This document shows, one piece after another, positions 1-64,000 of a stretch of 64,000 nt of DNA (positions within the stretch are counted from its first letter, which is position 1; every line of letters starts with the position of its first letter). Location: positions 124,001-188,000 of the forward strand of contig NZ_JANLCK010000003.1 of NCBI RefSeq assembly GCF_024979315.1, written 5' to 3'. The notes under the pieces were generated by a model that was not told the origin of the DNA, searched no databases, and saw only the letters and a program-made list of their open reading frames with translations. Position numbers and translations under genes: made by a program. Source of the DNA: Herbiconiux oxytropis. GTDB taxonomy: Bacteria; Actinomycetota; Actinomycetes; Actinomycetales; Microbacteriaceae.

Positions 1-75
1 GAGACCGGCGAGAGCCACCGCGACCGCGATCGTGCGGAGTGCAGTGCGCAGGCGCGTTCGAGCGCGTGTTTCCAT
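1..75 (-). CDS. N-terminus of a probable secreted or membrane protein (partial)
   Basis: Only the first 25 codons lie in the window; the gene runs off the left edge. The ATG is preceded by GGGGGAAG five bases upstream, a good ribosome binding site. The peptide begins METRARTRLR and then turns hydrophobic (TIAVAVALAGL), the arginine-rich n-region and start of h-region expected of a signal peptide or signal anchor. In related actinobacteria a D-alanyl-D-alanine carboxypeptidase often sits here beside the YihY gene and sdhB, but nothing visible proves that identity. Confidence 0.55.
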   Translation of the reverse strand, partial: METRARTRLRTALRTIAVAVALAGL

Positions 76-173
76 CGTGTCTTCCCCCATCGCCGTCCCC
101 CAGAACGTCGTCGGGTCACACTCTATTCGACAACTGAAGTCGTGCGCGACACGGGTGCACGACTGCGTGCCGC

Positions 174-1388
174 TCAGCGCTTCTTGGCCAGCTCCACCTT
201 CTCGGCCTGGTCGAGGTCGTCGAGCTTCTCGAGCTTCTTGCGCAGGCGACGGCGTTGCAGGCCGCTCGTCTTCGCCATCTGCTCCTGCAGGCGCTCCCGC
301 TCGGCAGACACCAGCACGTCGCGGGCTTCCGCCACGCGGCGTTCCCTGTCGTTCTCGATCTCCTCGGGGCTGAGCGAGCGGGGGTCGATCCCTGCGTCGT
401 CCATGCCGACCGCGATCCAGGTCGCCGAGATCAGGATGACCCGGCAGACGAGGTTGAGGAAGATCATGATGCCGATGATCACCGCGAAGGACGCCAGCAG
501 CGGGTTCGACGTCGCTCCGCCGAGCAGCTGCGTGCCGAGGATCTTCAGCACGCCGAGCGCCGCACCACCGATGGCGGCACCGGCGAACAGCCGCTTCTTC
601 GGGATCTTCACGCCCGAGAGCACCCGGAAGGCGCCCGCCAGCACGAGCGAGTCGAACACGAACACCACGAGCACGCCCACGAGCCACGCCACGAAGAGGG
701 CGAAGGGGGAGCGGGTGTCGATCCCCAGCAGGCCGAAGGCGAAGGAGAGGCCCTGGTTGCTCACGAGGCTCACGACGGCCGACAGCACGATGGCCACACC
801 GAAGGTGAGTGCCAGGCCGAGATCTTTCACCTTGAGCAGGATGAACAGGGTCTTCGGCGGCTCCAGCACGAACAGGCGCCGGATGGAGTCCCGCGTCGAC
901 GCAAGCCAGCCGATCGCGGTCAGGATCAACCCCACGAGGGCGATGGCTCCGGTCCAGCCGAGAATCCTCGCCTCCATCAGGGCGTCCGGATCGATCGCAC
1001 CGCCCTCGCCGATCAGGCCCGGGATGGCGTTGCCGAGCTGCGCCACGATCGAGTCGAGCAGCGCCGGGTTGCCGGCGAGCACGATCCCGAAGATCGAGAA
1101 GCCCACCCAGATGCCCGCGAAGATGGCGAAGACGGCCTGGAACGACATCCCTGAGGCCATGATCTCGCCGCCACTCGCGCCGAACCTCAGGAACACCCGC
1201 ACCGGCTTGAGCTGCATCACCCACGCGATCAGCTTCGCGATGCCGGTGGGCGGCTTCTCGGGCCCCTCGTCCTTCTTCGCCACCTCGATCGCCGGAGGCG
1301 CACCCGCCGCGACCTTCGTGGTGGCCCTGTCGTCGTCGACCGCCGTGTTCCCGCTGCCGGAGCCCGACTTCCCACGCACCTCGCTCAT
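174..1388 (-). CDS. YihY/BrkB-family integral membrane protein
   Basis: A 404-residue membrane protein of the YihY/virulence factor BrkB family. A polar 60-residue N-terminus precedes about six transmembrane segments, roughly at residues 78-103, 148-165, 188-208, 228-255, 265-285 and 298-328. The segment ASGMSFQAVFAIFAGIWVGF matches the start of the family core. The C-terminal 60 residues form a charged, helical cytoplasmic tail rich in Glu, Arg and Lys. The molecular function of the family is unsettled; it is not an RNase despite an old name. A CAGGCT hexamer lies six bases before the ATG, close to the leaderless promoter pattern of this window. It is followed on the same strand by the partial secreted-protein gene. 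Confidence 0.85.
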   Translation of the reverse strand: MSEVRGKSGSGSGNTAVDDDRATTKVAAGAPPAIEVAKKDEGPEKPPTGIAKLIAWVMQLKPVRVFLRFGASGGEIMASGMSFQAVFAIFAGIWVGFSIFGIVLAGNPALLDSIVAQLGNAIPGLIGEGGAIDPDALMEARILGWTGAIALVGLILTAIGWLASTRDSIRRLFVLEPPKTLFILLKVKDLGLALTFGVAIVLSAVVSLVSNQGLSFAFGLLGIDTRSPFALFVAWLVGVLVVFVFDSLVLAGAFRVLSGVKIPKKRLFAGAAIGGAALGVLKILGTQLLGGATSNPLLASFAVIIGIMIFLNLVCRVILISATWIAVGMDDAGIDPRSLSPEEIENDRERRVAEARDVLVSAERERLQEQMAKTSGLQRRRLRKKLEKLDDLDQAEKVELAKKR

Positions 1389-1470
1389 GTTCCCAGCCTG
1401 TCACGCCCGCCCCCTTCCCGCCCGGCTGCTTCCCGGAGAAGTCGGCGGGGAAATCGCCGGCCGGTGGGAA

Positions 1471-1512
1471 ACGACGGACCAGAGGCTCCTGTTCCCAGCG
1501 AGGCTCCGTCGT
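1471..1512 (-). terminator. Imperfect hairpin after the DUF559 gene
   Basis: Arms ACGACGGA and TCCGTCGT pair at the ends, with a poorly paired interior. It lies 14 bases downstream of the DUF559 stop codon. The end sequence is shared with the hairpins at 2500 and 59569, which suggests a degenerate member of the same terminator family. Confidence 0.4.
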
Positions 1513-1525
1513 CTGCACCCGGGCC

Positions 1526-2365
1526 TCACAGCACGAGGGCGGCACGGACGGCCGCCAGGCACGAGGCCCAGTCGAAGAGCACCTGAGAGTAGCTGAAGTG
1601 CAGCACGCGGTACCCCAGTCGCGTCAGTTCGGCGGCCCGCCGTCGATCCCGCTCGAACGCGGCAGGATCATCGTGGAACTCCCTTCCGTCGATCTCCACC
1701 ACCACCCGGTCGCCCACGAGCAGATCCACGCGGTACCGGCCGATCCGCACCTGCGGGCGTACTTCCAGCCGTGCTTCGAGCAGGCGGCAGCGCGCGACGG
1801 ACTCGACGCCGGACTCGGCGCGCGGATCGACTCGTGCCAGTGCCCGGACCAACCGGGGTGCGCCCTCGAACGAACGCGACAGCTCCCAGGTGGTGCCGAC
1901 CCCGATCCGGAGTGCCGAGTCGAGGACCGCCACCACGAACGCGGAGTCGAGTTCGACTGGCATATGCCGGATGACGAGCGGCACAGGCAGCGGTTCGTGC
2001 AGCCGGGAGAGCCGCGATGGCTGCGCACGCCAGTGCACGACCACGTCGGCCCGGGGCGCGAGCGGCGCACCCGAATCCGGATCTCGTAAGGCTCGGGCAT
2101 GTGCGCCCACCGCCACGTGCAGCCGTTCGTCGCCGGGCGGACACCAGAGCCCCCGATCGCGGAGGGCTGAGTACGAGGTCAGCCGGCCGCCGACCCTGGC
2201 CGCCCGCACCTGCTCGCGCGGCGCATCCGGACGCGCGTACACCCCGTGGCGAACTCGCACCAGCCGGCCGGTCCGCACCTCGCGGGACAGGAGCTTCTCA
2301 CTGAGGCCGAGTGAGCGCAGCACTGCGGTGTCGGCTACGGCGGGCAGCGGCCCCAAGTGTTCCAT
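1526..2365 (-). CDS. DUF559 / Vsr-like-fold domain protein with N-terminal winged helix
   Basis: A 279-residue protein of a type common in actinobacteria. Residues about 8-50 look like the AbiEi-type winged-helix head (TAVLRSLGLSEKLLSREV, then GVYARPD). The C-terminal third (about 200-275) is a DUF559 domain related to very-short-patch-repair endonucleases: RYRVDLLVGDRVVVEIDG, then FHDD and a closing HFSYSQVLFD. The Asp of VDLL and the Glu of EIDG are the likely metal ligands. Such proteins are often labelled type IV antitoxins, but no AbiEii toxin gene is adjacent. The function is unknown. A CATCCT hexamer sits six bases before the ATG. The gene lies just downstream of the sdh operon terminator. 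Confidence 0.8.
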   Translation of the reverse strand: MEHLGPLPAVADTAVLRSLGLSEKLLSREVRTGRLVRVRHGVYARPDAPREQVRAARVGGRLTSYSALRDRGLWCPPGDERLHVAVGAHARALRDPDSGAPLAPRADVVVHWRAQPSRLSRLHEPLPVPLVIRHMPVELDSAFVVAVLDSALRIGVGTTWELSRSFEGAPRLVRALARVDPRAESGVESVARCRLLEARLEVRPQVRIGRYRVDLLVGDRVVVEIDGREFHDDPAAFERDRRRAAELTRLGYRVLHFSYSQVLFDWASCLAAVRAALVL

Positions 2366-2499
2366 GCCGCCAGGATGCCCCGCCGACGGCCCAGCCCGGA
2401 CCGAGCCAGGAGATCAGGGGAGGGAGCCCTCCGTCACCCCACCTGTGCAGGAGAAGTCGACCCCGGAGACGACGGAGAAAAGGGCGCCCGGGCGGAAAC

Positions 2500-2537
2500 G
2501 ACGGAGCCCCAACCCCCGAAGGGGCTGGGGCTCCGTC
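2500..2537 (-). terminator. Terminator of the sdhCDAB operon
   Basis: A perfect 12-bp stem (GACGGAGCCCCA with TGGGGCTCCGTC) encloses a smaller CCCC-GAA-GGGG hairpin. It begins 13 bases after the sdhB stop codon and separates the operon from the DUF559 gene. The flank GAAACGACGGAG recurs at 59569. Confidence 0.8.
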
Positions 2538-2550
2538 GACTCCGCCGAGC

Positions 2551-3321
2551 CTACGGCTTGCCGCGCATGATGGCCTGCTTGACCTCGGCGATGGCCTGCG
2601 TCACCTGGATGCCGCGGGGGCAGGCATCCGTGCAGTTGAAGGTCGTGCGGCAGCGCCACACGCCCTCCTTGTCGTTCAGGATGTCGAGGCGCGTCGAGGC
2701 CGCCTCGTCGCGCGAGTCGAAGATGAACCGGTGCGCGTTCACGATCGCGGCGGGCCCGAAGTACTGCCCGTCGGTCCAGAACACGGGGCACGACGAGGTG
2801 CACGCGGCGCAGAGGATGCACTTGGTGGTGTCGTCGAAGCGGGCGCGGTCGGCGACCGACTGGATGCGCTCCTTGTCCTTCGGCGGCGCCGTGTTCGACT
2901 GCAGGAACGGCTGCACCTCGCGGAACGACTCGAAGAACGGGTCCATGTCGACGATGAGGTCCTTCTCCAGCGGCAGGCCCTTGATGGCCTCCACGTAGAT
3001 GGGCTTCGTGATGTCGAGGTCCTTGATGAGCGTCTTGCAGGCCAGACGGTTGCGGCCGTTGATGCGCATCGCATCCGACCCGCAGATGCCGTGGGCGCAG
3101 GAGCGGCGGAAGGTCAGCGACCCGTCCTGCTCCCACTTGATCTTGTGCAGCGCGTCGAGGATGCGGTCGGTCGCGAACATCTGCACGTCGAAGTCCTGCC
3201 ATCTCGGCTCGGAATCCACGTCGGGGTCGAATCGGCGGATGATCAGCGTCACGGTGAACGCCTCGATGGGGGCCTCGGGAGCCGGGCCGCCCGCAGGGGC
3301 CTCGTCAACGACCAGGGTCAT
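2551..3321 (-). CDS. sdhB: Succinate dehydrogenase iron-sulfur subunit
   Basis: The 256-residue iron-sulfur subunit of complex II carries electrons from the flavoprotein to the quinone site. The plant-type 2Fe-2S loop reads CAHGICGSD followed by a distal Cys in RLAC; the third ligand is Asp, as in the E. coli protein. The 4Fe-4S motif CILCAACTSSCPVF and the 3Fe-4S motif with CRTTFNC and CTDACPRG follow in the expected order. The start codon overlaps the sdhA stop as TGATG, indicating translational coupling. It is the last gene of the operon and is followed by a strong hairpin. Confidence 0.97.
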   Translation of the reverse strand: MTLVVDEAPAGGPAPEAPIEAFTVTLIIRRFDPDVDSEPRWQDFDVQMFATDRILDALHKIKWEQDGSLTFRRSCAHGICGSDAMRINGRNRLACKTLIKDLDITKPIYVEAIKGLPLEKDLIVDMDPFFESFREVQPFLQSNTAPPKDKERIQSVADRARFDDTTKCILCAACTSSCPVFWTDGQYFGPAAIVNAHRFIFDSRDEAASTRLDILNDKEGVWRCRTTFNCTDACPRGIQVTQAIAEVKQAIMRGKP

Positions 3322-5132
3322 CAGTACTTCCTCTCCATCGGCTGGTAGCGCGTGATCACGACGGGCTTCCAGTCGAGCCGGATGTGATCGGCGGCGTCGC
3401 TCGAGTGAGGGTCACCCGAGAGGTACGCCATGGTGTGCTTCATGTACTTGTCGTCGTCGCGCTTCGGGAAGTCGTCGCGCATGTGGCCACCGCGTGACTC
3501 CTGGCGGTTGCGCGCCGAGAACACGACCACCTCGGCGAGGTCGAGCAGGAAGCCCAGCTCGATCGCCTCGAGCAGGTCGGTGTTGAACCGCTTGCCCTTG
3601 TCCTGCACCTGGATGTTGCGGTACCGGTTGCGGAGGCCGTGGATGGTCTCGGTGACCCGGGCCAGCGACTCGTCGGTGCGGAACACCTGCGCGTTCTTGT
3701 CCATCTCGTCCTGCAGCTCCTTGCGGATCGCGGAGATGCGCTCGGTGCCGGTGCCGGCCCGCAGCGAAGCCACGAGCGACACGATGGCGCCCGCGGGGTC
3801 GGGAGGCAGCGGCGTGAAGTCGACGGTCTGCACGTACTCCGCGGCGTTGTTGCCCGAGCGCTTGCCGAACACGTTGATGTCGAGCAGCGAGTTGGTGCCG
3901 AGACGGTTCGAGCCGTGCACCGACACGCAGGCGCACTCGCCGGCGGCGTAGAGGCCGGGCACCACGGTGTCGTTGTCCGAGAGCACCTCGGCCTTGATGT
4001 TCGTGGGGATGCCGCCCATAGCGTAGTGCGCGGTGGGCATCACGGGAACAGGCTCGACCACCGGGTCGACGCCCAGGTAGGTGCGGGCGAATTCGGTGAT
4101 GTCGGGGAGCTTGGTCTCGAGCACCTCGGCGCCCAGGTGCGTGCAGTCCAGCAGCACGTAGTCCTTGTGCGGCCCGGCGCCCCGGCCCTCTGCGACCTCC
4201 TGCACCATGCACCTAGCCACGATGTCGCGGGGCGCGAGGTCTTTGATGGTGGGGGCGTAGCGCTCCATGAAGCGCTCGCCCGAGGCGTTGCGGAGGATGG
4301 CACCCTCGCCTCGCGCTCCCTCGGTGAGGAGGATGCCGAGACCTGCGAGCCCGGTGGGGTGGAACTGGAAGAACTCCATGTCCTCGAGCGGCAGGCCCTT
4401 GCGCCAGATGATGCCGACGCCGTCGCCCGTGAGGGTGTGGGCGTTCGAAGTGGTCTTGTAGATCTTGCCGAAGCCGCCGGTCGCGAAGATCACGGCCTTG
4501 GCCTGGAAGACGTGGATCTCACCGGTCTTGAGCTCGAACGCCACGACGCCGGAGGGCTTGTCGACCCCGTCGACCTTCGTCATCACGAGGTCGAGCACAT
4601 AGAACTCGTTGAAGAAGTTGATGCCGAGCTTGACGCAGTTCTGGAACAGCGTCTGCAGGATCATGTGACCGGTGCGGTCGGCCGCGTAGCAGGCTCGGCG
4701 CACGGGCGCCTTGCCGTGGTCGCGGGTGTGCCCGCCGAAGCGGCGCTGGTCGATCTTGCCCTCGGGCGTGCGGTTGAACGGCAGGCCCATGTTCTCGAGG
4801 TCGATGACCGCGTCGATGGCCTCCTTGGCGAGGATCTCCGCCGCGTCCTGGTCGACGAGGTAGTCGCCGCCCTTGACGGTGTCGAAGGTGTGCCACTCCC
4901 AGTTGTCCTCCTCGACGTTGGCGAGGGCGGCGGCCATGCCGCCCTGCGCCGCGCCGGTGTGGGACCGGGTGGGGTAGAGCTTCGAGATCACGGCGGTCTT
5001 GGCCTTGGGGCCCGCCTCGATCGCCGCGCGCATGCCGGCGCCGCCGGCGCCCACGATCACGATGTCGAACTGGTGGTAGTGCACGCCGTCGACGACGGCA
5101 CCATCTTCGTATTGGGTCACGGATTCACTCAC
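3321..5132 (-). CDS. sdhA: Succinate dehydrogenase flavoprotein subunit
   Basis: The 603-residue catalytic subunit oxidises succinate to fumarate. The N-terminal dinucleotide motif [16 protein letters not shown] binds FAD, and [10 protein letters not shown] contains the histidine that carries the covalent flavin. [25 protein letters not shown] and [13 protein letters not shown] are the substrate and flavin-site signatures of the family. Length is normal. The gene is third in the order sdhC-sdhD-sdhA-sdhB and couples to sdhB by a one-base TGATG overlap. The reading frame on the opposite strand (3639-5600) is a GC artefact. Confidence 0.97.
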
Positions 5133-5141
5133 GCTCGGGGA

Positions 5142-5594
5142 CTACTGGTTGACGGGGCAGAACGACGGCAGCAGATCGGCCGGCGAGCCCGCGGGGCACG
5201 GATCGAAGGTGAAGACCACGAGGGTTCCCAGGGTGATCAGGGTCACGGCCGAGACCGCGATGGCGCCGAGCAGGATCTTCCGCACGAGCGGACGCGTCGA
5301 GTAGTCGTTCACGATCGTGCGCATGCCGTTGGAGCCGTGGATGAGGGCGAGCCAGAGCATCAGCGTGTCCCACACCTGCCAGAACGGGTCGCTCCACTTT
5401 CCGCCCACGAAGGCGAAGTCGATGGCCTTGATGCCGTCGCCCACCATGAGGTTCACGAAGAGGTGCCCGAAGATCAGGATGAGGAGCACGACGCCCGAGG
5501 CGCGCATGTAGATCCAGCCCCACTTCTCCCAGTTCACGCCTCGGTTGCGGCGCACGGAGTGCGGGGCGCGGGGGGTCTCGATCGTCGTCGCCAT
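5142..5594 (-). CDS. sdhD: Succinate dehydrogenase hydrophobic membrane anchor
   Basis: A 150-residue anchor with three transmembrane helices, about residues 27-50, 70-95 and 108-132. HGSNGMRTIVNDYSTRP at the end of the second helix contains a histidine in the position expected of a haem or quinone-site ligand. The start ATG (MATTIETPRAP) overlaps the sdhC stop as TGATG, and only nine bases separate its stop from sdhA. The C-terminus ends in a cysteine-containing tail (PCPAGSPADLLPSFCPVNQ). Together with SdhC it forms the quinone-reducing membrane domain. Confidence 0.92.
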   Translation of the reverse strand: MATTIETPRAPHSVRRNRGVNWEKWGWIYMRASGVVLLILIFGHLFVNLMVGDGIKAIDFAFVGGKWSDPFWQVWDTLMLWLALIHGSNGMRTIVNDYSTRPLVRKILLGAIAVSAVTLITLGTLVVFTFDPCPAGSPADLLPSFCPVNQ

Positions 5595-6016
5595 CAGTGA
5601 CCTGCTCCCGGGAGGTGGCTGAACACATTGATCAGGTGGCGCGGGGTGAACGCCAGCATCGTGACGACCCAGACGCCGATGACGATCCAGAACATCTGAC
5701 GGTGGTACTTCGCGCCCTTCGACCACAGGTCGATCAGGATGATGCGGATGCCGTTGAACGCGTGGAACGCGATAGCACCGACCAGGGCGACTTCGCCGAG
5801 GCCCATGATCGGGTTCTGGTAGGTCGAGATGACCGCGTTGTAGGCCTCCGGCGCCACCCGCACCATCGCGGTGTCGAGGATGTGGACGAGTAGGAAGAAG
5901 AAGATCGCTACGCCGGTGATGCGGTGCAGGACCCAGGACCACATGCCTTCACGGCCGCGGTACAGAGTTCCGGCGGGCCGCCTCGGCGTCATCGTTCCTG
6001 CCGAATTCTCAGGCAT
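5594..6016 (-). CDS. sdhC: Succinate dehydrogenase cytochrome b556 subunit
   Basis: A 140-residue first gene of the operon. The start MPENSAGT was chosen because AAGGAGGG lies seven bases before it; a longer frame upstream has no such site. WSWVLHRITGVAIFFFLLVH is the SdhC signature carrying the conserved His-Arg pair, and HAFNGIRIILIDL closes the second helix. Three transmembrane helices are visible, at about 32-55, 72-95 and 112-130. It forms the haem- and quinone-binding anchor with SdhD. A candidate iron-regulator box lies about 110 bases upstream. Confidence 0.94.
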   Translation of the reverse strand: MPENSAGTMTPRRPAGTLYRGREGMWSWVLHRITGVAIFFFLLVHILDTAMVRVAPEAYNAVISTYQNPIMGLGEVALVGAIAFHAFNGIRIILIDLWSKGAKYHRQMFWIVIGVWVVTMLAFTPRHLINVFSHLPGAGH

Positions 6017-6125
6017 GAACAACCCTCCTTGGCTTAGATAGAGCTCGCCATCGCCCCCACTGCGGATGGTGAGAACCCGATGCGCGACCATGGGCAGTCT
6101 ATGTCGAGTTCGGCGAACCCGCTTG

Positions 6126-6139
6126 TAAGGCACGCCTAA
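6126..6139 (-). promoter_or_regulatory. Candidate DtxR/IdeR-type iron box upstream of sdhC
   Basis: On the sdh-coding strand the sequence is TTAGGCGTGCCTTA, an inverted repeat with one mismatch. It resembles the core of the actinobacterial iron-regulator operator (TTAGG near-palindromes). Complex II is iron-rich, so iron control is plausible. The match is partial and rests on consensus knowledge only. Confidence 0.3.
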
Positions 6140-6214
6140 CTTGTATACAGCCCCGCGAGGGCAGCCCTCCCGCACAAACACAAGCCGGGAAGGCTACCGC
6201 ATACGGTCTTGTAT

Positions 6215-7366
6215 TCAGACGTGTGAGCCGACCGGAGTGCGGCGGCGGGCGGCGCGGGCCGCGATCACCGCCTGGTAGTGGCCGAGCAGTTCGTCGCAGA
6301 CCGACGACCACGATGTGCCGATGACGGTGCGCCGCCCCGCCTCGCCCATCCGCATCCGGAGTTCGGGATCGACGACGAGCGAGGCCACCCGCAGGGCGAA
6401 GTCGCGGTCGTCGTCCGGATCGAAGAGGTAGCCGTTCTCGCCGTGCCGCACGAGGTCGATCGGGCCGCCTGCGGCGGGGGCGATGACCGGGAGGCCGGCC
6501 GCGTGCGCCTCCTGCAGTGTCTGGCCGAAGGTCTCCTCCGTGCCGGTGTGGGCGAACACGTCGAAGCTCGCGTAGGCATCCGCCAGCTGTTCGCCGGAGA
6601 GCCGGCCGAGGTAGGTCACGGGCATTCCGCGCAGGAGCTTGCGCACCGACGCGTCGGAGGGGCCGTCGCCCACGATCGCGAGGTGGATGCCGGGGATGCC
6701 ACGGAGGGCCGCGAATCGCTCGAGGCCCTTCTCGGGTGCGACGCGGCCGACGTAGCCGACGACGACGTCACGGCCGTTCGAGGAGAGGAGGGAGCGCAGA
6801 GCCGCCGCGGCCGGGCGGGTGCGGTGGTTCGGGTGGTAGCGGTCGAGGTCGACGCCGCGGCCCCAGAGCTCGATGCGCTGCACGCCGGCGCCCTCGAGGT
6901 CGTTCCGCGAGGAGGTGGAGGGGGCGAGAGTGCGGTCGGCGCCGTCGTGGATCCAGCGCACGAAGCGCCAGGCGAGCTTCGAGGCCGAGCCGAGCCGGTT
7001 GCGACGGGCGTAGCCCGCGACATCCGTCTGGAAGATCGCGACCGAGGGGATGTCCTGCCGGTTGGCGGCCGCGATGGCCTGCGCGCCGAGGAGGAAGGGG
7101 GAGGCCGCGTGCACGACATCGGGGCGGAAGCGCCCGATCAGTCGTGCCAGCTGCGCGTTCGGGATGCCCACCGGGAACTGGCGGTAGGCCACCGCGGGCA
7201 CCTGGTGCACGGGGAATCCCCGGTAGTGCGAGGGCGAGCCCGCGGCCGGGCAGATCACCATCGCCTCGTGGCCGTTGTCGGCGAGGTGGTCGAGCACCTT
7301 GCAGACACTGCCGGTCACTCCGTTGACGGTCGGTAGGAAACTCTCACTGACGATGGCAACACGCAT
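6215..7366 (-). CDS. GT4 family GDP-mannose-dependent alpha-mannosyltransferase
   Basis: A 383-residue retaining glycosyltransferase of the GT4 class, closest by eye to the actinobacterial MgtA/PimB group. These transfer mannose onto glycolipid acceptors at the inner face of the membrane. The N-terminus MRVAIVSESFLPTVNGV is typical. VGYVGRVAPEKGLERFAAL opens the nucleotide-sugar domain, and TEETFGQTLQEAHAAGLPVI contains the EX7E motif (first Glu of TEE region, second in QEA). GGAGGC lies five bases before the ATG. The divergent neighbour makes GDP-mannose, the likely donor, which supports the mannose assignment. The exact acceptor is not visible. Confidence 0.85.
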   Translation of the reverse strand: MRVAIVSESFLPTVNGVTGSVCKVLDHLADNGHEAMVICPAAGSPSHYRGFPVHQVPAVAYRQFPVGIPNAQLARLIGRFRPDVVHAASPFLLGAQAIAAANRQDIPSVAIFQTDVAGYARRNRLGSASKLAWRFVRWIHDGADRTLAPSTSSRNDLEGAGVQRIELWGRGVDLDRYHPNHRTRPAAAALRSLLSSNGRDVVVGYVGRVAPEKGLERFAALRGIPGIHLAIVGDGPSDASVRKLLRGMPVTYLGRLSGEQLADAYASFDVFAHTGTEETFGQTLQEAHAAGLPVIAPAAGGPIDLVRHGENGYLFDPDDDRDFALRVASLVVDPELRMRMGEAGRRTVIGTSWSSVCDELLGHYQAVIAARAARRRTPVGSHV

Positions 7367-7515
7367 GAAGCGCCTCCGGTGTGGGTGCGACCCTGTCGGC
7401 TCGGGCTGAGCCCGGTCACGGCTCCACCGTAGGAATCACGGGTGCCCGGAGGGTGCACGGAGGGTGACGGGAGGGTTCTCGGTGGGCGAACGTCAGGGGG
7501 TTCAGACCCCCTGTA

Positions 7516-7521
7516 TAGGCT
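7516..7521 (+). promoter_or_regulatory. -10 element TAGGCT, leaderless start of manC
   Basis: TAGGCT ends seven bases before the ATG at 7529, so transcription should begin at or next to the start codon. No ribosome binding site is present between them. Confidence 0.65.
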
Positions 7522-7528
7522 GTGCCCC

Positions 7529-8650
7529 ATGAAGACCACCCCCTCCGCGCTCGGCCGTCTCTACAGCGTCATCCCGGCGGGCGGCATCGGATCGCGGTTG
7601 TGGCCGCTCTCCCGGGCCGACGCCCCGAAGTTCCTGCACGACCTGAGCGGTTCGGGCCAGAGCCTGCTGCGCGACACGTGGGAGCGCCTGGCCCCCCTCT
7701 CGGGCGAGCAGCGGATCATGGTGGTCACCGGCCGCGCCCATCGCGCCGCCGTGGAGGAGCAGCTGCCGCACCTCGCCGACCTCAACGTGGTGCTCGAGTC
7801 GGAACCGCGCGACTCCACCGCCGCCATCGCCCTCGCCGCCGCCATCCTCGAGCGCCGTGAGCCCGGCGTCATCATCGGCTCCTTCGCCGCCGACCACGTG
7901 ATCGCCAACCCCGAGCGCTTCCGCTCGGCAGTGATGCAGGCCGTCGCCGTGGCCGACGAGGGCTACATCGCCACGATCGGCATCACGCCCACCGATCCCG
8001 CCGTGGGCTTCGGCTACATCCGCTGCGCCGAGCCGCTCTCGGTGGAGGGCGCCGAGGCGGCCCTCCGCGTGGACAACTTCGTGGAGAAGCCCGATCTGCC
8101 GACGGCCCGCAAGTACCTCAAGGCAGGCAACTACCTCTGGAACGCCGGCATGTTCATCGCCCGGGCCGACCGCCTGCTCGAGCAGCTCGGCGCCTCCGAG
8201 CCCGAGCTGCTGGCCGGGGTGCTCGAGCTCGCCGAGGCCTGGGACACTTCCAGGCGCGGCGAGGTCGTCGACAAGGTCTGGCCCACCCTCAAGAAGATCG
8301 CGATCGACTACTCGGTCGCCGAGCCGGCCGCGGCCGCGGGCATCCTCGCCGTCATCCCGGGCGACTTCGACTGGGACGACGTGGGCGACTTCGCCTCCAT
8401 CGCCAAGCTGCACAGCTCGGGACGCGGCACCGATCTCGCCATCCTGGGCAAGAACGCCCGGGTGCTGGCCGACTCCTCCACCGGCATCGTGGTGTCGCAC
8501 TCCAAACGCGTGATCAGCCTCATCGGTGTGACCGACATCGTCGTGGTCGACACCCCGGATGCGCTCCTGGTCACGACCAGCGAGCACGCTCAGCGGGTCA
8601 AGTCGGTCGTCGACGCGCTGCGCGCCGGTGGATCCGGAGATGTTCTCTAG
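7529..8650 (+). CDS. manC: Mannose-1-phosphate guanylyltransferase
   Basis: A 373-residue enzyme that makes GDP-mannose from mannose 1-phosphate and GTP. The nucleotidyltransferase signature PAGGIGSRLWPLSR and the following PKFLHDL are at the N-terminus. FVEKPDLPTA and YLWNAGMFIARADRLLEQL mark the sugar-binding half, and DFDWDDVGDF is the conserved metal-site region. The start MKTTPSALG was preferred over an upstream in-frame ATG because the -10 element TAGGCT ends seven bases before it. Unlike the longer bacterial ManC, it has no C-terminal isomerase domain. The product feeds the divergent mannosyltransferase. Confidence 0.9.
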   Translation: MKTTPSALGRLYSVIPAGGIGSRLWPLSRADAPKFLHDLSGSGQSLLRDTWERLAPLSGEQRIMVVTGRAHRAAVEEQLPHLADLNVVLESEPRDSTAAIALAAAILERREPGVIIGSFAADHVIANPERFRSAVMQAVAVADEGYIATIGITPTDPAVGFGYIRCAEPLSVEGAEAALRVDNFVEKPDLPTARKYLKAGNYLWNAGMFIARADRLLEQLGASEPELLAGVLELAEAWDTSRRGEVVDKVWPTLKKIAIDYSVAEPAAAAGILAVIPGDFDWDDVGDFASIAKLHSSGRGTDLAILGKNARVLADSSTGIVVSHSKRVISLIGVTDIVVVDTPDALLVTTSEHAQRVKSVVDALRAGGSGDVL

Positions 8651-8653
8651 AAT
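8648..8653 (+). promoter_or_regulatory. -10 element TAGAAT, leaderless start of first BMP gene
   Basis: TAGAAT overlaps the manC stop codon (TAG) and ends six bases before the ATG at 8660. Placement fits leaderless transcription, although GAGG just before the ATG could also act as a weak ribosome binding site. Confidence 0.6.
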
Positions 8654-8659
8654 TCGAGG

Positions 8660-9724
8660 ATGAGAAGAAGCACCCTCACCGCCGGGATCCTGTCCGGGGC
8701 CGTGGCCCTCGTCCTCGCAGGGTGCGCTCCTGCGCCCTCCGCCCCCACCGGCGGCGCCGACGCGGGTGGAGACTACTGCGCGCGGATGGTGACGAATTCG
8801 GGCGGGCTCGAGGACCGCTCCTTCAACCAGTCCAGCTGGGCCGGCCTGCAGGAGGCCCAGGAGGAGTTCGGCATCGACGCGCAGGTGCTCGTCTCGACCG
8901 GCGAGACCGACCTCGCCCCCAACGTCACGCAGGCTGTCGACAGCGGCTGCACGTTCGTGCTCACCGTGGGCTACGAGCTCGCCGACGCCACCCTCGAGGA
9001 GGCCGGGAACTTCCCGGACACCCACTTCGCCATCGTCGACGAGACGGTCGACGCTCCCAACGTCAAGCCGATCGTCTTCGACACCGCGCAGGCCTCGTAC
9101 CTCGCGGGCTACCTCGCCGCCGGTGTCTCCAAGACGGGCGTCGTGGCCACGTTCGGGGGCGGCAACCAGCCCCCGGTCACCCTGTTCATGGACGGCTTCG
9201 TCGACGGCGTCGCCAAGTACAACGAGGTGCACGGCACCCAGGTGCGGGCGCTCGGCTGGGACAAGGCGGCCCAGGACGGCGTGTTCACGGGCGACTTCGA
9301 GGACATCAACAAGGGCAAGACCGTCACCCAGGGCTTCCTCGACCAGGGCGCCGATGTCATCCTGCCGGTCGCCGGTCAGGTGGGGGAGGGCGCGGCGTCA
9401 GCGGTGCTCGAATCCGGATCGGCGTCGCTCATCTGGGTCGACAACGACGGCTACGAGACACTGCCGGCCGAGTACCGCCCCGTGGTGCTCACGAGCGTGC
9501 TGAAGAACACCGGCGACGCCGTGGTGCAGATCGTCGGCGACGACATCGATGGCGAGTTCTCGGCCGACCCCTACATCGGCACGCTCGAGAACGAGGGCGT
9601 GGCGCTCGCACCCTTCCACGACCTCGAGGCTTCTGTGCCGGAGGAGCTGCGCGCCGAGATCGAGGCCCTGCAGGCCGAGATCGTGGCCGGCGGCATCGTG
9701 GTGGACTCCCCGAGCGCTCCCTGA
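8660..9724 (+). CDS. BMP-family nucleoside-binding lipoprotein (first copy)
   Basis: A 354-residue extracytoplasmic binding protein of the basic membrane protein family, which in characterised cases captures nucleosides for an ABC importer. The signal peptide ends in the lipobox VLAGC (Cys near residue 22), so it is lipid-anchored to the outer membrane face. The mature part shows the family landmarks NSGGLEDRSFNQSSW, KPIVFDTAQASYLAGYLAAG and IWVDNDGYETL. It is followed by a paralogue and then by the ATPase and permease genes of an importer. It may have arisen with its neighbour by tandem duplication. Confidence 0.92.
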   Translation: MRRSTLTAGILSGAVALVLAGCAPAPSAPTGGADAGGDYCARMVTNSGGLEDRSFNQSSWAGLQEAQEEFGIDAQVLVSTGETDLAPNVTQAVDSGCTFVLTVGYELADATLEEAGNFPDTHFAIVDETVDAPNVKPIVFDTAQASYLAGYLAAGVSKTGVVATFGGGNQPPVTLFMDGFVDGVAKYNEVHGTQVRALGWDKAAQDGVFTGDFEDINKGKTVTQGFLDQGADVILPVAGQVGEGAASAVLESGSASLIWVDNDGYETLPAEYRPVVLTSVLKNTGDAVVQIVGDDIDGEFSADPYIGTLENEGVALAPFHDLEASVPEELRAEIEALQAEIVAGGIVVDSPSAP

Positions 9725-9892
9725 CGTTTCATGGTCGGGCAGTGGACATTTCGCGCAGATTACGGCGTGATCGCGGCTTTGTAACGCTTGGGCGGCTAAG
9801 ACCGGTCACCCCTGTCCTGGGGCGTCACATTTAGTAACGTTGCTCCCACACAGCCCCTGCGCACCTTGCAGGGCAGCATCTTGGAGGACATC

Positions 9893-10975
9893 TTGAGCAT
9901 CAACCTTCGCCGGGCCAGCGTGGCCGGCTTCGCCACACTGGGTGTGGCAGCTCTTCTGGCCGGATGCGCGTCCGCGCCGTCGGACACCGCATCCACGAGC
10001 GGCGGAGAGGCCGCGAGCGACTTCATCCCCTGCATGGTCTCCGACTCGGGCGGATTCGACGACAAGTCGTTCAACCAGGCCGGCTTCGAGGGCCTCACGG
10101 AGGCCTCGGACGCGCTCGGCGTCGAGCCCGTCACGGTCGAGTCGGCCGCTGAGACCGACTTCGAGCCCAACATCGACAACCTGGTCTCGCAGAACTGCAA
10201 CCTGATCATCTCGGTCGGCTTCCTCCTCGCCGACGCCACCAAGTCCGCCGCCGAGGCGAACCCCGACGTGAACTTCTCGATCATCGACGACTCGTCGATC
10301 GAGGCCGACAACGTCAAGCCGATCGTCTTCGACACCGCTCAGGCGGCGTTCCTGGCCGGCTACGCAGCGGCGAGCTACAGCAAGACGGGCACCGTGGGCA
10401 CCTACGGCGGCATCCAGATCCCGTCGGTCACCATCTTCATGGACGGCTTCGTCGACGGTGTGAGCTACTACAACGAGCAGAAGGGCACCGACGTCAAGGC
10501 CATCGGCTGGGACGTCGCCGCTCAGACGGGTCAGTTCACGGGTGGCTTCGCCGCCGGTGTCGAGGCCAAGACCGTCGCGCAGGGCCTCATCGACCAGGGT
10601 GCCGACGTCATCCTCCCCGTCGGTGGACCGATCTTCCTCTCCGCCGGTGAGGCGATCCGCGACTCCGGCAAGGAGATCGCCCTCGTGGGCGTCGACTCCG
10701 ACAACTACGAGACCGCTCCCGATCTGGCCGACCTCTTCCTCACCTCGGTGATGAAGGGCGTCGCGGCCGGTGTGGTCGACGTGGTCGACTCCTCCGCCGC
10801 CGGCGACTTCGACGCCACCCCGTTCGTGGGCACGCTCGAGAACGACGGCGTGGGCATCGCACCGTTCCACGACTTCGAGGACAAGGTCTCGCCCGACCTG
10901 CAGGCGGAGCTCGACACGATCAGCGAGGGCATCATCTCCGGTGACATCACGGTCGAGTCGCCCTCGACCCCGTAA
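9893..10975 (+). CDS. BMP-family nucleoside-binding lipoprotein (second copy)
   Basis: A 360-residue paralogue of the preceding gene. The start is read as TTG at 9893 (MSINLRRASVAG) because GGAGG lies five bases before it; the next upstream in-frame TTG (9866) has no such site. The lipobox LLAGC gives a mature N-terminal Cys near residue 25. Landmarks are SDSGGFDDKSFNQAGF, KPIVFDTAQAAFLAGYAAAS, YGGIQIPSVTIFMDGFVDGV and LVGVDSDNYETAPD. A strong terminator follows, so the binding protein can be made in excess of the importer core encoded after it. Substrate is inferred as nucleosides from the downstream salvage enzymes. Confidence 0.93.
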   Translation: MSINLRRASVAGFATLGVAALLAGCASAPSDTASTSGGEAASDFIPCMVSDSGGFDDKSFNQAGFEGLTEASDALGVEPVTVESAAETDFEPNIDNLVSQNCNLIISVGFLLADATKSAAEANPDVNFSIIDDSSIEADNVKPIVFDTAQAAFLAGYAAASYSKTGTVGTYGGIQIPSVTIFMDGFVDGVSYYNEQKGTDVKAIGWDVAAQTGQFTGGFAAGVEAKTVAQGLIDQGADVILPVGGPIFLSAGEAIRDSGKEIALVGVDSDNYETAPDLADLFLTSVMKGVAAGVVDVVDSSAAGDFDATPFVGTLENDGVGIAPFHDFEDKVSPDLQAELDTISEGIISGDITVESPSTP

Positions 10976-11001
10976 GGAATCCGCGTCCTGAACGCGACAC
11001 C

Positions 11002-11046
11002 GGTCGGGGGGACCAGCGCTGCTGGTTCCCCCGACCTCTTCTTTGG
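11002..11046 (+). terminator. Rho-independent terminator after the second BMP gene
   Basis: A GGTCGGGGG...CCCCCGACC stem continues inward through ACCAGC-GCTGGT and is followed by TCTTCTTT. It is the most classical intrinsic terminator in the window. Confidence 0.9.
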
Positions 11047-11077
11047 CGGACTCCATGGCCCCCCTCCGGGGAGTAGG

Positions 11078-11083
11078 TAGATT
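11078..11083 (+). promoter_or_regulatory. -10 element TAGATT, leaderless start of the ATPase operon
   Basis: TAGATT ends six bases before the ATG at 11090. It gives the importer core and the salvage genes downstream their own promoter beyond the preceding terminator. Confidence 0.6.
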
Positions 11084-11089
11084 GACTCC

Positions 11090-12619
11090 ATGAAACTCGA
11101 ACTGCGGGGCATCACGAAGCGATTCGGTGCCCTCACCGCGAACGACCACATCGACCTCACGGTCGAGCCGGGCGAGATCCACTGCCTTCTCGGTGAGAAC
11201 GGCGCGGGCAAGTCCACCCTCATGAACGTGCTCTATGGTCTCTACCAGGCCGACGAGGGCGAGATCGTGCTCGACGACGTCGTCCAGCACTTCGCAGGCC
11301 CGGGCGACGCCATGAACGCCGGCATCGGCATGGTGCACCAGCACTTCATGCTCATCCCCGTCTTCACCGTCGCCGAGAACGTGATGCTCGGCCACGAGCA
11401 GACGAAGTTCGGCGGTCGCCTCGACCTCAACGCCGCTCGCGCGAAGGTGCGCGAGATCAGCGACAGGTTCGGCTTCGACGTCGATCCGGATGCGCTCGTC
11501 GACGATCTCCCCGTGGGCGTGCAGCAGCGGGTCGAGATCATCAAGGCCCTCTCGCGCGACGCGAAGGTACTCGTGTTCGACGAGCCCACCGCCGTGCTCA
11601 CGCCGCAGGAGACCGACGAGCTGATGGCGATCATGCGGCTGCTCAAGGAGCGCGGCACCTCCATCGTCTTCATCACCCACAAGCTGCGCGAGGTGCGCGA
11701 GGTCGCCGACCGCATCACGGTCATCCGCCTCGGCAAGGTCGTGGGCGAGGCCTCGCCCACCGCAACCAACGCCGAGCTCGCCTCGCTCATGGTGGGCCGC
11801 GCGGTCGAGCTGACCGTGCAGAAGGCGCCCGCACAGCCCGGCAAGCCGGCCCTCCAGGTCTCGAACCTCTCGGTCATCGACCCCCGCGGCCAGGTCGTGG
11901 TCAACGACGTGTCGTTCGAGGTGCGGGCGGGCGAGATCCTCGCCATCGCCGGCGTGCAGGGCAACGGCCAGACCGAGCTCACGGAAGCGCTCATGGGCCT
12001 GCAGTCACGTGTCTCCGGCACCGTCTCGCTCGACGGCCGCTCCCTCGTGGGCATGTCCGTGCGCAAGGTGCTCGACGCGGGTGTCGGGTTCGTGCCGGAG
12101 GACCGCAAGGAGGACGGCCTGGTCGGGGAGTTCACGATCGCCGAGAACCTCATGCTCGACCGCTCCGAGGGCAAGCCCTTCGTCAAGGGCGGCAACCTGC
12201 AGCTGTCGTTCCTCAACGGCTTCGCCGAGGACAGGTCGAAGGAGTTCGACGTGCGCTCTCAGGGCATCCAGACCGCTGTCGGCCGCCTCTCCGGTGGTAA
12301 CCAGCAGAAGGTCGTGCTCGCGCGCGAGCTCTCGCGGGAGCTCCGGCTGTTCGTGGCGGCGCAGCCCACCCGCGGCATCGACGTGGGATCGATCGAGTTC
12401 GTGCACAAGCGCATCGTGGCCACGCGCGACGAGGGCATCCCCGTGGTGGTCGTCTCCACCGAGCTCGACGAGGTCGTCGCGCTCGCCGATCGCATCGCCG
12501 TGATGTACCGCGGATCCATCGTGGGCATCGTTCCGGGCACCACCTCGCGCGACGTGCTGGGTCTCATGATGGCGGGCGAAGTCCCCGCCGGTATCGACGT
12601 GGAAGGAACCGCCGCGTGA
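11090..12619 (+). CDS. Nucleoside ABC importer ATPase (two ABC domains)
   Basis: A 509-residue ATPase with two fused nucleotide-binding domains, as in the YufO/NupA class that powers BMP-dependent nucleoside uptake. Domain one has the Walker A GENGAGKST at residues 35-43, a degenerate signature (LPVGVQQRVEI) and Walker B LVFDEPTAVL. Domain two has a weakened Walker A (VQGNGQTELTEA, lacking the Gly-Lys-Ser core) but a canonical signature LSGGNQQKVVLARE. This asymmetry is normal for sugar and nucleoside importers of this class. The stop overlaps the next gene's GTG start by four bases. Confidence 0.95.
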   Translation: MKLELRGITKRFGALTANDHIDLTVEPGEIHCLLGENGAGKSTLMNVLYGLYQADEGEIVLDDVVQHFAGPGDAMNAGIGMVHQHFMLIPVFTVAENVMLGHEQTKFGGRLDLNAARAKVREISDRFGFDVDPDALVDDLPVGVQQRVEIIKALSRDAKVLVFDEPTAVLTPQETDELMAIMRLLKERGTSIVFITHKLREVREVADRITVIRLGKVVGEASPTATNAELASLMVGRAVELTVQKAPAQPGKPALQVSNLSVIDPRGQVVVNDVSFEVRAGEILAIAGVQGNGQTELTEALMGLQSRVSGTVSLDGRSLVGMSVRKVLDAGVGFVPEDRKEDGLVGEFTIAENLMLDRSEGKPFVKGGNLQLSFLNGFAEDRSKEFDVRSQGIQTAVGRLSGGNQQKVVLARELSRELRLFVAAQPTRGIDVGSIEFVHKRIVATRDEGIPVVVVSTELDEVVALADRIAVMYRGSIVGIVPGTTSRDVLGLMMAGEVPAGIDVEGTAA

Positions 12620-13881
12620 GCGACACCACCCTGACCAAGCCCGCTCCGGTGGCCGAGCCGCCGTCTCGGTGGCGCAGGACGCTGACCGAGATCACCGGCG
12701 GAAGCGTCATGATCTCGATCCTCGCCGTCGTGCTCGCGATGATCGCGGGCGGCATCCTGATCGCCCTCACCGACGAGAACGTGCAGGCGGCGGCCGGCTA
12801 CTTCTTCGCCCGCCCGGCCGACACGCTCGCCGAGATCTGGAAGGCCGTCTCCGGCGCCTACGTCGCCCTGTTCCAGGGATCGGTGTTCAACCCGAACCGG
12901 CCGGAGTTCGCCGCGCAGATCAAGCCGTTCACCGAGACCCTCGCCTTCGCGACGCCGCTCATCGCGGCCGGCCTCGGCGTGGGGCTGGCGTTCCGCGTCG
13001 GCATGTTCAACATCGGCGGCCGTGGGCAGATGCTCATCGCTGCTGCGTGCGCCGGCTGGGTGGGCTTCACCCTCGACCTGCCCTGGGGGCTGCACATGGT
13101 GCTCGCGGTGCTCGCCGGTCTCATCGGCGGCGGCATCTGGGGCGGCCTCGCCGGTCTCCTCAAGGCCCGCACGGGAGCCCACGAGGTGATCGTCACGATC
13201 ATGCTCAACTACGTGGCGTTCTACCTGGTCTCCTACCTGCTCCGCACGCCCCTCCTCCAGGCGCCCGGATCGAACAACCCGAAGTCGCCGCCCATCATGG
13301 ACACGGCGGTGTTCCCCGACCTCCTCGGGCCGCAGTTCAACCTCAACTTCGGCTTCATCCTCGTGATCGCGGCCACCGTGTTCGTGTGGTGGCTGCTCAG
13401 CCGCTCGTCGCTCGGCTTCAAGTTCCGTGCCGTGGGCCTCAACCCCAACGCCGCGCGGGTGGCCGGCATCGACGTCAAGAACATGTACGTCTACGCGATG
13501 CTCATCTCCGGTGCGCTCGTGGGTCTCGCGGGCGTCTCGCAAGTGCTCGGCCCGCTGTCGTCGGGCTTCAGCTCGGGGCTCGACGCGGGCATCGGCTTCG
13601 ACGCCATCACCGTGGCGCTCCTCGGCCGCTCGAAGCCGTGGGGCATCTTCGTGGCCGGCATCCTCTTCGGCGCCTTCAAAGCCGGCGGGTTCGCGATGCA
13701 GGCCTCGCAGGGCATCCCGATCGACATCGTGCTCGTCGTGCAGTCGCTCATCGTGCTGTTCATCGCCGCACCGCCGCTCATCCGCACCGTGTTCCGGCTG
13801 CCGGATCCGTCGAAACCCACGAAGCCCAAGGCGCGCAAGACGCCGGCCGCACCGACCCAGAAGGCGGTGATCGCCAAGTGA
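12616..13881 (+). CDS. Nucleoside ABC importer permease (first)
   Basis: A 421-residue inner-membrane permease of the branched-chain/BMP-associated class (YufP-like). About eight to ten transmembrane helices are visible from residue 30 to 390. FRVGMFNIGGRGQMLIAAA and GLAGLLKARTGAHEVIVTIMLNY (split across the cytoplasmic coupling region) are family signatures. The GTG start overlaps the ATPase stop (GTGA), and its own stop overlaps the next GTG in the same way, so the importer genes are translationally coupled. The C-terminus is a basic, proline-rich tail. Confidence 0.93.
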   Translation: MSDTTLTKPAPVAEPPSRWRRTLTEITGGSVMISILAVVLAMIAGGILIALTDENVQAAAGYFFARPADTLAEIWKAVSGAYVALFQGSVFNPNRPEFAAQIKPFTETLAFATPLIAAGLGVGLAFRVGMFNIGGRGQMLIAAACAGWVGFTLDLPWGLHMVLAVLAGLIGGGIWGGLAGLLKARTGAHEVIVTIMLNYVAFYLVSYLLRTPLLQAPGSNNPKSPPIMDTAVFPDLLGPQFNLNFGFILVIAATVFVWWLLSRSSLGFKFRAVGLNPNAARVAGIDVKNMYVYAMLISGALVGLAGVSQVLGPLSSGFSSGLDAGIGFDAITVALLGRSKPWGIFVAGILFGAFKAGGFAMQASQGIPIDIVLVVQSLIVLFIAAPPLIRTVFRLPDPSKPTKPKARKTPAAPTQKAVIAK

Positions 13882-15206
13882 GCGAGAACGTCTCGACCAA
13901 CAACCTGGCCTCCGACGCCGGGGTGCCGCCCACCGAGCACAACAACCCGGACTCGACGTCCGGCCTCACCACGATCGTCATCAAGAGCTGGAAGGCGCCG
14001 ATCGTCTTCGCCGTCTTCACCGTCATCGCGATCCTGCTGTTCGTGGTGTTCGGCCGCGACGGATCGTCGACGTTCCGCCTCTCGACCGACTCCGACCTGA
14101 TCCAGCTGCCCGAGGTCGTGCTGCCCACCCGCGGCACGGGCATCGTGCTCGCTGTCCTGCTCGTGGCGCTCACCGCCTTCTCGGCGTGGCTGGTCTCGAA
14201 GGATCGCAGAGTGCGGCTGTGGGTCATCGCGGTCTTCGCGGTGCTGTTCCTCGTGGGGTTCCTCACCTGGGCCGCGGCCGGACAGACCATCCCGGTGCCG
14301 GGGCTCCTGATCGGCACCGTCTCGCTCAGTGTGCCGCTGATCTTCGGTGCTCTCGGCGGTGTCATCTCCGAGCGCGTGGGAGTCGTCAACGTCGCCATCG
14401 AGGGGCAGCTGCTGGCCGGGGCATTCGTCTCGGCGGTCGTGGCCTCGGTCACGGGCAACCCGTTCGTGGGGCTCATCGGCGCCGTGGTCGCCGGAGCGAT
14501 CGTGTCGTTCGTGCTCGCTGCGTTCTCCATCAAGTACCTCGTCGACCAGGTGATCGTCGGCGTCGTGCTCAACGTGCTCGTCACCGGACTCACGTCGTTC
14601 CTCTACTCGCAGGTGCTCACCGAAGACCCGGGGCTGCTCAACTCGCCGCCGCGCTTCGACCGCATCCCCATCCCGCTGCTGTCCGAGATCCCGGTCATCG
14701 GCCCCACGTTGTTCCGCCAGACCATCGTGGTGTACCTCATGTACATCGCCGTGGCGTTGGTCTTCTGGGGCCTGTTCCGCACCAAGTGGGGCCTGCGCGT
14801 GCGCGCCGTGGGCGAGCATCCGCAGGCTGCGGACACCGTGGGCATCAAGGTCAACTCCACCCGGTTCTGGAACGTGTCGCTCGCCGGTGCGATCGCCGGA
14901 CTCGGTGGTGCGTACTTCACGCTCGGGTCGGTCGGAGCGTTCAACAAGGAGATGACGGCGGGCGCGGGCTTCATCGCCCTCGCGGCGGTGATCTTCGGGC
15001 GGTGGGACCCGATCAGGGCCACGCTCGCCGCGCTGCTGTTCGGCTTCGCGTCGAACCTGCAGAACGTGCTCGGCATCATCGGGTCGCCCGTGCCCTCGGA
15101 GTTCATGCTCATGCTGCCCTACGTGGTCACGATCTTCGCCGTGGCGGGGCTCGTGGGCCGCGTGCGGGGTCCGGCCGCGGCCGGCAAGCCGTACGTGGGG
15201 TCGTGA
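13878..15206 (+). CDS. Nucleoside ABC importer permease (second)
   Basis: A 442-residue partner permease (YufQ-like). The GTG at 13878 overlaps the previous stop; an open frame continues upstream in this phase but only as a shadow of the first permease. The first 35 residues are polar, followed by some ten transmembrane helices. Signatures include SERVGVVNVAIEGQLLAGAF, KYLVDQVIVGVVLNVL and ALAAVIFGRWDPI. Its stop overlaps the GTG of cytidine deaminase, tying uptake directly to salvage. Confidence 0.93.
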   Translation: MSENVSTNNLASDAGVPPTEHNNPDSTSGLTTIVIKSWKAPIVFAVFTVIAILLFVVFGRDGSSTFRLSTDSDLIQLPEVVLPTRGTGIVLAVLLVALTAFSAWLVSKDRRVRLWVIAVFAVLFLVGFLTWAAAGQTIPVPGLLIGTVSLSVPLIFGALGGVISERVGVVNVAIEGQLLAGAFVSAVVASVTGNPFVGLIGAVVAGAIVSFVLAAFSIKYLVDQVIVGVVLNVLVTGLTSFLYSQVLTEDPGLLNSPPRFDRIPIPLLSEIPVIGPTLFRQTIVVYLMYIAVALVFWGLFRTKWGLRVRAVGEHPQAADTVGIKVNSTRFWNVSLAGAIAGLGGAYFTLGSVGAFNKEMTAGAGFIALAAVIFGRWDPIRATLAALLFGFASNLQNVLGIIGSPVPSEFMLMLPYVVTIFAVAGLVGRVRGPAAAGKPYVGS

Positions 15207-15631
15207 TCGTGGCTTCTGCTTCGGACTCTGCCTACGACTGGGATGCACTCCGCGCCGTCGCCCTGTCGGCCATGGAGAAGGCCTACGTGCCGTACTCGAA
15301 GTTCCCCGTGGGGGTCGCCGCCATCGTCGACGACGGGCGCATCATCTCGGGTTGCAACGTGGAGAACGCCTCCTACGGGCTCACACTGTGCGCCGAATGC
15401 ACGCTCGTCTCGACGCTGCACATGACCGGTGGTGGCAAGCTCGTGGCGTTCACCTGCGTCGACGGCAACGGCGGCGCCCTCATGCCGTGCGGCCGCTGCC
15501 GGCAGCTGCTCTACGAGCACTCGGCCGAGGGGATGCTGCTCGAGACGGTCTCGGGCATCAAGACGATCGACGAGGTCATCCCGGATGCCTTCGGGCCCCG
15601 CACCCTCGCCGCCTACCACAACGCCGAATAG
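15203..15631 (+). CDS. cdd: Cytidine deaminase
   Basis: A 142-residue tetrameric-type cytidine deaminase that converts cytidine and deoxycytidine to the uridine forms. The zinc site is CNVENASYGLTLCAE, with Cys and the catalytic Glu, followed by PCGRCRQLL supplying two more Cys. The all-cysteine ligand set is that of the homotetrameric class. The start is taken as GTG 15203, overlapping the permease stop; GTG 15209 two codons later is an alternative. Its product is a substrate of the phosphorylase encoded next. Confidence 0.95.
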   Translation: MIVASASDSAYDWDALRAVALSAMEKAYVPYSKFPVGVAAIVDDGRIISGCNVENASYGLTLCAECTLVSTLHMTGGGKLVAFTCVDGNGGALMPCGRCRQLLYEHSAEGMLLETVSGIKTIDEVIPDAFGPRTLAAYHNAE

Positions 15632-15711
15632 CGCCGAACCGTCACTTTCCACACCTCCCGCCGTGGTGTCGTGTGAGAAATGACGTCTCGGCAGAGACCT
15701 GGAGGACTGCC

Positions 15712-17004
15712 ATGGCTGCAGAGAAGTTCGATGTCGTGGATCTGATCCGCACGAAGCGCGACAAGGGAACGCTGTCGACCCCCGAGATCGATTGGCTGAT
15801 CGACGCCTACACCCGCGGGTTCGTCGGCGACGAGCAGATGGCCGCGCTCGCGATGGCCATCCTCCTCAACGGGATGTCGCGCGACGAGATCCGCGACCTG
15901 ACGCTCGCGATGATCGCCTCGGGCGAGCGGATGGACTTCTCCTCGCTCGGCAAGCCGACGGTCGACAAGCACTCCACCGGTGGTGTGGGCGACAAGATCA
16001 CCCTTCCGCTCATGCCGCTCGTCGCTTCGTTCGGAGTGGCCGTGCCGCAGCTCTCGGGCCGCGGGCTCGGTCACACCGGCGGCACGCTCGACAAGCTCGA
16101 GTCGATCCCCGGCTGGCGCGCGTCGCTCTCGAACGAGGAGATGCTCGCGCAGCTCGACTCGGTCGGCGGCGTCATCTGCGCGGCGGGATCCGGCCTCGCA
16201 CCGGCCGACAAGAAGCTCTACGCGCTCCGCGACATCACGGGAACCGTGGAGGCCATCCCGCTCATCGCCTCGTCGATCATGTCGAAGAAGATCGCCGAGG
16301 GCACCGACTCGCTCGTGCTCGACGTGAAGTTCGGCTCGGGCGCGTTCATGCAGGACATCGCGCTCTCGCGCGAGCTCGCGAAGACCATGGTCGACCTCGG
16401 CAACGACGCCGGTGTGCGCACCACGGCGCTGCTCACGAACATGAACGTGCCGCTCGGCCTCGCCATCGGCAACGCCAACGAGGTGCGCGAATCGGTGGAG
16501 GTGCTCGCCGGCGGCGGGCCCGCCGACGTGGTGGAGCTGACGCTCGCCCTCGCCTCGGAGATGCTCCGGCTCGCCGGGCAGCCCGACGCCGACGTGGCGG
16601 CCGCTCTCGCCGACGGGCGCGCGATGGACTCCTGGAACGCCGTCATCCGCGCCCAGGGCGGCGACCCGACGGCGCCGCTGCCGGTCGCCCGCGAGACCAC
16701 GACGGTGTACGCGCCGCGCGCCGGAGTGCTGCTGCGCCAGGAGGCGCTGCCGTTCGGGATCGCCGCGTGGCGCCTCGGTGCCGGGCGCGCCCGGGCCCAG
16801 GATGCCGTGCAGCACGCCGCGGGGATCGATCTGCACGCGAAGCCGGGCGATACGGTGACCGAGGGACAGGCGCTGTTCACACTGTCGGCCGACGAGCCGT
16901 CGCGGTTCGAGCGGGCGCTCTCGTCGCTGGAAGGCGCGTGGGAGATCGGCGACGCCGGGGCGTACGAGGGCTTCGGGCCGCTGGTGGCGGAGCGGATCTC
17001 GTAG
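15712..17004 (+). CDS. deoA: Thymidine / pyrimidine-nucleoside phosphorylase
   Basis: A 430-residue enzyme that splits thymidine, deoxyuridine or uridine with phosphate to base and (deoxy)ribose 1-phosphate. KHSTGGVGDK is the phosphate-binding loop, and RGLGHTGGTLDKLESIPG is the family signature around the nucleoside site. VLDVKFGSGAFM follows. The C-terminal alpha/beta domain is complete. The start ATG is preceded by GGAGG with suitable spacing. It shares the operon with the importer and cdd. Substrate preference between thymidine and uridine cannot be read from the sequence. Confidence 0.94.
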   Translation: MAAEKFDVVDLIRTKRDKGTLSTPEIDWLIDAYTRGFVGDEQMAALAMAILLNGMSRDEIRDLTLAMIASGERMDFSSLGKPTVDKHSTGGVGDKITLPLMPLVASFGVAVPQLSGRGLGHTGGTLDKLESIPGWRASLSNEEMLAQLDSVGGVICAAGSGLAPADKKLYALRDITGTVEAIPLIASSIMSKKIAEGTDSLVLDVKFGSGAFMQDIALSRELAKTMVDLGNDAGVRTTALLTNMNVPLGLAIGNANEVRESVEVLAGGGPADVVELTLALASEMLRLAGQPDADVAAALADGRAMDSWNAVIRAQGGDPTAPLPVARETTTVYAPRAGVLLRQEALPFGIAAWRLGAGRARAQDAVQHAAGIDLHAKPGDTVTEGQALFTLSADEPSRFERALSSLEGAWEIGDAGAYEGFGPLVAERIS

Positions 17005-17066
17005 CTCCTGGCAGGAACTGCGCGGGGTGTGGCCGTCGTCGTGTGGAGGGTGGGCATCCGGATGCC

Positions 17067-17072
17067 TACGCT
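17067..17072 (+). promoter_or_regulatory. -10 element TACGCT before the DinB-like gene
   Basis: TACGCT ends six bases before the ATG at 17079, the leaderless arrangement repeated throughout the window. Confidence 0.55.
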
Positions 17073-17078
17073 CGGATC

Positions 17079-17597
17079 ATGACGATCGTTCCCGACACCA
17101 AGAACTGGACCTGGGTGCTCGAGCGCGAGTGCCCCGAATGCGGCTTCGACTCCTCCGCCACGGCGGCGGCGTCGGTGCCCGGGCTGTTGCGCTCCAACGC
17201 GGAGGGCTGGCCGGCGGTGCTGGCACGGCCGGACGCAGCGGTGCGGCCGGATCCGGCGACGTGGTCGGCGCTCGAGTACGGCGCGCACGTGCGCGACGTG
17301 TTCCGCATCGCGAGCGTGCGGTTCGCCCTGCTGCTCGACGAAGAGGATCCGGAGTTCGCCGACTGGGACCAGGACGCGACGGCGGAGCAGGAGCGCTACG
17401 GGTCCCAGGATCCGGCGGAGGTGACGCGCGAGTTGCTCGCGGCTGCCGAGGTGCTCGCCCTGCAGCTCGAGGCGGTGCCGGCGGATGCCTGGGACCGGTC
17501 CGGGCGACGCAGCGACGGCTCGGTCTTCACCGTCGACACCCTCGCGCGCTACATCATCCACGACCCGGTGCACCACCTCCACGACGTGCGCGGCTGA
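17079..17597 (+). CDS. DinB-like four-helix metalloprotein
   Basis: A 172-residue protein of the DinB/maleylpyruvate-isomerase-like superfamily. A short N-terminal stretch contains RECPECGFD. The expected metal-binding histidines are in YGAHVRDVFRIA (about residue 70) and HDPVHHLHDV at the C-terminus. Members bind a divalent metal and often act in thiol-cofactor (mycothiol) dependent transfers, but most are uncharacterised. The gene has its own putative leaderless promoter and is not obviously coupled to the salvage operon upstream. Confidence 0.8.
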   Translation: MTIVPDTKNWTWVLERECPECGFDSSATAAASVPGLLRSNAEGWPAVLARPDAAVRPDPATWSALEYGAHVRDVFRIASVRFALLLDEEDPEFADWDQDATAEQERYGSQDPAEVTRELLAAAEVLALQLEAVPADAWDRSGRRSDGSVFTVDTLARYIIHDPVHHLHDVRG

Positions 17598-17678
17598 CGC
17601 CGGTGTGCGCTCCCGGCCCCGCTTCGATGTGCAGGGCTGACGCTGCGTTGTGCTGCGTCCCTTGCTCGGACGTGCGCG

Positions 17679-17730
17679 GGGTAGCGCTCACTGCTCGAAC
17701 CTGGCGGTTTTCAAGCAGATGGCGCTACCC
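17679..17730. terminator. Bidirectional hairpin between convergent genes
   Basis: GGGTAGCGC and GCGCTACCC form the base of a 52-base hairpin, with further pairing of CTGCT to AGCAG inside. It lies between the DinB-like gene (+) and the nucleoside hydrolase gene (-) and could stop transcription from both sides. Confidence 0.65.
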
Positions 17731-17786
17731 GGTGCGGCAGCTGGCGCTCGGGACCGCGTTCGCGTGGAGCCGCGTGCTCGTCCGTC

Positions 17787-18740
17787 TCACGCGGTGCTCT
17801 GCGGGTCGCCGATTCGGGTGACCGCATCGGCGACGAGTGCCCAGAACTTGGCGTGGTCGAGGTCGACCGCCACCTGGGTGGTGCAGTCGGCGGGCGCGGG
17901 GGAGCGGAAGTCGGCCACCGTCATGCCGAGCGTGAGCGTGCCCGTGAGCTCGATGTCGAGCGGGGTCTTGCGCACCGTCATGACGCTCGGGTCGATCACG
18001 TAGGCCACGGCGCACGGGTCGTGCACGGGCGGGTGCTCGAAGCCCTGCGCTTCGAGATAGGTGGTGCCGAAGAACTCGAGCAGGTCGACCACGAAGCGGC
18101 CGGGCGCCGTCGGCATCGCGCGGAAGTTCTCGACGACTTCGGGGGTGGCGAGGGCCTGGTGGGTGAGGTCGATCCCCACCATGGTGAGCGGCCAGCTCTC
18201 GTTGAACACGATGTGAGCCGCCTCGGGGTCGATGATGATGTTGAACTCGCTCGTGGCGCTCCAGTTGCCGCCGTGGTAGCCGCCGCCCATGAGCACGATC
18301 TCCTTGACGCGCGAAACGATCCGCGGCTCCTTGCGCGCCGCGATCGCGATGTTCGTGAGGGCACCGGTGGGCACGAGCGTGACGGTGCCCGACTCGTGCG
18401 CCATCACGGTCTCGATGATGAGGTCGACGGCGTGCCGGGAGTCGAGTTCGAGGGTGGGCTCTGGCAGCACCGGGCCGTCCATCCCGGACTCGCCGTGGAT
18501 GTCGGGCGCCACCTCGACGGGTCGCACGAGCGGGCGGGCGCAGCCGGCGGCGAACGGCACTCCCGTGATGCCGGCGATCTCGGCCACGGCGAGGGCGTTG
18601 CGGGTGACCTTCTCGAGTGTCTGGTTGCCGGCGACCGTCGTGACGGCGAGCAGCTCGATCTCGGGGCTGCCGTGCGCCAGAAGGATGGCGATCGCGTCGT
18701 CGTGCCCGGGATCGCAATCGAGGATGATCTTCTGGGCCAC
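17787..18740 (-). CDS. Ribonucleoside hydrolase (IUNH family)
   Basis: A 317-residue inosine/uridine-preferring nucleoside hydrolase-type enzyme that cleaves ribonucleosides to ribose and free base. The calcium-binding DCDPGHDDA motif is at the N-terminus, VPTGALTNIA and LMGGGYHGGN are in the middle, and HDPCAVAYVIDP supplies the last metal Asp. The start is GTG 18740 because AAGGAG lies six bases before it; an upstream ATG (18774) lacks a site. It is divergent from the SAH-hydrolase-like gene, with a palindromic operator between them, and close to an IclR regulator. Confidence 0.92.
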   Translation of the reverse strand: MAQKIILDCDPGHDDAIAILLAHGSPEIELLAVTTVAGNQTLEKVTRNALAVAEIAGITGVPFAAGCARPLVRPVEVAPDIHGESGMDGPVLPEPTLELDSRHAVDLIIETVMAHESGTVTLVPTGALTNIAIAARKEPRIVSRVKEIVLMGGGYHGGNWSATSEFNIIIDPEAAHIVFNESWPLTMVGIDLTHQALATPEVVENFRAMPTAPGRFVVDLLEFFGTTYLEAQGFEHPPVHDPCAVAYVIDPSVMTVRKTPLDIELTGTLTLGMTVADFRSPAPADCTTQVAVDLDHAKFWALVADAVTRIGDPQSTA

Positions 18741-18787
18741 GGGGTCTCCTTCTGCCTGGTCTCGGTCCTGCATGCCGATCCGTCGAG

Positions 18788-18814
18788 CATATATGAAAAC
18801 GACCTTCATATGTG
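18788..18814. promoter_or_regulatory. Palindromic operator between the nucleoside hydrolase and SAHH-like genes
   Basis: ATATGAA (18791-18797) and TTCATAT (18805-18811) form an inverted repeat with a seven-base spacer, extended outward by CA/TG. It is strikingly AT-rich for this DNA. For the rightward gene the right half coincides with a TTCATA -35-like hexamer, 17 bases from AATACT, which itself ends six bases before the ATG. The IclR-type regulator encoded at 20045 is the natural candidate to bind here. Confidence 0.6.
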
Positions 18815-18839
18815 TCCGGATCTGTGCAATACTCCCTGC

Positions 18840-20042
18840 ATGACCGACACCAGCCTCGAAGCCACCGGCGCCGCGCGCGTCGAGTGGATCCGCTCCCGCA
18901 TGCCCCTGCTCGCCGCCGCGCGCGAGGAGCTGTCGCGCACGCGCCCGTTCGACGGCCGCCGCATCGGCATGTCGCTGCACATCGAGCCGAAGACCGCGGT
19001 GCTCCTCGAGACACTCTCGGCCGGGGGCGCGGAGATCGTGGGCACCGGCAACCACGGCTCCACTCAAGACGACGTGGTGGCCTACCTCAACGCCTACGCC
19101 TCGGCGAACGGCGCCGCTCCGCTCACGCTCTTCGGCCGCCGCGACGACTCGCTCGAACAGCACCACGCCAACGTCGCGCGCGTGCTCGACGCGGAGCCCG
19201 ACATGCTGCTCGACAACGGGGGAGACCTCGCCGCCGGCATCGTGAGCCGAGGTGTCACGGCCTCGGTGATCGGCGGCACGGAGGAGACCACGTCCGGAGG
19301 CGACCGCCTGCGGAGCGAGCTCGCGGGCGCCGTCCCCTTCCCGATGATCGTCATCAACGACAGCCTGCTCAAGGCGATCGGCGAGAACAAGCACGCGGTG
19401 GGGCAGTCGGTGGTCGAGAGCTTCATGCGCATCACCAACCTCATGGTGCCCGGGCGGAGGTTCGTCGTGTTCGGCTACGGCTGGTGCGGTCGTGGAGTGG
19501 CGCACTACCTGCGGGCCCTCGGTGGCAAGGTGGCCGTGGTCGAGATCGACGAGCTGAAAGCCTTCGAGGCCGCGCTCGACGGCTTCCGGGTGTCGACCGC
19601 CACCGACCTCGCGCCGTGGGGAGACGTGTTCATCACGGCCACCGGTCACCCCGGGGTGCTCACTCTCGAGGCGATCGAGCTCATGCACGACGGCGCGGTG
19701 CTCGCGAACTGCGGCCACTTCCCGTGGGAGATCGACGTCGAGGGCCTCCGGGCGGTGGCCACCGGCTCTCGCGAGATCATCGAAGCGGTCGAGCGCATCG
19801 ACCTCCCGAGCGGCCGTCACGTCGTGCTGCTCGCCGGTGGGCGGATGTTCAACCTCGCGGGCAAGGAGCCCAAGGGCAACTCGCTCGAGTCGATGGATCT
19901 GGGATTCCTGCTGCAGACCCTCTCGCTCGAGCGCGTCGCGCTCGACGCGGCCGCTCTCACGCCCGGTGCGCAGCCGGTGCCCGACGACATCGATCGCACG
20001 ATCGCGCGGCGCATGCTCGCGGCCATGCACGCGTCGGAGTGA
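18840..20042 (+). CDS. S-adenosylhomocysteine hydrolase-like protein
   Basis: A 400-residue NAD-dependent protein of the adenosylhomocysteinase family. Landmarks are SLHIEPKTAVLLETL, HGSTQDDVVAYL, TEETTSGGDRL, VINDSLLKAIGENKHAVGQS (substrate-site Lys) and the Rossmann motif VVFGYGWCGRG. It ends soon after ANCGHFPWEID and lacks the C-terminal Lys/Tyr tail of the larger hydrolases. The usual Asp near the active-site Lys is Glu, and the GNKD-type motif reads TGHPGV. The gene lies in a nucleoside catabolic cluster, not with methionine genes, so its substrate may not be S-adenosylhomocysteine. The family is secure; the function is open. Confidence 0.8.
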   Translation: MTDTSLEATGAARVEWIRSRMPLLAAAREELSRTRPFDGRRIGMSLHIEPKTAVLLETLSAGGAEIVGTGNHGSTQDDVVAYLNAYASANGAAPLTLFGRRDDSLEQHHANVARVLDAEPDMLLDNGGDLAAGIVSRGVTASVIGGTEETTSGGDRLRSELAGAVPFPMIVINDSLLKAIGENKHAVGQSVVESFMRITNLMVPGRRFVVFGYGWCGRGVAHYLRALGGKVAVVEIDELKAFEAALDGFRVSTATDLAPWGDVFITATGHPGVLTLEAIELMHDGAVLANCGHFPWEIDVEGLRAVATGSREIIEAVERIDLPSGRHVVLLAGGRMFNLAGKEPKGNSLESMDLGFLLQTLSLERVALDAAALTPGAQPVPDDIDRTIARRMLAAMHASE

Positions 20043-20044
20043 GC

Positions 20045-20839
20045 ATGTCGGACGAGCAGGCGGGACTGCCGGAGGCCAAGTCGACGCCGGAGTACTCGGC
20101 GCCGGCCCTCGACAAGGGGCTCGACATCCTCGAGCTGCTCGCCGAGACCGAGGGTGGGCTGGGGCAGCTCGAGATCGCGCAGGCGATCGGGCGGTCGCCC
20201 GGGCAGATCTTCCGGATGCTCGCCACGCTCGAACGGCGTGGCTACGTGTTCCGCGAGCGGCAGTCCGGCCTCTACACGCTCTCGATGCGCATGTTCGAGC
20301 TCGCGCATCGGCACGAACCCGTGCGCGCGCTCAGCGCCGCCGGGCTCCCTGTCATGCGGCGGCTCGCCGACGAACTGCAGCAGTCGTGCAACCTCGCCGT
20401 GATCGACGCCGAGATGGTGCGGGTGATCGCCCAGGTCGAGAGCCCGAGCGACTTCGGGTTCCGGGTGCGGGTGGGGGCGCTGTTCCCCCTCGACACCGCC
20501 ACGGGGCTCGTGCTCGGCGCGTTCCGCGCCACCGGTTCGGGTGCCGCGGGTGCGGCTGTCGCCTCCCCAGGCATCCTCGACCATTCGGTCTTCGAGAAGA
20601 TGCTCGTCGAGACGTTCCTGGAGCTGCCCGACTCCCGTCAACCCTCCATCACCGACGTCGTCGTGCCCATCCTCCGGCCCGACCGCACCGCGGTGGCCGC
20701 GCTGACCGTGCCCTACGTCGCCACGAGCATCAGTGCGAAGGCTCCTTCGACGGTCATCGAGAGGGCCCGGCGGGCGGCCGAGGAGATCGCGGAATCGCTC
20801 GCGCTCGCCGGCTCGCCACACCCTAGGCTGGTGCCATGA
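20045..20839 (+). CDS. IclR-family transcriptional regulator
   Basis: A 264-residue regulator. After 20 polar residues, the winged helix-turn-helix covers about 21-85 (LDKGLDILELLAETEGGL, then AQAIGRSPGQIFRMLATLER). The C-terminal IclR effector domain spans about 90-255, with SCNLAVIDAEMVRVIAQVES and DVVVPILRPDRTAVAALTVP. A GTG two codons upstream (20039), overlapping the previous stop, is an alternative start. The stop overlaps the adenosine deaminase ATG by four bases. Position suggests it senses a nucleoside or derivative and controls the palindrome at 18788. Confidence 0.9.
   Translation: MSDEQAGLPEAKSTPEYSAPALDKGLDILELLAETEGGLGQLEIAQAIGRSPGQIFRMLATLERRGYVFRERQSGLYTLSMRMFELAHRHEPVRALSAAGLPVMRRLADELQQSCNLAVIDAEMVRVIAQVESPSDFGFRVRVGALFPLDTATGLVLGAFRATGSGAAGAAVASPGILDHSVFEKMLVETFLELPDSRQPSITDVVVPILRPDRTAVAALTVPYVATSISAKAPSTVIERARRAAEEIAESLALAGSPHPRLVP
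20824..20829 (+). promoter_or_regulatory. -10 element TAGGCT before adenosine deaminase
   Basis: TAGGCT lies inside the last codons of the IclR gene and ends six bases before the ATG at 20836. It could provide an internal leaderless transcript for the deaminase. Confidence 0.5.
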
Positions 20840-21957
20840 CTGCAGCACCTGAGGAATACCTCGTCCCCGGCACCGACATCAGCTTCAACTCGCTCCCCAA
20901 GATCTCGCTGCACGACCACCTCGACGGTGGCCTGCGCCCGGCGACCATCATCGAGCTGGCCGACGAGATCGGCCTCGAGATCCCGTCGACCGACGACATC
21001 GAGCTCGGCGAGTGGTTCGAGGACAGCGCCGACTCGGGTTCGCTGCCCACCTACCTCGCTACCTTCGACGTCACGATCGGCGTCATGCAGACCCGCGAGG
21101 GGCTCATCCGCGTGGCCCGGGAGTTCGTCAACGACCTCGTGGCCGACGGTGTCATCTACGGCGAGGTGCGCTGGGCCCCCGAGCAGCACCTCACCAAGGG
21201 GCTCACGCTCGACCAGGTCGTCGAGGCCGTGCAGGAGGGCATCGAGCTCGGGAGCGACGACGCCCGCGGCGCCGGCCGCAACATCCGCGTCGGCCAGCTC
21301 ATCACAGCGATGCGTCATGCCGACCGCGGTCTCGAGATCGCCGAGCTCGCCGTGCGTCACCGCGACCGCGGCGTCGTGGGGTTCGACATCGCAGGCGCCG
21401 AGGCCGGATTCCCCGCCGCCAACCAGCGCGCGGCGTTCGACTACCTCGCGCAGAACTTCTTCCCCGTCACGGTGCACGCCGGCGAGGCCGACGGCCCCGA
21501 GAGCATCCGCGGTGCGCTCTTCGACGGGCGGGCGCTCCGACTCGGTCATGGTGTGCGGCTCGCGGAGGACATCGAGATCGAGCGCCAGGACGACGACAAC
21601 ACCTACGTCTCACTCGGCCGGCTGGCCCAGTGGGTCAAGGACCGCGAGATCGCCCTCGAGCTCTCGCCCTCGTCGAACCTGCAGACCGGGGCCATCGCGG
21701 CCTGGGGCGAGGAGCTCGTCGACCACCCCTTCGATCTGCTCTACCAGCTCGGCTTCCAGGTCACCGTCAACCCCGACAACCGTCTGATGAGCAACACCAC
21801 CATCAGCCGGGAGCTGGCGCTCCTCACCGACGCGTTCGGCTACGACCTCGCCGACATCGAGGTCTTCCAGCTCAACGCGGCCGCCGCCACCTTCCTTCCG
21901 CTCGAAGACCGCGAAGACCTCGCCGACGCCATCTCGGACGGCTTCGACGAGGCCTGA
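20836..21957 (+). CDS. add: Adenosine deaminase
   Basis: A 373-residue TIM-barrel zinc enzyme converting adenosine and deoxyadenosine to inosine forms. SLHDHLDGGLRP supplies the first two zinc histidines, and TVHAGEADGPESIRGAL contains the third with the catalytic Glu. RLGHGVRLAED and LELSPSSNLQTGAI follow, and VNPDNRLMSNT holds the C-terminal metal Asp. Its product inosine can be used by the nucleoside hydrolase or by purine nucleoside phosphorylase, both encoded in this window. The start overlaps the IclR stop (ATGA). Confidence 0.95.
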   Translation: MTAAPEEYLVPGTDISFNSLPKISLHDHLDGGLRPATIIELADEIGLEIPSTDDIELGEWFEDSADSGSLPTYLATFDVTIGVMQTREGLIRVAREFVNDLVADGVIYGEVRWAPEQHLTKGLTLDQVVEAVQEGIELGSDDARGAGRNIRVGQLITAMRHADRGLEIAELAVRHRDRGVVGFDIAGAEAGFPAANQRAAFDYLAQNFFPVTVHAGEADGPESIRGALFDGRALRLGHGVRLAEDIEIERQDDDNTYVSLGRLAQWVKDREIALELSPSSNLQTGAIAAWGEELVDHPFDLLYQLGFQVTVNPDNRLMSNTTISRELALLTDAFGYDLADIEVFQLNAAAATFLPLEDREDLADAISDGFDEA

Positions 21958-21964
21958 GCTGCAA

Positions 21965-22018
21965 CGGTCCGGCCCGACGCCACGGCGGTCAGGCCTGACC
22001 CGCTCCGGTCAGGCCTGA
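21965..22018. terminator. Tandem palindromic repeats between add and the VOC gene
   Basis: CGGTCAGGCCTGA occurs at 21986 and 22006, and a degenerate form (CGGTCCGGCCCGA) at 21965, with a period of about 20 bases. GGTCAGGCCTGACC is a perfect 14-base palindrome. The rightmost unit includes the stop codon of the VOC gene. A terminator role for the two convergent genes is likely. Confidence 0.5.
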
Positions 22019-22398
22019 GCTCCGGCGGCGTAGTCCGGCAGCTCCTGCAGTGCCCACTCGTTGCCGTCGGGGTCGCTGAAGTACACGAAGCGGCCCCACT
22101 GCTGCTCGTCGACCTCGCCGGTCGACACGCCCTGGGCTAGCAGATGTTCACGCGCCTCGTCGGCATCCGGAACCACGATCTGCACGCCCTTCTGCGAACC
22201 GGGAGCCATCTCGGTGATGCCGGTGCCGAGCACGATGGAGCACGCGGAGCCAGGCGGGGTGAGCTGCACGAAGCGGAGGTCGTCCGACACCACGTGGTCG
22301 TGGTCGGCGTGGAAGCCGATGCGCGTGTAGAAGTCCTTCGCGCGATCGACGTCGGTCACGGGAATGGCGATGAGTTCGATCTTCCAGTCGAGCGTCAT
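22009..22398 (-). CDS. VOC-superfamily (glyoxalase/bleomycin-resistance-like) protein
   Basis: A 129-residue single VOC module with two beta-alpha-beta-beta-beta repeats. The N-terminal half is IELIAIPVTDVDRAKDFYTR, and the C-terminal half ends FVYFSDPDGNEWALQEL, which carries the usual metal-binding Glu position. The start ATG is preceded by AAGGAGA with proper spacing. Family members include dioxygenases, isomerases and resistance proteins, and nothing here narrows the reaction. It converges on adenosine deaminase and stands alone. Confidence 0.88.
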   Translation of the reverse strand: MTLDWKIELIAIPVTDVDRAKDFYTRIGFHADHDHVVSDDLRFVQLTPPGSACSIVLGTGITEMAPGSQKGVQIVVPDADEAREHLLAQGVSTGEVDEQQWGRFVYFSDPDGNEWALQELPDYAAGAQA

Positions 22399-22556
22399 GG
22401 GATCTCCTTCCAGGAGGTCGTACCGGCGGGACCGGGCATTCGGTGGCCGGCGTCTCCGATGCGTCCACCGTACGGCCCGGCCCCGGAGTGGCGGAAGGGG
22501 CGCGAGCGGCGAACTCCCCGGTTGCCGGGCGAGCGGACTGGCATACTGCTCAGACG

Positions 22557-23075
22557 ATGACGTACACGTTGCCCGAGCCGCTTCCCGACACCGCGATCGC
22601 CCTCCGCGTCGAGGCCGAGGACTGGCGCGCCGCCGTGCGCAGCGTGGGCAGCGCGCTCGAGGCATCCGGATGCACCGACGCCTCCTACTCCGAGCGGATG
22701 ATCGCGCTGGTCGAGGAGTACGGCCCCTACATCGTGATCGCTCCAGGGCTCGCCATGGCGCATGCTCGCCCGGGGCCCGACGTGCACGCCTCGGGCCTGG
22801 CCGTGGTGACCCTCGCCACCCCGATGCCCTTCGGGCACGCGCACAACGACCCGGTGTCGGTCGTGATCGGGCTCGCCGCCACCGAGGCCGACTCCCACGT
22901 CGCCTCGGTCGCCGCGCTCGCGAACGTCTTCAACGACGAGTCCATGGTGCCGGCGCTCGCCGCAGCGCGGGACGCCGTCGAGGTTCGGCAGCTGCTCTCC
23001 GGCGGGGCCTCGGCGCACGACGCCGAGACGGATGCCGACGGCTCCGACGCCGCCCCACGTTCTGACCTATCCTGA
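22557..23075 (+). CDS. PTS sugar transporter subunit IIA
   Basis: A 172-residue EIIA of the fructose/mannitol/ascorbate superfamily. It accepts phosphate from HPr and passes it to EIIB. The active-site histidine is in GLAMAHARPG near residue 67. The C-terminal 25 residues are a polar Asp/Ser-rich tail. The start MTYTLPEPLP was chosen over longer upstream frames because the domain begins directly after it. The EIIB gene follows four bases after the stop, but no EIIC membrane component is nearby. Confidence 0.87.
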   Translation: MTYTLPEPLPDTAIALRVEAEDWRAAVRSVGSALEASGCTDASYSERMIALVEEYGPYIVIAPGLAMAHARPGPDVHASGLAVVTLATPMPFGHAHNDPVSVVIGLAATEADSHVASVAALANVFNDESMVPALAAARDAVEVRQLLSGGASAHDAETDADGSDAAPRSDLS

Positions 23076-23079
23076 ACTC

Positions 23080-23352
23080 GTGAAGATCATTGCCATCTGC
23101 GGTGCCGGCATCGGCACCTCCGAGATCCTCCGGGTGAACGCCGTGCGGGCGCTCGGCCGGCTCGACATCGACGCCGAGGTCACCGCCTCGGACGTGGCGA
23201 GCGTGGCGGCTGCGGCGGCCGACGCCCAGGTCATCCTCACCTCGGCCGAGCTCGTCTCGCGCATCGGAGCCACGAACGCCGACGTCGTGGTGATCGACAA
23301 CTACTTCGACCTCGACGAGATCACCGCCAAGCTCGAGATCGCCGTCGGCTGA
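23080..23352 (+). CDS. PTS sugar transporter subunit IIB (ascorbate/galactitol type)
   Basis: A 90-residue EIIB domain. The phosphocysteine loop is CGAGIGTSEILR at residues 7-18, the lactose/ascorbate-type P-loop. The start is GTG (MKIIAICGAG); TATCCT six bases before it, inside the EIIA stop region, may be fortuitous. It accepts phosphate from the EIIA encoded just upstream. With no EIIC gene in the window, the pair must work with a distant permease or have a regulatory role. Confidence 0.88.
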   Translation: MKIIAICGAGIGTSEILRVNAVRALGRLDIDAEVTASDVASVAAAAADAQVILTSAELVSRIGATNADVVVIDNYFDLDEITAKLEIAVG

Positions 23353-23426
23353 CCGGCGAACCCGCTCCACACCTCCGCACACCTGCTGTCACGTCGGAAC
23401 GGCGACGACGGCGCCCGCCCGGGAGA

Positions 23427-25166
23427 TCAGTCGAAGAGGCGACGGAAGACGTTGGTGTCGGCGAGGTCGATCAGCTCGTCGCCCCGCCCCGACATGATCG
23501 TGCGGATGGCGTAGAGCCCGAACCCCTTCGCCTGCTCCGCCGAGACGGTCGGCGGGATCGACAGCTCCTGTCGCGCCGTCACGACGTCCACCAGCGCGGG
23601 CCCGTCGTGCGCGAACGCCGCCTCCAGGGCGCCCCGCAGGTCGTCGGGCCGCTCGACCCGCTGCCCGTGGATGCCCATCGACTGCGCCACGGCCGCGAAG
23701 TCGGGATTCTCGAGCCCCGTGCCGAAGTTCACGATGCCCGCCGCTTTCATCTCGACCTCCACGAAGTTCAGCGACGAGTTGTCGAACACCACGATCTTCA
23801 CGGGCAGCTTGCTCTGCTTGAGCGTCAGAAGCTCCCCGAGCAGCATCGCGAGCCCCCCGTCGCCCGAGAGCGCCACGACCTGGCGCCCGGGGAACGCCGA
23901 CTGGGCGCCGATGGCATGCGGCACGGCGTTGGCCATGGTGCCGTGGCTGAAGGATCCGATCAGCCGCCGCTGACCGTTCATGGTCAGGTAGCGGGCTGCC
24001 CATACGACGGGTGAGCCGACATCCGGGATGAACACGGCATCCGGATCCGCGAGCTCGCTCACGAGCCGGGCCACGTACTGCGGATGGATCGGCGCGCGAT
24101 TGCGGTCGTTGTCGGCGAGCTCGTCGAGGTCCTTCCGCGCCTTCGCGTAGTGCTTGACCGAGGAGTCGAGGTGCTTCGACGATCTGTCGGCAGCCAGGAG
24201 CGGCAGCAGCGCGTCGATCGTGTCGCCCACGTCGCCGACGAGCCCGAGCGCGAGAGGCGTGCGGCGCCCCAGCTGCTCGCCCCTCGCATCCACCTGGATG
24301 ATCGGCACCTTCTCCGACGACGGGAAGAACTGGGGGTACGGGAAGTCGGTGCCGAGCATGAGCAGGGCGTCGCAGCTCTCCATGGCGCGGTAGCCGGACG
24401 AGAAGCCGAGGAGACCGGTCATGCCCACGTCGTAGGGGTTGTCGTACTCGAGGAACTCCTTGCCGCGCAAGGCGTGCACCACGGGCGCCTGGAGCCGCTC
24501 GGCGAGGGCGACCACCTGGTCGTGCGCCCCCTCGGTACCCGCGCCACCGAGGATCGTGACCCTCTTCGCGCCGTTCAGGATCTCGGCGGCCCGAGCCAGC
24601 TCGGCATCGGCCGGCCGGAGCACCGTTCGGGCCCGCTCGATCGGCGCCGACTTGGGGCGCCCCGAGGAGCTCTTGAGGAAGATCTCACCCGGGATGACGA
24701 CCACGGCGACCCCGCGCCGCTCGATCGCGGTGCGCATCGCGATCTCGAGCACGCGGGGAAGCTGTTCGGGCACACTCACGAGCTCGGTGTAGACGCTGCA
24801 CTCGCGGAACAGCTCCTGCGGGTGGGTCTCCTGGAAGTAGTTGCTGCCGATCTCGGATGCCGGGATCTGCGCGGCGATCGCGAGCACGGGCACCCGGCTG
24901 CGGTTCGCGTCGAAGAGCCCGTTGATGAGGTGCAGGTTGCCCGGGCCGCAGCTGCCGGCGCACACCGCGAGCTCACCCGTGAGCGCCGCCTCGGCCGCGG
25001 CGGCGAACGCGGCGGCCTCCTCGTGCCGCACGTGCGCCCAGGCGACGTCTCCGTCGCGCCGCAGCGCATCCGTGAAGCCGTTGAGCGAGTCGCCCGGGAG
25101 GCCGTAGACGCGCTGCACGCCGGCGTCCTTGATGATCTCGACGATGGTGTCCGCGATGGTGGTCAT
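23427..25166 (-). CDS. poxB: Pyruvate oxidase-like thiamine diphosphate enzyme
   Basis: A 579-residue enzyme of the ThDP-dependent acetolactate synthase/pyruvate oxidase superfamily, closest to PoxB. The N-terminal PYR domain has RVYGLPGDSLNG and the catalytic Glu in RHEEAAAFAAAAEA. The central domain follows, and the C-terminal ThDP motif runs from GDGGLAMLLGE to FDNSSLNF. SYNYFQETHPQ-like text reads SNYFQETHPQELFRE, typical of the quinone-dependent oxidase. It would decarboxylate pyruvate to acetate and CO2, passing electrons to quinone through FAD. TAGGTT ends six bases before the ATG. Confidence 0.87.
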   Translation of the reverse strand: MTTIADTIVEIIKDAGVQRVYGLPGDSLNGFTDALRRDGDVAWAHVRHEEAAAFAAAAEAALTGELAVCAGSCGPGNLHLINGLFDANRSRVPVLAIAAQIPASEIGSNYFQETHPQELFRECSVYTELVSVPEQLPRVLEIAMRTAIERRGVAVVVIPGEIFLKSSSGRPKSAPIERARTVLRPADAELARAAEILNGAKRVTILGGAGTEGAHDQVVALAERLQAPVVHALRGKEFLEYDNPYDVGMTGLLGFSSGYRAMESCDALLMLGTDFPYPQFFPSSEKVPIIQVDARGEQLGRRTPLALGLVGDVGDTIDALLPLLAADRSSKHLDSSVKHYAKARKDLDELADNDRNRAPIHPQYVARLVSELADPDAVFIPDVGSPVVWAARYLTMNGQRRLIGSFSHGTMANAVPHAIGAQSAFPGRQVVALSGDGGLAMLLGELLTLKQSKLPVKIVVFDNSSLNFVEVEMKAAGIVNFGTGLENPDFAAVAQSMGIHGQRVERPDDLRGALEAAFAHDGPALVDVVTARQELSIPPTVSAEQAKGFGLYAIRTIMSGRGDELIDLADTNVFRRLFD

Positions 25167-25172
25167 GCTCCG

Positions 25173-25178
25173 AACCTA
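25173..25178 (-). promoter_or_regulatory. -10 element TAGGTT, leaderless start of poxB
   Basis: On the minus strand TAGGTT is followed by six bases (CGGAGC) and the ATG. CGGAG could double as a very short-spaced ribosome site. Confidence 0.5.
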
Positions 25179-25259
25179 CGACGCGGATCGCGGCCCGGCC
25201 AGGACGCAGTGCCCCGACACGGGTCCCAGCCCGGATCGCGGCCCGGATCCCGTCCCGCC

Positions 25260-27056
25260 TCAGCTCAGTCGGTCGCGCATCCCCGCCTCGAGCCGCGTCA
25301 GCAGCTCGACCGCGGCCTCGCGCCGCTCCACGAGCCCGCCGTCGTCGCTCCACGCGTCGAGGTAGACCTTGAGCTTGGGCTCCGTGCCGCTCGGCCGCAC
25401 CATCACGCGGGCACCGGGCAGCGAGATCCGCAGCACGTCCGACGCCGGCACACCGCTCGAGGCCGAGCCGCGCAGCAGGTCGTCGATGCGCTCGACAGGC
25501 AGCCCGCCGATGTCGCTCGGCGGCGCCGAACGCAGCGCCCCCATCACGCGGTCGATCTCGCTGAGGTCGGTCACCCGCACCGAGATCTGCGCCGAGGCGT
25601 AGTGGCCGAACCGGCCGCTGAACTCGTCGAGCCTGTCGGCGATCGTGCGCCCTGTGGCCGCCAGCCGGGTGGCGAGGTCGAGGAAGGCGATCGCGGCCGA
25701 GATGCCGTCCTTGTCGCGCACCGTGCCGGGGTTCACGAGGTAGCCGAGAGCCTCCTCGTAGCCGAAGACGAGCCCGGGCGCGCGGGAGACCCACTTGAAG
25801 CCCGTGAGGGTCTCGGTGAAGGCGAGACCGTATTCGGCCGCCACAGCTCCGAGCGCGGGGGAGGAGACGATCGAGCAGGCCAGCGCCGGCTCGGCCGCGG
25901 AGGCTCCGTCGAGCGGTCCGCCCACGGCGTCCTCCAGGTCGGCGGGAGTGAGTGGGGCCGCGGTCGCGAGCTCCGCCGCGCGCCAGCCGAGGAGCTGGCC
26001 GACCTCGTTGCCGGTGAGGGAGCGGTAGCCGGTGTCGCGCGAGGCATCCGGGATGGCGACGGCCAGGCGGTCGGCATCGGGATCGTTCGCGATCACGAGA
26101 TCGGCGCCCACCTCGCGCGCCTTCTCGAGAGCCAGGTCGAGCGCGCCCGGCTCCTCGGGGTTGGGGAACGCCACGGTGGGGAAGTCCGGGTCGGGGGCGA
26201 TCTGGGCCTCGACGAGGTGCGGGGCGGCGAATCCGGAGGCCGAGAGCACGCGCGAGAAGGTCTCCCAGCCGACGCCGTGCATGGCCGTGTACACGATGGA
26301 CAGGGCAGCGGCAGGCCGTTCGGCGGGAGGGCCGGCCAGAGCCGCGGTGGCGGAGACGTAGCGTTCGATCAGCTCTTCTCCCGCCACCTCGTACGAGCTC
26401 GAGCGCGGCAGCTCGTCGACCCGCAGCGTGGCTGCCACGCGGTCGATGTGGGCGGCGATCTCGGCATCCGACGGCGACACGATCTGCGACCCGTCGTCGG
26501 CGTCGCCGAGGTAGACCTTGTAGCCGTTGTCGCGCGGCGGGTTGTGCGAGGCGGTCACCATGACCCCCGCCGACACTCCGAGATCGCGCACCGCGAACGC
26601 CACGAGCGGGGTGGGCAGCAGTCGCGGCAGGAGCACGGCCCGCACCCCGGCGCCCGCCATGATCTCGGCGGTGTCGGTGGCGAAGACGTGCGAGTTCTTG
26701 CGGCCGTCGTAGCCGACCACGATCGAAGGCGGGGTTCCCGGATCGGCGCGCTCGAGAAGGAACGCGGCCAGGCCGGCGGCCGCCTGCCCCACGAGCACCC
26801 GGTTCATGCGGTTGGGGCCAGCGGCGAGTTCTCCGCGGAGGCCGGCCGTGCCGAAGGCGAGCCGGGCGCCGAAGCGCGACCGCAGCTCGGCCACGGCGTC
26901 GGTCTCGCTCGAGCCCACCCGGCGGAGCAGCGCCGACAGCTCCTCGCGGGTCTCGGCATCCGGATCCTGGGCGATCCACGCGGCCGCCTCCTCGGCGAGC
27001 AGTTCGACCTCGTTGGGGGTCTCGTCGGCGTGAGCGCCGGGGGCCACCTCGGTCAC
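25260..27056 (-). CDS. Phosphoglucomutase / phosphomannomutase
   Basis: A 598-residue alpha-D-phosphohexomutase. TASHNPPRDNGYKVYLGD contains the phosphoserine, NDPDADRLAVA is the magnesium loop, and RPSGTEPKLKVYLD is the C-terminal phosphate-binding loop. The GTG start overlaps the stop of the purine nucleoside phosphorylase (GTGA), an arrangement conserved in actinobacteria. Length and pairing with PNP suggest it may also act as a phosphopentomutase, recycling ribose 1-phosphate released by PNP; that role is inference. It could equally supply mannose 1-phosphate for the GDP-mannose gene. Confidence 0.9.
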   Translation of the reverse strand: MTEVAPGAHADETPNEVELLAEEAAAWIAQDPDAETREELSALLRRVGSSETDAVAELRSRFGARLAFGTAGLRGELAAGPNRMNRVLVGQAAAGLAAFLLERADPGTPPSIVVGYDGRKNSHVFATDTAEIMAGAGVRAVLLPRLLPTPLVAFAVRDLGVSAGVMVTASHNPPRDNGYKVYLGDADDGSQIVSPSDAEIAAHIDRVAATLRVDELPRSSSYEVAGEELIERYVSATAALAGPPAERPAAALSIVYTAMHGVGWETFSRVLSASGFAAPHLVEAQIAPDPDFPTVAFPNPEEPGALDLALEKAREVGADLVIANDPDADRLAVAIPDASRDTGYRSLTGNEVGQLLGWRAAELATAAPLTPADLEDAVGGPLDGASAAEPALACSIVSSPALGAVAAEYGLAFTETLTGFKWVSRAPGLVFGYEEALGYLVNPGTVRDKDGISAAIAFLDLATRLAATGRTIADRLDEFSGRFGHYASAQISVRVTDLSEIDRVMGALRSAPPSDIGGLPVERIDDLLRGSASSGVPASDVLRISLPGARVMVRPSGTEPKLKVYLDAWSDDGGLVERREAAVELLTRLEAGMRDRLS

Positions 27057-27886
27057 AGCGCGGTGACCACCCGGGCGAGGAGGTCTCCGATGGCGGCCTC
27101 GGCGTTCTTACCGGCCTCGATCACCTCGGCGTGGCTGAGCGGGGTCTTCTGGATGCCCGCGGCCAGGTTGGTGATGAGCGAGAAGCCGATGATCTCCATG
27201 CCGGCCTGGCGGGCGGCGATGGCCTCGAGGGCGGTCGACATGCCCACGATGTGGCCACCGATGGCCTTCGCCATCTGCACCTCGGCGGGGGTCTCGTAGT
27301 GCGGTCCGCGGAACTGCACGTAGACGCCCTCGTCGAGCGAGGCGTCGACCCCGCGTGCGAGGTCGCGCAGGCGCGCGGAGTAGAGGTCGGTGAGGTCGAT
27401 GAAGGTCGCGCCCTCGAGGGGGGAGTCGGCGGTGAGGTTGATGTGGTCGCTGATGAGCACCGGGGTTCCGGGGGTCCACGTCTCCTTGATGCCGCCCGCG
27501 CCGTTGGTGAGCACCATCACCCTCGCGCCGGTCGCGGCCGCCGTGCGCACGCTGTGCACCACGCGGCGCACGCCATGGCCCTCGTAGTAGTGGGTGCGGG
27601 CGCCGATCACGAGCGCGTGCTCACCGTTCGGGAGCGCGATCGAGCGCAGCGTGCCGGCGTGACCCGGCACGGCCGAGGCGCTGAAGCCCACGACCTCGGC
27701 GGCGGGGATCTCGGCGACGGTCTCGCCGAGCAGGTCGGCGGCCCTGCCCCAGCCGCTGCCGAGGGTGAGGGCCACATCGTGGCGAGCCACACCCGTGAGA
27801 TCGGCGATCTGCGCGGCGGCGTCGCGGGCCACCTCGAAGGGATCGGTGTCGGGGAGGTCGAGGGGGTTCGAGCGCGCTTCAGCCAT
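27053..27886 (-). CDS. punA: Purine-nucleoside phosphorylase
   Basis: A 277-residue trimeric-type PNP converting inosine or guanosine plus phosphate to base and ribose 1-phosphate. GSGWGRAADLL and ARTHYYEGH form the phosphate site, LTNGAGGIKETW and FRGPHYETPAE the nucleoside site, and MSTALEAIAARQAGM with TNLAAG complete the family signature. TAGAGT ends six bases before the ATG, so the mRNA is probably leaderless. It is divergent from the lpdA-like gene and translationally coupled to the phosphosugar mutase. Confidence 0.95.
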   Translation of the reverse strand: MAEARSNPLDLPDTDPFEVARDAAAQIADLTGVARHDVALTLGSGWGRAADLLGETVAEIPAAEVVGFSASAVPGHAGTLRSIALPNGEHALVIGARTHYYEGHGVRRVVHSVRTAAATGARVMVLTNGAGGIKETWTPGTPVLISDHINLTADSPLEGATFIDLTDLYSARLRDLARGVDASLDEGVYVQFRGPHYETPAEVQMAKAIGGHIVGMSTALEAIAARQAGMEIIGFSLITNLAAGIQKTPLSHAEVIEAGKNAEAAIGDLLARVVTAL

Positions 27887-27892
27887 CCGACC

Positions 27893-27898
27893 ACTCTA
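27893..27898 (-). promoter_or_regulatory. -10 element TAGAGT, leaderless start of punA
   Basis: TAGAGT, then GGTCGG, then ATG. No ribosome binding site is present. Confidence 0.6.
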
Positions 27899-27968
27899 TT
27901 CACTCGATCGTCACCGCGCGCCCTCCCGCCCGCGCGCACGGGCTCGACGGCAATGCGAGAATGGAGGC

Positions 27969-29405
27969 ATGGCCTATGAGTTCGAGCGCAAGCAGCGAGT
28001 CGCCGTCGTCGGAGGAGGCCCCGGGGGGTACGAAGCCGCCATCGCGGGAGCCCAGCTGGGCGCGGAGGTGACCCTCGTCGAGCAGGTGGGCGTGGGCGGA
28101 TCCGCGGTCATCACCGACGTGGTGCCCTCGAAGACGCTCATCGCGGTGGCCGAGGCCACGAACGGCATCGGCGAGGCCGCCGACCTCGGCGTGCAGTTCT
28201 TCTCACGGAACGAGGCCGGGCGCCCCGTGCGGCCCGAGGTCGCCGTCAACCTCTCCCAGGTCAACAAGCGGCTGCTGAGCCTCGCGCGCCAGCAGTCGGA
28301 GGACATGCGGGCCAACCTCATCCGCTCGGGCGTGCGCATCGTCTCCGGCCACGGCCGGCTCGACGGGCCCGACAACGTGATCGTCTCCACATCGTCCGGG
28401 TCCGAGGGCACCGACTTCGATCACATCGAGGCCGACACCGTCGTGGTCTCCGTGGGTGCCAGCCCGCGCATCCTGCCCTCGGCCGTGCCCGACGGCGAGC
28501 GGATCTTCACCTGGACGCAGCTCTACAACCTGCAGTCGGTGCCCGATCACCTCATCGTCGTCGGATCCGGCGTCACCGGTGCCGAGTTCGCCTCGGCGTA
28601 CACCGCGCTCGGCTCCAAGGTGACGCTCATCTCGTCGCGCGACCAGGTGCTGCCGGGTGAAGACGCGGATGCCGCGGCCGTGATCGAGAACGTCTTCAAG
28701 CGCAACGGCATGACGGTGCTCTCGAAGTCGCGTGCCGACTCGGTGGAGCGCACGGCCGACGGAGTCGTGGCCGTGCTGTCGGATGGCACGCGCGTGGAGG
28801 GCTCGCACTGCCTCATGGCGGTCGGATCGATCCCGAACACGCGGGGGATGGGCCTCGAAGAGGCCGGGGTGCAGATGACGGACTCCGGCCACATCCGGGT
28901 CAACCGGGTGGCGCGCACCTCTGTGCCGAACGTCTACGCAGCCGGAGACTGCACGACCTTCCTGCCGCTCGCCTCCGTGGCCTCGATGCAGGGGCGCACC
29001 GCGATGTTCCACGCGATGGGCGACGCCGTGAACCCGACCGAGCCGCGCAACGTGGCCTCGAACATCTTCACGCAGCCGCAGATCGCCACGGTGGGGTGGA
29101 CGCAGCGGCAGATCGAAGAGGGGATCGCGCAGGGCGACATCTACAAGCTGCCCCTGTCGTCGAACCCACGCGCCAAGATGATGGGCATCAAGGACGGTTT
29201 CGTGAAGCTGTTCGCACGCACGGGATCGGGCACCGTCATCGGCGGCGTGGTCGTGGCGCCGAACGCCTCGGAGTTGATCTTCCCGATCGCGCTCGCGGTG
29301 GAGCACCGGCTGACCGTCGACCAGGTGTCGCGTGCCTTCACCGTGTACCCGTCGCTGTCGGGGTCGATCTCGGATGCGGCTCGGGCTATGCATATCGTGC
29401 TGTAG
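27969..29405 (+). CDS. lpdA: NAD(P)H-quinone reductase, LpdA type
   Basis: A 478-residue member of the pyridine nucleotide-disulfide oxidoreductase family, matching the actinobacterial LpdA (Rv3303c-like) branch. The FAD motif VAVVGGGPGGYEAA is at the N-terminus, the NAD motif VVGSGVTGAEFASAY in the middle, and VYAAGDCTTFLPLASVAS before the interface domain. The redox-disulfide region reads GGSAVITDVVPSKTL with no cysteine, so it cannot be a lipoamide dehydrogenase and is better called a quinone reductase. GGAGG sits directly before the start. A structured repeat begins at its stop codon. Confidence 0.9.
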   Translation: MAYEFERKQRVAVVGGGPGGYEAAIAGAQLGAEVTLVEQVGVGGSAVITDVVPSKTLIAVAEATNGIGEAADLGVQFFSRNEAGRPVRPEVAVNLSQVNKRLLSLARQQSEDMRANLIRSGVRIVSGHGRLDGPDNVIVSTSSGSEGTDFDHIEADTVVVSVGASPRILPSAVPDGERIFTWTQLYNLQSVPDHLIVVGSGVTGAEFASAYTALGSKVTLISSRDQVLPGEDADAAAVIENVFKRNGMTVLSKSRADSVERTADGVVAVLSDGTRVEGSHCLMAVGSIPNTRGMGLEEAGVQMTDSGHIRVNRVARTSVPNVYAAGDCTTFLPLASVASMQGRTAMFHAMGDAVNPTEPRNVASNIFTQPQIATVGWTQRQIEEGIAQGDIYKLPLSSNPRAKMMGIKDGFVKLFARTGSGTVIGGVVVAPNASELIFPIALAVEHRLTVDQVSRAFTVYPSLSGSISDAARAMHIVL

Positions 29406-29520
29406 CTTCTGCTGCGCCGGTCCTCGCCCGGCGCAGGCTACATGCGGTGCCGTCGTCGTGCGGCGTCGCTGCGCGGCGCCACCCGGCGTCGGTACCGCTC
29501 CGGGTCGTCGGGTGCGGCCC
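29403..29520 (+). repeat. Dispersed structured repeat, copy 1
   Basis: It begins with the TAG stop of the lpdA-like gene. A GCGCCGG/CCGGCGC hairpin (29414-29434) and a nine-base spacer AGGCTACAT precede a 55-base hairpin (29444-29498) with 25-base arms and a CTGCG loop. CTCCGGGTCGTCGGGTGCGG follows. It separates this gene from the convergent oxidoreductase and probably terminates transcription. Confidence 0.8.
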
Positions 29521-29539
29521 GTTGCGTTGCTCGCGTGCG

Positions 29540-30538
29540 TTAGTGGGTGGCGGCTAGAAGGGTGTCGCAGAGGGTCATCGTGGCTGCGTTGTCCGCGGCG
29601 GTGGGGGCCTCGCCTCCGGCGGCGGCGCCGTCGACGGCCGCCGAGAAGGCGGCGAGCTCTGCTACGAAGCCGCGGAGGTGGAGGTCTCGGGCTGTGCCGG
29701 ACATGGCGCTCTCGGCCGGGGTGAAGGCCTCGGTGCGTTCCGTCAGGGACGTGGAGGTGGGGGCGGCGTCATCGGGGGCGAGCCGGTGGAGGCGGAGCTC
29801 GGCGTTGTCGAGGGTGGTGGCGTGGCCGCGGTCGCCGGTGACCACGAGGCGCTCCGTCTCGCTCGTGCGGGAGGGGACGCCGGCGAGGGAGAGGGTGCCG
29901 GCGATGCCGGAGTCGAAGCGGATCGCCGCCGAGAGGGCCACGTGCGAGCCCTCGCTCGTGCTGATGGCCGAGACCGAGACTGCCTCACCGAAGAGGAAGC
30001 GCGTGAGGTCGATCATGTGGATCGCCGCGAGCGTCACGAACTCCTCGTCGTCGCGGCAGAAGGGAGTGCTGTCGCAGGCGAACTCGAGGGAGAACGAGCG
30101 GAGGGTGCCGAGCGCGCCATCCGTCATCACCGAGCGGAGCTGCCGGTAGATCGGGGCGTGGCGCTTCATGAAGCCGACCACGGCGATCCGCTCGGCTGCC
30201 GCCGCGGCATCCGCAGCGGTCTGCGCCTCGGCCGGGGTCAGGCCGAGCGGCTTGTCGACGAACACGTGCTTGCCTGCGGCGAGGGCCTCCAGGGTGAGGC
30301 GGAGCTGGTCGGCAGGCTGGGCGACGATCACGACCGCGTCGAGCGACGCATCCGCGAGCAGCTCGGAGGCCGAACCGTACGGTGTGCCCTCGGAGCCGAA
30401 GCGGAGGAGGGCCGCGCGTGAGCGCTCGACATCTCGGGTCGCCAGAGCTGCGATCGGCTGGCCGGCGAGCCCCATCGACGGCAGGATGTTCGTGCTCGCG
30501 TGGAAGCCGGCGCCGATCACGCCGAGGCGGGGCGGCAT
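29540..30538 (-). CDS. Gfo/Idh/MocA-family oxidoreductase
   Basis: A 332-residue NAD(P)-dependent dehydrogenase of the glucose-fructose oxidoreductase/inositol dehydrogenase family. The Rossmann motif LGVIGAGFHASTNI is at the N-terminus, and VFVDKPLGLTPAEAQT contains the conserved catalytic Lys-Pro. The C-terminal alpha/beta domain shows HMIDLTRFLFGE. The substrate, probably a sugar or cyclitol, cannot be read. It starts three bases after the acyl-CoA carboxylase alpha gene in the same direction, so it is probably co-transcribed, an odd metabolic pairing. Confidence 0.87.
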   Translation of the reverse strand: MPPRLGVIGAGFHASTNILPSMGLAGQPIAALATRDVERSRAALLRFGSEGTPYGSASELLADASLDAVVIVAQPADQLRLTLEALAAGKHVFVDKPLGLTPAEAQTAADAAAAAERIAVVGFMKRHAPIYRQLRSVMTDGALGTLRSFSLEFACDSTPFCRDDEEFVTLAAIHMIDLTRFLFGEAVSVSAISTSEGSHVALSAAIRFDSGIAGTLSLAGVPSRTSETERLVVTGDRGHATTLDNAELRLHRLAPDDAAPTSTSLTERTEAFTPAESAMSGTARDLHLRGFVAELAAFSAAVDGAAAGGEAPTAADNAATMTLCDTLLAATH

Positions 30539-30541
30539 CCG

Positions 30542-32338
30542 CTAGGCGGTGATGTCGAGGAGCACATGGCCCGACGAGACCGTGGCACCGACGACCGCGG
30601 AGACGTTGGCGATCGTGCCGTCCTTGTGGGCGGTGATCGGCTGCTCCATCTTCATGGCCTCGAGCACCAGCACGAGGTCGCCCTTGACGACGGCGTCGCC
30701 CTCGGCGACCGCGAGCTTCACCACAGTGGCCTGCATCGGGGCCTTGACCGAGTCACCGGTGGCGGTCGAACCGCCCACCGTTCCCGCACCACGGCGCTTG
30801 GGCGGCGCACCGGCTGTCGCGCCCGCCGCACGCGCGGACGTGCCCCCGACGCGTGCCCCCGCCGCGACCAGGCGCGCGGGGAGCACGACCTCCACGCGCT
30901 TGCCGGCGACCTCCACGATGACCGTGCGGCGCTCGGGAGCGGGCTCGGCGTCTTCGAGCGAACCGGACCACGGCTCGGCCGGGTTGTCGTACTCGGTCTC
31001 GATCCAGCGGGTGTAGACGGAGAAGGGCTCGCCGTCGGCCGGCGCGAAGGCGGGGTTCCGCACGACGTCGCGGTGGAACGGGAGCACCGTGGGGAGCCCC
31101 GCCACCTCGAACTCGTCGAGGGCGCGGCGGGAGCGCTCGAGCGCATCCTCCCGGCTGGAGCCGGTGACGATGAGCTTGGCGAGCAGGGAGTCGAACGATC
31201 CGGAGATCACGTCGCCGGCCTGCACGCCCGAGTCGACGCGCACGCCGGGGCCGCCGGCGGGCTTGAAGACGTGCACGGGGCCGGGGGAGGGCAGGAAGCC
31301 ACGACCCGGGTCCTCACCGTTGATGCGGAACTCGAACGAGTGGCCGTGCGGCACCGGATCGGCGTAGTCGAGCACGCCGCCCTCGGCGAGCCGGAACTGC
31401 TCGCGCACGAGGTCGATACCCGTGATCTCCTCCGAGACCGGATGCTCGACCTGCAGTCGCGTGTTGACCTCGAGGAACGAGACGGTGCCGTCTTTGCCGA
31501 TCAGGAACTCGCACGTGCCGGCACCGAGGTAGCCGACCTCCTTGAGGATGGCCTTCGACGACTCGTAGAGCAGCGTGGTCTGCCACTCGGTGAGGAAGGG
31601 CGCCGGCGCCTCCTCCACGAGCTTCTGGTGCCGGCGCTGCAGCGAGCAGTCGCGGGTGGAGACGACCACGACGTTGCCGTGCGCATCCGCGAGGCACTGG
31701 GTCTCGACGTGGCGCGGCTGGTCGAGGTACTTCTCCACGAAGCACTCGCCGCGACCGAACGCCGCGATGGCCTCACGGGTGGCCGACTCGAAGAGCTCGG
31801 GCACCTCCTCGAGTGTGCGGGCCACCTTGAGGCCGCGGCCGCCGCCGCCGAAGGCCGCCTTGATGGCGACCGGCAGGCCGTGCTCGGCCACGAAGTCGAG
31901 CACGTCGGCGGCACCCGAGACGGGGTCGATGGTGCCGGGGGCGAGGGGGGCGCCGACCTTCTCGGCCACGTGGCGCGCCGAGACCTTGTCGCCGAGCTTC
32001 TCGATGGCCTCGGGGGAGGGGCCGATCCAGGTGAGGCCCGCGCCGATGACGGCACGAGCGAAGTCGGCGTTCTCAGCCAGGAACCCGTAGCCGGGGTGCA
32101 CGGCGTCGGCTCCGGAGCGGCGGGCCACCGACAGGATCTTCTCGATCACGAGGTACGTCTCGGCGCTCGAGGTGCCCTCGAGGGCGTAGGCCTCGTCGGC
32201 GAGCTGGGCGTGCAGGGCGTCGCGGTCCTGGTCGGCGTAGACCGCCACGGAGGCGATCCCGCTGTCGCGGGCGGCCCGGATGACTCGAACGGCGATCTCG
32301 CCCCGGTTGGCGATGAGGACCTTGGTGATTCTCGGCAT
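30542..32338 (-). CDS. Acyl-CoA carboxylase alpha subunit (biotin carboxylase plus BCCP)
   Basis: A 598-residue fusion as in actinobacterial AccA3. The biotin carboxylase part spans about 1-450, with [18 protein letters not shown], the ATP-grasp loop [25 protein letters not shown] and [19 protein letters not shown]. An Ala/Gly-rich linker follows, and the C-terminal biotinyl domain carries EAMKMEQ with the biotin Lys. It carboxylates biotin for transfer to acetyl- or propionyl-CoA by a beta subunit. Beta (52662) and epsilon (38921) candidates and biotin ligase are all in this window but in separate transcripts. Confidence 0.95.
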
Positions 32339-32461
32339 GATTTCCCTAGCTTATTGCCGAGGGGCATCCCACCTTTGGCACGTACCTCCAAAAATGCCTC
32401 GGTGACCCTGGCGAGTGCCGACAAGCAGGGCGCGCTTCGAGTGCTGTGAGAGGATGCCCGC

Positions 32462-33364
32462 ATGGTTCTCCCGAGCGACGACACCGAGGTCACCTACCCG
32501 CGTGGCGACACCCGCTCCAGCGGGAGGGTGCTGCACCGGGAACCGCACGGCGAGGGCCGCCAGGCGGTGCTGCTCGACGTGACGGCGGCGCATCCGGTGG
32601 ACTCGGCCTGGCCCGACCAGGGGCCCGACCGCGGCACCCTCACGGTGGGCGAGGCGGTGCTCGATCTGCTCGACTGCGTGGTGGGGGCGACCGACGGATC
32701 GGCTCTCTTCGTGGGCGCCGACGTGCCCGTGCGGAAGGGCACCCCCGGGTGGGCCTTCGTGGCGGTGCATGTGGTCGACGCGTCCACCCCGGTGGAGGAG
32801 GGGGAGGAGGTGCAGGTCGAGGTCGATGAGGCGCATCGCATCGCGCTCTCCGTGGGACACACAGCGTGCCACCTCGCCTCGCTCGCGCTCAACGCCGCGC
32901 TCGCCGATGACTGGACGAAGCCGGTGGCCCCGGATGCGCTCGGCCGGCCCGACTTCGATGCCCTCGCGATCTCGACGTCGACGATCACGCCCGACGGTTC
33001 GGTCGACCGGTACCGGGTGGGCAAGTCGCTGCGCAAGAAGGGGTTCGCGCCCGCGCGGCTCGATGGGGCTCCGGATGCGGTGGCCGCGACGATCGGTTCG
33101 ACGTTGGCCGGGTGGGTGGCCGGCGAGGCGGCCGCGCGCATCGAGGCCGAGGGTCCGCGCCTGACGGACCGCCGGTACTGGACGACGGAGCTCGACGGCC
33201 GCCCCGTCTCGATCGCCTGCGGCGGCACGCACGCGGCGGCGCTCTCCGAGCTCCGCGCCACGTCCGTGACCCTCGAGCTCGAGCCCGCCGACGGCGCCCT
33301 CACCCTCACCATGCGCACGAGCGCCCGCCTGCCCCTGACGCCGCCGGATGCTCCTCGCCCCTGA
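32462..33364 (+). CDS. AlaX-like alanyl-tRNA editing protein
   Basis: A 300-residue protein resembling free-standing AlaRS editing domains. The zinc-binding HXXXH is in VGHTACHLASLALN (about residue 140), and the CXXXH is in ACGGTHAAALSEL near residue 260, the same order as in AlaRS and AlaX. These domains hydrolyse Ser- or Gly-mischarged tRNA-Ala. The first 120 residues would be the tRNA-associated beta barrel and show no other recognisable domain. It is longer than the small AlaX proteins. It is divergent from the carboxylase alpha gene and convergent with maf. Confidence 0.75.
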   Translation: MVLPSDDTEVTYPRGDTRSSGRVLHREPHGEGRQAVLLDVTAAHPVDSAWPDQGPDRGTLTVGEAVLDLLDCVVGATDGSALFVGADVPVRKGTPGWAFVAVHVVDASTPVEEGEEVQVEVDEAHRIALSVGHTACHLASLALNAALADDWTKPVAPDALGRPDFDALAISTSTITPDGSVDRYRVGKSLRKKGFAPARLDGAPDAVAATIGSTLAGWVAGEAAARIEAEGPRLTDRRYWTTELDGRPVSIACGGTHAAALSELRATSVTLELEPADGALTLTMRTSARLPLTPPDAPRP

Positions 33365-33391
33365 CGCCGCCGCGCGCATCCGCCGCCCTCA

Positions 33392-33480
33392 CCCACTTGC
33401 CACACGATGCGCGTAAACGACCCGACTTGACACAAGATGTGTCAAGTCGGCGCTCTTACGCGCACCTTCTGTCAGGTGGG
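33392..33480. terminator. 89-base nested inverted repeat between convergent genes
   Basis: The core CCGACTTGACAC/GTGTCAAGTCGG is a perfect 12-bp stem with loop AAGAT. It is enclosed by GCGCGTAA/TTACGCGC and by an outer CCCACTTG/CAGGTGGG arm with a few mismatches. The left arm repeats itself (CCCACTTG-CCACACGATG, then CCCGACTTGACACAAGATG). It separates the AlaX-like gene from maf. Confidence 0.75.
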
Positions 33481-33492
33481 GGCGGGGCGGGC

Positions 33493-34191
33493 TCAGGGGT
33501 GGGGGGTTGCCCAGAAGCTGGTCCAGGGGGCGCCGGCGGCCTCGAGGAGGTCGCGCACCACGGGGAGCGACATGCCGATCACGGCGGAGGGCGCGCCCGT
33601 GATGGAGCGGATGAAGGGGGCCGCGAGGCCGTCGATCGTGAAGGCGCCCGCCACGAGCAGCGGCTCGCCGGATGCGACATAGGCGTCGATCTCGGCGTCG
33701 GTGATGTCGTCGGCGAAGGTGAGCTCGGCGTGGTCGGTGCGACCGGATCCGCCGCCATGCACGCCGCCGCGATGGTCGATCAACCAGTGCCCCGAGTGCA
33801 GCACCCCCGTGCCGCCGCGCTGCGCGAGCCAGCGCGAGCGCGCCACCTCGGGCCGGTGCGGCTTGCCGTAGGCGACCCCGCTGAACTCGAACGCCGAGTC
33901 GCCGCCGAGCACGAAGCCGTCGAGTGGCCCGGGTGCCCCCTGCGCCGCGAGCGTCTCGTGGAGGAGCCCGGCCGCCGCAGCGGTGACCACGGCCTCGGCC
34001 TTCGCCTCGGCGAGCAGCTGCACCATCTCGGCGGTCGTCATCGCCGGCCGGCCGGCCGCCTCCCGCGCGGCGGCCGAGGCCGCGACCGCCGCGTCCTCGT
34101 CGACCTCGGAGGGCAGCACGACCGGCTCGATGCCGATCTGCCGCAGCAGCGCGAGACGGGCGGGAGAGGTGGAGGCGAGGTAGAGACGCAC
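33493..34191 (-). CDS. maf: Maf/Ham1-like nucleoside triphosphate pyrophosphatase
   Basis: A 232-residue Maf protein, which hydrolyses non-canonical or methylated nucleoside triphosphates. The start is the GTG before RLYLASTSPARLALLRQIG, the family N-terminus; upstream residues in the same frame do not belong. The conserved AEAKAEAV, GGDSAFEFSGVAYGKPHR and SITGAPSAVIGMSLPVV segments appear in order. GAAGG lies eight bases before the GTG. It is divergent from the RNA methyltransferase, a common actinobacterial arrangement near the acyl-CoA carboxylase genes. Confidence 0.9.
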   Translation of the reverse strand: MRLYLASTSPARLALLRQIGIEPVVLPSEVDEDAAVAASAAAREAAGRPAMTTAEMVQLLAEAKAEAVVTAAAAGLLHETLAAQGAPGPLDGFVLGGDSAFEFSGVAYGKPHRPEVARSRWLAQRGGTGVLHSGHWLIDHRGGVHGGGSGRTDHAELTFADDITDAEIDAYVASGEPLLVAGAFTIDGLAAPFIRSITGAPSAVIGMSLPVVRDLLEAAGAPWTSFWATPHP

Positions 34192-34232
34192 GGTGTCGGC
34201 CTTCGTGGAGCGGGGTGTGGGATGCTCGGAGG

Positions 34233-35687
34233 ATGCCTGAGAACCGGAACGACCTCGTCGAGCTGAACATCGACAATGTAGCCCACGGAGGCGTCGCCGT
34301 GGCACGACTCGAGGGCCGCGTGGTGTTCGTGGCCGACGCCATCCCGGGCGAGCGCGTGCTGGCGCGCATCGCCGACGACTCCAAGTCGTCGTTCTGGCGC
34401 GCCGACACCGTCGAGGTCGTCGAGGCCTCCGCCGATCGCGTGCCGCACGTCTGGGCCGAGGCCGCCCTCGACCGGGCTCCCGAGCAGCGCGCGGGCGGTG
34501 CGGAGTTCGGGCACATCTCGCTGCCGCGCCAGCGCGAGCTCAAGGCCGACGTGCTCCAGGATGCGCTGCGCCGGTTCGGCGGCGTCGACCGCAGGATCGA
34601 GGTGGAGGCGATCGGCGCGGACGCCCCGGCCACGGGCACCACCACCACCGGCACCCGCGCAGGCACCATCGCCGGCCGCGCGCCGGGTACCCGCTGGCGC
34701 ACCCGCGTGCGCCTGCACATCGGCCCCGGCGGCCGCATCGGCCCCTACGCCGCGCGCAGCCACACGGTCGTGCCCGTCGAATCGCTCCCGCTCGCCACCG
34801 AGGCCATCGAGGCCGAGGCGCTGCAGGTGGCCGAGGCTCTGCGGCACGACCGCCAGGGCGCCGCAGCGGTCGAGTTCGTCGAGACCTCCGAGGGTGAGGT
34901 GCGCGTGTCGCTCGTGGCCGAGGAGCAGTCGAAGACCGGCGGCGGCTCAGGTGGTCGCAGCGGTGGCGGCGGCGGAGCCAGGGGGCAGAAAGGCCGAGCC
35001 GGCCAGAGCCGGGGCGCAGGCAAGAACGGCGGCAGCGCAGACCGCCGCCTCCCCGACTCCTCCACGGCCCGCGCCGACCGCCCCGCCACCATCGTGGAAC
35101 GGGTCGGCGACCGCGAGTTCCGCCTCGCCGAGAACGGCTTCTGGCAGGTGCACCGCGACGCCGCGGCCACCCTCTCCGACGCCGTGCGCTCCCTCACCCG
35201 GCACGACCTCTTCGATCCGCGCGCCGCCAATCACGACCTCTACGGCGGCGTCGGCCTCCTCGCCGCGGCGATGGCCGACGAGTTCGGCCCCGCCACCCGC
35301 ATCACGAGCGTCGAGAGCGACGAGACGGCCACCGATCACGCGGGCGACAACCTCGCCGAGTGGATCGGTGCCGGCGCCGTCACGGCCCGCGTCGACCGCT
35401 ACCTCACCGATCTCGAGAAGCAGGCCTCCGCCGAGGAGCGGCGCCGGCTCGAAGCGGCCACGATGGTGATCGACCCGCCGCGCTCGGGCGCAGGCAAGCA
35501 GGTCGTCGGCTCGCTCACCCGCCTCGGCGTGGCGCAGGTCGTCTACGTGGCGTGCGATCCGGTCGCCTTCGCGCGCGACGTCGCCCTCTTCCGCGAGTCG
35601 GGCTACGAGCTCGACGCGGCCCGCGCCTACGACCTCTTCCCGCACACCCACCACGTGGAGACCGTCGGCGTGCTCGTGCGGGCCTGA
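34233..35687 (+). CDS. Class I SAM-dependent RNA (uracil-C5) methyltransferase
   Basis: A 484-residue protein of the TrmA/RlmD family. The N-terminal TRAM domain (about 5-65) reads ELNIDNVAHGGVAVARLEGR. The C-terminal Rossmann domain has DLYGGVGLLAAAMADEFGP (SAM site), MVIDPPRSGAG (motif IV) and VYVACDPVAFARD carrying the catalytic cysteine. The N-terminal cysteine cluster that binds an iron-sulfur centre in RlmD is absent. A Gly/Ser/Arg-rich insert lies at about 235-275. The start ATG at 34233 follows GGAGG immediately and a GATGCT hexamer six bases earlier. Target base unknown. Confidence 0.85.
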   Translation: MPENRNDLVELNIDNVAHGGVAVARLEGRVVFVADAIPGERVLARIADDSKSSFWRADTVEVVEASADRVPHVWAEAALDRAPEQRAGGAEFGHISLPRQRELKADVLQDALRRFGGVDRRIEVEAIGADAPATGTTTTGTRAGTIAGRAPGTRWRTRVRLHIGPGGRIGPYAARSHTVVPVESLPLATEAIEAEALQVAEALRHDRQGAAAVEFVETSEGEVRVSLVAEEQSKTGGGSGGRSGGGGGARGQKGRAGQSRGAGKNGGSADRRLPDSSTARADRPATIVERVGDREFRLAENGFWQVHRDAAATLSDAVRSLTRHDLFDPRAANHDLYGGVGLLAAAMADEFGPATRITSVESDETATDHAGDNLAEWIGAGAVTARVDRYLTDLEKQASAEERRRLEAATMVIDPPRSGAGKQVVGSLTRLGVAQVVYVACDPVAFARDVALFRESGYELDAARAYDLFPHTHHVETVGVLVRA

Positions 35688-35732
35688 CCCGCAGGCGGCC
35701 CCGGCGGGCCTGCCCGCCGAGAGCCCCACCCG

Positions 35733-35738
35733 TAGGAT
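35733..35738 (+). promoter_or_regulatory. -10 element TAGGAT, leaderless GTG start of the signalling operon
   Basis: TAGGAT is followed by six bases and the GTG at 35745. No ribosome binding site is present. Confidence 0.6.
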
Positions 35739-35744
35739 GGTGCG

Positions 35745-36425
35745 GTGGACCCGAACCCCGATCTCGACCCCGCGCCCGTGCGAGTGGCGATCGTCGACGA
35801 CCACGAGTCGGTTCGCCTCGGCGTCCGCGCCGCCTGCCAGGAGGCGGGCTTCGAGGTGGTGGCCGCCAGCGCCTCGGTGAGCGAGCTCTGGGTCGCGCTC
35901 GCCGGCATCCGCTGCGACGTCGTGGTGCTCGACCTCAGCCTCGGCGACGGCTTCACGGTGACCGAGAACGTGCAGCACGCCCGTTCGATGGGTGCCGCCG
36001 TACTCGTGCACAGCATCGCCGACCGGGTGGGGCTCGTGCGTGAAGCTCTCGCCGCCGGCGCCGCCGGGGTCATCCCCAAATCGGCCGCCACGAGCGCCGT
36101 GATCGCCGCCATCGCGGCCGTGGCACGCGGCGACGTGCTCAACAACCTGGAGTGGGCGAGCGCCATCGACGCCGACCGCGAGTTCGGCAAGGCCCAGCTC
36201 GCGCAGCGCGAGCGCGACGTGCTGCACCTCTACGCCTCGGGCCTCCCGCTGTCTCAGGTGGCGCTCAAGCTCAACATCAAGGTGTCGACCGCCAAGGAGT
36301 ACCTCGACCGCATCCGCGCGAAGTACGTGGAGGTCGGCCGGCCCGCCCGCAGCAAGGTGGAGCTCTTGCGCCGGGCGGTGGAGGACGGCATCCTCGCCTT
36401 CGACGACAACGGACATGTCCACTAG
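35745..36425 (+). CDS. NarL/LuxR-family response regulator
   Basis: A 226-residue two-component regulator. The receiver domain (about 12-130) has VAIVDDHESVRLG with the acidic pocket and the phospho-acceptor Asp in VVVLDLSLGDG near residue 64. The LuxR-type DNA-binding domain begins near 155 with LAQRERDVLHLYASGLPLSQ and the recognition helix in VSTAKEYLDRIRAKY. The gene overlaps the histidine kinase gene by 11 bases. Target promoters are not evident in the window. Confidence 0.92.
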   Translation: MDPNPDLDPAPVRVAIVDDHESVRLGVRAACQEAGFEVVAASASVSELWVALAGIRCDVVVLDLSLGDGFTVTENVQHARSMGAAVLVHSIADRVGLVREALAAGAAGVIPKSAATSAVIAAIAAVARGDVLNNLEWASAIDADREFGKAQLAQRERDVLHLYASGLPLSQVALKLNIKVSTAKEYLDRIRAKYVEVGRPARSKVELLRRAVEDGILAFDDNGHVH

Positions 36426-37650
36426 CAGCGGTCTCTCCGCCCGCGGGGTGGTGCCGCTCAGCCGCGCCAAGATCGACCGCGCGCTCGCCCGCCTCGTGGG
36501 CATCTTCGGCCTCGGCTTCGCCCTGCTCTCCCTGCCGGTGCTGAGCGATTCGATCGGCACGCTCAAGCCCGACTGGGCCATCGGGATCCTGATCGCCCTG
36601 TTCGGCAGCCTCGTGGTCGCGTGCGTGTGCTCGTTCCTCGGCCGCGGCGTCCGGGCGTCGATGGCCGTCGTGGCGTGCCTGTTCGTGCTGGCGCTCGCGC
36701 TCTGGCCGTTCGCCGTGCGGAGCCCCGAGGCGGCCCTCGGCACCCAGCCGTGGCTCTGGTACGTCGTCATCGTGTCGGTCGGCGCGGCCGCCATCTCGTT
36801 CACGCCGTCGTGGGCGGGCGTCTACACGGTGCTCGTGCCGATCGTCTACACGGTCCTGCGCATCCTGCCCGCCGGGGGAGGGGCCTCCGTTCCGCTGGCC
36901 CTGCTCGACGCCACGTACACGCTGCTGCTCGGCTCGTTCCTCGTGATCGTGATCGCCTCGCTCCGCCAGGCCGCCTCGCGGGTCGACCAGGCGCAGGCCA
37001 CCGCCGTGGCGCGATACGCGGATGCCGCCAAGCGCGCCGCCACCGAGCAGGAGCGCACGAGGGTCGACACGGTCATCCACGACCGTGTGCTCTCCTCCCT
37101 GCTCGCGGCCGCCCGGAGCACCACAGAAGAGGAGCGCCGCATCGCGGTGCAGATGGCCGAGCGCGCTCTGGTGGCGCTGCAGAGCGCCGACGCCGAGACC
37201 GAGGCCTCGCCCGACCTGCCCCGCACCGTGCTCGTCGAGCGCTGCCGAGCACTCGCCGAGGCCCTCCCGGCCGACGTGGGGTTCGAAGCGACGGGCTCGT
37301 TCGAGGGCACCCTGCCGGCGCGGGTGCTCGAGGGCGTCTACGCGGCGGCCGTGCAGGCCATCGTGAACAGCATCCAGCACGCCGGGGTCACGGATGCGCT
37401 GGGTCACCCGGTCGCTCGCCACATCTCCCTGCTCGGCGACGCGGACGAGGGCTTCACCCTGGTGGTCTCGGACACGGGATCCGGATTCGCCCCCGATGCC
37501 GTCCCGGCCGACCGACTCGGCATGCGCATCTCCATCCGCGAGCGCGTGAACTCGATCGGCGGCTCGGTGCAGGTGCGCTCGGTGCCCGAGGCCGGCACGT
37601 CGGTGATCATCGAGTGGCACGCGGGCCGGCAGCACGAGGTGTTCGCATGA
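36415..37650 (+). CDS. Membrane sensor histidine kinase
   Basis: A 411-residue kinase partner of the upstream regulator. Five or six transmembrane helices occupy about residues 22-170, with no large extracytoplasmic loop, so the signal is likely membrane-borne or intramembrane. The HisKA_3-like phosphoacceptor helix has DTVIHDRVLSSLLAAAR at about 220. The ATPase domain has NSIQHAG (N box), DTGSGFAP (G1) and GMRISIRERVNSIGG (G2), close to the NarX/DesK family. The stop overlaps the next gene's ATG (ATGA), tying the third gene to the system. Confidence 0.9.
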   Translation: MSTSSGLSARGVVPLSRAKIDRALARLVGIFGLGFALLSLPVLSDSIGTLKPDWAIGILIALFGSLVVACVCSFLGRGVRASMAVVACLFVLALALWPFAVRSPEAALGTQPWLWYVVIVSVGAAAISFTPSWAGVYTVLVPIVYTVLRILPAGGGASVPLALLDATYTLLLGSFLVIVIASLRQAASRVDQAQATAVARYADAAKRAATEQERTRVDTVIHDRVLSSLLAAARSTTEEERRIAVQMAERALVALQSADAETEASPDLPRTVLVERCRALAEALPADVGFEATGSFEGTLPARVLEGVYAAAVQAIVNSIQHAGVTDALGHPVARHISLLGDADEGFTLVVSDTGSGFAPDAVPADRLGMRISIRERVNSIGGSVQVRSVPEAGTSVIIEWHAGRQHEVFA

Positions 37651-38672
37651 TCTCGCTCCCGCGGCACCTGCTCGTCGGCCTCGCCGCCGCCTTCTCCGCC
37701 TTTCACGTGGTGCTCGGCGTCTACACGATCCGGATGCCGGAATCGGCCGTGCCCGCGGTCGTCGCGATGGCCCTCTACGCCGCGGCGACCGTGCTGAGCC
37801 TCGCGCCATGGCCCACGCTCCGGCTGCCCATCGGCGTGGCGGCAGGCAACATCGGGGTGACCGCCGTGGGCCTCATCCTCGTGCTCAGCCAGCTCGATGC
37901 CGCCGAGGAGAACGGCTACGCCACCTGGATCATCGGGGCGGTCGGCACCCTCATGACCATCACGGCCGTGCGCCAGCGGCCGTGGTTCGCCTGGGCGGGC
38001 ATCGGGGTGATGATCGTCGCGGTGCTGGTCTGGACGGGCGACCCGCTCGAGCTCCCGGCACTCGGCGCCATCGGGGGGCCGGTCTGGGTGGGCGTCGCGC
38101 ACGCCACGACTCTCACCATCGTGCGGGCCTCGCGAGACGCGCGCCTGCTCGAGCTCGCCGAGCAGCGGGCCGCGGAGTGGCAGGCCCAGGAGGAGGCGGA
38201 GTTCTTCGAGCGGCGCCTGCGGCTCGGCCAGATGGACTCGGAGGTGGCTCCCATGCTCCGGCGCATCGTGACGGCCGACGGCGAGCTGACCGCCGACGAG
38301 CGGCGCGAGTGCCTGCACCTCGAGGCGGCGATGCGCGACGAGATCCGCGGCCGGCGGCTGCTCGACGACAGGGTGCGGAACGCGGTGCGCGACGCCAGGC
38401 GGCGAGGGGTGGAGGTGACGCTGCTCGACGACGGCGGCATCGACGACCTCGATCGCACCGCGCACTCCCGGGTGACCGGGGTGATCGCGCGCGAGATCGG
38501 TGGCACGACTGCGGATCGCGTGGTGGTGCGCACCGCGCACGACGACGACGAGGTGGCCGTGACAATCGTGGGCCTCCGCGACGCCGATCCGGCGCTCACC
38601 GCCGAGGGGCTGGAGGAGGAGCCCGAGCTCGACCTCTGGCTCGAGGTGCCGCGGCAGGGCGACGCGGTCTGA
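37647..38672 (+). CDS. Membrane protein with degenerate kinase-like C-terminus (third component)
   Basis: A 341-residue protein translationally coupled to the histidine kinase. Five or six transmembrane helices fill residues 8-165. A charged coiled helix follows (RAAEWQAQEEAEFFERRLRL), then a soluble region with EVAPMLRRIVTADGELTADE and VRDARRRGVEVTLLDDGGID, and a final domain ending in VAVTIVGLRD. The layout imitates the kinase, but no phosphoacceptor His, N box or G boxes are visible. I infer a pseudo-kinase or accessory sensor of the same pathway; the exact role is unknown. Confidence 0.75.
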   Translation: MISLPRHLLVGLAAAFSAFHVVLGVYTIRMPESAVPAVVAMALYAAATVLSLAPWPTLRLPIGVAAGNIGVTAVGLILVLSQLDAAEENGYATWIIGAVGTLMTITAVRQRPWFAWAGIGVMIVAVLVWTGDPLELPALGAIGGPVWVGVAHATTLTIVRASRDARLLELAEQRAAEWQAQEEAEFFERRLRLGQMDSEVAPMLRRIVTADGELTADERRECLHLEAAMRDEIRGRRLLDDRVRNAVRDARRRGVEVTLLDDGGIDDLDRTAHSRVTGVIAREIGGTTADRVVVRTAHDDDEVAVTIVGLRDADPALTAEGLEEEPELDLWLEVPRQGDAV

Positions 38673-38703
38673 ACTCCGGCCTCGAGGCGGAGAAGAAGAA
38701 TAT

Positions 38704-38740
38704 CGAGTCAGGGCGGCAACCCGAATGCCGCCCTGACTCG
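38704..38740 (+). terminator. Perfect hairpin after the signalling operon
   Basis: CGAGTCAGGGCGGCA and TGCCGCCCTGACTCG form a perfect 15-bp stem with a seven-base loop, 31 bases past the stop codon. There is no T-tract. It also faces the convergent carboxylase epsilon gene. Confidence 0.8.
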
Positions 38741-38920
38741 CCCCCGGAATACGAGCCCGCTTACCCTAGTCGACCCGTATCCGGCAGTGCGTTTCCGAAG
38801 AGACGCACCTAGCACTACCTATCCTGCGGGCCCGAATGCGCGTGCACAGTCCGTTGTTAGGAGGACATTTTCGCGACCCGGCACAGAATTCGCCCAGACG
38901 ACGTTCAGGTTGACGGCGGG
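38741..38920. other. Unassigned intergenic segment with small hairpin and orphan AGGAGG
   Basis: The segment between the hairpin and the carboxylase epsilon stop codon contains a GTGCGT/ACGCAC hairpin (38787-38808). TTAGGAGGACATTTTC near 38857-38872 looks like a ribosome binding site, but no ATG, GTG or TTG start lies at a usable distance. I cannot assign a gene or RNA to it. Confidence 0.4.
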
Positions 38921-39148
38921 TCAGCCCGAGAACGAACGCCAGACCCCGGGGCCAGGATGCAGGGGGCCGCGGGGGGCCCGCTGGCTCCGTTCCCAGGCCG
39001 AGGGCTCGATGAGCACCTCGGAGTGCAGCTCGTCGAGCTCCTCCTCGACCGCGGCGTCGAGAACCGCGGTGACCGCGGCGAGCTCTTCGGCGGTGATGCC
39101 GGACGAGACCACCTGAAGGGGGGTGTCCGGGAGGTTCGATTCGTCCAC
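38921..39148 (-). CDS. Acyl-CoA carboxylase epsilon subunit
   Basis: A 75-residue protein with the typical layout of the actinobacterial epsilon subunit. A helical acidic segment (GITAEELAAVTAVLDAAVEE) leads to a C-terminal WERSQRAPRGPLHPGPGVW stretch with the conserved Trp, Arg and Pro residues. The subunit stabilises the AccA3-AccD5/AccD4 complex. It is usually encoded beside a beta subunit, whereas here the beta gene lies 13 kb away. The start is GTG (MDESNLPD), seven bases after TAGCCT, so the mRNA is probably leaderless. Confidence 0.8.
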   Translation of the reverse strand: MDESNLPDTPLQVVSSGITAEELAAVTAVLDAAVEEELDELHSEVLIEPSAWERSQRAPRGPLHPGPGVWRSFSG

Positions 39149-39155
39149 ATCGACG

Positions 39156-39165
39156 AGGCTACATT
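39156..39165. promoter_or_regulatory. Overlapping divergent -10 elements (epsilon subunit and MprF-like)
   Basis: On the minus strand TAGCCT (39161-39156) ends seven bases before the epsilon GTG. On the plus strand TACATT (39160-39165) would start a transcript near 39172, leading to the MprF-like gene. The two hexamers share two bases, so only one polymerase could occupy the site at a time. Confidence 0.5.
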
Positions 39166-39196
39166 AGAACCGAGCAACCAAAGGGGAATCGCCGGC

Positions 39197-41722
39197 ATGC
39201 AGAAGACCATCGCATTCGTGGGGCGGTACCTCGCGACGGTTCCGCTCAGCATCGGCTTCGCCGTGCTCATCGTCGTCACCTCCCTCGCCGCAGGAACCTT
39301 CTTCGGCCCCGCCTCCGAGGTCACCCAGAAGACGTGGGCGGCCGGGGTCACGACCACGGTCGACGCCGGGCACTGGTGGACCATCCTCACCGCGATGTTC
39401 ATCCCCTGGGACCCGTTCCAGCTCGTCGCGGGCGTCGTGTTCTCGCTCGTGCTCCTCGGTGTGGCGGAGCGGCTGCTCGGCCGGCGCCGCCTGATCCTCG
39501 CGTTCTTCGCCACGGGCATCCTGGGCGTGGGCCTCGGTGTGCTGCTGCAGTGGCTCGGCTCGCTCGCCGGCGAGTGGTGGGCCGACGGCACGAGCATCGA
39601 CCTCACGGTCGACCCGCTCACCCCCATCGTCGGCTCCCTGCTCGTGGCGAGCGGCATGATGGGGCCCCTCTGGCGGCGGCGGGTGCGGCTCGTGGCCTTC
39701 GGCTTCCTCATCATGTTCGCCCTCTACGTGGGCGACACCTCCACCGTCTACCGCCTGATCGCGGGCATCGCCGGGCTCGTCATCGGCTACCTTCTCTCGG
39801 CGCGGCGCGGGCAGAAGATGCTCTGGCTGAAGAGCTCGTTCGGCGAGGTGCGCGTGCTCATCGCCACGATCGTGCTGATCACGGCGGTGGGCCCGCTGGT
39901 GTCGTGGCTCGACCCCTCCGGCAGCGGAGCGTTCGGGCTCGCGGGGAGCTTCTACGGCGACATCTTCCCGAGCGCCTCGGACATCTCGTCGCTCTGCTCG
40001 ACCGCCACCTCTCAGGTCTGCGACGACGTCAAGAAGCTCTCCGCCCTCGGCGGCGTCGGGCCGATCGTGCAGACCTTCGTGCCGCTCGCCCTGCTGCTCG
40101 TGGCCGCCTGGGGGCTCCGCAAGGGCCGCCGCTTCGCGCTCTGGCTCGGCATCGTCACCAACCTCGCCATGATCGCGCTCGCGCTGGTGTTCCTCGGTCT
40201 CGTGGGCAGCTTCGTGCTCGGCGACACGGCCACCACCGACGACCTGCCGGCGCTCCAGGCCATCGACATCGGCGAGTACGCGGTGTGGCTCGGCTCCACG
40301 GTGCTCGTGCCGCTCGCCGTCGCCATCCTGCTGTTCGTCAACCGCCGTCGGTTCGCCCTCAAGGCGCCGCGGGAGGCGTTCATCCGCTTCGCCGTGATCG
40401 TGGCGGGGGCCTTCGCCGCCCTCTCGCTGATCTACATCGTGGCGTGCATCCTGACCCTCACCTCGCTGACGCCCGCCGGCACCACGGTGGTCGAGGTCGT
40501 GTTCGACGTGCCTCGCCGGTTCCTCCCCGTCACCCTCGTGGGCGTCACCGGAGACGTCATCATCCCGCCGCCGAGCCCCACCCTGTTCGTCTTCCACTGG
40601 GTGGGACCGGTGTTCTGGATCGTCTTCACCCTCGCCGCCTTCCAGCTCATCGCCTCGATGGAGCAGCGCGTGCAGGTGGGCGACCACCAGCGCATCCGCG
40701 CCCTGCTCCGCCGTGGCGGCGGTGGCACGCTCGGCTGGATGACCACCTGGCCCGGCAACGTGTACTGGTTCAATGAGGCCGGGGATGCCGCGGTCGCCTA
40801 CCGTGTGATCAACGACGTCGCCATCACGATGTCCGACCCCGTCTGCGCCCCCGGCGCCGAGCGGCAGACCGTGCGCGACTTCGCGCGCTTCTGCGACAGC
40901 CACAGCTGGATCCCCGTGTTCTACAGCGTGCACTCGCAGTACCTGCCCTTCTTCGAGGAGATGGGCTGGTCGCACATGTCGGTGGGCGAAGAGACGCTCA
41001 TGCACCCGCAGACGCTCGAGATGGCGGGCAAGTCGTGGCAGAACGTGCGCTCGTCGCTCAACAAGGGCGTGCGCGAGGGCATGACGACGGTCTGGACGAC
41101 CTACGACGAGCTGTCGCGCTCGATGATCTCGCAGATCAACGCCATCTCGGAGGCCTGGGTCTCCGAGAAGGAGCTGCCCGAGATGGGCTTCACCCTCGGC
41201 GCGCTCGAGGAGATCAAGGATCCGGATGTCGCGCTCATGCTCGCGCTCGACGCCGACGGGCGGATCGCGGCCGTGACCAGCTGGCTGCCGATGTACCGCG
41301 ACGGCGTCGCCGTGGGCTACACGCTCGACTTCATGCGTCGGGGCGACGGATCGATGCCCGGAGTCATGGAGTACCTCATCGCCTCCTCCGCGCTGCACAT
41401 GAAGGAGCTCGGCGTGGAGGTGCTCTCGCTCTCGGGGGCCCCGCTCGCCACCGCCCCGGTGCCGAAGGGCTCCGAGGCGCCAGCGCCGACCGTGATGACG
41501 GAGCTCGCCGACTTCCTCGCCAAGACCCTCGAGCCCGCCTACGGCTTCTCCTCCCTCTTCAAGTTCAAGGCGAAGTTCAACCCCACCTACTCCACGATCC
41601 ACATGGCGTATCCGGATCCGCTGGGGCTCCCGGCGATCGGCGCGGCGATCGGCCGCGCCTACCTCCCGTCGATGTCGGCGAAGGAGACGGTGGCGCTGGT
41701 GCGCACGCTGGCTGGTAAGTAG
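39197..41722 (+). CDS. MprF-like phosphatidylglycerol lysyltransferase-type membrane protein
   Basis: An 841-residue fusion. About eleven to thirteen transmembrane helices cover residues 12-490. The first group (HWWTILTAMFIPWDPFQLV, then LLGVAERLLGRRRLI) resembles a rhomboid-type bundle. The C-terminal 330 residues are a DUF2156/GNAT-fold aminoacyl-phosphatidylglycerol synthase domain (WPGNVYWFNEAGDAAVAYRV, FFEEMGWSHMSVGEETLMHP, KFNPTYSTIHMAYPDP). Such proteins add an amino acid, often lysine, to phosphatidylglycerol and lower the negative surface charge. AAAGGGGA lies about ten bases before the ATG. A structured repeat begins at its stop. Confidence 0.85.
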   Translation: MQKTIAFVGRYLATVPLSIGFAVLIVVTSLAAGTFFGPASEVTQKTWAAGVTTTVDAGHWWTILTAMFIPWDPFQLVAGVVFSLVLLGVAERLLGRRRLILAFFATGILGVGLGVLLQWLGSLAGEWWADGTSIDLTVDPLTPIVGSLLVASGMMGPLWRRRVRLVAFGFLIMFALYVGDTSTVYRLIAGIAGLVIGYLLSARRGQKMLWLKSSFGEVRVLIATIVLITAVGPLVSWLDPSGSGAFGLAGSFYGDIFPSASDISSLCSTATSQVCDDVKKLSALGGVGPIVQTFVPLALLLVAAWGLRKGRRFALWLGIVTNLAMIALALVFLGLVGSFVLGDTATTDDLPALQAIDIGEYAVWLGSTVLVPLAVAILLFVNRRRFALKAPREAFIRFAVIVAGAFAALSLIYIVACILTLTSLTPAGTTVVEVVFDVPRRFLPVTLVGVTGDVIIPPPSPTLFVFHWVGPVFWIVFTLAAFQLIASMEQRVQVGDHQRIRALLRRGGGGTLGWMTTWPGNVYWFNEAGDAAVAYRVINDVAITMSDPVCAPGAERQTVRDFARFCDSHSWIPVFYSVHSQYLPFFEEMGWSHMSVGEETLMHPQTLEMAGKSWQNVRSSLNKGVREGMTTVWTTYDELSRSMISQINAISEAWVSEKELPEMGFTLGALEEIKDPDVALMLALDADGRIAAVTSWLPMYRDGVAVGYTLDFMRRGDGSMPGVMEYLIASSALHMKELGVEVLSLSGAPLATAPVPKGSEAPAPTVMTELADFLAKTLEPAYGFSSLFKFKAKFNPTYSTIHMAYPDPLGLPAIGAAIGRAYLPSMSAKETVALVRTLAGK

Positions 41723-41830
41723 CTGCGCCGCCCCCTGTGCGGCGCAGGCGACATGCGATGCCGGCGTCGGATGGCGTCGCTTCGCGGCGTCATCCGGCGA
41801 CGGTATCGCTCTGGGTCAGCGAGTAGGGCC
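41720..41830 (+). repeat. Dispersed structured repeat, copy 2
   Basis: Starts with the TAG stop of the MprF-like gene. GCGCCGC/GCGGCGC hairpin (41725-41745), spacer AGGCGACAT, then the 55-base hairpin (41755-41809) with loop CTTCG and only one true mismatch in 25 pairs if G-U pairs are allowed. It is nearly identical to copy 3. Confidence 0.85.
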
Positions 41831-41859
41831 TGTTGCGTGGGGGCGACTCGGGGGTGGGG

Positions 41860-42822
41860 TCAGTGAGAGGTTCTGCTCGGGGGTTCGCCGAAGCGGGCTC
41901 TGAATGCCGCTGCGAAGCGGCTGGGGTGGGGGAAGCCGACTGCGTGGGCTACGGACGCCACCGTCGCGGAGGGGTCCGACTGGAGGGCCGCGCGGGCCCG
42001 GTCGAGGCGGAGGTCACGGAGGTAGCGGAGGGGGCTCACGCCGAAGCGGCGGTGGAAGGCGTCGTAGAGGGAGCGCTGCGAGACTCCGGCCACGCGCGCG
42101 AGATCGGCGGCGGTGAGGTCGGCGGCGTAGTGGGCCTCGAGGTGGTCGACGACGGTGCGGACGACTCGGGGCGAGGGCAGCGGCACAGGGGCGAGGATGT
42201 CGTCGGTGTAGCTGTGGCCGTGGCCGAGAAGGAGGGCGTCGACGAGGGCGTCGTCGAAGGCGCGGGCCATCCGCGGGGGCGGGCCGGAGCCGCCCGCCGA
42301 CTCCACGGCACGGCTCGCGGCGATCACGGCACCCGTGACGGCGCCGCCGGCGCCCTGCCGGTCGAGGAAAGGGGAGAAGACGAGCGGGCGTGAGTCGACC
42401 CGGGTGAAGCGGCCGAGCCGCTCGAGCAGGGCGGTCTGGTCGATCCGGGCGACCAGGAGTCTCAGGTCTCCGCTCCAGCGCATCCGCACGGGGCTGCCCT
42501 CGGAGAAGACGGCGCCCGTGCCGGTGCCCACCGGGTGCCAGTCGCCGTCATGCTCCACCTCGAGGTGACCGGCCATCGGCACATGCACCGTGGAGTAGCC
42601 CTCCAGCGGGTCGGAGAAGATCTCGGTGGGCGTGCCGTACTCGAACCACAGCAGCGCCGAGGTCTCGAGCTGCGCCGCCTGGATGCGGGCGTGCATGGTG
42701 GTGGTGCGCTGCGGCAGGTGCATGCGGTGCCGGCTCATCAGCTTCGCGGCAGCACGGTACACGTCGTCGGGGTCGGAGGCGGCGACGACCGGGAAGGCGC
42801 GGAGCGGCCGGATCGATTCCAT
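41860..42822 (-). CDS. AraC-family transcriptional regulator
   Basis: A 320-residue regulator. The N-terminal part (about 10-190) is an AraC-type ligand-binding region (TSALLWFEYGTPTEIFSDP, then STVHVPMAGHLEVEHDGDW). Two helix-turn-helix motifs occupy the last 100 residues: LTAADLARVAGVSQRSLYDA and ATVASVAHAVGFPHPSRFAA, with FRARFGEPPS closing. The start MESIRPLRAF follows GAGGTG at short spacing; a GTG two codons upstream is possible. It is divergent from the flavin monooxygenase-like gene, its probable target. Confidence 0.88.
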   Translation of the reverse strand: MESIRPLRAFPVVAASDPDDVYRAAAKLMSRHRMHLPQRTTTMHARIQAAQLETSALLWFEYGTPTEIFSDPLEGYSTVHVPMAGHLEVEHDGDWHPVGTGTGAVFSEGSPVRMRWSGDLRLLVARIDQTALLERLGRFTRVDSRPLVFSPFLDRQGAGGAVTGAVIAASRAVESAGGSGPPPRMARAFDDALVDALLLGHGHSYTDDILAPVPLPSPRVVRTVVDHLEAHYAADLTAADLARVAGVSQRSLYDAFHRRFGVSPLRYLRDLRLDRARAALQSDPSATVASVAHAVGFPHPSRFAAAFRARFGEPPSRTSH

Positions 42823-42832
42823 CGACACCTCT

Positions 42833-42894
42833 TCGTACCTCGTCGTACCTGCTGGCGTTCCAGCATTATGCGCTCGCGGCCGGTGCGAACTCAA
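42833..42894 (-). promoter_or_regulatory. AraC gene promoter with downstream direct repeats
   Basis: TTGAGT (42894-42889) and CATAAT (42870-42865) are separated by 18 bases, a good housekeeping promoter. Downstream of the start point, AGGTACGA occurs twice at a 10-base period (42850-42843 and 42840-42833). Direct repeats on one face of the helix are typical of AraC-family sites, so negative autoregulation is plausible. Confidence 0.55.
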
Positions 42895-42999
42895 CCGCAT
42901 CGGGTGCCGGATCCGGATGCTCTCCGCCGGAACCGGATCGAGTCGTGGGCGTGGTGCGACTAGCGTCGCGTCACCGGCACTGCACTGGAGGAGACCGAC

Positions 43000-44205
43000 A
43001 TGACCATCACCGAATCCGCGACCGAGTCGATCACCTCGGGTGACGATGTGCTGCGCGCCGTCGAGCGCATCCGGGGCCCGCTCCGCGAGAACGCCCTGCG
43101 CGCCGAGGCGGAGCACCGTGTGCCCGACGAGTCGATCGACCTGCTCGAGCAGGCCGGCGTCTTCCGCCTCACCGCGCCTGTCGGGCACGGAGGCCTCGAG
43201 GCGCCGCTCACCGACCAGGTGCGCATCCTCTCGGCCATCGGCCGCGCCGACCTCTCGACCGCCTGGGTGTGCTCGCTGCACACCGTCGGCACCTACTTCG
43301 TGGGGCACTACCCGGACGAGGCGCAGCACGAGGTCTTCACGAGCCCCGACGCCCGTGTGGCCGCGATCTTCAGCCCGGGCGGCACGCTCACCCCGGTGGA
43401 GGGCGGGTACCGGCTGAGCGGCCGGTGGCCGTTCAACACCGGATGCCGCTCGGCGGCGTGGGATGCGCTCGCCGCGGCCGTCGACGAGGGCACGCCCGGC
43501 GCGGGCGGGCCACCCCGCATGCTCCTGCCGCTCGTGCGCGTGGAGGACCTCACGATCGAGGACGACTGGGATCCCTCCGGTCTCGCCGGCACCGGAAGCA
43601 ACGCCGTCGTGGCCCACGACGTCTTCGTGCCCGAGCACCGCACACTGCCGCTCATGGAGGCCCTCGGGGGGCTCAACCTCTCAGAGGCCACGAAGGACTC
43701 CTCCCTCTACAAGGCGGCCTTCTTCCCCACCGTGCTCGTGAACAGCATGGGAGCACCGGTGGGTGCGGCCCAGGGTGCGCTCGACGCGTTCCTCGAGCGG
43801 CTGCCGGGCCGGAAGATCACTTACACCTCCTGGGTGCAGGCCGAGGCGCAGATCACGCACGTGGAGCTCGCGTCGGCCGCGACCGACATCAAGGCCGCCG
43901 AGCTCCTGCGCGACGACCTCGCCCGCCGCCTGACGGAGGCTGCGGAGACGGGCCGCGACCTGAGCGTGTTCGAGCGCGCCGAGATCCGCGGCGAGTGCTC
44001 GCAGGTGGTGCGGCTCGCGCGGCGGGCGGTGCGCACCCTCTTCGACATCTCGAGCGCCTCGGCCATCCAGCGCAGCGTCCCCATCCAACGCATCCACCGA
44101 GACCTCGATGCGCTCTCCCTCCATGCGGCGCTCGCCATCAACACGAACTTCGAGGTGCACGGAAGGGTGCTGGCCGGTCAGGACGCAGCGACGCCGTTCC
44201 TGTAG
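43000..44205 (+). CDS. Acyl-CoA dehydrogenase-fold flavin monooxygenase-like protein
   Basis: A 401-residue member of the acyl-CoA dehydrogenase superfamily. The C-terminus IHRDLDALSLHAALAINTNF and the substrate-loop region resemble the group D two-component monooxygenases (HsaA, DszC type) more than true acyl-CoA dehydrogenases. The FAD-loop region GYRLSGRWPFNTGCRSAAW and a WVCSLHTVGTYFVGHYPDEA helix are visible. Such enzymes need reduced flavin from a separate reductase, and none is encoded nearby. GGAGGAG precedes the ATG, and TAGCGT (42961) may be its -10. The substrate is unknown. Confidence 0.82.
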   Translation: MTITESATESITSGDDVLRAVERIRGPLRENALRAEAEHRVPDESIDLLEQAGVFRLTAPVGHGGLEAPLTDQVRILSAIGRADLSTAWVCSLHTVGTYFVGHYPDEAQHEVFTSPDARVAAIFSPGGTLTPVEGGYRLSGRWPFNTGCRSAAWDALAAAVDEGTPGAGGPPRMLLPLVRVEDLTIEDDWDPSGLAGTGSNAVVAHDVFVPEHRTLPLMEALGGLNLSEATKDSSLYKAAFFPTVLVNSMGAPVGAAQGALDAFLERLPGRKITYTSWVQAEAQITHVELASAATDIKAAELLRDDLARRLTEAAETGRDLSVFERAEIRGECSQVVRLARRAVRTLFDISSASAIQRSVPIQRIHRDLDALSLHAALAINTNFEVHGRVLAGQDAATPFL

Positions 44206-44226
44206 CCGCCGTTCCCGCGGCCGCCG

Positions 44227-45798
44227 TCAGGATGGATCGACGACCCGCGAGATCGACCAGGGGTTGGCGTCCTGGAGCGGCTCAGGGAGAAGGTGGTCCG
44301 GAGCATCCTGATAGGCGACGGGGCGGAGGAACCGGCGGTGCGCCGAGGCGCCCACCGAGGTGAAGCGGCTGTCGGTGGTGGCGGGGAACGGCCCGCCGTG
44401 CACCATGGCGGCCCCCACCTCGACACCGGTGGGCCAGCCGTTCACGACGATGCGGCCGACCTTCTCCTCCAGCAGCGGAATGAGGCGGGCGACATGCTCG
44501 TCGTCGGCGGGGAACGCGGCGCGCACGGTTGCGGTGAGCTGGCCGTCGAGAGCCTCCAGCACGGTGATGATGCCCTCGACGTCGGCGCACTCGACCACCA
44601 GTCCAGCCGGACCGAAAGCCTCCTCCCGCAGCGCCGGATCGGTGAGGAACTCGTCGGCACCGACGGTGAGGAGAGTCGCGGTGCCGGGGGTCCCGACGTC
44701 GCCGCGGGCGCCGGAGGCCACCTGGTCGACCCCGGCGGAACCGCTCCACTGCGCCACCGTCGAGACATACGCATCCCGGATCGCGGGCGTCAGCATCGTC
44801 TGGGCGGGCGCTGCGGCGACGGCCGCGGCGGCCCCGGCGGTGAAGCCGTCGAGAGCGGCACCACGGACACCGAGCACGAGCCCGGGGTTGGTGCAGAACT
44901 GCCCGGCGCCGAGCATCAGGGATCCGGCGTAGTCGCGGCCGAGAGCGCCCGGATCGGAGTCGAGCGCGCCCGGCAGCAGCACCACCGGGTTCGTGCTGCT
45001 CATCTCGGCGAACACCGGGATCGGCACGGGGCGCGCGGCCGCCGCCTCGACGAGCGCGAGGCCGCCGCGGCGCGACCCGGTGAATGCGACTGCCTTGATG
45101 GCCGGATGCTTCACGAGCGCCTGCCCGATCGTCGGCCCGTCGCCCAGCACGAGCGAGAACACGCCGTCCGGCATCCCCGTGCTCCGTGCGGCAGCGACGA
45201 CCGCCCCGGCCACCAGCTCGCTCGTGCCCGGGTGCGCGCCGTGCCCCTTCACCACCACGGGGCAGCCCGCAGCCAGCGCCGAGGCGGTGTCGCCACCGGC
45301 CACCGAGAACGCGAGCGGGAAGTTGCTGGCGCCGAACACCGCCACGGGACCGACACCGATCGCGCGGCGCCGGATGTCGGCTCGCGGCGCCGGCGCACGA
45401 TCCGGCTGCGCGCGGTCGATCGTCGCATCCGTGCCGTCGCCGTCGCGGGCCACGGCGGCGAACAGGCGCAGCTGGCCCGTGGTGCGCGCACGCTCCCCGA
45501 TCAGGCGCGCCAGGGGCAGGCCGCTCTCGGCCGAAGCCCGATCGAGGAGTTCGTCGCCGAGCTGCTCGATGGCGGATGCGATCGCCTCGAGGAAGGCGCT
45601 GCGCTCGCCCGGGGACGTCGCCCGATAGGTGCGGAAGGCGGCCCCGGCGGCCGTCGCCGCCCGATCGAGCTGCTCCGGATCGGCCAGGCGGAACGTCGGC
45701 TCGATCTCCGCCTCGAGGGTGGGGTCGTAGGCCGCGAGCGGCTCGCCCGTGCCCTGTTCGGGCCTACCGGCGATGAACATCGCTCCGGTGATCGTCAT
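44227..45798 (-). CDS. 2,5-dioxovalerate (alpha-ketoglutarate semialdehyde) dehydrogenase
   Basis: A 523-residue NADP-type aldehyde dehydrogenase. It shows the distinctive features of the alpha-ketoglutarate semialdehyde group: VAVFGASNFPLAFSVAGGDT, VPVFAEMSSTNPVVLLPGAL-type text with the general-base Glu, LGAGQFCTNPGL with the catalytic Cys, and GRIVVNGWPTGVEVGAAMVH near the end. It would oxidise 2,5-dioxovalerate to 2-oxoglutarate. It lies 16 bases after maoC-like in the CoA-transferase operon, controlled by a LacI-type array. Its likely substrate is the product expected of the FAH-family dehydratase of the sister operon. Confidence 0.9.
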   Translation of the reverse strand: MTITGAMFIAGRPEQGTGEPLAAYDPTLEAEIEPTFRLADPEQLDRAATAAGAAFRTYRATSPGERSAFLEAIASAIEQLGDELLDRASAESGLPLARLIGERARTTGQLRLFAAVARDGDGTDATIDRAQPDRAPAPRADIRRRAIGVGPVAVFGASNFPLAFSVAGGDTASALAAGCPVVVKGHGAHPGTSELVAGAVVAAARSTGMPDGVFSLVLGDGPTIGQALVKHPAIKAVAFTGSRRGGLALVEAAAARPVPIPVFAEMSSTNPVVLLPGALDSDPGALGRDYAGSLMLGAGQFCTNPGLVLGVRGAALDGFTAGAAAAVAAAPAQTMLTPAIRDAYVSTVAQWSGSAGVDQVASGARGDVGTPGTATLLTVGADEFLTDPALREEAFGPAGLVVECADVEGIITVLEALDGQLTATVRAAFPADDEHVARLIPLLEEKVGRIVVNGWPTGVEVGAAMVHGGPFPATTDSRFTSVGASAHRRFLRPVAYQDAPDHLLPEPLQDANPWSISRVVDPS

Positions 45799-45814
45799 GA
45801 CTGTCGCCTCTCGT

Positions 45815-46270
45815 TCACGGCCGCTTCTGCACGGCCAGGATGTGATCGCAGACCACGACGACCGAGCCGTCGGCCTTCGTGCCGGTGTACCGCTTGGTCA
45901 CGAGTCCGAGTTCGGGCCGCTTGTGGTCGCGCAGCTCGATCACCTCGGACGTCGCGGTGATGCGGTCGCCCGCGAGCACCGTGCGCGGGAAGCGGATGCG
46001 GTCGTAGCCGTAGGCCACGGCGTGGCCGTTCAGCTCGACGGTCATGCCGACCACGATCCCGAAGGTCAGCATGCCGTGCGCGATCCGCCCCCCGAACAGC
46101 GGCGTGGCGAACTCGTCGTCGGTGTGCGCCGGGTGGTGGTCGCCGGTGAGGTCGGCGAACTCGCGGATGTCGTCGCCGCTGACCACGCGCTCGGGGAACT
46201 CGGCCCTCTCACCGATCCGGTACTCGTCGAAGAAGCGGTCGGCGACCTGCCGGCCGGTGACGGCGGTCAT
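45815..46270 (-). CDS. MaoC-family (R)-enoyl-CoA hydratase-like protein
   Basis: A 151-residue single hot-dog-fold MaoC protein. The catalytic Asp-His dyad lies in LTGDHHPAHTDDEF, followed by GGRIAHGMLTFGIVVG, the hydratase 2 signature. It would hydrate a trans-enoyl-CoA or dehydrate the hydroxyacyl-CoA. The start ATG overlaps the transporter stop (ATGA). Together with the CoA-transferase at the head of the operon it implies a CoA-ester intermediate. Confidence 0.88.
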   Translation of the reverse strand: MTAVTGRQVADRFFDEYRIGERAEFPERVVSGDDIREFADLTGDHHPAHTDDEFATPLFGGRIAHGMLTFGIVVGMTVELNGHAVAYGYDRIRFPRTVLAGDRITATSEVIELRDHKRPELGLVTKRYTGTKADGSVVVVCDHILAVQKRP

Positions 46271-47679
46271 ACGGCGGCGGCCTTCGTGCGGCGGCTCTGC
46301 CGAGGCTCGACCACCCGGATCGACCCGGTCGTGTCCGCGTCGAAGCGCTCGTCGTCGCCCTGGTCGGCGTCGGAACGGAAGTACTTCGAGAAGTACACGG
46401 CCACCATCGCGATGAGCGCGTTGACCGTCATGAACACGGCGATCAGGATCCAGTGCCCGGTGGCGGCGAAGATGGCCGTCGCGATCAGCGGCGCGGTCCC
46501 GCCGAGCAGGGCTCCGCTGACCTCGCGGGCGAAGGCCACGCCGGAGTAGCGGATGGCGGGCGGGAAGAGCTCGGTCAGGAACGCCGCCTGGGCCGCGTAG
46601 CAGGTGGCCACCGCCCCGACGAAGCAGACCGAGAGGGCGAGGATGATGATGACGGGCTGTCGGGTGTCGATCAGCATGAACATCGGGAACGCCCACAGCG
46701 CTCCGAAGGCCGTGCCGAAGAGGAAGAGCTTGCGCCGCCCGATCCGGTCGCCGATGCGGCCGAACAGAGGCATGAACGCCGCTCCCGAGACCAGCACGAT
46801 GGCGTTGGTCGCAAGGCCCAGTGCGGCGGCGAGGCCGATGTTGTTGGTGAGATAGCTGAGCGCCCACACCTGGGGGATGTAGGAGAAGCCCGAGAGCATG
46901 AAGTTGGAGCCGAGGGCCACGAGCAGGCGGCGCTTCTCGGTCTTGACGAGCGTGAACAGCGGGATGCGCTGCACCTCGGCCGAGTCGACGACCTTCTCGA
47001 ACTGCTTGGTCTCCGAGACCCGGTTGCGGATGAACAGACTCACGGCGAGCATGACGAGGCTGAGCAGGAACGGGATGCGCCAGCCCCAGACCACGAACTG
47101 GTCTCCCGTGAGCACGAGCATGAGCTGGAAGGTGAGCAGGCCGATGGCGGAGCCGAGCCACACCCCGGCACCGGACCACGAGGCGTAGAAGCCCCGCTTC
47201 TTCGGTGGGGCGGACTCGGCGGAGAGCACGATCGCGCCCGCGTACTCGGCACCCGCGCCGAGACCCTGCAGGACGCGCAGGAACACCAGCAGGGCCGGGG
47301 CGAGGAAGCCGATCGCGTCGTAGCTCGGCAGCAGGCCGATCAGGGCGGTGCTGATGCCCATCAGCGTGAGCGTGATCATCATGACCGGTTTGCGGCCGAT
47401 CTTGTCGCCGAGGTGGCCGAACACGATGCCACCGAACGGGCGGGCGAAGTAGCCCACCGCGAAGGTCGCGAAGGCGGCGAGCAGGCCGACGGCGGGGTTG
47501 TCGGCGTGGAAGAAGAACTGGTTGAACACGAGTGCTGCCGCGGCGCCGTAGAGGGCGAAGTCGTACCACTCGACGAGGCTTCCGATGGCCGAGGCCGCGG
47601 CCGCCCGGCGGGCGCTGGCTTGCGTGATCCCGGTCGCCTCCGATGGCGGGCCCGGCTTCGTGGCTTTCTGCTGATCCAT
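46267..47679 (-). CDS. MHS-family MFS transporter
   Basis: A 470-residue, twelve-helix major facilitator of the metabolite:H+ symporter family. SLVEWYDFALYGAAAALVF at helix 1 and ARPFGGIVFGHLGDKIGRKP after helix 2 are diagnostic, and LGAGAEYAGAIVLSAE follows in helix 4. MHS proteins import organic acids such as citrate, shikimate, proline or aromatic acids, so an acid substrate for this cluster is likely. AAGGAG precedes the start MDQQKATKPG. It is the second gene of the CoA-transferase operon, 36 bases after the first. Confidence 0.92.
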   Translation of the reverse strand: MDQQKATKPGPPSEATGITQASARRAAAASAIGSLVEWYDFALYGAAAALVFNQFFFHADNPAVGLLAAFATFAVGYFARPFGGIVFGHLGDKIGRKPVMMITLTLMGISTALIGLLPSYDAIGFLAPALLVFLRVLQGLGAGAEYAGAIVLSAESAPPKKRGFYASWSGAGVWLGSAIGLLTFQLMLVLTGDQFVVWGWRIPFLLSLVMLAVSLFIRNRVSETKQFEKVVDSAEVQRIPLFTLVKTEKRRLLVALGSNFMLSGFSYIPQVWALSYLTNNIGLAAALGLATNAIVLVSGAAFMPLFGRIGDRIGRRKLFLFGTAFGALWAFPMFMLIDTRQPVIIILALSVCFVGAVATCYAAQAAFLTELFPPAIRYSGVAFAREVSGALLGGTAPLIATAIFAATGHWILIAVFMTVNALIAMVAVYFSKYFRSDADQGDDERFDADTTGSIRVVEPRQSRRTKAAAV

Positions 47680-47714
47680 GTGTGCTCCTTTGCGATCCTG
47701 GATGATGGTGTGTG

Positions 47715-48926
47715 CTAAACGGCGGTCGGAGCGAAACGGGGGTGCTGGCCCACCACTCCACTCTTCACCAGGGCGTCGATGTCGTCGCCCGACAGACCGA
47801 GCTCGGCGAGGATCTCGGTCGAATGCTGCCCGGTGACCGGGGCGGGACGGGTGACCTCCTGCACGGATCCGCTCAACCGGAAGTTGAAGCCGGGGGTGCG
47901 CACGGTGCCCTCGGTGGGGTGCTCGTACTCCACGAACGATCCGTTGTGCACGACCTGTGGGTCGGTCACGAGCTCGTCGTAGCCGTAGACCGGCCCCACC
48001 CACGCACCGGCTGCGGCGAGGGTCGAGAGCCAGTGCTCGGTGGTGCCCTTCGCGAGCCCCTCCTGCACGAGGCGGGAGATCTCGTCCTTGTGACTGAAAC
48101 CGTCGCGTTCCATGTCGAAGGCGAGGAAGCGCTCGTCGTCGAAGACCTCCGCGAGCATGGCCGATTCGGCGAACGACAGCGCGATGTGGCCGTCGGCCGT
48201 GGGGAAGACGCCGTACGGTGCTCGGATGTAGGTGTGCGCGTGGATCTCCTCCGCCGTCGTCTGGGGGATCCCGCCGACGGAGTGGACCGAGATCTCCTGC
48301 ATCTGGGCGGCGATGATCGCGTCGAGCATGTTGACTTCGACGAGCTGGCCCTCTCCGGTGCGGAATCGGTGGAGCAGGGCAGCGAGAGCTCCCTCGAACG
48401 CCGAGTACGCGGCGAACGCGTCGACCAGGAAGTAGGGCGCTGGTCGCGGCGCCTCGCCGGCGGCCCCAGCGCTTCGGAGAGCCCCGCTCATCGCCTGCAG
48501 GATGACGTCCTGCCCCGGCTTCGTGGCGTAGGGGCCGGTGCTGCCGTACCCCGACATCGAGACGTAGACGAGATCGGGCTTGAGGGCGTTCAGGGTCGCG
48601 TAGTCGACTCCGAGGCGCTCGGCGACACCCGTGCGGTAGTTCTGCAGGAAGACATCGGACTCCGCAGCGAGCTTCTGCACGAGAGCACGCCCGGCCTCGG
48701 TCTTGAGATCGACGGCGAGCGAGCGCTTGTTGCGGTTGAGGGAGAGGAATGAGGCGTTGACCTCCTGACCGCGTGCGCCGCCGGCGGAGACGTGACGCTG
48801 CCACTCTCCCGTCACGGGTTCGACCTTGATCACGTCGGCACCCAGATCCGCGAGCTTCTGGGCTGCGAACGGCCCGGACATCGCGATCGACACATCAAGC
48901 ACCCGAATGCCCTCGAGAGTCTTCAT
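47715..48926 (-). CDS. CaiB/BaiF (type III) CoA-transferase
   Basis: A 403-residue formyl-CoA-transferase-type enzyme. It moves CoA between carboxylic acids through an aspartyl-CoA intermediate. IRVLDVSIAMSGPFAAQKLA and DLGADVIKVEPVTGEW form the N-terminal signature, the catalytic Asp is expected in YFLVDAFAAYSAF, and GEGQLVEVNMLDA follows. The second of two adjacent ATGs was chosen because GAGGTG fits it better; 48929 is the alternative. It is the first gene of an operon whose promoter lies in a tandem LacI-type operator array. Confidence 0.9.
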   Translation of the reverse strand: MKTLEGIRVLDVSIAMSGPFAAQKLADLGADVIKVEPVTGEWQRHVSAGGARGQEVNASFLSLNRNKRSLAVDLKTEAGRALVQKLAAESDVFLQNYRTGVAERLGVDYATLNALKPDLVYVSMSGYGSTGPYATKPGQDVILQAMSGALRSAGAAGEAPRPAPYFLVDAFAAYSAFEGALAALLHRFRTGEGQLVEVNMLDAIIAAQMQEISVHSVGGIPQTTAEEIHAHTYIRAPYGVFPTADGHIALSFAESAMLAEVFDDERFLAFDMERDGFSHKDEISRLVQEGLAKGTTEHWLSTLAAAGAWVGPVYGYDELVTDPQVVHNGSFVEYEHPTEGTVRTPGFNFRLSGSVQEVTRPAPVTGQHSTEILAELGLSGDDIDALVKSGVVGQHPRFAPTAV

Positions 48927-48945
48927 CATCACCTCACTGTGGATA

Positions 48946-48981
48946 GTTAGCGCTAACGGAAGCGCTAACGATGACGCTAAC
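48946..48981. promoter_or_regulatory. Triple tandem LacI-type operator array
   Basis: Three 12-base units lie end to end: GTTAGCGCTAAC (perfect palindrome, 48946-48957), GGAAGCGCTAAC (48958-48969) and GATGACGCTAAC (48970-48981). They lie between the CoA-transferase operon and the LacI-family gene. The outermost unit covers the CoA-transferase -10 element. The same motif recurs at 52471. Confidence 0.8.
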
Positions 48982-49002
48982 ACACGAGCTCCGTGTCACC
49001 AA
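48974..49002 (-). promoter_or_regulatory. Promoter of the CoA-transferase operon
   Basis: On the minus strand TTGGTG (49002-48997) is separated by exactly 17 bases from TAGCGT (48979-48974). The -10 hexamer is inside operator unit three, so repressor binding would block polymerase. Confidence 0.6.
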
Positions 49003-49062
49003 GACCGACGACCGACGCTCTACGCTCGGAGGAGGACGTGTCGAGGGAAGGAGCGGGTCGCC

Positions 49063-50136
49063 ATGACTCCGGATGACTCCTCGGGTGCCCCGGCCGGGCC
49101 CGCCTCGGTGCAGCGCCGCCGCCGGTCGGCCACCAAGGGACTGACCCTCACCGACGTCGCGGAGGCCGCCGGAGTGTCGACCCAGACGGTGTCCAGGGTG
49201 ATCCGGGACCACCCGGATGTCTCGGAGTACACGCGTGAACACGTCACCGAGACCATCCGGCGCATCGGCTACGTGCCGAACCTCTCGGCCCGCAACCTGG
49301 CCTCGAACGTCAGCAAGCTCATCGCCACCGTGGTGCCCTCCATCTCGACGTCGGTGTTCGCCGAGACGATGGCGGCGGCGGCCGACGTGCTCGCGCCGGC
49401 CGGTTACCAGATGATCCTCGGCGTCACCGATTACTCGCCGGAGGCCGAGGAGCAGCTCGTCAGCAAGCTGCTCGGCCGGCAGCCAGACGGCGTCCTGCTC
49501 GTCGGGGTGATGCACACGCCCACGGCCACCCGCATGCTGGCCGCCTCCGGGGTTCCCGTCGTGGAGACCTGGGGGTGGACGGACTCGCCGATCGGCAGCC
49601 TCGTGGGCTTCCCCAACGACGACGCCATGGCGGACCTGCTCACTGCGCTCCTGGCCCGGGGGTACCGGAACCCGGTGTTCGTCGGATCCACGGAGGCGGG
49701 TGACGTGCGGGCCCGCGAGCGGTTCAGCGGCTTCCGGCGGGCGTGGGACCACGCTCGGCCCGGGGAGGCCGTGCGGTTCGTCGACGCGGCCGGCCGGCCG
49801 CTGTCGCTGCCCTCGGGCGACGAGCTGCTCGGCGAGGTGCGGTCGCGGTATGCCGACACCGATGTCATCGTCTTCGCCACCGACATCCTCGCCAGCGGAG
49901 CCATCCTCGGAGCCGCCCGGCGCGGCTGGACGGTGCCGGACGAGATCGCCATCACGGGCTTCGGCGACTTCGAGCTCGCCTCCGCCTTGCTCCCGGCGCT
50001 CAGCACGGTCACCATCGAGGCCGCGCGCATCGGCCGCGAAGCAGCCGAGATCCTGCTCGACCAGATCGCGGCACCCCGCAGTGCGCCGCGCACCGTCGAT
50101 GTCGGCTACCGGATCACGCTGCGCGAGAGCACCTAG
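49063..50136 (+). CDS. LacI-family transcriptional regulator
   Basis: A 357-residue repressor. A basic N-terminal tail leads to the helix-turn-helix and hinge at about 27-80 (TLTDVAEAAGVSTQTVSRVI, then GYVPNLSARNLA). The periplasmic-binding-protein-like effector domain fills the rest (VVPSISTSVFAETMAAAADV, FVGSTEAGDVRARERFSGFR, DIVFATDILASGAIL-type text). GGAAGGAG precedes the ATG at 49063; TACGCT (49021) may be the -10. Its stop codon shares CTAG with the convergent FAH gene. It most likely binds the two tandem operator arrays and represses both flanking operons and possibly itself. Confidence 0.92.
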   Translation: MTPDDSSGAPAGPASVQRRRRSATKGLTLTDVAEAAGVSTQTVSRVIRDHPDVSEYTREHVTETIRRIGYVPNLSARNLASNVSKLIATVVPSISTSVFAETMAAAADVLAPAGYQMILGVTDYSPEAEEQLVSKLLGRQPDGVLLVGVMHTPTATRMLAASGVPVVETWGWTDSPIGSLVGFPNDDAMADLLTALLARGYRNPVFVGSTEAGDVRARERFSGFRRAWDHARPGEAVRFVDAAGRPLSLPSGDELLGEVRSRYADTDVIVFATDILASGAILGAARRGWTVPDEIAITGFGDFELASALLPALSTVTIEAARIGREAAEILLDQIAAPRSAPRTVDVGYRITLREST

Positions 50137-51332
50137 CCGAGCAGGCCCCTCCCGGCCAGGTTGCGCATGAGGGCGCCCGCTCCGAAGCGCCACGGGGCGC
50201 AGTCCTCGGAGTGCACGATGCGGTTCACGAGCGCCCCGAGCCTCGGGGTCGAGATGCGCACGACGTCGCCCACCACGTGGGTGAAGCCGCCCCCGTGCTC
50301 GAACCGGTCGGCGGTGGGCGCGAACATGGTTCCGAGGAGCAGGATCGCACCGTCGGGATACTGATGATGCGGCCCGACGAGCTGCTCGACTAGCGCCGCG
50401 ACCGGACGGCTCGACCGAGCCTGCGAGGAGCCGTCGTCGAGAGCGAAGCCATCCGGTCCGCTGATCTCGAGCGAGACCTCGGCGCTCTCGACGTCGGCGA
50501 GCGAGAACGCGTCGTCGAACAGCCGGATGAACGGGCCCACGGCGGCGGAGGCGTTGTTGTCCTTCGCCTTCGACAGCAGCAGTGCGGAGCGCCCCTCGAA
50601 GTCGCGCAGGTTGATGTCGTTCGCGAGCGTCGCACCCACCACGACGCCCGTCGACGAGATCACGACGCCGATCTCCGGCTCGGGGTTGTTCCAGGTCGAG
50701 TGCGAGAAGATGCCGGCGTCGGCGCCCGTGCCCACGGTCGACATCGGCTGGGCCTTGGTGAAGATCTCGGCGTCCGGCCCGATACCCACCTCGAGGTACT
50801 GGCTCCACATACCCTCGGCCTGCAGTGCGGCCTTCAGGCGCACGGCGGCGTCGGAGCCGGGAACCAGGTCGCTGAGCGAGCCGCCGAGGATGCCGTTGAC
50901 GCGATCGCGGATTGCCGCGGCCTCGGCCGGCGCTCCGCCGGCGCGCTCTTCGATCACGCGCTCGAGCATCGAGGCCGCGAACGTGACGCCTGCCGCCTTC
51001 ACCGCCTGGAGATCGAGCGGGGAGAGGAGCCACGGCCGCTCCGGATCGCGGACCGCCGTCTCCGTGTTGGCGATGAGGTCGTCGAGACCCGCCACGACGG
51101 GAGCCTCCGCGATCGCCGCCTCGAGCGTGACTCCGCGCGCGACTTCCTCGACGAGCGTGTTCGTGGTGGCGAACACGGGCGTGAGGTCGACGGCGCTGTC
51201 GCCCCGCACCGCGATCACGGCCGGGCCGCTCACATCGGGGAGCCAGGCGCGGCCGATCAGCACCGCGTCGCGGTGATCCTCGGGCAGGGTGCCGGAGGTG
51301 GTGGGAGGGAAGATCGTGGGGGTCGTCGTCAT
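50133..51332 (-). CDS. FAH-family 2-keto-3-deoxy-sugar-acid dehydratase-like enzyme
   Basis: A 399-residue fumarylacetoacetate-hydrolase-fold protein of the branch containing 2-keto-3-deoxy-D-xylonate dehydratase (XylX) of the Weimberg pathway. From memory of that family, LKAAGVTFAASMLERVIEER, QYLEVGIGPDAEIFTKAQ, NDINLRDFEGRSALLLSKAK and NRIVHSEDCAPWRFG match well, and the C-terminal NLAGRGLL ending is shared. The catalytic Glu cluster is in WNNPEPEIGVV. It would dehydrate a 2-keto-3-deoxypentonate to 2,5-dioxovalerate, the substrate of the dehydrogenase at 44227. The ATG overlaps the upstream stop (ATGA). Confidence 0.85.
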   Translation of the reverse strand: MTTTPTIFPPTTSGTLPEDHRDAVLIGRAWLPDVSGPAVIAVRGDSAVDLTPVFATTNTLVEEVARGVTLEAAIAEAPVVAGLDDLIANTETAVRDPERPWLLSPLDLQAVKAAGVTFAASMLERVIEERAGGAPAEAAAIRDRVNGILGGSLSDLVPGSDAAVRLKAALQAEGMWSQYLEVGIGPDAEIFTKAQPMSTVGTGADAGIFSHSTWNNPEPEIGVVISSTGVVVGATLANDINLRDFEGRSALLLSKAKDNNASAAVGPFIRLFDDAFSLADVESAEVSLEISGPDGFALDDGSSQARSSRPVAALVEQLVGPHHQYPDGAILLLGTMFAPTADRFEHGGGFTHVVGDVVRISTPRLGALVNRIVHSEDCAPWRFGAGALMRNLAGRGLLG

Positions 51333-52462
51333 GGGTGTCCTCTTCGGGGTCGTTCAGGGGTGCGGAGCAGGGCGGCGATGCCGGCCGCCGCCTCGGCCAC
51401 GGGGGTCTCGCCCGCGCAGGCGGCGCGGATGGCCGAGGCTGCGCGGTTCTGGAACGCCGGAAAACCGTCGTGCCTCGGTCGCACCCAGGACTGCGAGATC
51501 GTGTCGAGTGTGCCGGCATAGAAGTCGAGTGACGCGGCGTTCACCTCCGGATCGTTCCAGGCCGCCACGCGCGCGGGCTGGCCTGAGTGCTCCGGTATGA
51601 AGGTGCGCTGCGCCTCGTCGGAGACCAGCCAGGTGAGGTGGTCGAGGAGCTCGTCGCTCGGGGTGCAGCGCCGCGACAGCGCGAGTCCCGTGCCGCCGAT
51701 CACCGAGCCGCGGCGGCCACCGGGGCCCGTCGGCGCATCCGTGAACCGGAGCCGCCGGCGTCCGCCAGGTAAGGAATAGGTCACGTACTGGTAGACGAGC
51801 GGGCAGTAGACGATGTCGGTGCCGTCGGCGAGCCGCTCGAGCAGGCCGATCGGGTTGAGGCCGGCGAGGTCGGTGCGGCCCGCCGACAGGGTCGTCATGA
51901 TGTCGAGGGCATCGGCGACGGCCTCGGCCGGCAGCTCACCGCGGGGCCCGGGGTCGGCGCCTCGCGCGACACTGATCGAGAACAGGGTCATGAGCGCATG
52001 CGGCCCGGCGAGGCTGAGAGCGATCGGGTGCCGGTGCGCGAACTCCCGGACGTCAGCCCACGTCGTCGGCAGGTCGCGGATGCCCTCCCAGGACACCGCG
52101 GTCTGCGTCGCCGCATCCAGGGGCAGCGCCCACACACGGCCGTCGACCGTGTACGACTCCCAGGACGGACCGACGAAGGCCCCCGGCCCACCGGTCGCCA
52201 CCAGGCGCTCGCCCAGCATGTCGCCCATGGCCACGAGCGCGCCCGTGCCCACCGCCTCGCCGAGGTGCGGGTGATCGATCACGATGACGTCGTACTGTGC
52301 CGCGAGCTCCACGATCGACGCCGCCTCGAACCCCTCGAGCGGTTGCGAGTCCCACGAGATCCGGTCGCGACCCTCGGCATTGAACCTCTCGGCCGAGGCC
52401 TCCAGGGGCTCTCGCCCGCGAGCGTGATCCCACGTCAACCCTCGAAAAAGCACGCGCGCCAC
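51329..52462 (-). CDS. Solute-binding-like protein without signal peptide
   Basis: A 377-residue protein with the fold markers of family 1 extracellular solute-binding proteins: FRGLTWDHARGREPLEASAE at the start, then DVIVIDHPHLGEAV, ALPLDAATQTAVSW and LTWLVSDEAQRTFIPEHSGQ. The N-terminus goes straight into the first beta strand with no signal peptide or lipobox, so it should stay in the cytoplasm. No ABC permease or ATPase is nearby. GTG 52462 follows GGAGGAAG closely; GTG 52453 is an alternative. It heads the operon with the FAH enzyme. Function is unknown; an enzyme chaperone or sensor role is possible. Confidence 0.78.
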   Translation of the reverse strand: MARVLFRGLTWDHARGREPLEASAERFNAEGRDRISWDSQPLEGFEAASIVELAAQYDVIVIDHPHLGEAVGTGALVAMGDMLGERLVATGGPGAFVGPSWESYTVDGRVWALPLDAATQTAVSWEGIRDLPTTWADVREFAHRHPIALSLAGPHALMTLFSISVARGADPGPRGELPAEAVADALDIMTTLSAGRTDLAGLNPIGLLERLADGTDIVYCPLVYQYVTYSLPGGRRRLRFTDAPTGPGGRRGSVIGGTGLALSRRCTPSDELLDHLTWLVSDEAQRTFIPEHSGQPARVAAWNDPEVNAASLDFYAGTLDTISQSWVRPRHDGFPAFQNRAASAIRAACAGETPVAEAAAGIAALLRTPERPRRGHP

Positions 52463-52470
52463 CTTCCTCC

Positions 52471-52494
52471 GTTAGCGCTAACGGTAGCGCGAAC
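52471..52494. promoter_or_regulatory. Double tandem LacI-type operator array
   Basis: GTTAGCGCTAAC (52471-52482) is identical to the palindrome at 48946 and is followed directly by GGTAGCGCGAAC (52483-52494). The array covers the -10 element and the start point of the solute-binding-like/FAH operon. Confidence 0.8.
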
Positions 52495-52509
52495 GATTTC
52501 AGGTCACAA
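52481..52509 (-). promoter_or_regulatory. Promoter of the solute-binding-like/FAH operon
   Basis: On the minus strand TTGTGA (52509-52504) and TACCGT (52486-52481) are 17 bases apart. The -10 hexamer straddles the two operator units. Confidence 0.6.
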
Positions 52510-52548
52510 CCCGACGCGCCCCCGCCCCGTGACGCCCCCACCCAACGG

Positions 52549-52657
52549 GCCCTACTCGCCGACCCAGAGCGATACCGTCGCCGGATGTCGCCGCGAAGCG
52601 ACGCCATCCGACGCCGGCATCGCATGTCGCCTGCGCCGCACGAGGGGCGGCGCAGCC
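52549..52657 (-). repeat. Dispersed structured repeat, copy 3
   Basis: It lies directly downstream of the carboxylase beta gene on the same strand. The GCGCCGC/GCGGCGC hairpin is at 52633-52653 and the 55-base hairpin at 52569-52623, loop CTTCG. It is nearly identical to copy 2 across about 105 bases. This copy follows a TGA stop instead of supplying a TAG. Confidence 0.85.
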
Positions 52658-52661
52658 AAAA

Positions 52662-54266
52662 TCACAGCGGGATGTTGCCGTGCTTCTTCGGAGGAAGCGA
52701 CGCGCGCTTCGTCTTGAGGGCTCGAAGGGCCTTCGTGATCGCCACGCGGGTGGCCGCCGGCTCGATGACGCCGTCGAGCTCGCCTCGTTCGGCGGCCAGG
52801 AAGGGGCTCGCCACGTTGTAGGTGTACTCGTTGGCGAGGCGGGTGCGCACGGCCGCGACGTCTTCGCCCGCCTCCTCGGCGCGCTTGATCTCGCCGCGGT
52901 AGAGGATGTTCACGGCGCCCTGACCGCCCATCACCGCGATCTCGGCCGTGGGCCAGGCGAGGTTGATGTCAGCGCCCAGCTGCTTCGACCCCATCACGAT
53001 GTACGCGCCGCCGTAGGCCTTCCGGAGGATGACGGTCACGAGCGGCACGGTCGCCTCGGCGTAGGCGTAGAGCAGCTTCGCGCCACGACGGATGACGCCC
53101 GTCCACTCCTGATCGGTGCCGGGCAGGTAGCCGGGCACGTCGACGAGCGTGAGGATGGGGATGGAGAAGGCGTCGCAGAAGCGCACGAAGCGGGAGGCCT
53201 TCTCGCCGGCCTCGATGTTGAGTGTGCCGGCCATCGAGTTCGGCTGATTGGCCACGATGCCCACCGAGCGGCCCTCGATGCGTGCGAAGCCCACGACGAT
53301 GTTGGGCGCGTAGAGCGGCTGGGTCTCGAGGAACTCAGCCCCGTCGACGAGGTGCTCGATGACGGTGTGCACGTCGTAGGGCTGGTTGGGCGAATCCGGG
53401 ATGATCGTGTTGAGCTTGCGGTCCGCATCCGTGATCTCGAGCTCGACCTCGCTGTCGTAGGAGGGGAGCTCCGCCAGGTTGTTCTGCGGCAGGAAGCTGA
53501 GCAGGGCGCGGGCGTAGTCGAGCGCGTCGTCCTCGTCGCTCGCGAGGTAGTGCGAGACGCCCGAGACGCTGTTGTGGGTGAGGGCGCCGCCGAGCTCCTC
53601 CATGCCGACGTCTTCGCCGGTGACGGTCTTGATGACATCCGGACCGGTCACGAACATCTGACTCGTCTTGTCGACCATGATCACGAAGTCGGTGAGGGCG
53701 GGGGAGTAGACCGCGCCGCCTGCAGCCGGGCCCATGATGATCGAGATCTGCGGGATGACGCCGGACGCGGCCGTGTTGCGGCGGAAGATCTCGCCGTACT
53801 TCCCGAGCGCCACGACACCCTCCTGGATGCGTGCGCCGCCCGAGTCGAGCATGCCGATGATCGGCACGCCGGTCTTCAGCGCGAGATCCATCACCTTGAT
53901 GATCTTCTCGCCGGCGACCTCGCCGAGCGAACCGCCGAAGATCGTGAAGTCCTGCGCGTAGACGGCCACCTGGCGGCCGTGGATGGTGCCCGTGCCCGTG
54001 ACGACGGCGTCGCCGTAGGGCCGCGACTTCTCCATGCCGAAGGCGTGGGTGCGGTGGCGCACGAACTCGTCGATCTCCACGAAGCTGCCGTGGTCGAGCA
54101 GCTGTTCGATGCGCTCGCGGGCGGTCTTCTTGCCGCGCTTGTGCTGCTTCTCGATGGCGGAGGCCCCGGAGGCCGTCACCGCCTCGTGGTATCGGTTCTT
54201 CAGGTCGGCCAGCTTGCCCGCCGTCGTGTACATGTCGGGCTGGTCGGTCGTCGCGTCTTCACTCAC
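52662..54266 (-). CDS. Acyl-CoA carboxylase beta subunit (carboxyltransferase, AccD5/PccB type)
   Basis: A 534-residue carboxyltransferase that moves CO2 from carboxybiotin to propionyl- or acetyl-CoA. Family landmarks are [69 protein letters not shown] and [14 protein letters not shown]. The oxyanion-forming GG pairs are intact. GTG 54266 is preferred as start because TAGAGT ends seven bases before it; a GTG seven codons upstream also exists. The alpha and epsilon subunits are encoded elsewhere in the window, and biotin ligase is divergent. Confidence 0.94.
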
Positions 54267-54273
54267 GCCGTTC

Positions 54274-54279
54274 ACTCTA
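54274..54279 (-). promoter_or_regulatory. -10 element TAGAGT, leaderless GTG start of the carboxylase beta gene
   Basis: TAGAGT, seven bases, then GTG at 54266. It decides the start codon choice. Confidence 0.55.
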
Positions 54280-54337
54280 CCGGCCACCCCTCCCGGCCCT
54301 TCGTTGCCGAAACCTCCAAGAGGCGGGCGCGGTCGGG

Positions 54338-54343
54338 TAGCTT
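54338..54343 (+). promoter_or_regulatory. -10 element TAGCTT, leaderless start of birA
   Basis: TAGCTT ends six bases before the ATG at 54350 with no ribosome binding site between. Confidence 0.6.
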
Positions 54344-54349
54344 GGCGTC

Positions 54350-55210
54350 ATGCATCTGCCTCATCGAGCTCCGCATCCCCGTTTCCCGCTGTCATCGGCG
54401 TCGGCGTCGCGGTTCGAGTGGATGACCCGGGCCGGGTCGACGAACGAGGTGCTCGTGCAGGCGGCTGCCGGGCCGTCGGCGGCGGAGTGGCCGGATCTCG
54501 CCGTGGTCGCCACCGACGACCAGACCGCAGGCAAGGGCCGGCTCGGCCGCAGCTGGAGTGCGCCGGCGGGCTCCTCGCTCGCCATCTCGGTGCTGCTGCG
54601 CCCCCACGACGGCGAGGGGCGGGCCATCCCCGTCGAGCGCTGGGGCGTGCTGCCCCTCGTCGCAGGCATCGCGATGGCGCAGGTGGTGCACGGGCTCGCG
54701 CACCGGAGCGCCGTCCCCGTGGGGCTCAAGTGGCCCAACGACGTCCTCATCGGCAGCCGCAAGGTATCGGGCATCCTGGGCGAGCTGCTGCCGGATGCTT
54801 CGGGTCTCGTGATCGGGGCGGGCGTCAACCTGACACTCACCGAGGAGCAGCTGCCGGTGCCGACCGCCACGTCGCTGCGGCTCGCGGGAGTGCAGGACAT
54901 CGATCCGGATGCCGTGCTCGCCGGCTACCTGCACGACCTGACCGTGCTCTACGACCGCTGGCGGGCATCCGGGGGCGATGCGGTGGCGAGTGGGGTGCTC
55001 GACGATGCGGTGCGGATGTCGGTCACGCTCGGCCGTGCGGTGCGGGTCGAGCTGCCGGGCGGGGTCGTGCGGCGGGGTGTCGCGCGGTCGCTCGACGAGG
55101 GCGGGCGGCTCGTCGTGGAGCTGCCGGACGGCCAGCCGCCGCTCGTGGTCTCGGCGGGCGATGTGACGCACCTCCGGCACGACGACAGCGGAATCGGAGA
55201 TTCCCGGTAA
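54350..55210 (+). CDS. birA: Biotin-[acetyl-CoA-carboxylase] ligase
   Basis: A 286-residue biotin protein ligase. It activates biotin with ATP and attaches it to the BCCP lysine. GKGRLGRSWSAPAGSSLAIS carries the biotinyl-AMP loop, KWPNDVLIGSRKVSGIL the catalytic Lys region, and the C-terminal SH3-like domain follows at about 235-280. There is no N-terminal helix-turn-helix, so it is a ligase without repressor function. Divergent placement from the carboxylase beta gene supports its role in maturing the carboxylase encoded in this window. Confidence 0.94.
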   Translation: MHLPHRAPHPRFPLSSASASRFEWMTRAGSTNEVLVQAAAGPSAAEWPDLAVVATDDQTAGKGRLGRSWSAPAGSSLAISVLLRPHDGEGRAIPVERWGVLPLVAGIAMAQVVHGLAHRSAVPVGLKWPNDVLIGSRKVSGILGELLPDASGLVIGAGVNLTLTEEQLPVPTATSLRLAGVQDIDPDAVLAGYLHDLTVLYDRWRASGGDAVASGVLDDAVRMSVTLGRAVRVELPGGVVRRGVARSLDEGGRLVVELPDGQPPLVVSAGDVTHLRHDDSGIGDSR

Positions 55211-55221
55211 AGAATGAGGGC

Positions 55222-56013
55222 ATGACCCCGCGCCCCTCCTCCGACGCCACCGAGCGCTTCGGGTGGGGTGCGGCCGGAGCGTCGGCGGATCAGCGCACCA
55301 CGCGCTATCCCGTTCCGCCCGAGTCCGAGCGCGTGCCCTACCCGGCCCCGCCTCCCTACCCCGGGGGCCCGGCGTCCGGCAGCGAGCCCGGTTTCAGCGA
55401 GCCCGGTTCCGCGGAGCCCGGATTCGCCGATCTCGGCTTCGACCAGGGCGACACCGATCCGGGCACGCCCGGCGACGGCCGCGGCGGTGAACCGGATTCC
55501 GTCCACCCCGGCTACGGCGGCTACACCACCTCGGTCGAGCCGACGCCCGAGGCCATCCTCGTGCGCGTGCGCCCGCATGCCCGCCGCCTCACCCTCCCGG
55601 TGCTCATCCTCTTCGCCGCGGCGGCGGCCTACGGCTGGTTCGGCGGACGCTTCGCCGAGGAGTGGCAGAACTGGGCGGCGCTCGCCGCGGCCGGCGCGCT
55701 CGTCTTCTTCGGAACCCTTCTGCCGTTCTTCGCCTGGCTCGGCCACCGCTACACCGTCACCACCCGCCGCATCATCGCCCGCCGGGGTCTCTTCGTGCGC
55801 GACCGCCAGGATCTCTACCTCGCCCGCGTCACCGACGTCCGCCTCCGCCGCACCCCTTTCCAGGCGGCGGCCGCGTGCGGCGACGTTCGGGTCACGGCGG
55901 GCCCCGACCTCACCGTCGTGCTCCACGACATCCCCTCCGCCCGCCTCGTGGCCGACCTCCTCGGCGCCCTCACGGAGCACCCCGCTTCCGCACCCGGCCA
56001 TCCCCGCGAGTGA
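55222..56013 (+). CDS. Bacterial PH-domain membrane protein
   Basis: A 263-residue protein. The first 105 residues are a disordered Pro/Gly/Ser/Glu-rich cytoplasmic region with repeated EPGF/EPGS units. Two transmembrane helices follow (about 120-140 and 148-172). The C-terminal bPH_2 domain contains HRYTVTTRRIIARRGLFVRD and DLYLARVTDVRLRRTPFQ. Proteins of this YdbS-like type are conserved next to birA in actinobacteria, but their role is unknown. TAAAGAATGAGGGC before the ATG combines a -10-like hexamer and a weak ribosome site. Confidence 0.85.
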   Translation: MTPRPSSDATERFGWGAAGASADQRTTRYPVPPESERVPYPAPPPYPGGPASGSEPGFSEPGSAEPGFADLGFDQGDTDPGTPGDGRGGEPDSVHPGYGGYTTSVEPTPEAILVRVRPHARRLTLPVLILFAAAAAYGWFGGRFAEEWQNWAALAAAGALVFFGTLLPFFAWLGHRYTVTTRRIIARRGLFVRDRQDLYLARVTDVRLRRTPFQAAAACGDVRVTAGPDLTVVLHDIPSARLVADLLGALTEHPASAPGHPRE

Positions 56014-56046
56014 CAGTGTCGGTAGCATGAGATAACCTCATGTTCT

Positions 56047-57987
56047 ATGAAGCGATCTTTCGTTCCGTTCATCGCCTTGGGGCTGGTAGCGCTCCTCACA
56101 AGTGCGACTGGAACCGCTGCTGCAGCTTCGCGCGAGTTCGGGATGGTGCGTCTGGCCTCGGTCGCCCCCAACTCCTTCGGAGATGGGGTGGGGGATGTAG
56201 CGGTCGACAGCACCACGCAACGGGCCTTCGTGCTCGACCGGCAGAACGACGCCGTTCAGGTCTATGACATCAGCGGGCCTTCTTTCACTCACCTCGGCAC
56301 CGTGGACGGAGGAGTCGACGTTCCCGTGGCGGCTGTAGTGAACGAGTCGACGCACATGCTCTACCTGGCCGACTCCGATAGGGATTCCATCGTTGTGATC
56401 GATGTCGACCCCGCTTCACCATCGGTCAACACCGTAGTTCGGACGATTCTCACGGGAAGCTCCTCCGTCGGCGGTATCGCAGTCGATGAACTTCGGAATC
56501 GCGTCTTCGTGGCGAATACGGCAGGCAACACGGTGAGCGTTCTCGACGTAACTGCTGGCAGCGGGCCTCAATCGGTCCCAGTCGGCCGAGAGCCTCAGGA
56601 TGTCGTGGTCGATCCACTCACAGGCAAGGCCTACGTGTCGAGCGCTGTGGACTCCTCGATCACCGTCATCAACACAGACGGGTCGTGGACGGCGTGGCCG
56701 CTCGAGAACAGGCCCCAGTTGCTGGCTTACGCCGAGGGCGCTCTCTATGTGTCGACCGACCGGCCGTACGCAGCGCACGTCGACAAGTACTCCCTCGCGA
56801 CGAGCGCGCTCCTCGCGAGTTCGCCTCCGCTGGCGGGCCTGCCCAATGACATCGACGTCGACCCGGCACTCCACGCCGTCTACCTGGTCGACTCGGCCAG
56901 CGGCGTCGCGGGGGTGACGACGTTGAGGACGACGGACCTCTCTCGGGAAGACGACGGACCGGAGGACTACTTCAATTCCGTGGTGATCGAGCCGCGCACG
57001 CATCGGATTCTGGTCGGTGAAACCCCGCGTCTTGCCCGGCCGTCGGAGGTGGTGATGCTCGATCCGCTGCCGCGGCCGCTGCCGTCGGTCGATCGGATCG
57101 ACGGCGCCGATCGGTTCGAGGTGTCGGCGGGGGTTGCCGGCGATGGTTTCGCGTCGGGGGTGCCGGTCGCGTTTGTAACGACAGGGGCGACGTTCGCGGA
57201 TGCACTGGCGGGGTCGGCCGCAGCGGGCGCAGGGCGTGGGCCGGTGCTTCTGGTGTCGCAGAATTCGGTACCGCCAGCGGTGGCGGCGAGGTTGAAGTCG
57301 CTGCGGCCGCAGCGCATCGTCGTTCTCGGGGGCACGGCGAGCGTGAGCGTGGCAGTCGAGAAGAAGCTCGGCGAATTCAGCTCTTCGGTGTCGAGGCTTT
57401 CTGGAGCAGACCGCTACGCGGTGTCGGCGGCGGTCTCGGCCGCGGCGTTCCCGGACGGCGCCGACATCGTGTACCTCGCCTCAGGGGTAGTGTTCTCCGA
57501 CGCGCTCTCCGCCTCGGCTGCTGCAGGTCTCGGTGGCGGTCCGGTGCTGCTGACGAAGAAGGGCAGCACGTCCGCCGAGGTCCTGGCTGAGCTCGGACGA
57601 TTGAAACCCGCCACGGTGATCGTCGTGGGCGGCACGAACACCGTGGACGAGGCGGTGGTGGCGACGCTGCAGGCGACCTGGCCGGTTGTCCGCATCGACG
57701 GAGCCGACCGGTACGCGGTCTCCGGCGCGATCACGGCCAGGACCTTTCCCCAGAGTGCCTACACGATCTATGTCGCATCGGGGGCAGTCTTTCCCGACGC
57801 CCTATCCGGCTCGGCGGCGGCCATCGCGCAAGACGCGCCCGTGCTCCTCGTGCAGAAAGACGGAATTCCCGCCACTGTCGCCGCGCAGCTCGACCGCCTC
57901 AACCCCTACCGCATCGTGGTGCTCGGCGGCACGAACACCGTCTCCGACGCCGTGCAGTCCCAACTCGAGAGCTACCTCCCGCACTGA
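56047..57987 (+). CDS. Secreted beta-propeller protein with three cell-wall-binding repeats (CWB2)
   Basis: A 646-residue surface protein. A signal peptide (about 1-27, MKRSFVPFIALGLVALLTS then AAAAS) is followed by a YVTN-like beta-propeller (about 40-335) with motifs such as NRVFVANTAGNTVSVLDVT and KAYVSSAVDSSITVINTDG. Three CWB2 modules occupy about 347-445, 448-545 and 547-646; each has a GADRY/F-VSA opening, a SDALSASAAA-type centre and a VVLGGT-type ending. CWB2 triplets bind anionic wall polymers. The propeller part uses visibly more A/T-ending codons than neighbouring genes, hinting at separate ancestry. Confidence 0.87.
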   Translation: MKRSFVPFIALGLVALLTSATGTAAAASREFGMVRLASVAPNSFGDGVGDVAVDSTTQRAFVLDRQNDAVQVYDISGPSFTHLGTVDGGVDVPVAAVVNESTHMLYLADSDRDSIVVIDVDPASPSVNTVVRTILTGSSSVGGIAVDELRNRVFVANTAGNTVSVLDVTAGSGPQSVPVGREPQDVVVDPLTGKAYVSSAVDSSITVINTDGSWTAWPLENRPQLLAYAEGALYVSTDRPYAAHVDKYSLATSALLASSPPLAGLPNDIDVDPALHAVYLVDSASGVAGVTTLRTTDLSREDDGPEDYFNSVVIEPRTHRILVGETPRLARPSEVVMLDPLPRPLPSVDRIDGADRFEVSAGVAGDGFASGVPVAFVTTGATFADALAGSAAAGAGRGPVLLVSQNSVPPAVAARLKSLRPQRIVVLGGTASVSVAVEKKLGEFSSSVSRLSGADRYAVSAAVSAAAFPDGADIVYLASGVVFSDALSASAAAGLGGGPVLLTKKGSTSAEVLAELGRLKPATVIVVGGTNTVDEAVVATLQATWPVVRIDGADRYAVSGAITARTFPQSAYTIYVASGAVFPDALSGSAAAIAQDAPVLLVQKDGIPATVAAQLDRLNPYRIVVLGGTNTVSDAVQSQLESYLPH

Positions 57988-58023
57988 CAGGGGCCGACTC
58001 GACCGCCATCAGCCCCGATGTGC

Positions 58024-58242
58024 TCAGTCGGTGGCGTCTTCGAGTCGGAATCCGACCTTCAGGGTCACCTGGAAGTGGGCCACTTCGCCGTTTTCGAGGT
58101 CGCCGCGGGTGCCCGTGACCTCGAACCAGTCGATGTTGCGGATCGTCTGCGAAGCGCGCTCGATGCCGTTCCGGATCGCCGCATCGGTTCCCTGGGGCGA
58201 CGTGCCTACGATCTCGGTCACTCGGTAGGTGTGGTTCGCCAT
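58024..58242 (-). CDS. Dodecin (flavin-storage protein)
   Basis: A 72-residue protein of the dodecin family, which forms hollow dodecamers that bind flavin or CoA. HTYRVTEIVGTSPQGTDAAI, the central Trp in RNIDWFEVTGTRG that stacks on the flavin, and VAHFQVTLKVGFRLED match the family end to end. The start MANHTYRV was chosen because the dodecin strand begins there; AAAGG lies about ten bases upstream. It stands alone between the CWB2 protein and divergent purK. Confidence 0.93.
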   Translation of the reverse strand: MANHTYRVTEIVGTSPQGTDAAIRNGIERASQTIRNIDWFEVTGTRGDLENGEVAHFQVTLKVGFRLEDATD

Positions 58243-58365
58243 GGTGCTGCTGCCTTTCGTCGGGGAGGTTCTGTACAACTCACCGTACGGTCACCCGCGG
58301 TGCCGGTGTGCTTGATTACGGACTTCGCCCGAAGCTGGCCCGGTCGGGCAGACCGCGCCCGCCGG

Positions 58366-58371
58366 TAGGCT
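58366..58371 (+). promoter_or_regulatory. -10 element TAGGCT before purK
   Basis: TAGGCT ends six bases before the GTG at 58378. The intervening GGAGGG is too close to the start for normal ribosome spacing, so a leaderless mRNA is favoured. Confidence 0.55.
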
Positions 58372-58377
58372 GGAGGG

Positions 58378-59514
58378 GTGACTTTTCGACTAGGCGTCAT
58401 CGGTGGCGGACAACTGGCGCGCATGATGGTGCCCCCCGCGATCGAGCTGGGGATCGACATCCGCGTGCTCGCCGAGAGCGAGGGGATGTCGGCCGCGATT
58501 GCCGCCACCGGGGTCGGCGACTACACCGACCTCGAGACCGTCCGGGCGTTCGCGAAGACCGTCGACGTGGTCACGTTCGACCACGAGCACGTGCCTCAAG
58601 CAGTGCTCCGCGCCCTCGTCGCCGACGGCGTGGCCGTGCATCCGGGACCCGACGCCCTGCAGTTCGCGCAGGACAAGCTCGCCATGCGCGAGCGCCTCGG
58701 CGAGCTCGGCATCCCGATGCCCGACTGGGCGCGGGTCGAGACGCCGGACGAGCTCGACGCCTTCCTCGCCGACCACGGCGGCCGCGGCGTCGTGAAGACC
58801 GCCCGTGGCGGTTACGACGGCAAGGGCGTGCGCGTCGTGAGCGCCGCCGATCAGGCCGAGGACTGGTTCGCCGCCCTCGCCGAGGACGGCCGCGGGGGAG
58901 CGCTTCTCGTGGAGGAGCTCGTCGAGTTCCGCCGAGAGCTCGCCCAGCTCGTAGCCCGGCGGCCGAGCGGCGACGTGACCCTCTGGCCCGTCGTCGAGTC
59001 GGTGCAGAAGGACGGCGTCTGCGCGGAGGTCATCGCCCCCGCCCCCGGATCCGCCGGGAAGGTCGCCGAGATGGCTGCGCACATCGGCACCACGATCGCC
59101 GAGGAGCTCGGCGTCACCGGTGTGCTGGCCGTGGAGCTCTTCGAGACGACGGATGAGCGCATCCTCGTCAACGAGCTCGCCATGCGACCGCACAACACCG
59201 GGCACTGGACGATCGACGGCTCGACCACGAGCCAGTTCGAGCAGCACCTCCGGGCCGTGCTCGACCTGCCGTTCGGCGCTACGGGACACCGCGAGCCGTG
59301 GTCGGTGATGATCAACATCCTGGGCGGGCCGACGGATGGCGACCTCGACACCCCGTTGCGGCAGGCGGCCGCCGACCAGCCGACCGCGAAGATCCACCTC
59401 TACGGCAAGGAGCCCCGCCCCGGCCGCAAGGTCGGACACGTGACGGTCTCGGGCGAGGAGCTCGACGACGTCGTCTTCCGGGCGAGGGCCGCCGCCGCGT
59501 TCTTCGAGGACTGA
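58378..59514 (+). CDS. purK: 5-(carboxyamino)imidazole ribonucleotide synthase
   Basis: A 378-residue ATP-grasp enzyme. It joins bicarbonate to aminoimidazole ribonucleotide in purine synthesis. LGVIGGGQLARMMVPPAIEL is the N-terminal signature, KTARGGYDGKGVRVV the ATP lid, and ELAMRPHNTGHWTIDGS the catalytic metal loop. The start is GTG (MTFRLGVIGG). It is separated from purE by about 270 bases that hold a strong hairpin, so the two pathway neighbours probably have separate promoters. Confidence 0.96.
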   Translation: MTFRLGVIGGGQLARMMVPPAIELGIDIRVLAESEGMSAAIAATGVGDYTDLETVRAFAKTVDVVTFDHEHVPQAVLRALVADGVAVHPGPDALQFAQDKLAMRERLGELGIPMPDWARVETPDELDAFLADHGGRGVVKTARGGYDGKGVRVVSAADQAEDWFAALAEDGRGGALLVEELVEFRRELAQLVARRPSGDVTLWPVVESVQKDGVCAEVIAPAPGSAGKVAEMAAHIGTTIAEELGVTGVLAVELFETTDERILVNELAMRPHNTGHWTIDGSTTSQFEQHLRAVLDLPFGATGHREPWSVMINILGGPTDGDLDTPLRQAAADQPTAKIHLYGKEPRPGRKVGHVTVSGEELDDVVFRARAAAAFFED

Positions 59515-59568
59515 GCCGCCGACCTCCGGCCCACCGCCCACCGGCCCCCTTCACCTCTCTTCTCCTCC

Positions 59569-59615
59569 GAAACGACGGAGCCTCGGCCGCTGTGGCCCCG
59601 AGGCTCCGTGGTTTC
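59569..59615 (+). terminator. Terminator after purK
   Basis: GAAACGACGGAGCCTCGG pairs with CCGAGGCTCCGTGGTTTC, leaving one mismatch in 18 positions. The arm sequence is shared with the sdh operon terminator (2500). A weaker echo of the right arm (CTCCGTAGTCTCCTCC) follows at about 59632. Confidence 0.85.
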
Positions 59616-59771
59616 CTCCAACGCACCTGAACCTCCGTAGTCTCCTCCCGAGGTGGGTGGTGGAAGGACCGCACGGGGACGGGATCGTCCACCGGACGGA
59701 CGGACCCCCGCCGCCGCCGACACACTCCCGGCACGCCCGACGCGCTACCGGGCCCCCGGAGACCCAGCACC

Positions 59772-59777
59772 TACCAT
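59772..59777 (+). promoter_or_regulatory. -10 element TACCAT before purE
   Basis: TACCAT ends seven bases before the ATG at 59785 and contains part of an alternative upstream ATG (59776), so it favours the downstream start. Confidence 0.55.
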
Positions 59778-59784
59778 GGGCACC

Positions 59785-60285
59785 ATGCCCGAGAACAACC
59801 CCGTCGTGGGCGTCGTCATGGGGTCGGATTCCGACTTCTCCGTCATGAGCGACGCCGTGCAGGTGCTGAAGGACTTCGGCGTGCCCCACGAGGTGCAGGT
59901 CGTCTCGGCGCACCGCACCCCCGAGAAGATGATCGACTACGGCAAGTCGGCGCGCGGCCGCGGGCTCAAGGTCGTCATCGCGGGCGCCGGCGGGGCCGCT
60001 CATCTGCCCGGCATGATCGCCTCCGTGACCACCCTGCCCGTGGTCGGCGTGCCCGTGCCGCTGGCCAAGCTCGACGGCCTCGACTCCCTGCTCTCCATCG
60101 TGCAGATGCCCGCGGGCATCCCGGTCGCGACCGTCTCGATCGGCGGCGCCAAGAACGCCGGCCTCATCGCTGTCAGCATTCTCTCGACCGGTGATGATGA
60201 GCTTGCCGCTGCCCTCGACCGCTATCGCAGCGGGCTCGCCGACCTCGTCGCCCAGAAGAACGAAGACCTCCAGACCCGCCTATGA
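59785..60285 (+). CDS. purE: 5-(carboxyamino)imidazole ribonucleotide mutase
   Basis: A 166-residue class I PurE. It converts N5-CAIR to CAIR, the step after Pur[33 protein letters not shown] and [15 protein letters not shown] are the active-site signature segments, and [19 protein letters not shown] follows. Length is standard. The stop overlaps the ATG of the LCP protein (ATGA), so a wall enzyme is translationally coupled to purine synthesis, a linkage seen in other actinobacteria. Confidence 0.96.
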
Positions 60286-61703
60286 CCAGCATGACCGCAG
60301 GCCCCGCCACTCGGAGCGGATACCAGACCGGCTCGCCGTCGGCCAACGCCACCGCGAGCCCGATCCGCTACCCCGACACCTCGTCGCCCAAGACGATGAC
60401 GGTGCGCGGCTGGTGGCTCGTGGTGCTCAACGTGCTCATCCCGGGCTCGGCCCAGGTGCTCGCGGGAAACCGTAAGCTCGGCCGGTTCGGTCTGGGCTGC
60501 ACGCTCGTGCTGTGGGCGCTCGCGATCATCGCCGGCGCCGTCTACTTCATCTGGCCGCAGGTCATCTTCTCGATCGCCACGAACCTCGTGCCGCTCGTGA
60601 TCGTGCAGGTGCTGCTCGTGGCCTATGCGGTGCTCTGGGTCGTGCTGACCCTGGATGCGCTGCGGCTCGTGCGCCTGGTGCGGGTGGGCCCGCGGGCACG
60701 TCCCGCCATCGCGATCTTCTCGGTGCTCCTCATGGTGGTCACCGCGGGAGGCGCCGGAGCGGCGGCGTACATCGCCAACGTGGCCCAGTCGGGCCTTGCG
60801 TCCGTGTTCAGCGTGCAGGCGGCCGCCGAGCCGCCCGTGAACGGCCGCTACAACATCCTGCTGCTCGGTGGCGACGCCGGCCCGGATCGCGACGGCATGC
60901 GCCCCGACAGCATGACCGTGGTCTCGATCGAGGCCGACACCGGGCGAGCCACGATGATCGGCATCCCGCGCGACCTGCAGCAGGTGCCGATCGCCGCCGA
61001 TTCGCCCCTCGTGGGGTCGGAGTACGCCCCCGAGGGCGTCTACGACTGCGGCAGCGACTGTCAGGTGAGCTTCCTCTACCCCCGCGTGATGGCCTTCAAC
61101 CAGGACCTCTATCCCAACGCCGAGGCCGAGGGCTCCAACCCCGGTGTCGAGGCGACGAAGGATGCCATCGAGGGCGCACTCGGGCTCACCATCCAGTACT
61201 ACGTGATGATCGACATGCAGGGCTTCTCCGACCTCATCGACGCCCTCGGCGGTGTGACGATCGACGTCAAGGAGGAGCTGCCCATGGGTGGCGACGAGAA
61301 CCTCAACGAGGTCGAGGGCTGGATCTGGCCCGGCGTGCAGCACATGGACGGCTACACGGCCCTCTGGTATGCCCGCTCGCGCCACACCACCAGCGACTAC
61401 GACCGCATGGAGCGCCAGCGCGAGCTCCAGACCGCCATCCTCAACCAGTTCGAGCCCGTCAACGTGCTCACCAAGTTCGAGGGCATCGTGCAGGCCGGCA
61501 CCCAGGTGGTGCAGACCGACATCCCCCAGTCGACCCTCAGCTACTTCATCGACCTCGCCCTGAAGACCAAGGACCTCCCCATCGACCATGTGGAGCTCAC
61601 GCCCCCCCTGATCGACCCGGAGTACCCCGACTGGGCGCTGGTGCAGCAGACGGTCGCGGATGCGCTGGTGCTCTCGACGGCCACGGAAGCGCCGGTTCAG
61701 TAG
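60282..61703 (+). CDS. LytR-CpsA-Psr (LCP) family wall-polymer ligase
   Basis: A 473-residue membrane-anchored protein. After a polar N-terminus, four hydrophobic helices lie at about 40-150. The extracytoplasmic LCP domain runs from about 185, with [34 protein letters not shown] and [20 protein letters not shown], which contain the conserved Asp and Arg residues that grip the lipid-linked pyrophosphate. LCP enzymes transfer polysaccharide or teichoic polymers to peptidoglycan. The neighbouring rhamnose and glycosyltransferase genes fit that role. Copy 4 of the structured repeat starts at the stop codon. Confidence 0.93.
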
Positions 61704-61812
61704 CCGCGCCGGTCCCCGCCCGGCGCGGGCGACATGCGGTGCACCTGTCGGGTCACGTCGCTTCGCGGCGCGCCCCGGCAGATGTACCGCTCCGGGTCGT
61801 CGAGTACGGCCC
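61701..61812 (+). repeat. Dispersed structured repeat, copy 4
   Basis: It begins with the TAG stop of the LCP gene. CGCGCCGG/CCGGCGCG hairpin (61705-61727), spacer GGCGACAT, 55-base hairpin (61736-61790) with loop CTTCG. Several arm pairs differ from copies 1-3 by changes on both sides that keep pairing. It faces copy 5. Confidence 0.85.
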
Positions 61813-61881
61813 GATACGTTCGGATCCCCCAAGAGGTGGGAGCGGGTCTGAAAGCCGCAGGCCTTTGTTTCTCAGCCCAAG

Positions 61882-61971
61882 GCGGTACCGGTGCCTGGGT
61901 GCGCCGCGCAGCGACGCAGCCAGACACCGGCACCGCATGTCGCCCGCGCCGCAGAGGCGGCGGCGCGGCTA
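61882..61971 (-). repeat. Dispersed structured repeat, copy 5
   Basis: On the minus strand it begins with the TAG stop of the glycosyltransferase. CGCGCCGC/GCGGCGCG hairpin (61945-61967), spacer GGCGACAT, 55-base hairpin (61882-61936) with loop CTGCG and 24 of 25 pairs formed. Between copies 4 and 5 lie about 70 unassigned bases. Confidence 0.85.
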
Positions 61972-63108
61972 CAGATCAGCGTGAAGCTGCCACACCTTAT
62001 CGGCACTATCGCGCCACGAGAACGCCCGCGCGCGGTCGAGTCCCGAGATCGACAGCCGCCGTCGAAGGGAGGCGTCAGACGTGACGGCTTCGATGGCTGA
62101 AGCGAGCTGCCCCGCATACGCATCCGGAGTCGTCCGGTCGACGACGAACGTCGAGCCCGCGGCGACCTCGAGGAGGGCAGGGACGTCGGCGTGGATGACG
62201 GGGGTGCCGAAGTTGAAGGCCTCGATGAGCGGGAGGCCGAAGCCCTCGGCGAGGGAGGGGTAGACGAAGACGGTGGCGCGCTCGAGGGCCAGCGCGAGGT
62301 CGCTGTCGCTCACGAAGCCCAGGACCTTGATGCGCGACGCATCGACTCCGGCAGCGGCGGCCACCGTGGCCACGTCGACGTCACCCCAGCCCTCAGGCCC
62401 GGCGATCACGAGCGGGAGGTCACCGGTGCCGGGCAGCGAGAGCGCCTTGATGAGGGCGGCGAGTCCCTTCCGCGGCTCGAGGGTGCCCACGGCGAGGATG
62501 TACTTCTCCGGCAGCCCGAGCGCCTCGATGCGGGCCTCCGGATCGGCCGGCAGTTGCAGCTCGTCGCTGACGGCCCCGCCGATCACGCGGATCCGGTCGC
62601 CGAACTCGAAGTAGTGCGAGAGCTGCTCGGCCACGGCGTGCGTGGGCACCACGATGGCGTCGGCGTGCTTGGACGCACGCTTCGCCATGGCCTTGTGCCA
62701 GGTGACCCCGCGGGGCGTGAGGGTCTGCGGATGCGTCCACGGCACCACGTCGTGGATCGTCACGGCCGTCTGCGTGCCGAGCTCGGCCCGCCGGTCGTGC
62801 TTGCGCATGGGCGCGAGCAGGCTCGTGGCATGCACCATGCCGCCGCCCGATCCGCCGATGATGCCGTGTTGCCAGGCGGCGGACAGCTCACGCCGCGGCA
62901 GGGTCGCGCGGTGCAGCCCTGCGAGCCCGGGCAGCTTGGCCGACAGCTCGTCGGCCTTCTCCTGCGGCACCGCCGAGATGACACCCTCGACGTCGCAGTT
63001 GCGCGGCGCCGTGGCGATCAGCTGGCGTGTGAGTTCGAGAGTGTAGCGACCGATTCCGCCTGGTACGGGGGCGACCAGCTGGTCGATGATCACCCGCAGC
63101 GTGGCCAT
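61969..63108 (-). CDS. GT4 family glycosyltransferase (wall polysaccharide)
   Basis: A 379-residue retaining glycosyltransferase. The N-terminus VIIDQLVAPVPGGIGRYTLE is the acceptor half. YILAVGTLEPRKGLAALIKA and VFVYPSLAEGFGLPLIEAFN are the donor-half signatures, the latter with the EX7E Glu pair. Donor may be dTDP-rhamnose or GDP-mannose, both supplied by genes in the window; the sequence does not decide. The ATG shares TGATG with the rfbD stop, so the two are co-translated. A structured repeat provides its stop codon and probable terminator. Confidence 0.9.
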   Translation of the reverse strand: MATLRVIIDQLVAPVPGGIGRYTLELTRQLIATAPRNCDVEGVISAVPQEKADELSAKLPGLAGLHRATLPRRELSAAWQHGIIGGSGGGMVHATSLLAPMRKHDRRAELGTQTAVTIHDVVPWTHPQTLTPRGVTWHKAMAKRASKHADAIVVPTHAVAEQLSHYFEFGDRIRVIGGAVSDELQLPADPEARIEALGLPEKYILAVGTLEPRKGLAALIKALSLPGTGDLPLVIAGPEGWGDVDVATVAAAAGVDASRIKVLGFVSDSDLALALERATVFVYPSLAEGFGLPLIEAFNFGTPVIHADVPALLEVAAGSTFVVDRTTPDAYAGQLASAIEAVTSDASLRRRLSISGLDRARAFSWRDSADKVWQLHADL

Positions 63109-63959
63109 CAGTCTCCAAATACTCCCGAGGAAGCCGCCTCATGGAGGGCGGCACGCCAGTCGCGCATGGGATCCAGGCCTGCTCGGGACCACGCGTCGTG
63201 TCCGAGCACGGAGTACGCGGGACGCGGGGCAGGACGGACGAACTGCGAACTGTCTGTCGGCTCGACCTTAGCAGGGTCGAGTCCGGCTTCCTGAAAGGTT
63301 GCCTGGGCGAGATCGAACCAGGATCCCTGGCCCGAATTCGTGCCGTGGTAGACCCCGGCCGGCGCGTCCGAGTCGGCCAGCAGCACGAGCTGGCGGGCCA
63401 GGTCGGCCGTCCAGGTGGGCTGCCCGACCTGGTCGGCGACCACCGTGACGGAGTCGCGCTCGCGGCCGAGGCGCAGCATCGTGGCGGGGAAGTTGTTGCC
63501 GTGCCGGCCGTACAGCCAGGCCGTGCGCACCACGTAGCCCCGTGCAGGGTTCAGGCGCAGCACGGCCTCCTCGCCGAAGGCCTTCGTGCGGCCGTAGGCG
63601 TTGAGCGGATCGCGCGGCTCGTCTTCGGGGTAGGGCGTCGTGGCCGAGCCCTGGAAGACGTAGTCGGTCGAGATCTGGAGGAGGGCCGCACCGGTGGCCG
63701 CCGTCGCCGCCGCGAGCGTGGCGGGGCCGACCCCGTTCACGAGCTGGGCGGTCTCCTCGTCGGTCTCCGCCGCATCCACCGCGGTGTAGGCGGCGCAGTT
63801 GAAGACCACGTCGATGCCCGAGACGGCGGCGGCCACGGCCTCGGCGTCGGTGATGTCGAGCTCGGCGCGGGTGAGCGCCACGACGTCGCGGCCCGTGAGG
63901 GCCTCCTGCAGGTCACGGCCGAGCATGCCGGCGGCGCCGGTGATGAGATAGCGCGTCAT
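63108..63959 (-). CDS. rfbD: dTDP-4-dehydrorhamnose reductase
   Basis: A 283-residue short-chain dehydrogenase. It makes dTDP-L-rhamnose with NADPH. The cofactor motif YLITGAAGMLGRDLQEAL is at the N-terminus, NCAAYTAVDAAETDEE and QISTDYVFQG follow, and the catalytic YGRTKAFGEEAVL carries the Tyr-XXX-Lys pair. Length is normal. AGGAGA lies about ten bases upstream of the ATG, and the start probably overlaps the stop of the gene entering from the right edge. It is the last rhamnose-pathway step, for wall polysaccharide. Confidence 0.95.
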   Translation of the reverse strand: MTRYLITGAAGMLGRDLQEALTGRDVVALTRAELDITDAEAVAAAVSGIDVVFNCAAYTAVDAAETDEETAQLVNGVGPATLAAATAATGAALLQISTDYVFQGSATTPYPEDEPRDPLNAYGRTKAFGEEAVLRLNPARGYVVRTAWLYGRHGNNFPATMLRLGRERDSVTVVADQVGQPTWTADLARQLVLLADSDAPAGVYHGTNSGQGSWFDLAQATFQEAGLDPAKVEPTDSSQFVRPAPRPAYSVLGHDAWSRAGLDPMRDWRAALHEAASSGVFGD

Positions 63960-64000
63960 AGGGCTGTGTCTCCTGTAGGTGGGCCGGCTTCAGACCAGGG
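63956..64000 (-). CDS. C-terminal tail of an upstream gene (partial, tentative)
   Basis: A frame open to the window edge ends with PWSEAGPPTGDTAL and a TGA that overlaps the rfbD ATG (ATGA), the coupling style used repeatedly here. Another rhamnose-pathway gene would be expected, but 14 residues are too few to identify it. Confidence 0.4.
   Translation of the reverse strand, partial: PWSEAGPPTGDTAL

Follow-up and report, generated by a model that had tools for sequence, protein, structure and literature searches.

Among dispersed palindromic repeats, the best studied are associated with RAYT transposases, and structured repeats of about 150 nt, dispersed and lineage-restricted, are found in the Bacillus cereus group (bcr1 and others); the repeat family described here, from Herbiconiux, resembles bcr1 by description only, and its host belongs to a different phylum. 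In the sections of PMC3733652 drawn on here, GTAG-type REPs form many families of 20-100 units, unevenly distributed among species, and consist of dispersed intergenic palindromes and their dimers (REPINs), with a TAG by the hairpin foot and termini that often supply a TAG stop codon to flanking open reading frames. The Herbiconiux repeat is like them in these respects, as regards the TAG in many copies but not all, and differs from them in having three to four hairpins over 120-170 nt in place of one palindrome of 20-40 bp, in its strongly covarying, near-perfect stems of 15-26 bp and conserved linkers (GCGACAT and GGGTC), in the failure to find a RAYT in 15 of 16 Herbiconiux genomes, and in its actinobacterial host (the string 'actinobacter' is absent from the main text of PMC3733652). 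With the CGTC-type REPs of the same source, which have stems of 8-9 bp and loops of 4-5 nt, it shares the character of a dispersed palindromic family without an associated transposase gene, whereas its multi-hairpin architecture and stop-codon leader are not described for that type in those sections. The present family is long and multi-hairpin, with strong, strand-specific covariation; no RAYT was found for it in those 15 genomes, and its leader doubles as a stop codon. Two long-standing questions are thereby taken apart: by what route repeats of this kind spread when no transposase is dedicated to them, and whether selection acts on their RNA fold as an mRNA 3' end. Copy occupancy varies at orthologous sites, and at least 16 species-level Herbiconiux genomes have been sequenced in which the same intergenic sites are both occupied and unoccupied, so that both questions are directly testable.

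The family is scattered 3' of the stop codons of unrelated genes, and five of its copies lie in the window (the whole stretch of 64,000 nt of Herbiconiux oxytropis DNA that was analysed), where the genes at their flanks are mutually unrelated (Table 1). All five were found where a first-pass annotation had placed them, on the strands that it had given. Two features had been overlooked: the stop codon that closes the upstream gene, which precedes the first hairpin by 0 to 6 nt, and a small third hairpin, GGGTC..GGCCC, on the 3' side of H2.

Table 1. Repeat copies of the window and the stop codons that precede them
Feature	Position	Strand	Remarks
TAG stop codon, 6 nt before H1	29403..29405	+	ends 27969-29405, pyridine nucleotide-disulphide oxidoreductase
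Copy 1, hairpin H1	29412..29436	+	
Copy 1, hairpin H2, 55 nt	29444..29498	+	
Copy 1, hairpin H3 (29501-29521) and tail	29501..29529	+	
TAG stop codon, abuts H1	41720..41722	+	ends 38957-41722, phosphatidylglycerol lysyltransferase-type
Copy 2	41723..41838	+	H1 41723-41747, linker GCGACAT, H2 41755-41809, H3 41813-41831, tail
TGA stop codon, 6 nt before copy 3 H1	52662..52664	-	ends 54275-52662, carboxyl transferase
Copy 3	52540..52657	-	H1 52655-52631, H2 52623-52569, H3 52565-52547, tail
TAG stop codon, abuts copy 4 H1	61701..61703	+	ends 60282-61703, LytR_cpsA_psr
Copy 4	61704..61822	+	H1 61704-61728, H2 61736-61790, H3 61794-61812, tail
Copy 5, inverted partner of copy 4	61861..61968	-	H1 61968-61944, H2 61936-61882; tail diverged
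TAG stop codon, abuts copy 5 H1	61969..61971	-	ends convergent gene 63108-61969, glycosyltransferase

The full element, as seen in relatives, is approximately 150-170 nt in length and consists of a leader (TAGCTGTGCTAGCTGCC), hairpins H0 and H1, the linker GCGACAT, hairpin H2 and finally H3, which is followed by a T-containing tail without a T-run. The extra 5' hairpin H0 is present in many relatives and mostly absent from the genome of the window; in the window copies H1 has 9 bp and a 7-nt loop, and H2 is either 35 or 55 nt long across the family. The linker before H2 reads GGC(G/T)ACAT, as had been proposed at first pass; the long hairpin itself also stood, although its claimed extent (25 bp closed by a CTTCG or CTGCG loop) had to be corrected: the stem runs to 26 bp around a TTC or TGC loop, since the last C-G pair had been counted as loop. 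When folded, all five window copies were better than the mean of their shuffles (z -3.5 to -5.7), and shuffles that folded as well numbered 1 of 200 for the first copy and none for the other four.

The five copies of the window are only part of the family. In the same genome (4.13 Mb, Herbiconiux-type) a covariance model gave 39 matches at E<=0.001, one of which is a reverse-strand echo, for a total of 38 places, and blastn gave 47 hits at E<=10. The suggestion that such a model be carried to related genomes proved productive: matches were obtained in 14 of 16 Herbiconiux genomes, at 0 to 77 per genome and roughly 430 in all, in counts for which the filters were tightened or the number of scored candidates was limited, and which include some reverse-strand echoes. 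A second model (R2) added one further copy, in genome G207, and in another Herbiconiux genome, G011, neither R1 nor R2 found any. Truncated copies and tandem partial copies also occur. The earlier opinion that this is no named element agrees with Rfam, which gave no match at gathering score in the window and, in a permissive scan of six loci, four matches that were all sub-threshold and to unrelated families. Comparisons by blastn of copy 2 with plasmids, of one copy pair (L069) with phages and of an array of the cousin element described below (L218) with plasmids were without a match, and a literature search, outside which most subscription journals lie, turned up no account of the repeat from either Herbiconiux or Microbacteriaceae.

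The position of the copies relative to genes was examined using calls from our own codon-usage gene finder, not a curated annotation, as were stop codons and orthology. Loci were chosen by exact pattern, so that counts lean toward canonical copies, and the orthologous copies of near relatives were counted apart; 30 of the 38 places in the window's own genome, those with a locus, entered the placement count, and one place (C5:85722) is miscentred near a contig end. Among 113 copies, the nearest upstream gene is in sense orientation in 90, and in 78 of those a fixed point of H1 lies no more than 75 nt from its stop codon. The distances are not evenly spread, and 35 of these copies cluster at 2-4 nt (9), 40 nt (11), 44-45 nt (8) and 49 nt (7). 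A TAG stop ends 45 of these 78 copy-bearing genes as compared to 143 of 461 background genes (Fisher p 9e-6), and in many copies a TAG, often as GTAG or CTAG, is found at the first hairpin or a few nucleotides away; TGA and other leaders occur as well. The stop codon often lies inside the leader (TAGCTGTGCTAGCTGCC or a TGA variant), which in such cases supplies it to the host gene, and upon transcription of that gene the copy would stand first in its 3' untranslated region. Convergent genes surround 58 of 106 copies and divergent genes only 5; between tandem genes the sense bias (24 sense versus 15 antisense) is not significant (p 0.20). Genes starting with MDW that lie beside three copies were considered as a possible partner gene, and proved from their translations to be ordinary genes of two kinds.

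Covariation within the stems was visible in the window itself, where 7 of 26 H2 pairs are changed on both sides and 5 of 26 fail to pair in one copy or more; the double changes reported at first pass are all correct, its pairs 22, 18 and 15, numbered from the loop, corresponding to pairs 4, 8 and 11 from the base. Two alignments were tested: 19 long copies from the same genome, and 31 short copies from eight assemblies, the latter taken from the 54 short copies that a rough flag marked as carrying H0. In the larger alignment 24 of 46 pairs show changes on both sides, a number equalled by none of 500 shuffles, which leave relatedness in place; five covariation measures all exceeded every one of those shuffles, controls with slid pairings were far lower, and each of the ten column pairs with the strongest covariation was a proposed pair. 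The stems keep pairing while their letters change, and the folded shape therefore seems to matter, which bears out the earlier proposal of selection on RNA or cruciform structure. G.U exceeds A.C by 154 cells to 21, and the strand carrying GCGACAT is therefore taken to be the folding strand. These alignments show a covarying structure that is specific to one strand.

We consider it probable (at roughly 0.6) that these are new non-coding REP/MITE-like repeats, found mainly in Herbiconiux, that are mobile over evolutionary time, settle behind the ends of genes and carry a selected RNA fold. Within one assembly, three pairs of copies match at 98-99% across some 136 nt, between flanks that are only 42-56% alike (the mean of random flanks being 49%). 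Between near relatives the element also changes more slowly than third codon positions, by the figures given below. Several copies form inverted pairs with their 3' ends facing, including 61701+/61882- in the window and 175389/175583, 205354/205508 and 290301/290548 on contig C27, in agreement with the inverted dimers (REPIN/BIME) of REPs. The copies would be moved in trans by an enzyme that recognises hairpins; this enzyme may have been lost from these genomes or be of an unrecognised kind, and the copies retained may be kept as a folded mRNA 3' end, in the form of a block to exonucleases, a terminator (H3 plus tail), or both.

An alternative that we regard as unlikely, though the strongest of the rivals, is that the copies are not mobile, being old, inherited elements of the 3' UTR that act in cis as terminators or mRNA stabilisers, that were occasionally duplicated and whose stems drifted under structural selection until orthologues looked no more alike than other copies. 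In its favor, orthologous intergenic regions often carry copies in several species, and six orthologous pairs in the same orientation, shared with the nearest relative, agree at 91-97%, as compared to a mean of 71% for non-orthologous copies; the strand test, which favors a single strand, is also as it would predict. So is the rate of change at those six sites, where the element is 93.6% identical (731/781; 87-97% per site), third codon positions 86.1% (4458/5175; Fisher p 6e-10) and other intergenic sequence 87.4% (882/1009; p 1e-5), although at one site the element, at 87%, is no better than third positions. The row pairing loci L012 and L088 (element 75/118) was left out of these percentages because its copies lie in opposite orientation. 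Against such static inheritance stand the near-identical copies in unrelated flanks, the range of 0 to 77 matches inside one genus with none found in G011, the 15 antisense and 5 divergent placements among 106, and the orientation of copies at sites shared across assemblies, which is the same in 37 pairs and opposite in 35. In distant species, orthologous copies are without a clear excess of similarity, individual sites lying both above and below the mean. Two sites were compared with the near relative; gene content or orientation differs at both, so that neither is cleanly empty, and no target duplication was seen. By a rough estimate, copies in shared regions exceed the expectation for scattered insertion, an excess that might also reflect old copies that have become fixed.

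A second alternative, which we judge improbable, attributes the covariation to correction of the DNA palindrome by template switching at the replication fork, whereby one arm is copied onto the other without selection on RNA. Long and near-perfect arms are what such a process would leave, and in some copies of the cousin element the closing codons of the host's reading frame form one arm of the 5' hairpin, with their exact inverted copy as the second arm, over up to 27 bp, as templated copying would make. Correction of this kind would erase G.T mismatches, yet almost every one of the 31 aligned copies has U.G at the same places in the stems (at two pairs in 31 of 31 rows and at a third in 29). 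The linkers GCGACAT and TGGGTC, which stand apart from the stems or belong to a short one, are also conserved, and in Herbiconiux itself pairing of the coding end with the spacer (arms of at least 9 bp) is no commoner than in swapped controls (1 of 78 cases versus 79 of 5982).

Mobilization of a classical REP family by its own RAYT (Y1) transposase is very hard to credit. The TAG beside the hairpin foot in many copies, the inverted pairs, the intergenic location and the element-supplied stop codons all recall such families, but Y1_Tnp (PF01797), the sole transposase family searched, was not found in the window's own genome or in 15 of the 16 Herbiconiux genomes, its one bearer is G011, in which no copies were found, and three to four long hairpins take the place of a single palindrome of 20-40 bp. 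Thus where the first-pass annotation had allowed for a match to a catalogued REP family, the behavior is REP-like, but the test of association with the transposase failed. No terminal inverted repeat of the kind expected in a MITE of a DDE transposon was seen by eye in the alignments. A multi-copy family of trans-acting small RNA genes, to which the stable, conserved fold and its conserved unpaired segments would be suited, is just as implausible, given the placement of copies against the stop codons of unrelated genes, their truncated and tandem partial forms, and the genus member in which none was found.

A cousin element in three genera of the same family (g45, g53 and g57) shares hairpin H1 (GCCGGTCCYYGCCCGGC) and differs from the Herbiconiux element in having GCRGTCGGCT in place of GCGACAT-H2 and in forming tandem arrays of 2-3 units with a period of 102-125; a sense stop codon precedes 19 of 36 cousin rows by 3-61 nt. 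Perfect arms between coding end and spacer were found in 5 of 20 cousin cases, both at a minimum of 13 bp (versus 2 of 358 swaps, those two probably reflecting homologous genes that passed the filter) and at a minimum of 9 bp (versus 17 of 358); a looser control that allowed G.T pairs and homologous genes gave less excess (6 of 20 versus 32 of 200). A broader and decidedly tentative reading, which we think doubtful as a whole, is that both elements belong to a modular Microbacteriaceae gene-end system spreading without a recognised transposase, which would take control of the host gene's 3' end by supplying the stop codon, in the cousins install after that stop the inverted copy of the host's last codons (as snap-back copying during insertion would make it) and then the common recognition hairpin, and provide, in a folded transcript with fixed U.G pairs, a portable mRNA 3' end. 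Weak model matches were also recorded in genera g8 and g75, and some cousin copies end in a GCGTT tail.

Examination of the Herbiconiux oxytropis genome (G000; 4,127,253 bases in 32 contigs, the window being G000:C23:124001-188000) established that the five copies described in the first-pass annotation, at 29403 (plus), 41720 (plus), 52549 (minus), 61701 (plus) and 61882 (minus), are all present as described. Most copies in that genome comprise a 9-bp hairpin (H1), the motif GCGACAT, a second hairpin (H2), a third (H3; YCYGGGTC..GGCCC) and GTTGCGTT, with H2 taking either a long form of 26 bp (19 copies, alignment A4) or a short form of 16 bp (nine copies, alignment A5). Copies in other species carry an extra hairpin (H0) 5' of H1, about 15 bp in length and in many cases tipped by GUGC-UUC-GCGC, and upstream of it a leader that reads approximately TAGCTGTGCTAGCTGCC. 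Partial and tandem forms were found alongside full copies (see the table).

The earlier claim that the stem covaries was upheld in larger alignments (19 long and 31 short copies), under shuffled, slid and mutual-information controls that keep the kinship among copies in place. In the long copies, where 94.1% of cells were paired, both-side changes were found at 18 of 40 pairs and in 81 cells, versus a shuffled mean of 26.6 that in none of 500 shuffles rose to the observed count; the measure of further pair types was equalled by 46 of 500 shuffles. In the short copies with H0 (alignment A9, drawn from eight assemblies), both-side changes occupied 24 of 46 pairs and 131 cells versus 34.4 when shuffled, none of 500 shuffles matched the alignment on any of the five measures, and slid versions of the structure all scored far lower. 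RNAalifold, given the alignment as its sole input, returned 41 pairs in four hairpins at the proposed places; 20 of these pairs showed double changes, and the lowest H2 pairs were omitted. Proposed pairs made up the whole of the top ten column pairs by corrected mutual information in the short set, 18 of its top 30 (0.2 expected), and eight of the top ten in the long set. Because pairing fails in 16 of the 31 short rows at pair 73-104 and in 17 at pair 74-103, H2 is regarded as partly an internal loop.

The stems of A9 contain 154 cells with G.T combinations versus 21 with A.C, and most of the former are recurrent wobbles at fixed pairs. Since the opposite strand would turn those wobbles into A.C mismatches, the strand bearing GCGACAT is the one that folds, either as RNA or as single-stranded DNA. 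This signal rests on the recurrent wobbles, because in the central, variable part of the long-form H2 the A.C cells equal or outnumber the variable G.T cells.

Variant forms, recurrent wobbles in A9, and stop-codon hairpins of the related (cousin) element
Feature	Location	Hairpin or genus	Extent
Two tandem 46-nt units (H1 + linker), then full copy	G000:C1:496048-496258 (L018, L044)		
Two additional H1 units	G201 (L162)		
Tandem of two full copies	L075		
H0 fused to H3	G155		
Recurrent G.T wobble	pair 16-24	H0	29/31 rows
Recurrent G.T wobble	pair 83-94	H2	31/31 rows
Recurrent G.T wobble	pair 113-127	H3	31/31 rows
Recurrent G.T wobble	pair 78-99	H2	22/31 rows
Host-codon arm and inverted non-coding arm, hairpin at stop	L199, L201, L215, L216, L217, L237	g45	up to 27 bp perfect

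When a model of the family was built and relatives were searched, as the first-pass annotation had proposed, matches to it (model R1) were present in 14 of 16 genus genomes, numbering 77, 63, 44, 43, 41, 39, 27, 24, 18, 18, 16, 14, 6, 3, 0 and 0; the 39 in H. oxytropis (E<=0.001) include one reverse-strand echo and thus mark 38 places. With a second model, R2, a single copy came up in G207, where R1 had found nothing, and G011 remained as the sole genus genome of the 16 without a copy by either model. Across 199 family genomes, R1 matches passing strict filters were confined to this genus; across 398, R2 also gave weak matches in genera g45 (six genomes, best 3e-7), g53, g75 and g8. A pattern derived from the element, scanned against named genomes, returned 59 loci, all labelled Herbiconiux, 'Microbacteriaceae bacterium 3FA27C10' or 'Corynebacterium-like bacterium B27'. 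No match to the element was found in Rfam, consistent with its not having been recognised as a named element in the first-pass annotation, and none came from searching plasmids with copy 2 and with the L218 array of its cousin, or phages with the L069 pair.

Placement was assessed for 106 copies (30 from H. oxytropis and 76 from pattern-selected loci) using a home-made gene finder. Convergent gene pairs flank 58, tandem pairs 24 sense versus 15 antisense copies (p 0.20) and divergent pairs five, with four unclassified. The nearest upstream gene is sense in 90 of 113 copies, and in 78 of those 90 its stop codon lies within 75 nt of a fixed point in H1. The distances cluster (35 of 78 at 2-4, 40, 44-45 or 49 nt) because the TAG of the leader, or a TGA variant, serves as the stop codon; TAG ends 45 of these 78 genes versus 143 of 461 background genes. 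The leader is present also where no sense gene ends, and is therefore part of the element. Paired copies, such as 61701/61882, have their 3' ends pointing towards one another and adjoin separate genes of their own, and the eight genes flanking window copies are ordinary and mutually unrelated.

Occupancy of three window sites varies among the 16 genus genomes. The intergenic site at 29.4 kb holds copies in G000 and G209, a different type in G199 and a short H0-H3 form in G155; that at 41.7 kb, directly 3' of a gene, holds copies in G000 and G209, while G205 has a truncated copy close to the end of a contig and G093 has one lying about 1.2 kb beyond; and the 61.7 kb region holds copies, variable in number and orientation, in eight genomes (E<=1e-5). 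Three copy pairs within one assembly agree at 98-99% of some 136 nt; their flanks, at 42-56%, are no more similar than random ones (mean 49%). Among cross-assembly pairs with common flanking genes, 37 share orientation and 35 are opposed. Clear excess likeness of orthologous copies is seen only against the nearest relative (six same-orientation pairs, 91-97% versus a mean of 71%); those of distant species resemble each other about as much as two arbitrary copies do, some pairs more and some less. These results fit either repeated insertion into preferred convergent regions or ancient inverted pairs that lost one or the other member. Against that relative, and with one oppositely oriented site left out, identity is 731/781 for the element, 4458/5175 for third codon positions and 882/1009 for other intergenic DNA; the element changes less than either.

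The copies L012 (G000:C5:26113) and L088 (G209), from the two nearest relatives, occupy the same intergenic region in opposite orientations, and both adjoin the palindrome GAATTACACCCGTGTAAC. Where genomes lack the element at particular sites (intergenic regions L149, L150, L151, L163, L167), other strong palindromes, perhaps bidirectional terminators, lie between those genes or neighbouring ones, some beginning near a stop codon. Window gene 56143-57987 (55821-57988 aligned to L081 5073-7994) has matches of 71-74% identity to two adjacent stretches in the nearest relative, the picture that a duplication there would give.

The element behaves as a REP/REPIN population does, and resembles GTAG REPs, which according to a published account often supply TAG to flanking ORFs (PMC3733652), in also providing genes with that stop codon. 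It differs in failing the tests of transposase and size, and for that reason is not classed as a REP: Y1_Tnp, the sole transposase family looked for, was not found in H. oxytropis or in 15 of 16 genus genomes, its one match in the genus (G011:C11:24558-24878, L137) lying in a genome where no copies were found. We take the element to be a new variant among dispersed structured repeats, mobile or formerly mobile, which settled at gene ends and was retained with a selected RNA fold; it may be mobile at the present day, and may function as RNA.

In the cousin element, H1 runs on into GCRGTCGGCT. The pattern of H1 plus GTCGGCT occurred in 13 of 398 genomes, in three other genera (g45, g53, g57), and its reversed control in none of the genomes listed. 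Of 36 cousin rows, 19 sit 3-61 nt 3' of a sense stop codon, eight further 3' (mostly later units of tandem arrays) and eight behind an antisense gene, with one having no gene in reach. In Herbiconiux no excess of inverted copies of host codons was observed (arms of at least 9 bp in 1/78 versus 79/5982 swapped controls); in the cousin, the spacer between stop and H1 holds an inverted copy, perfect over 13-27 bp, of the host's last codons and stop in five of 20 sense copies, versus 2 of 358 swapped combinations. In one host gene, whose end reads like 6-phosphogluconate dehydrogenase, a codon difference between species (GTC/GTG; L215 and L216 versus L226/L200) is mirrored in the non-coding arm.
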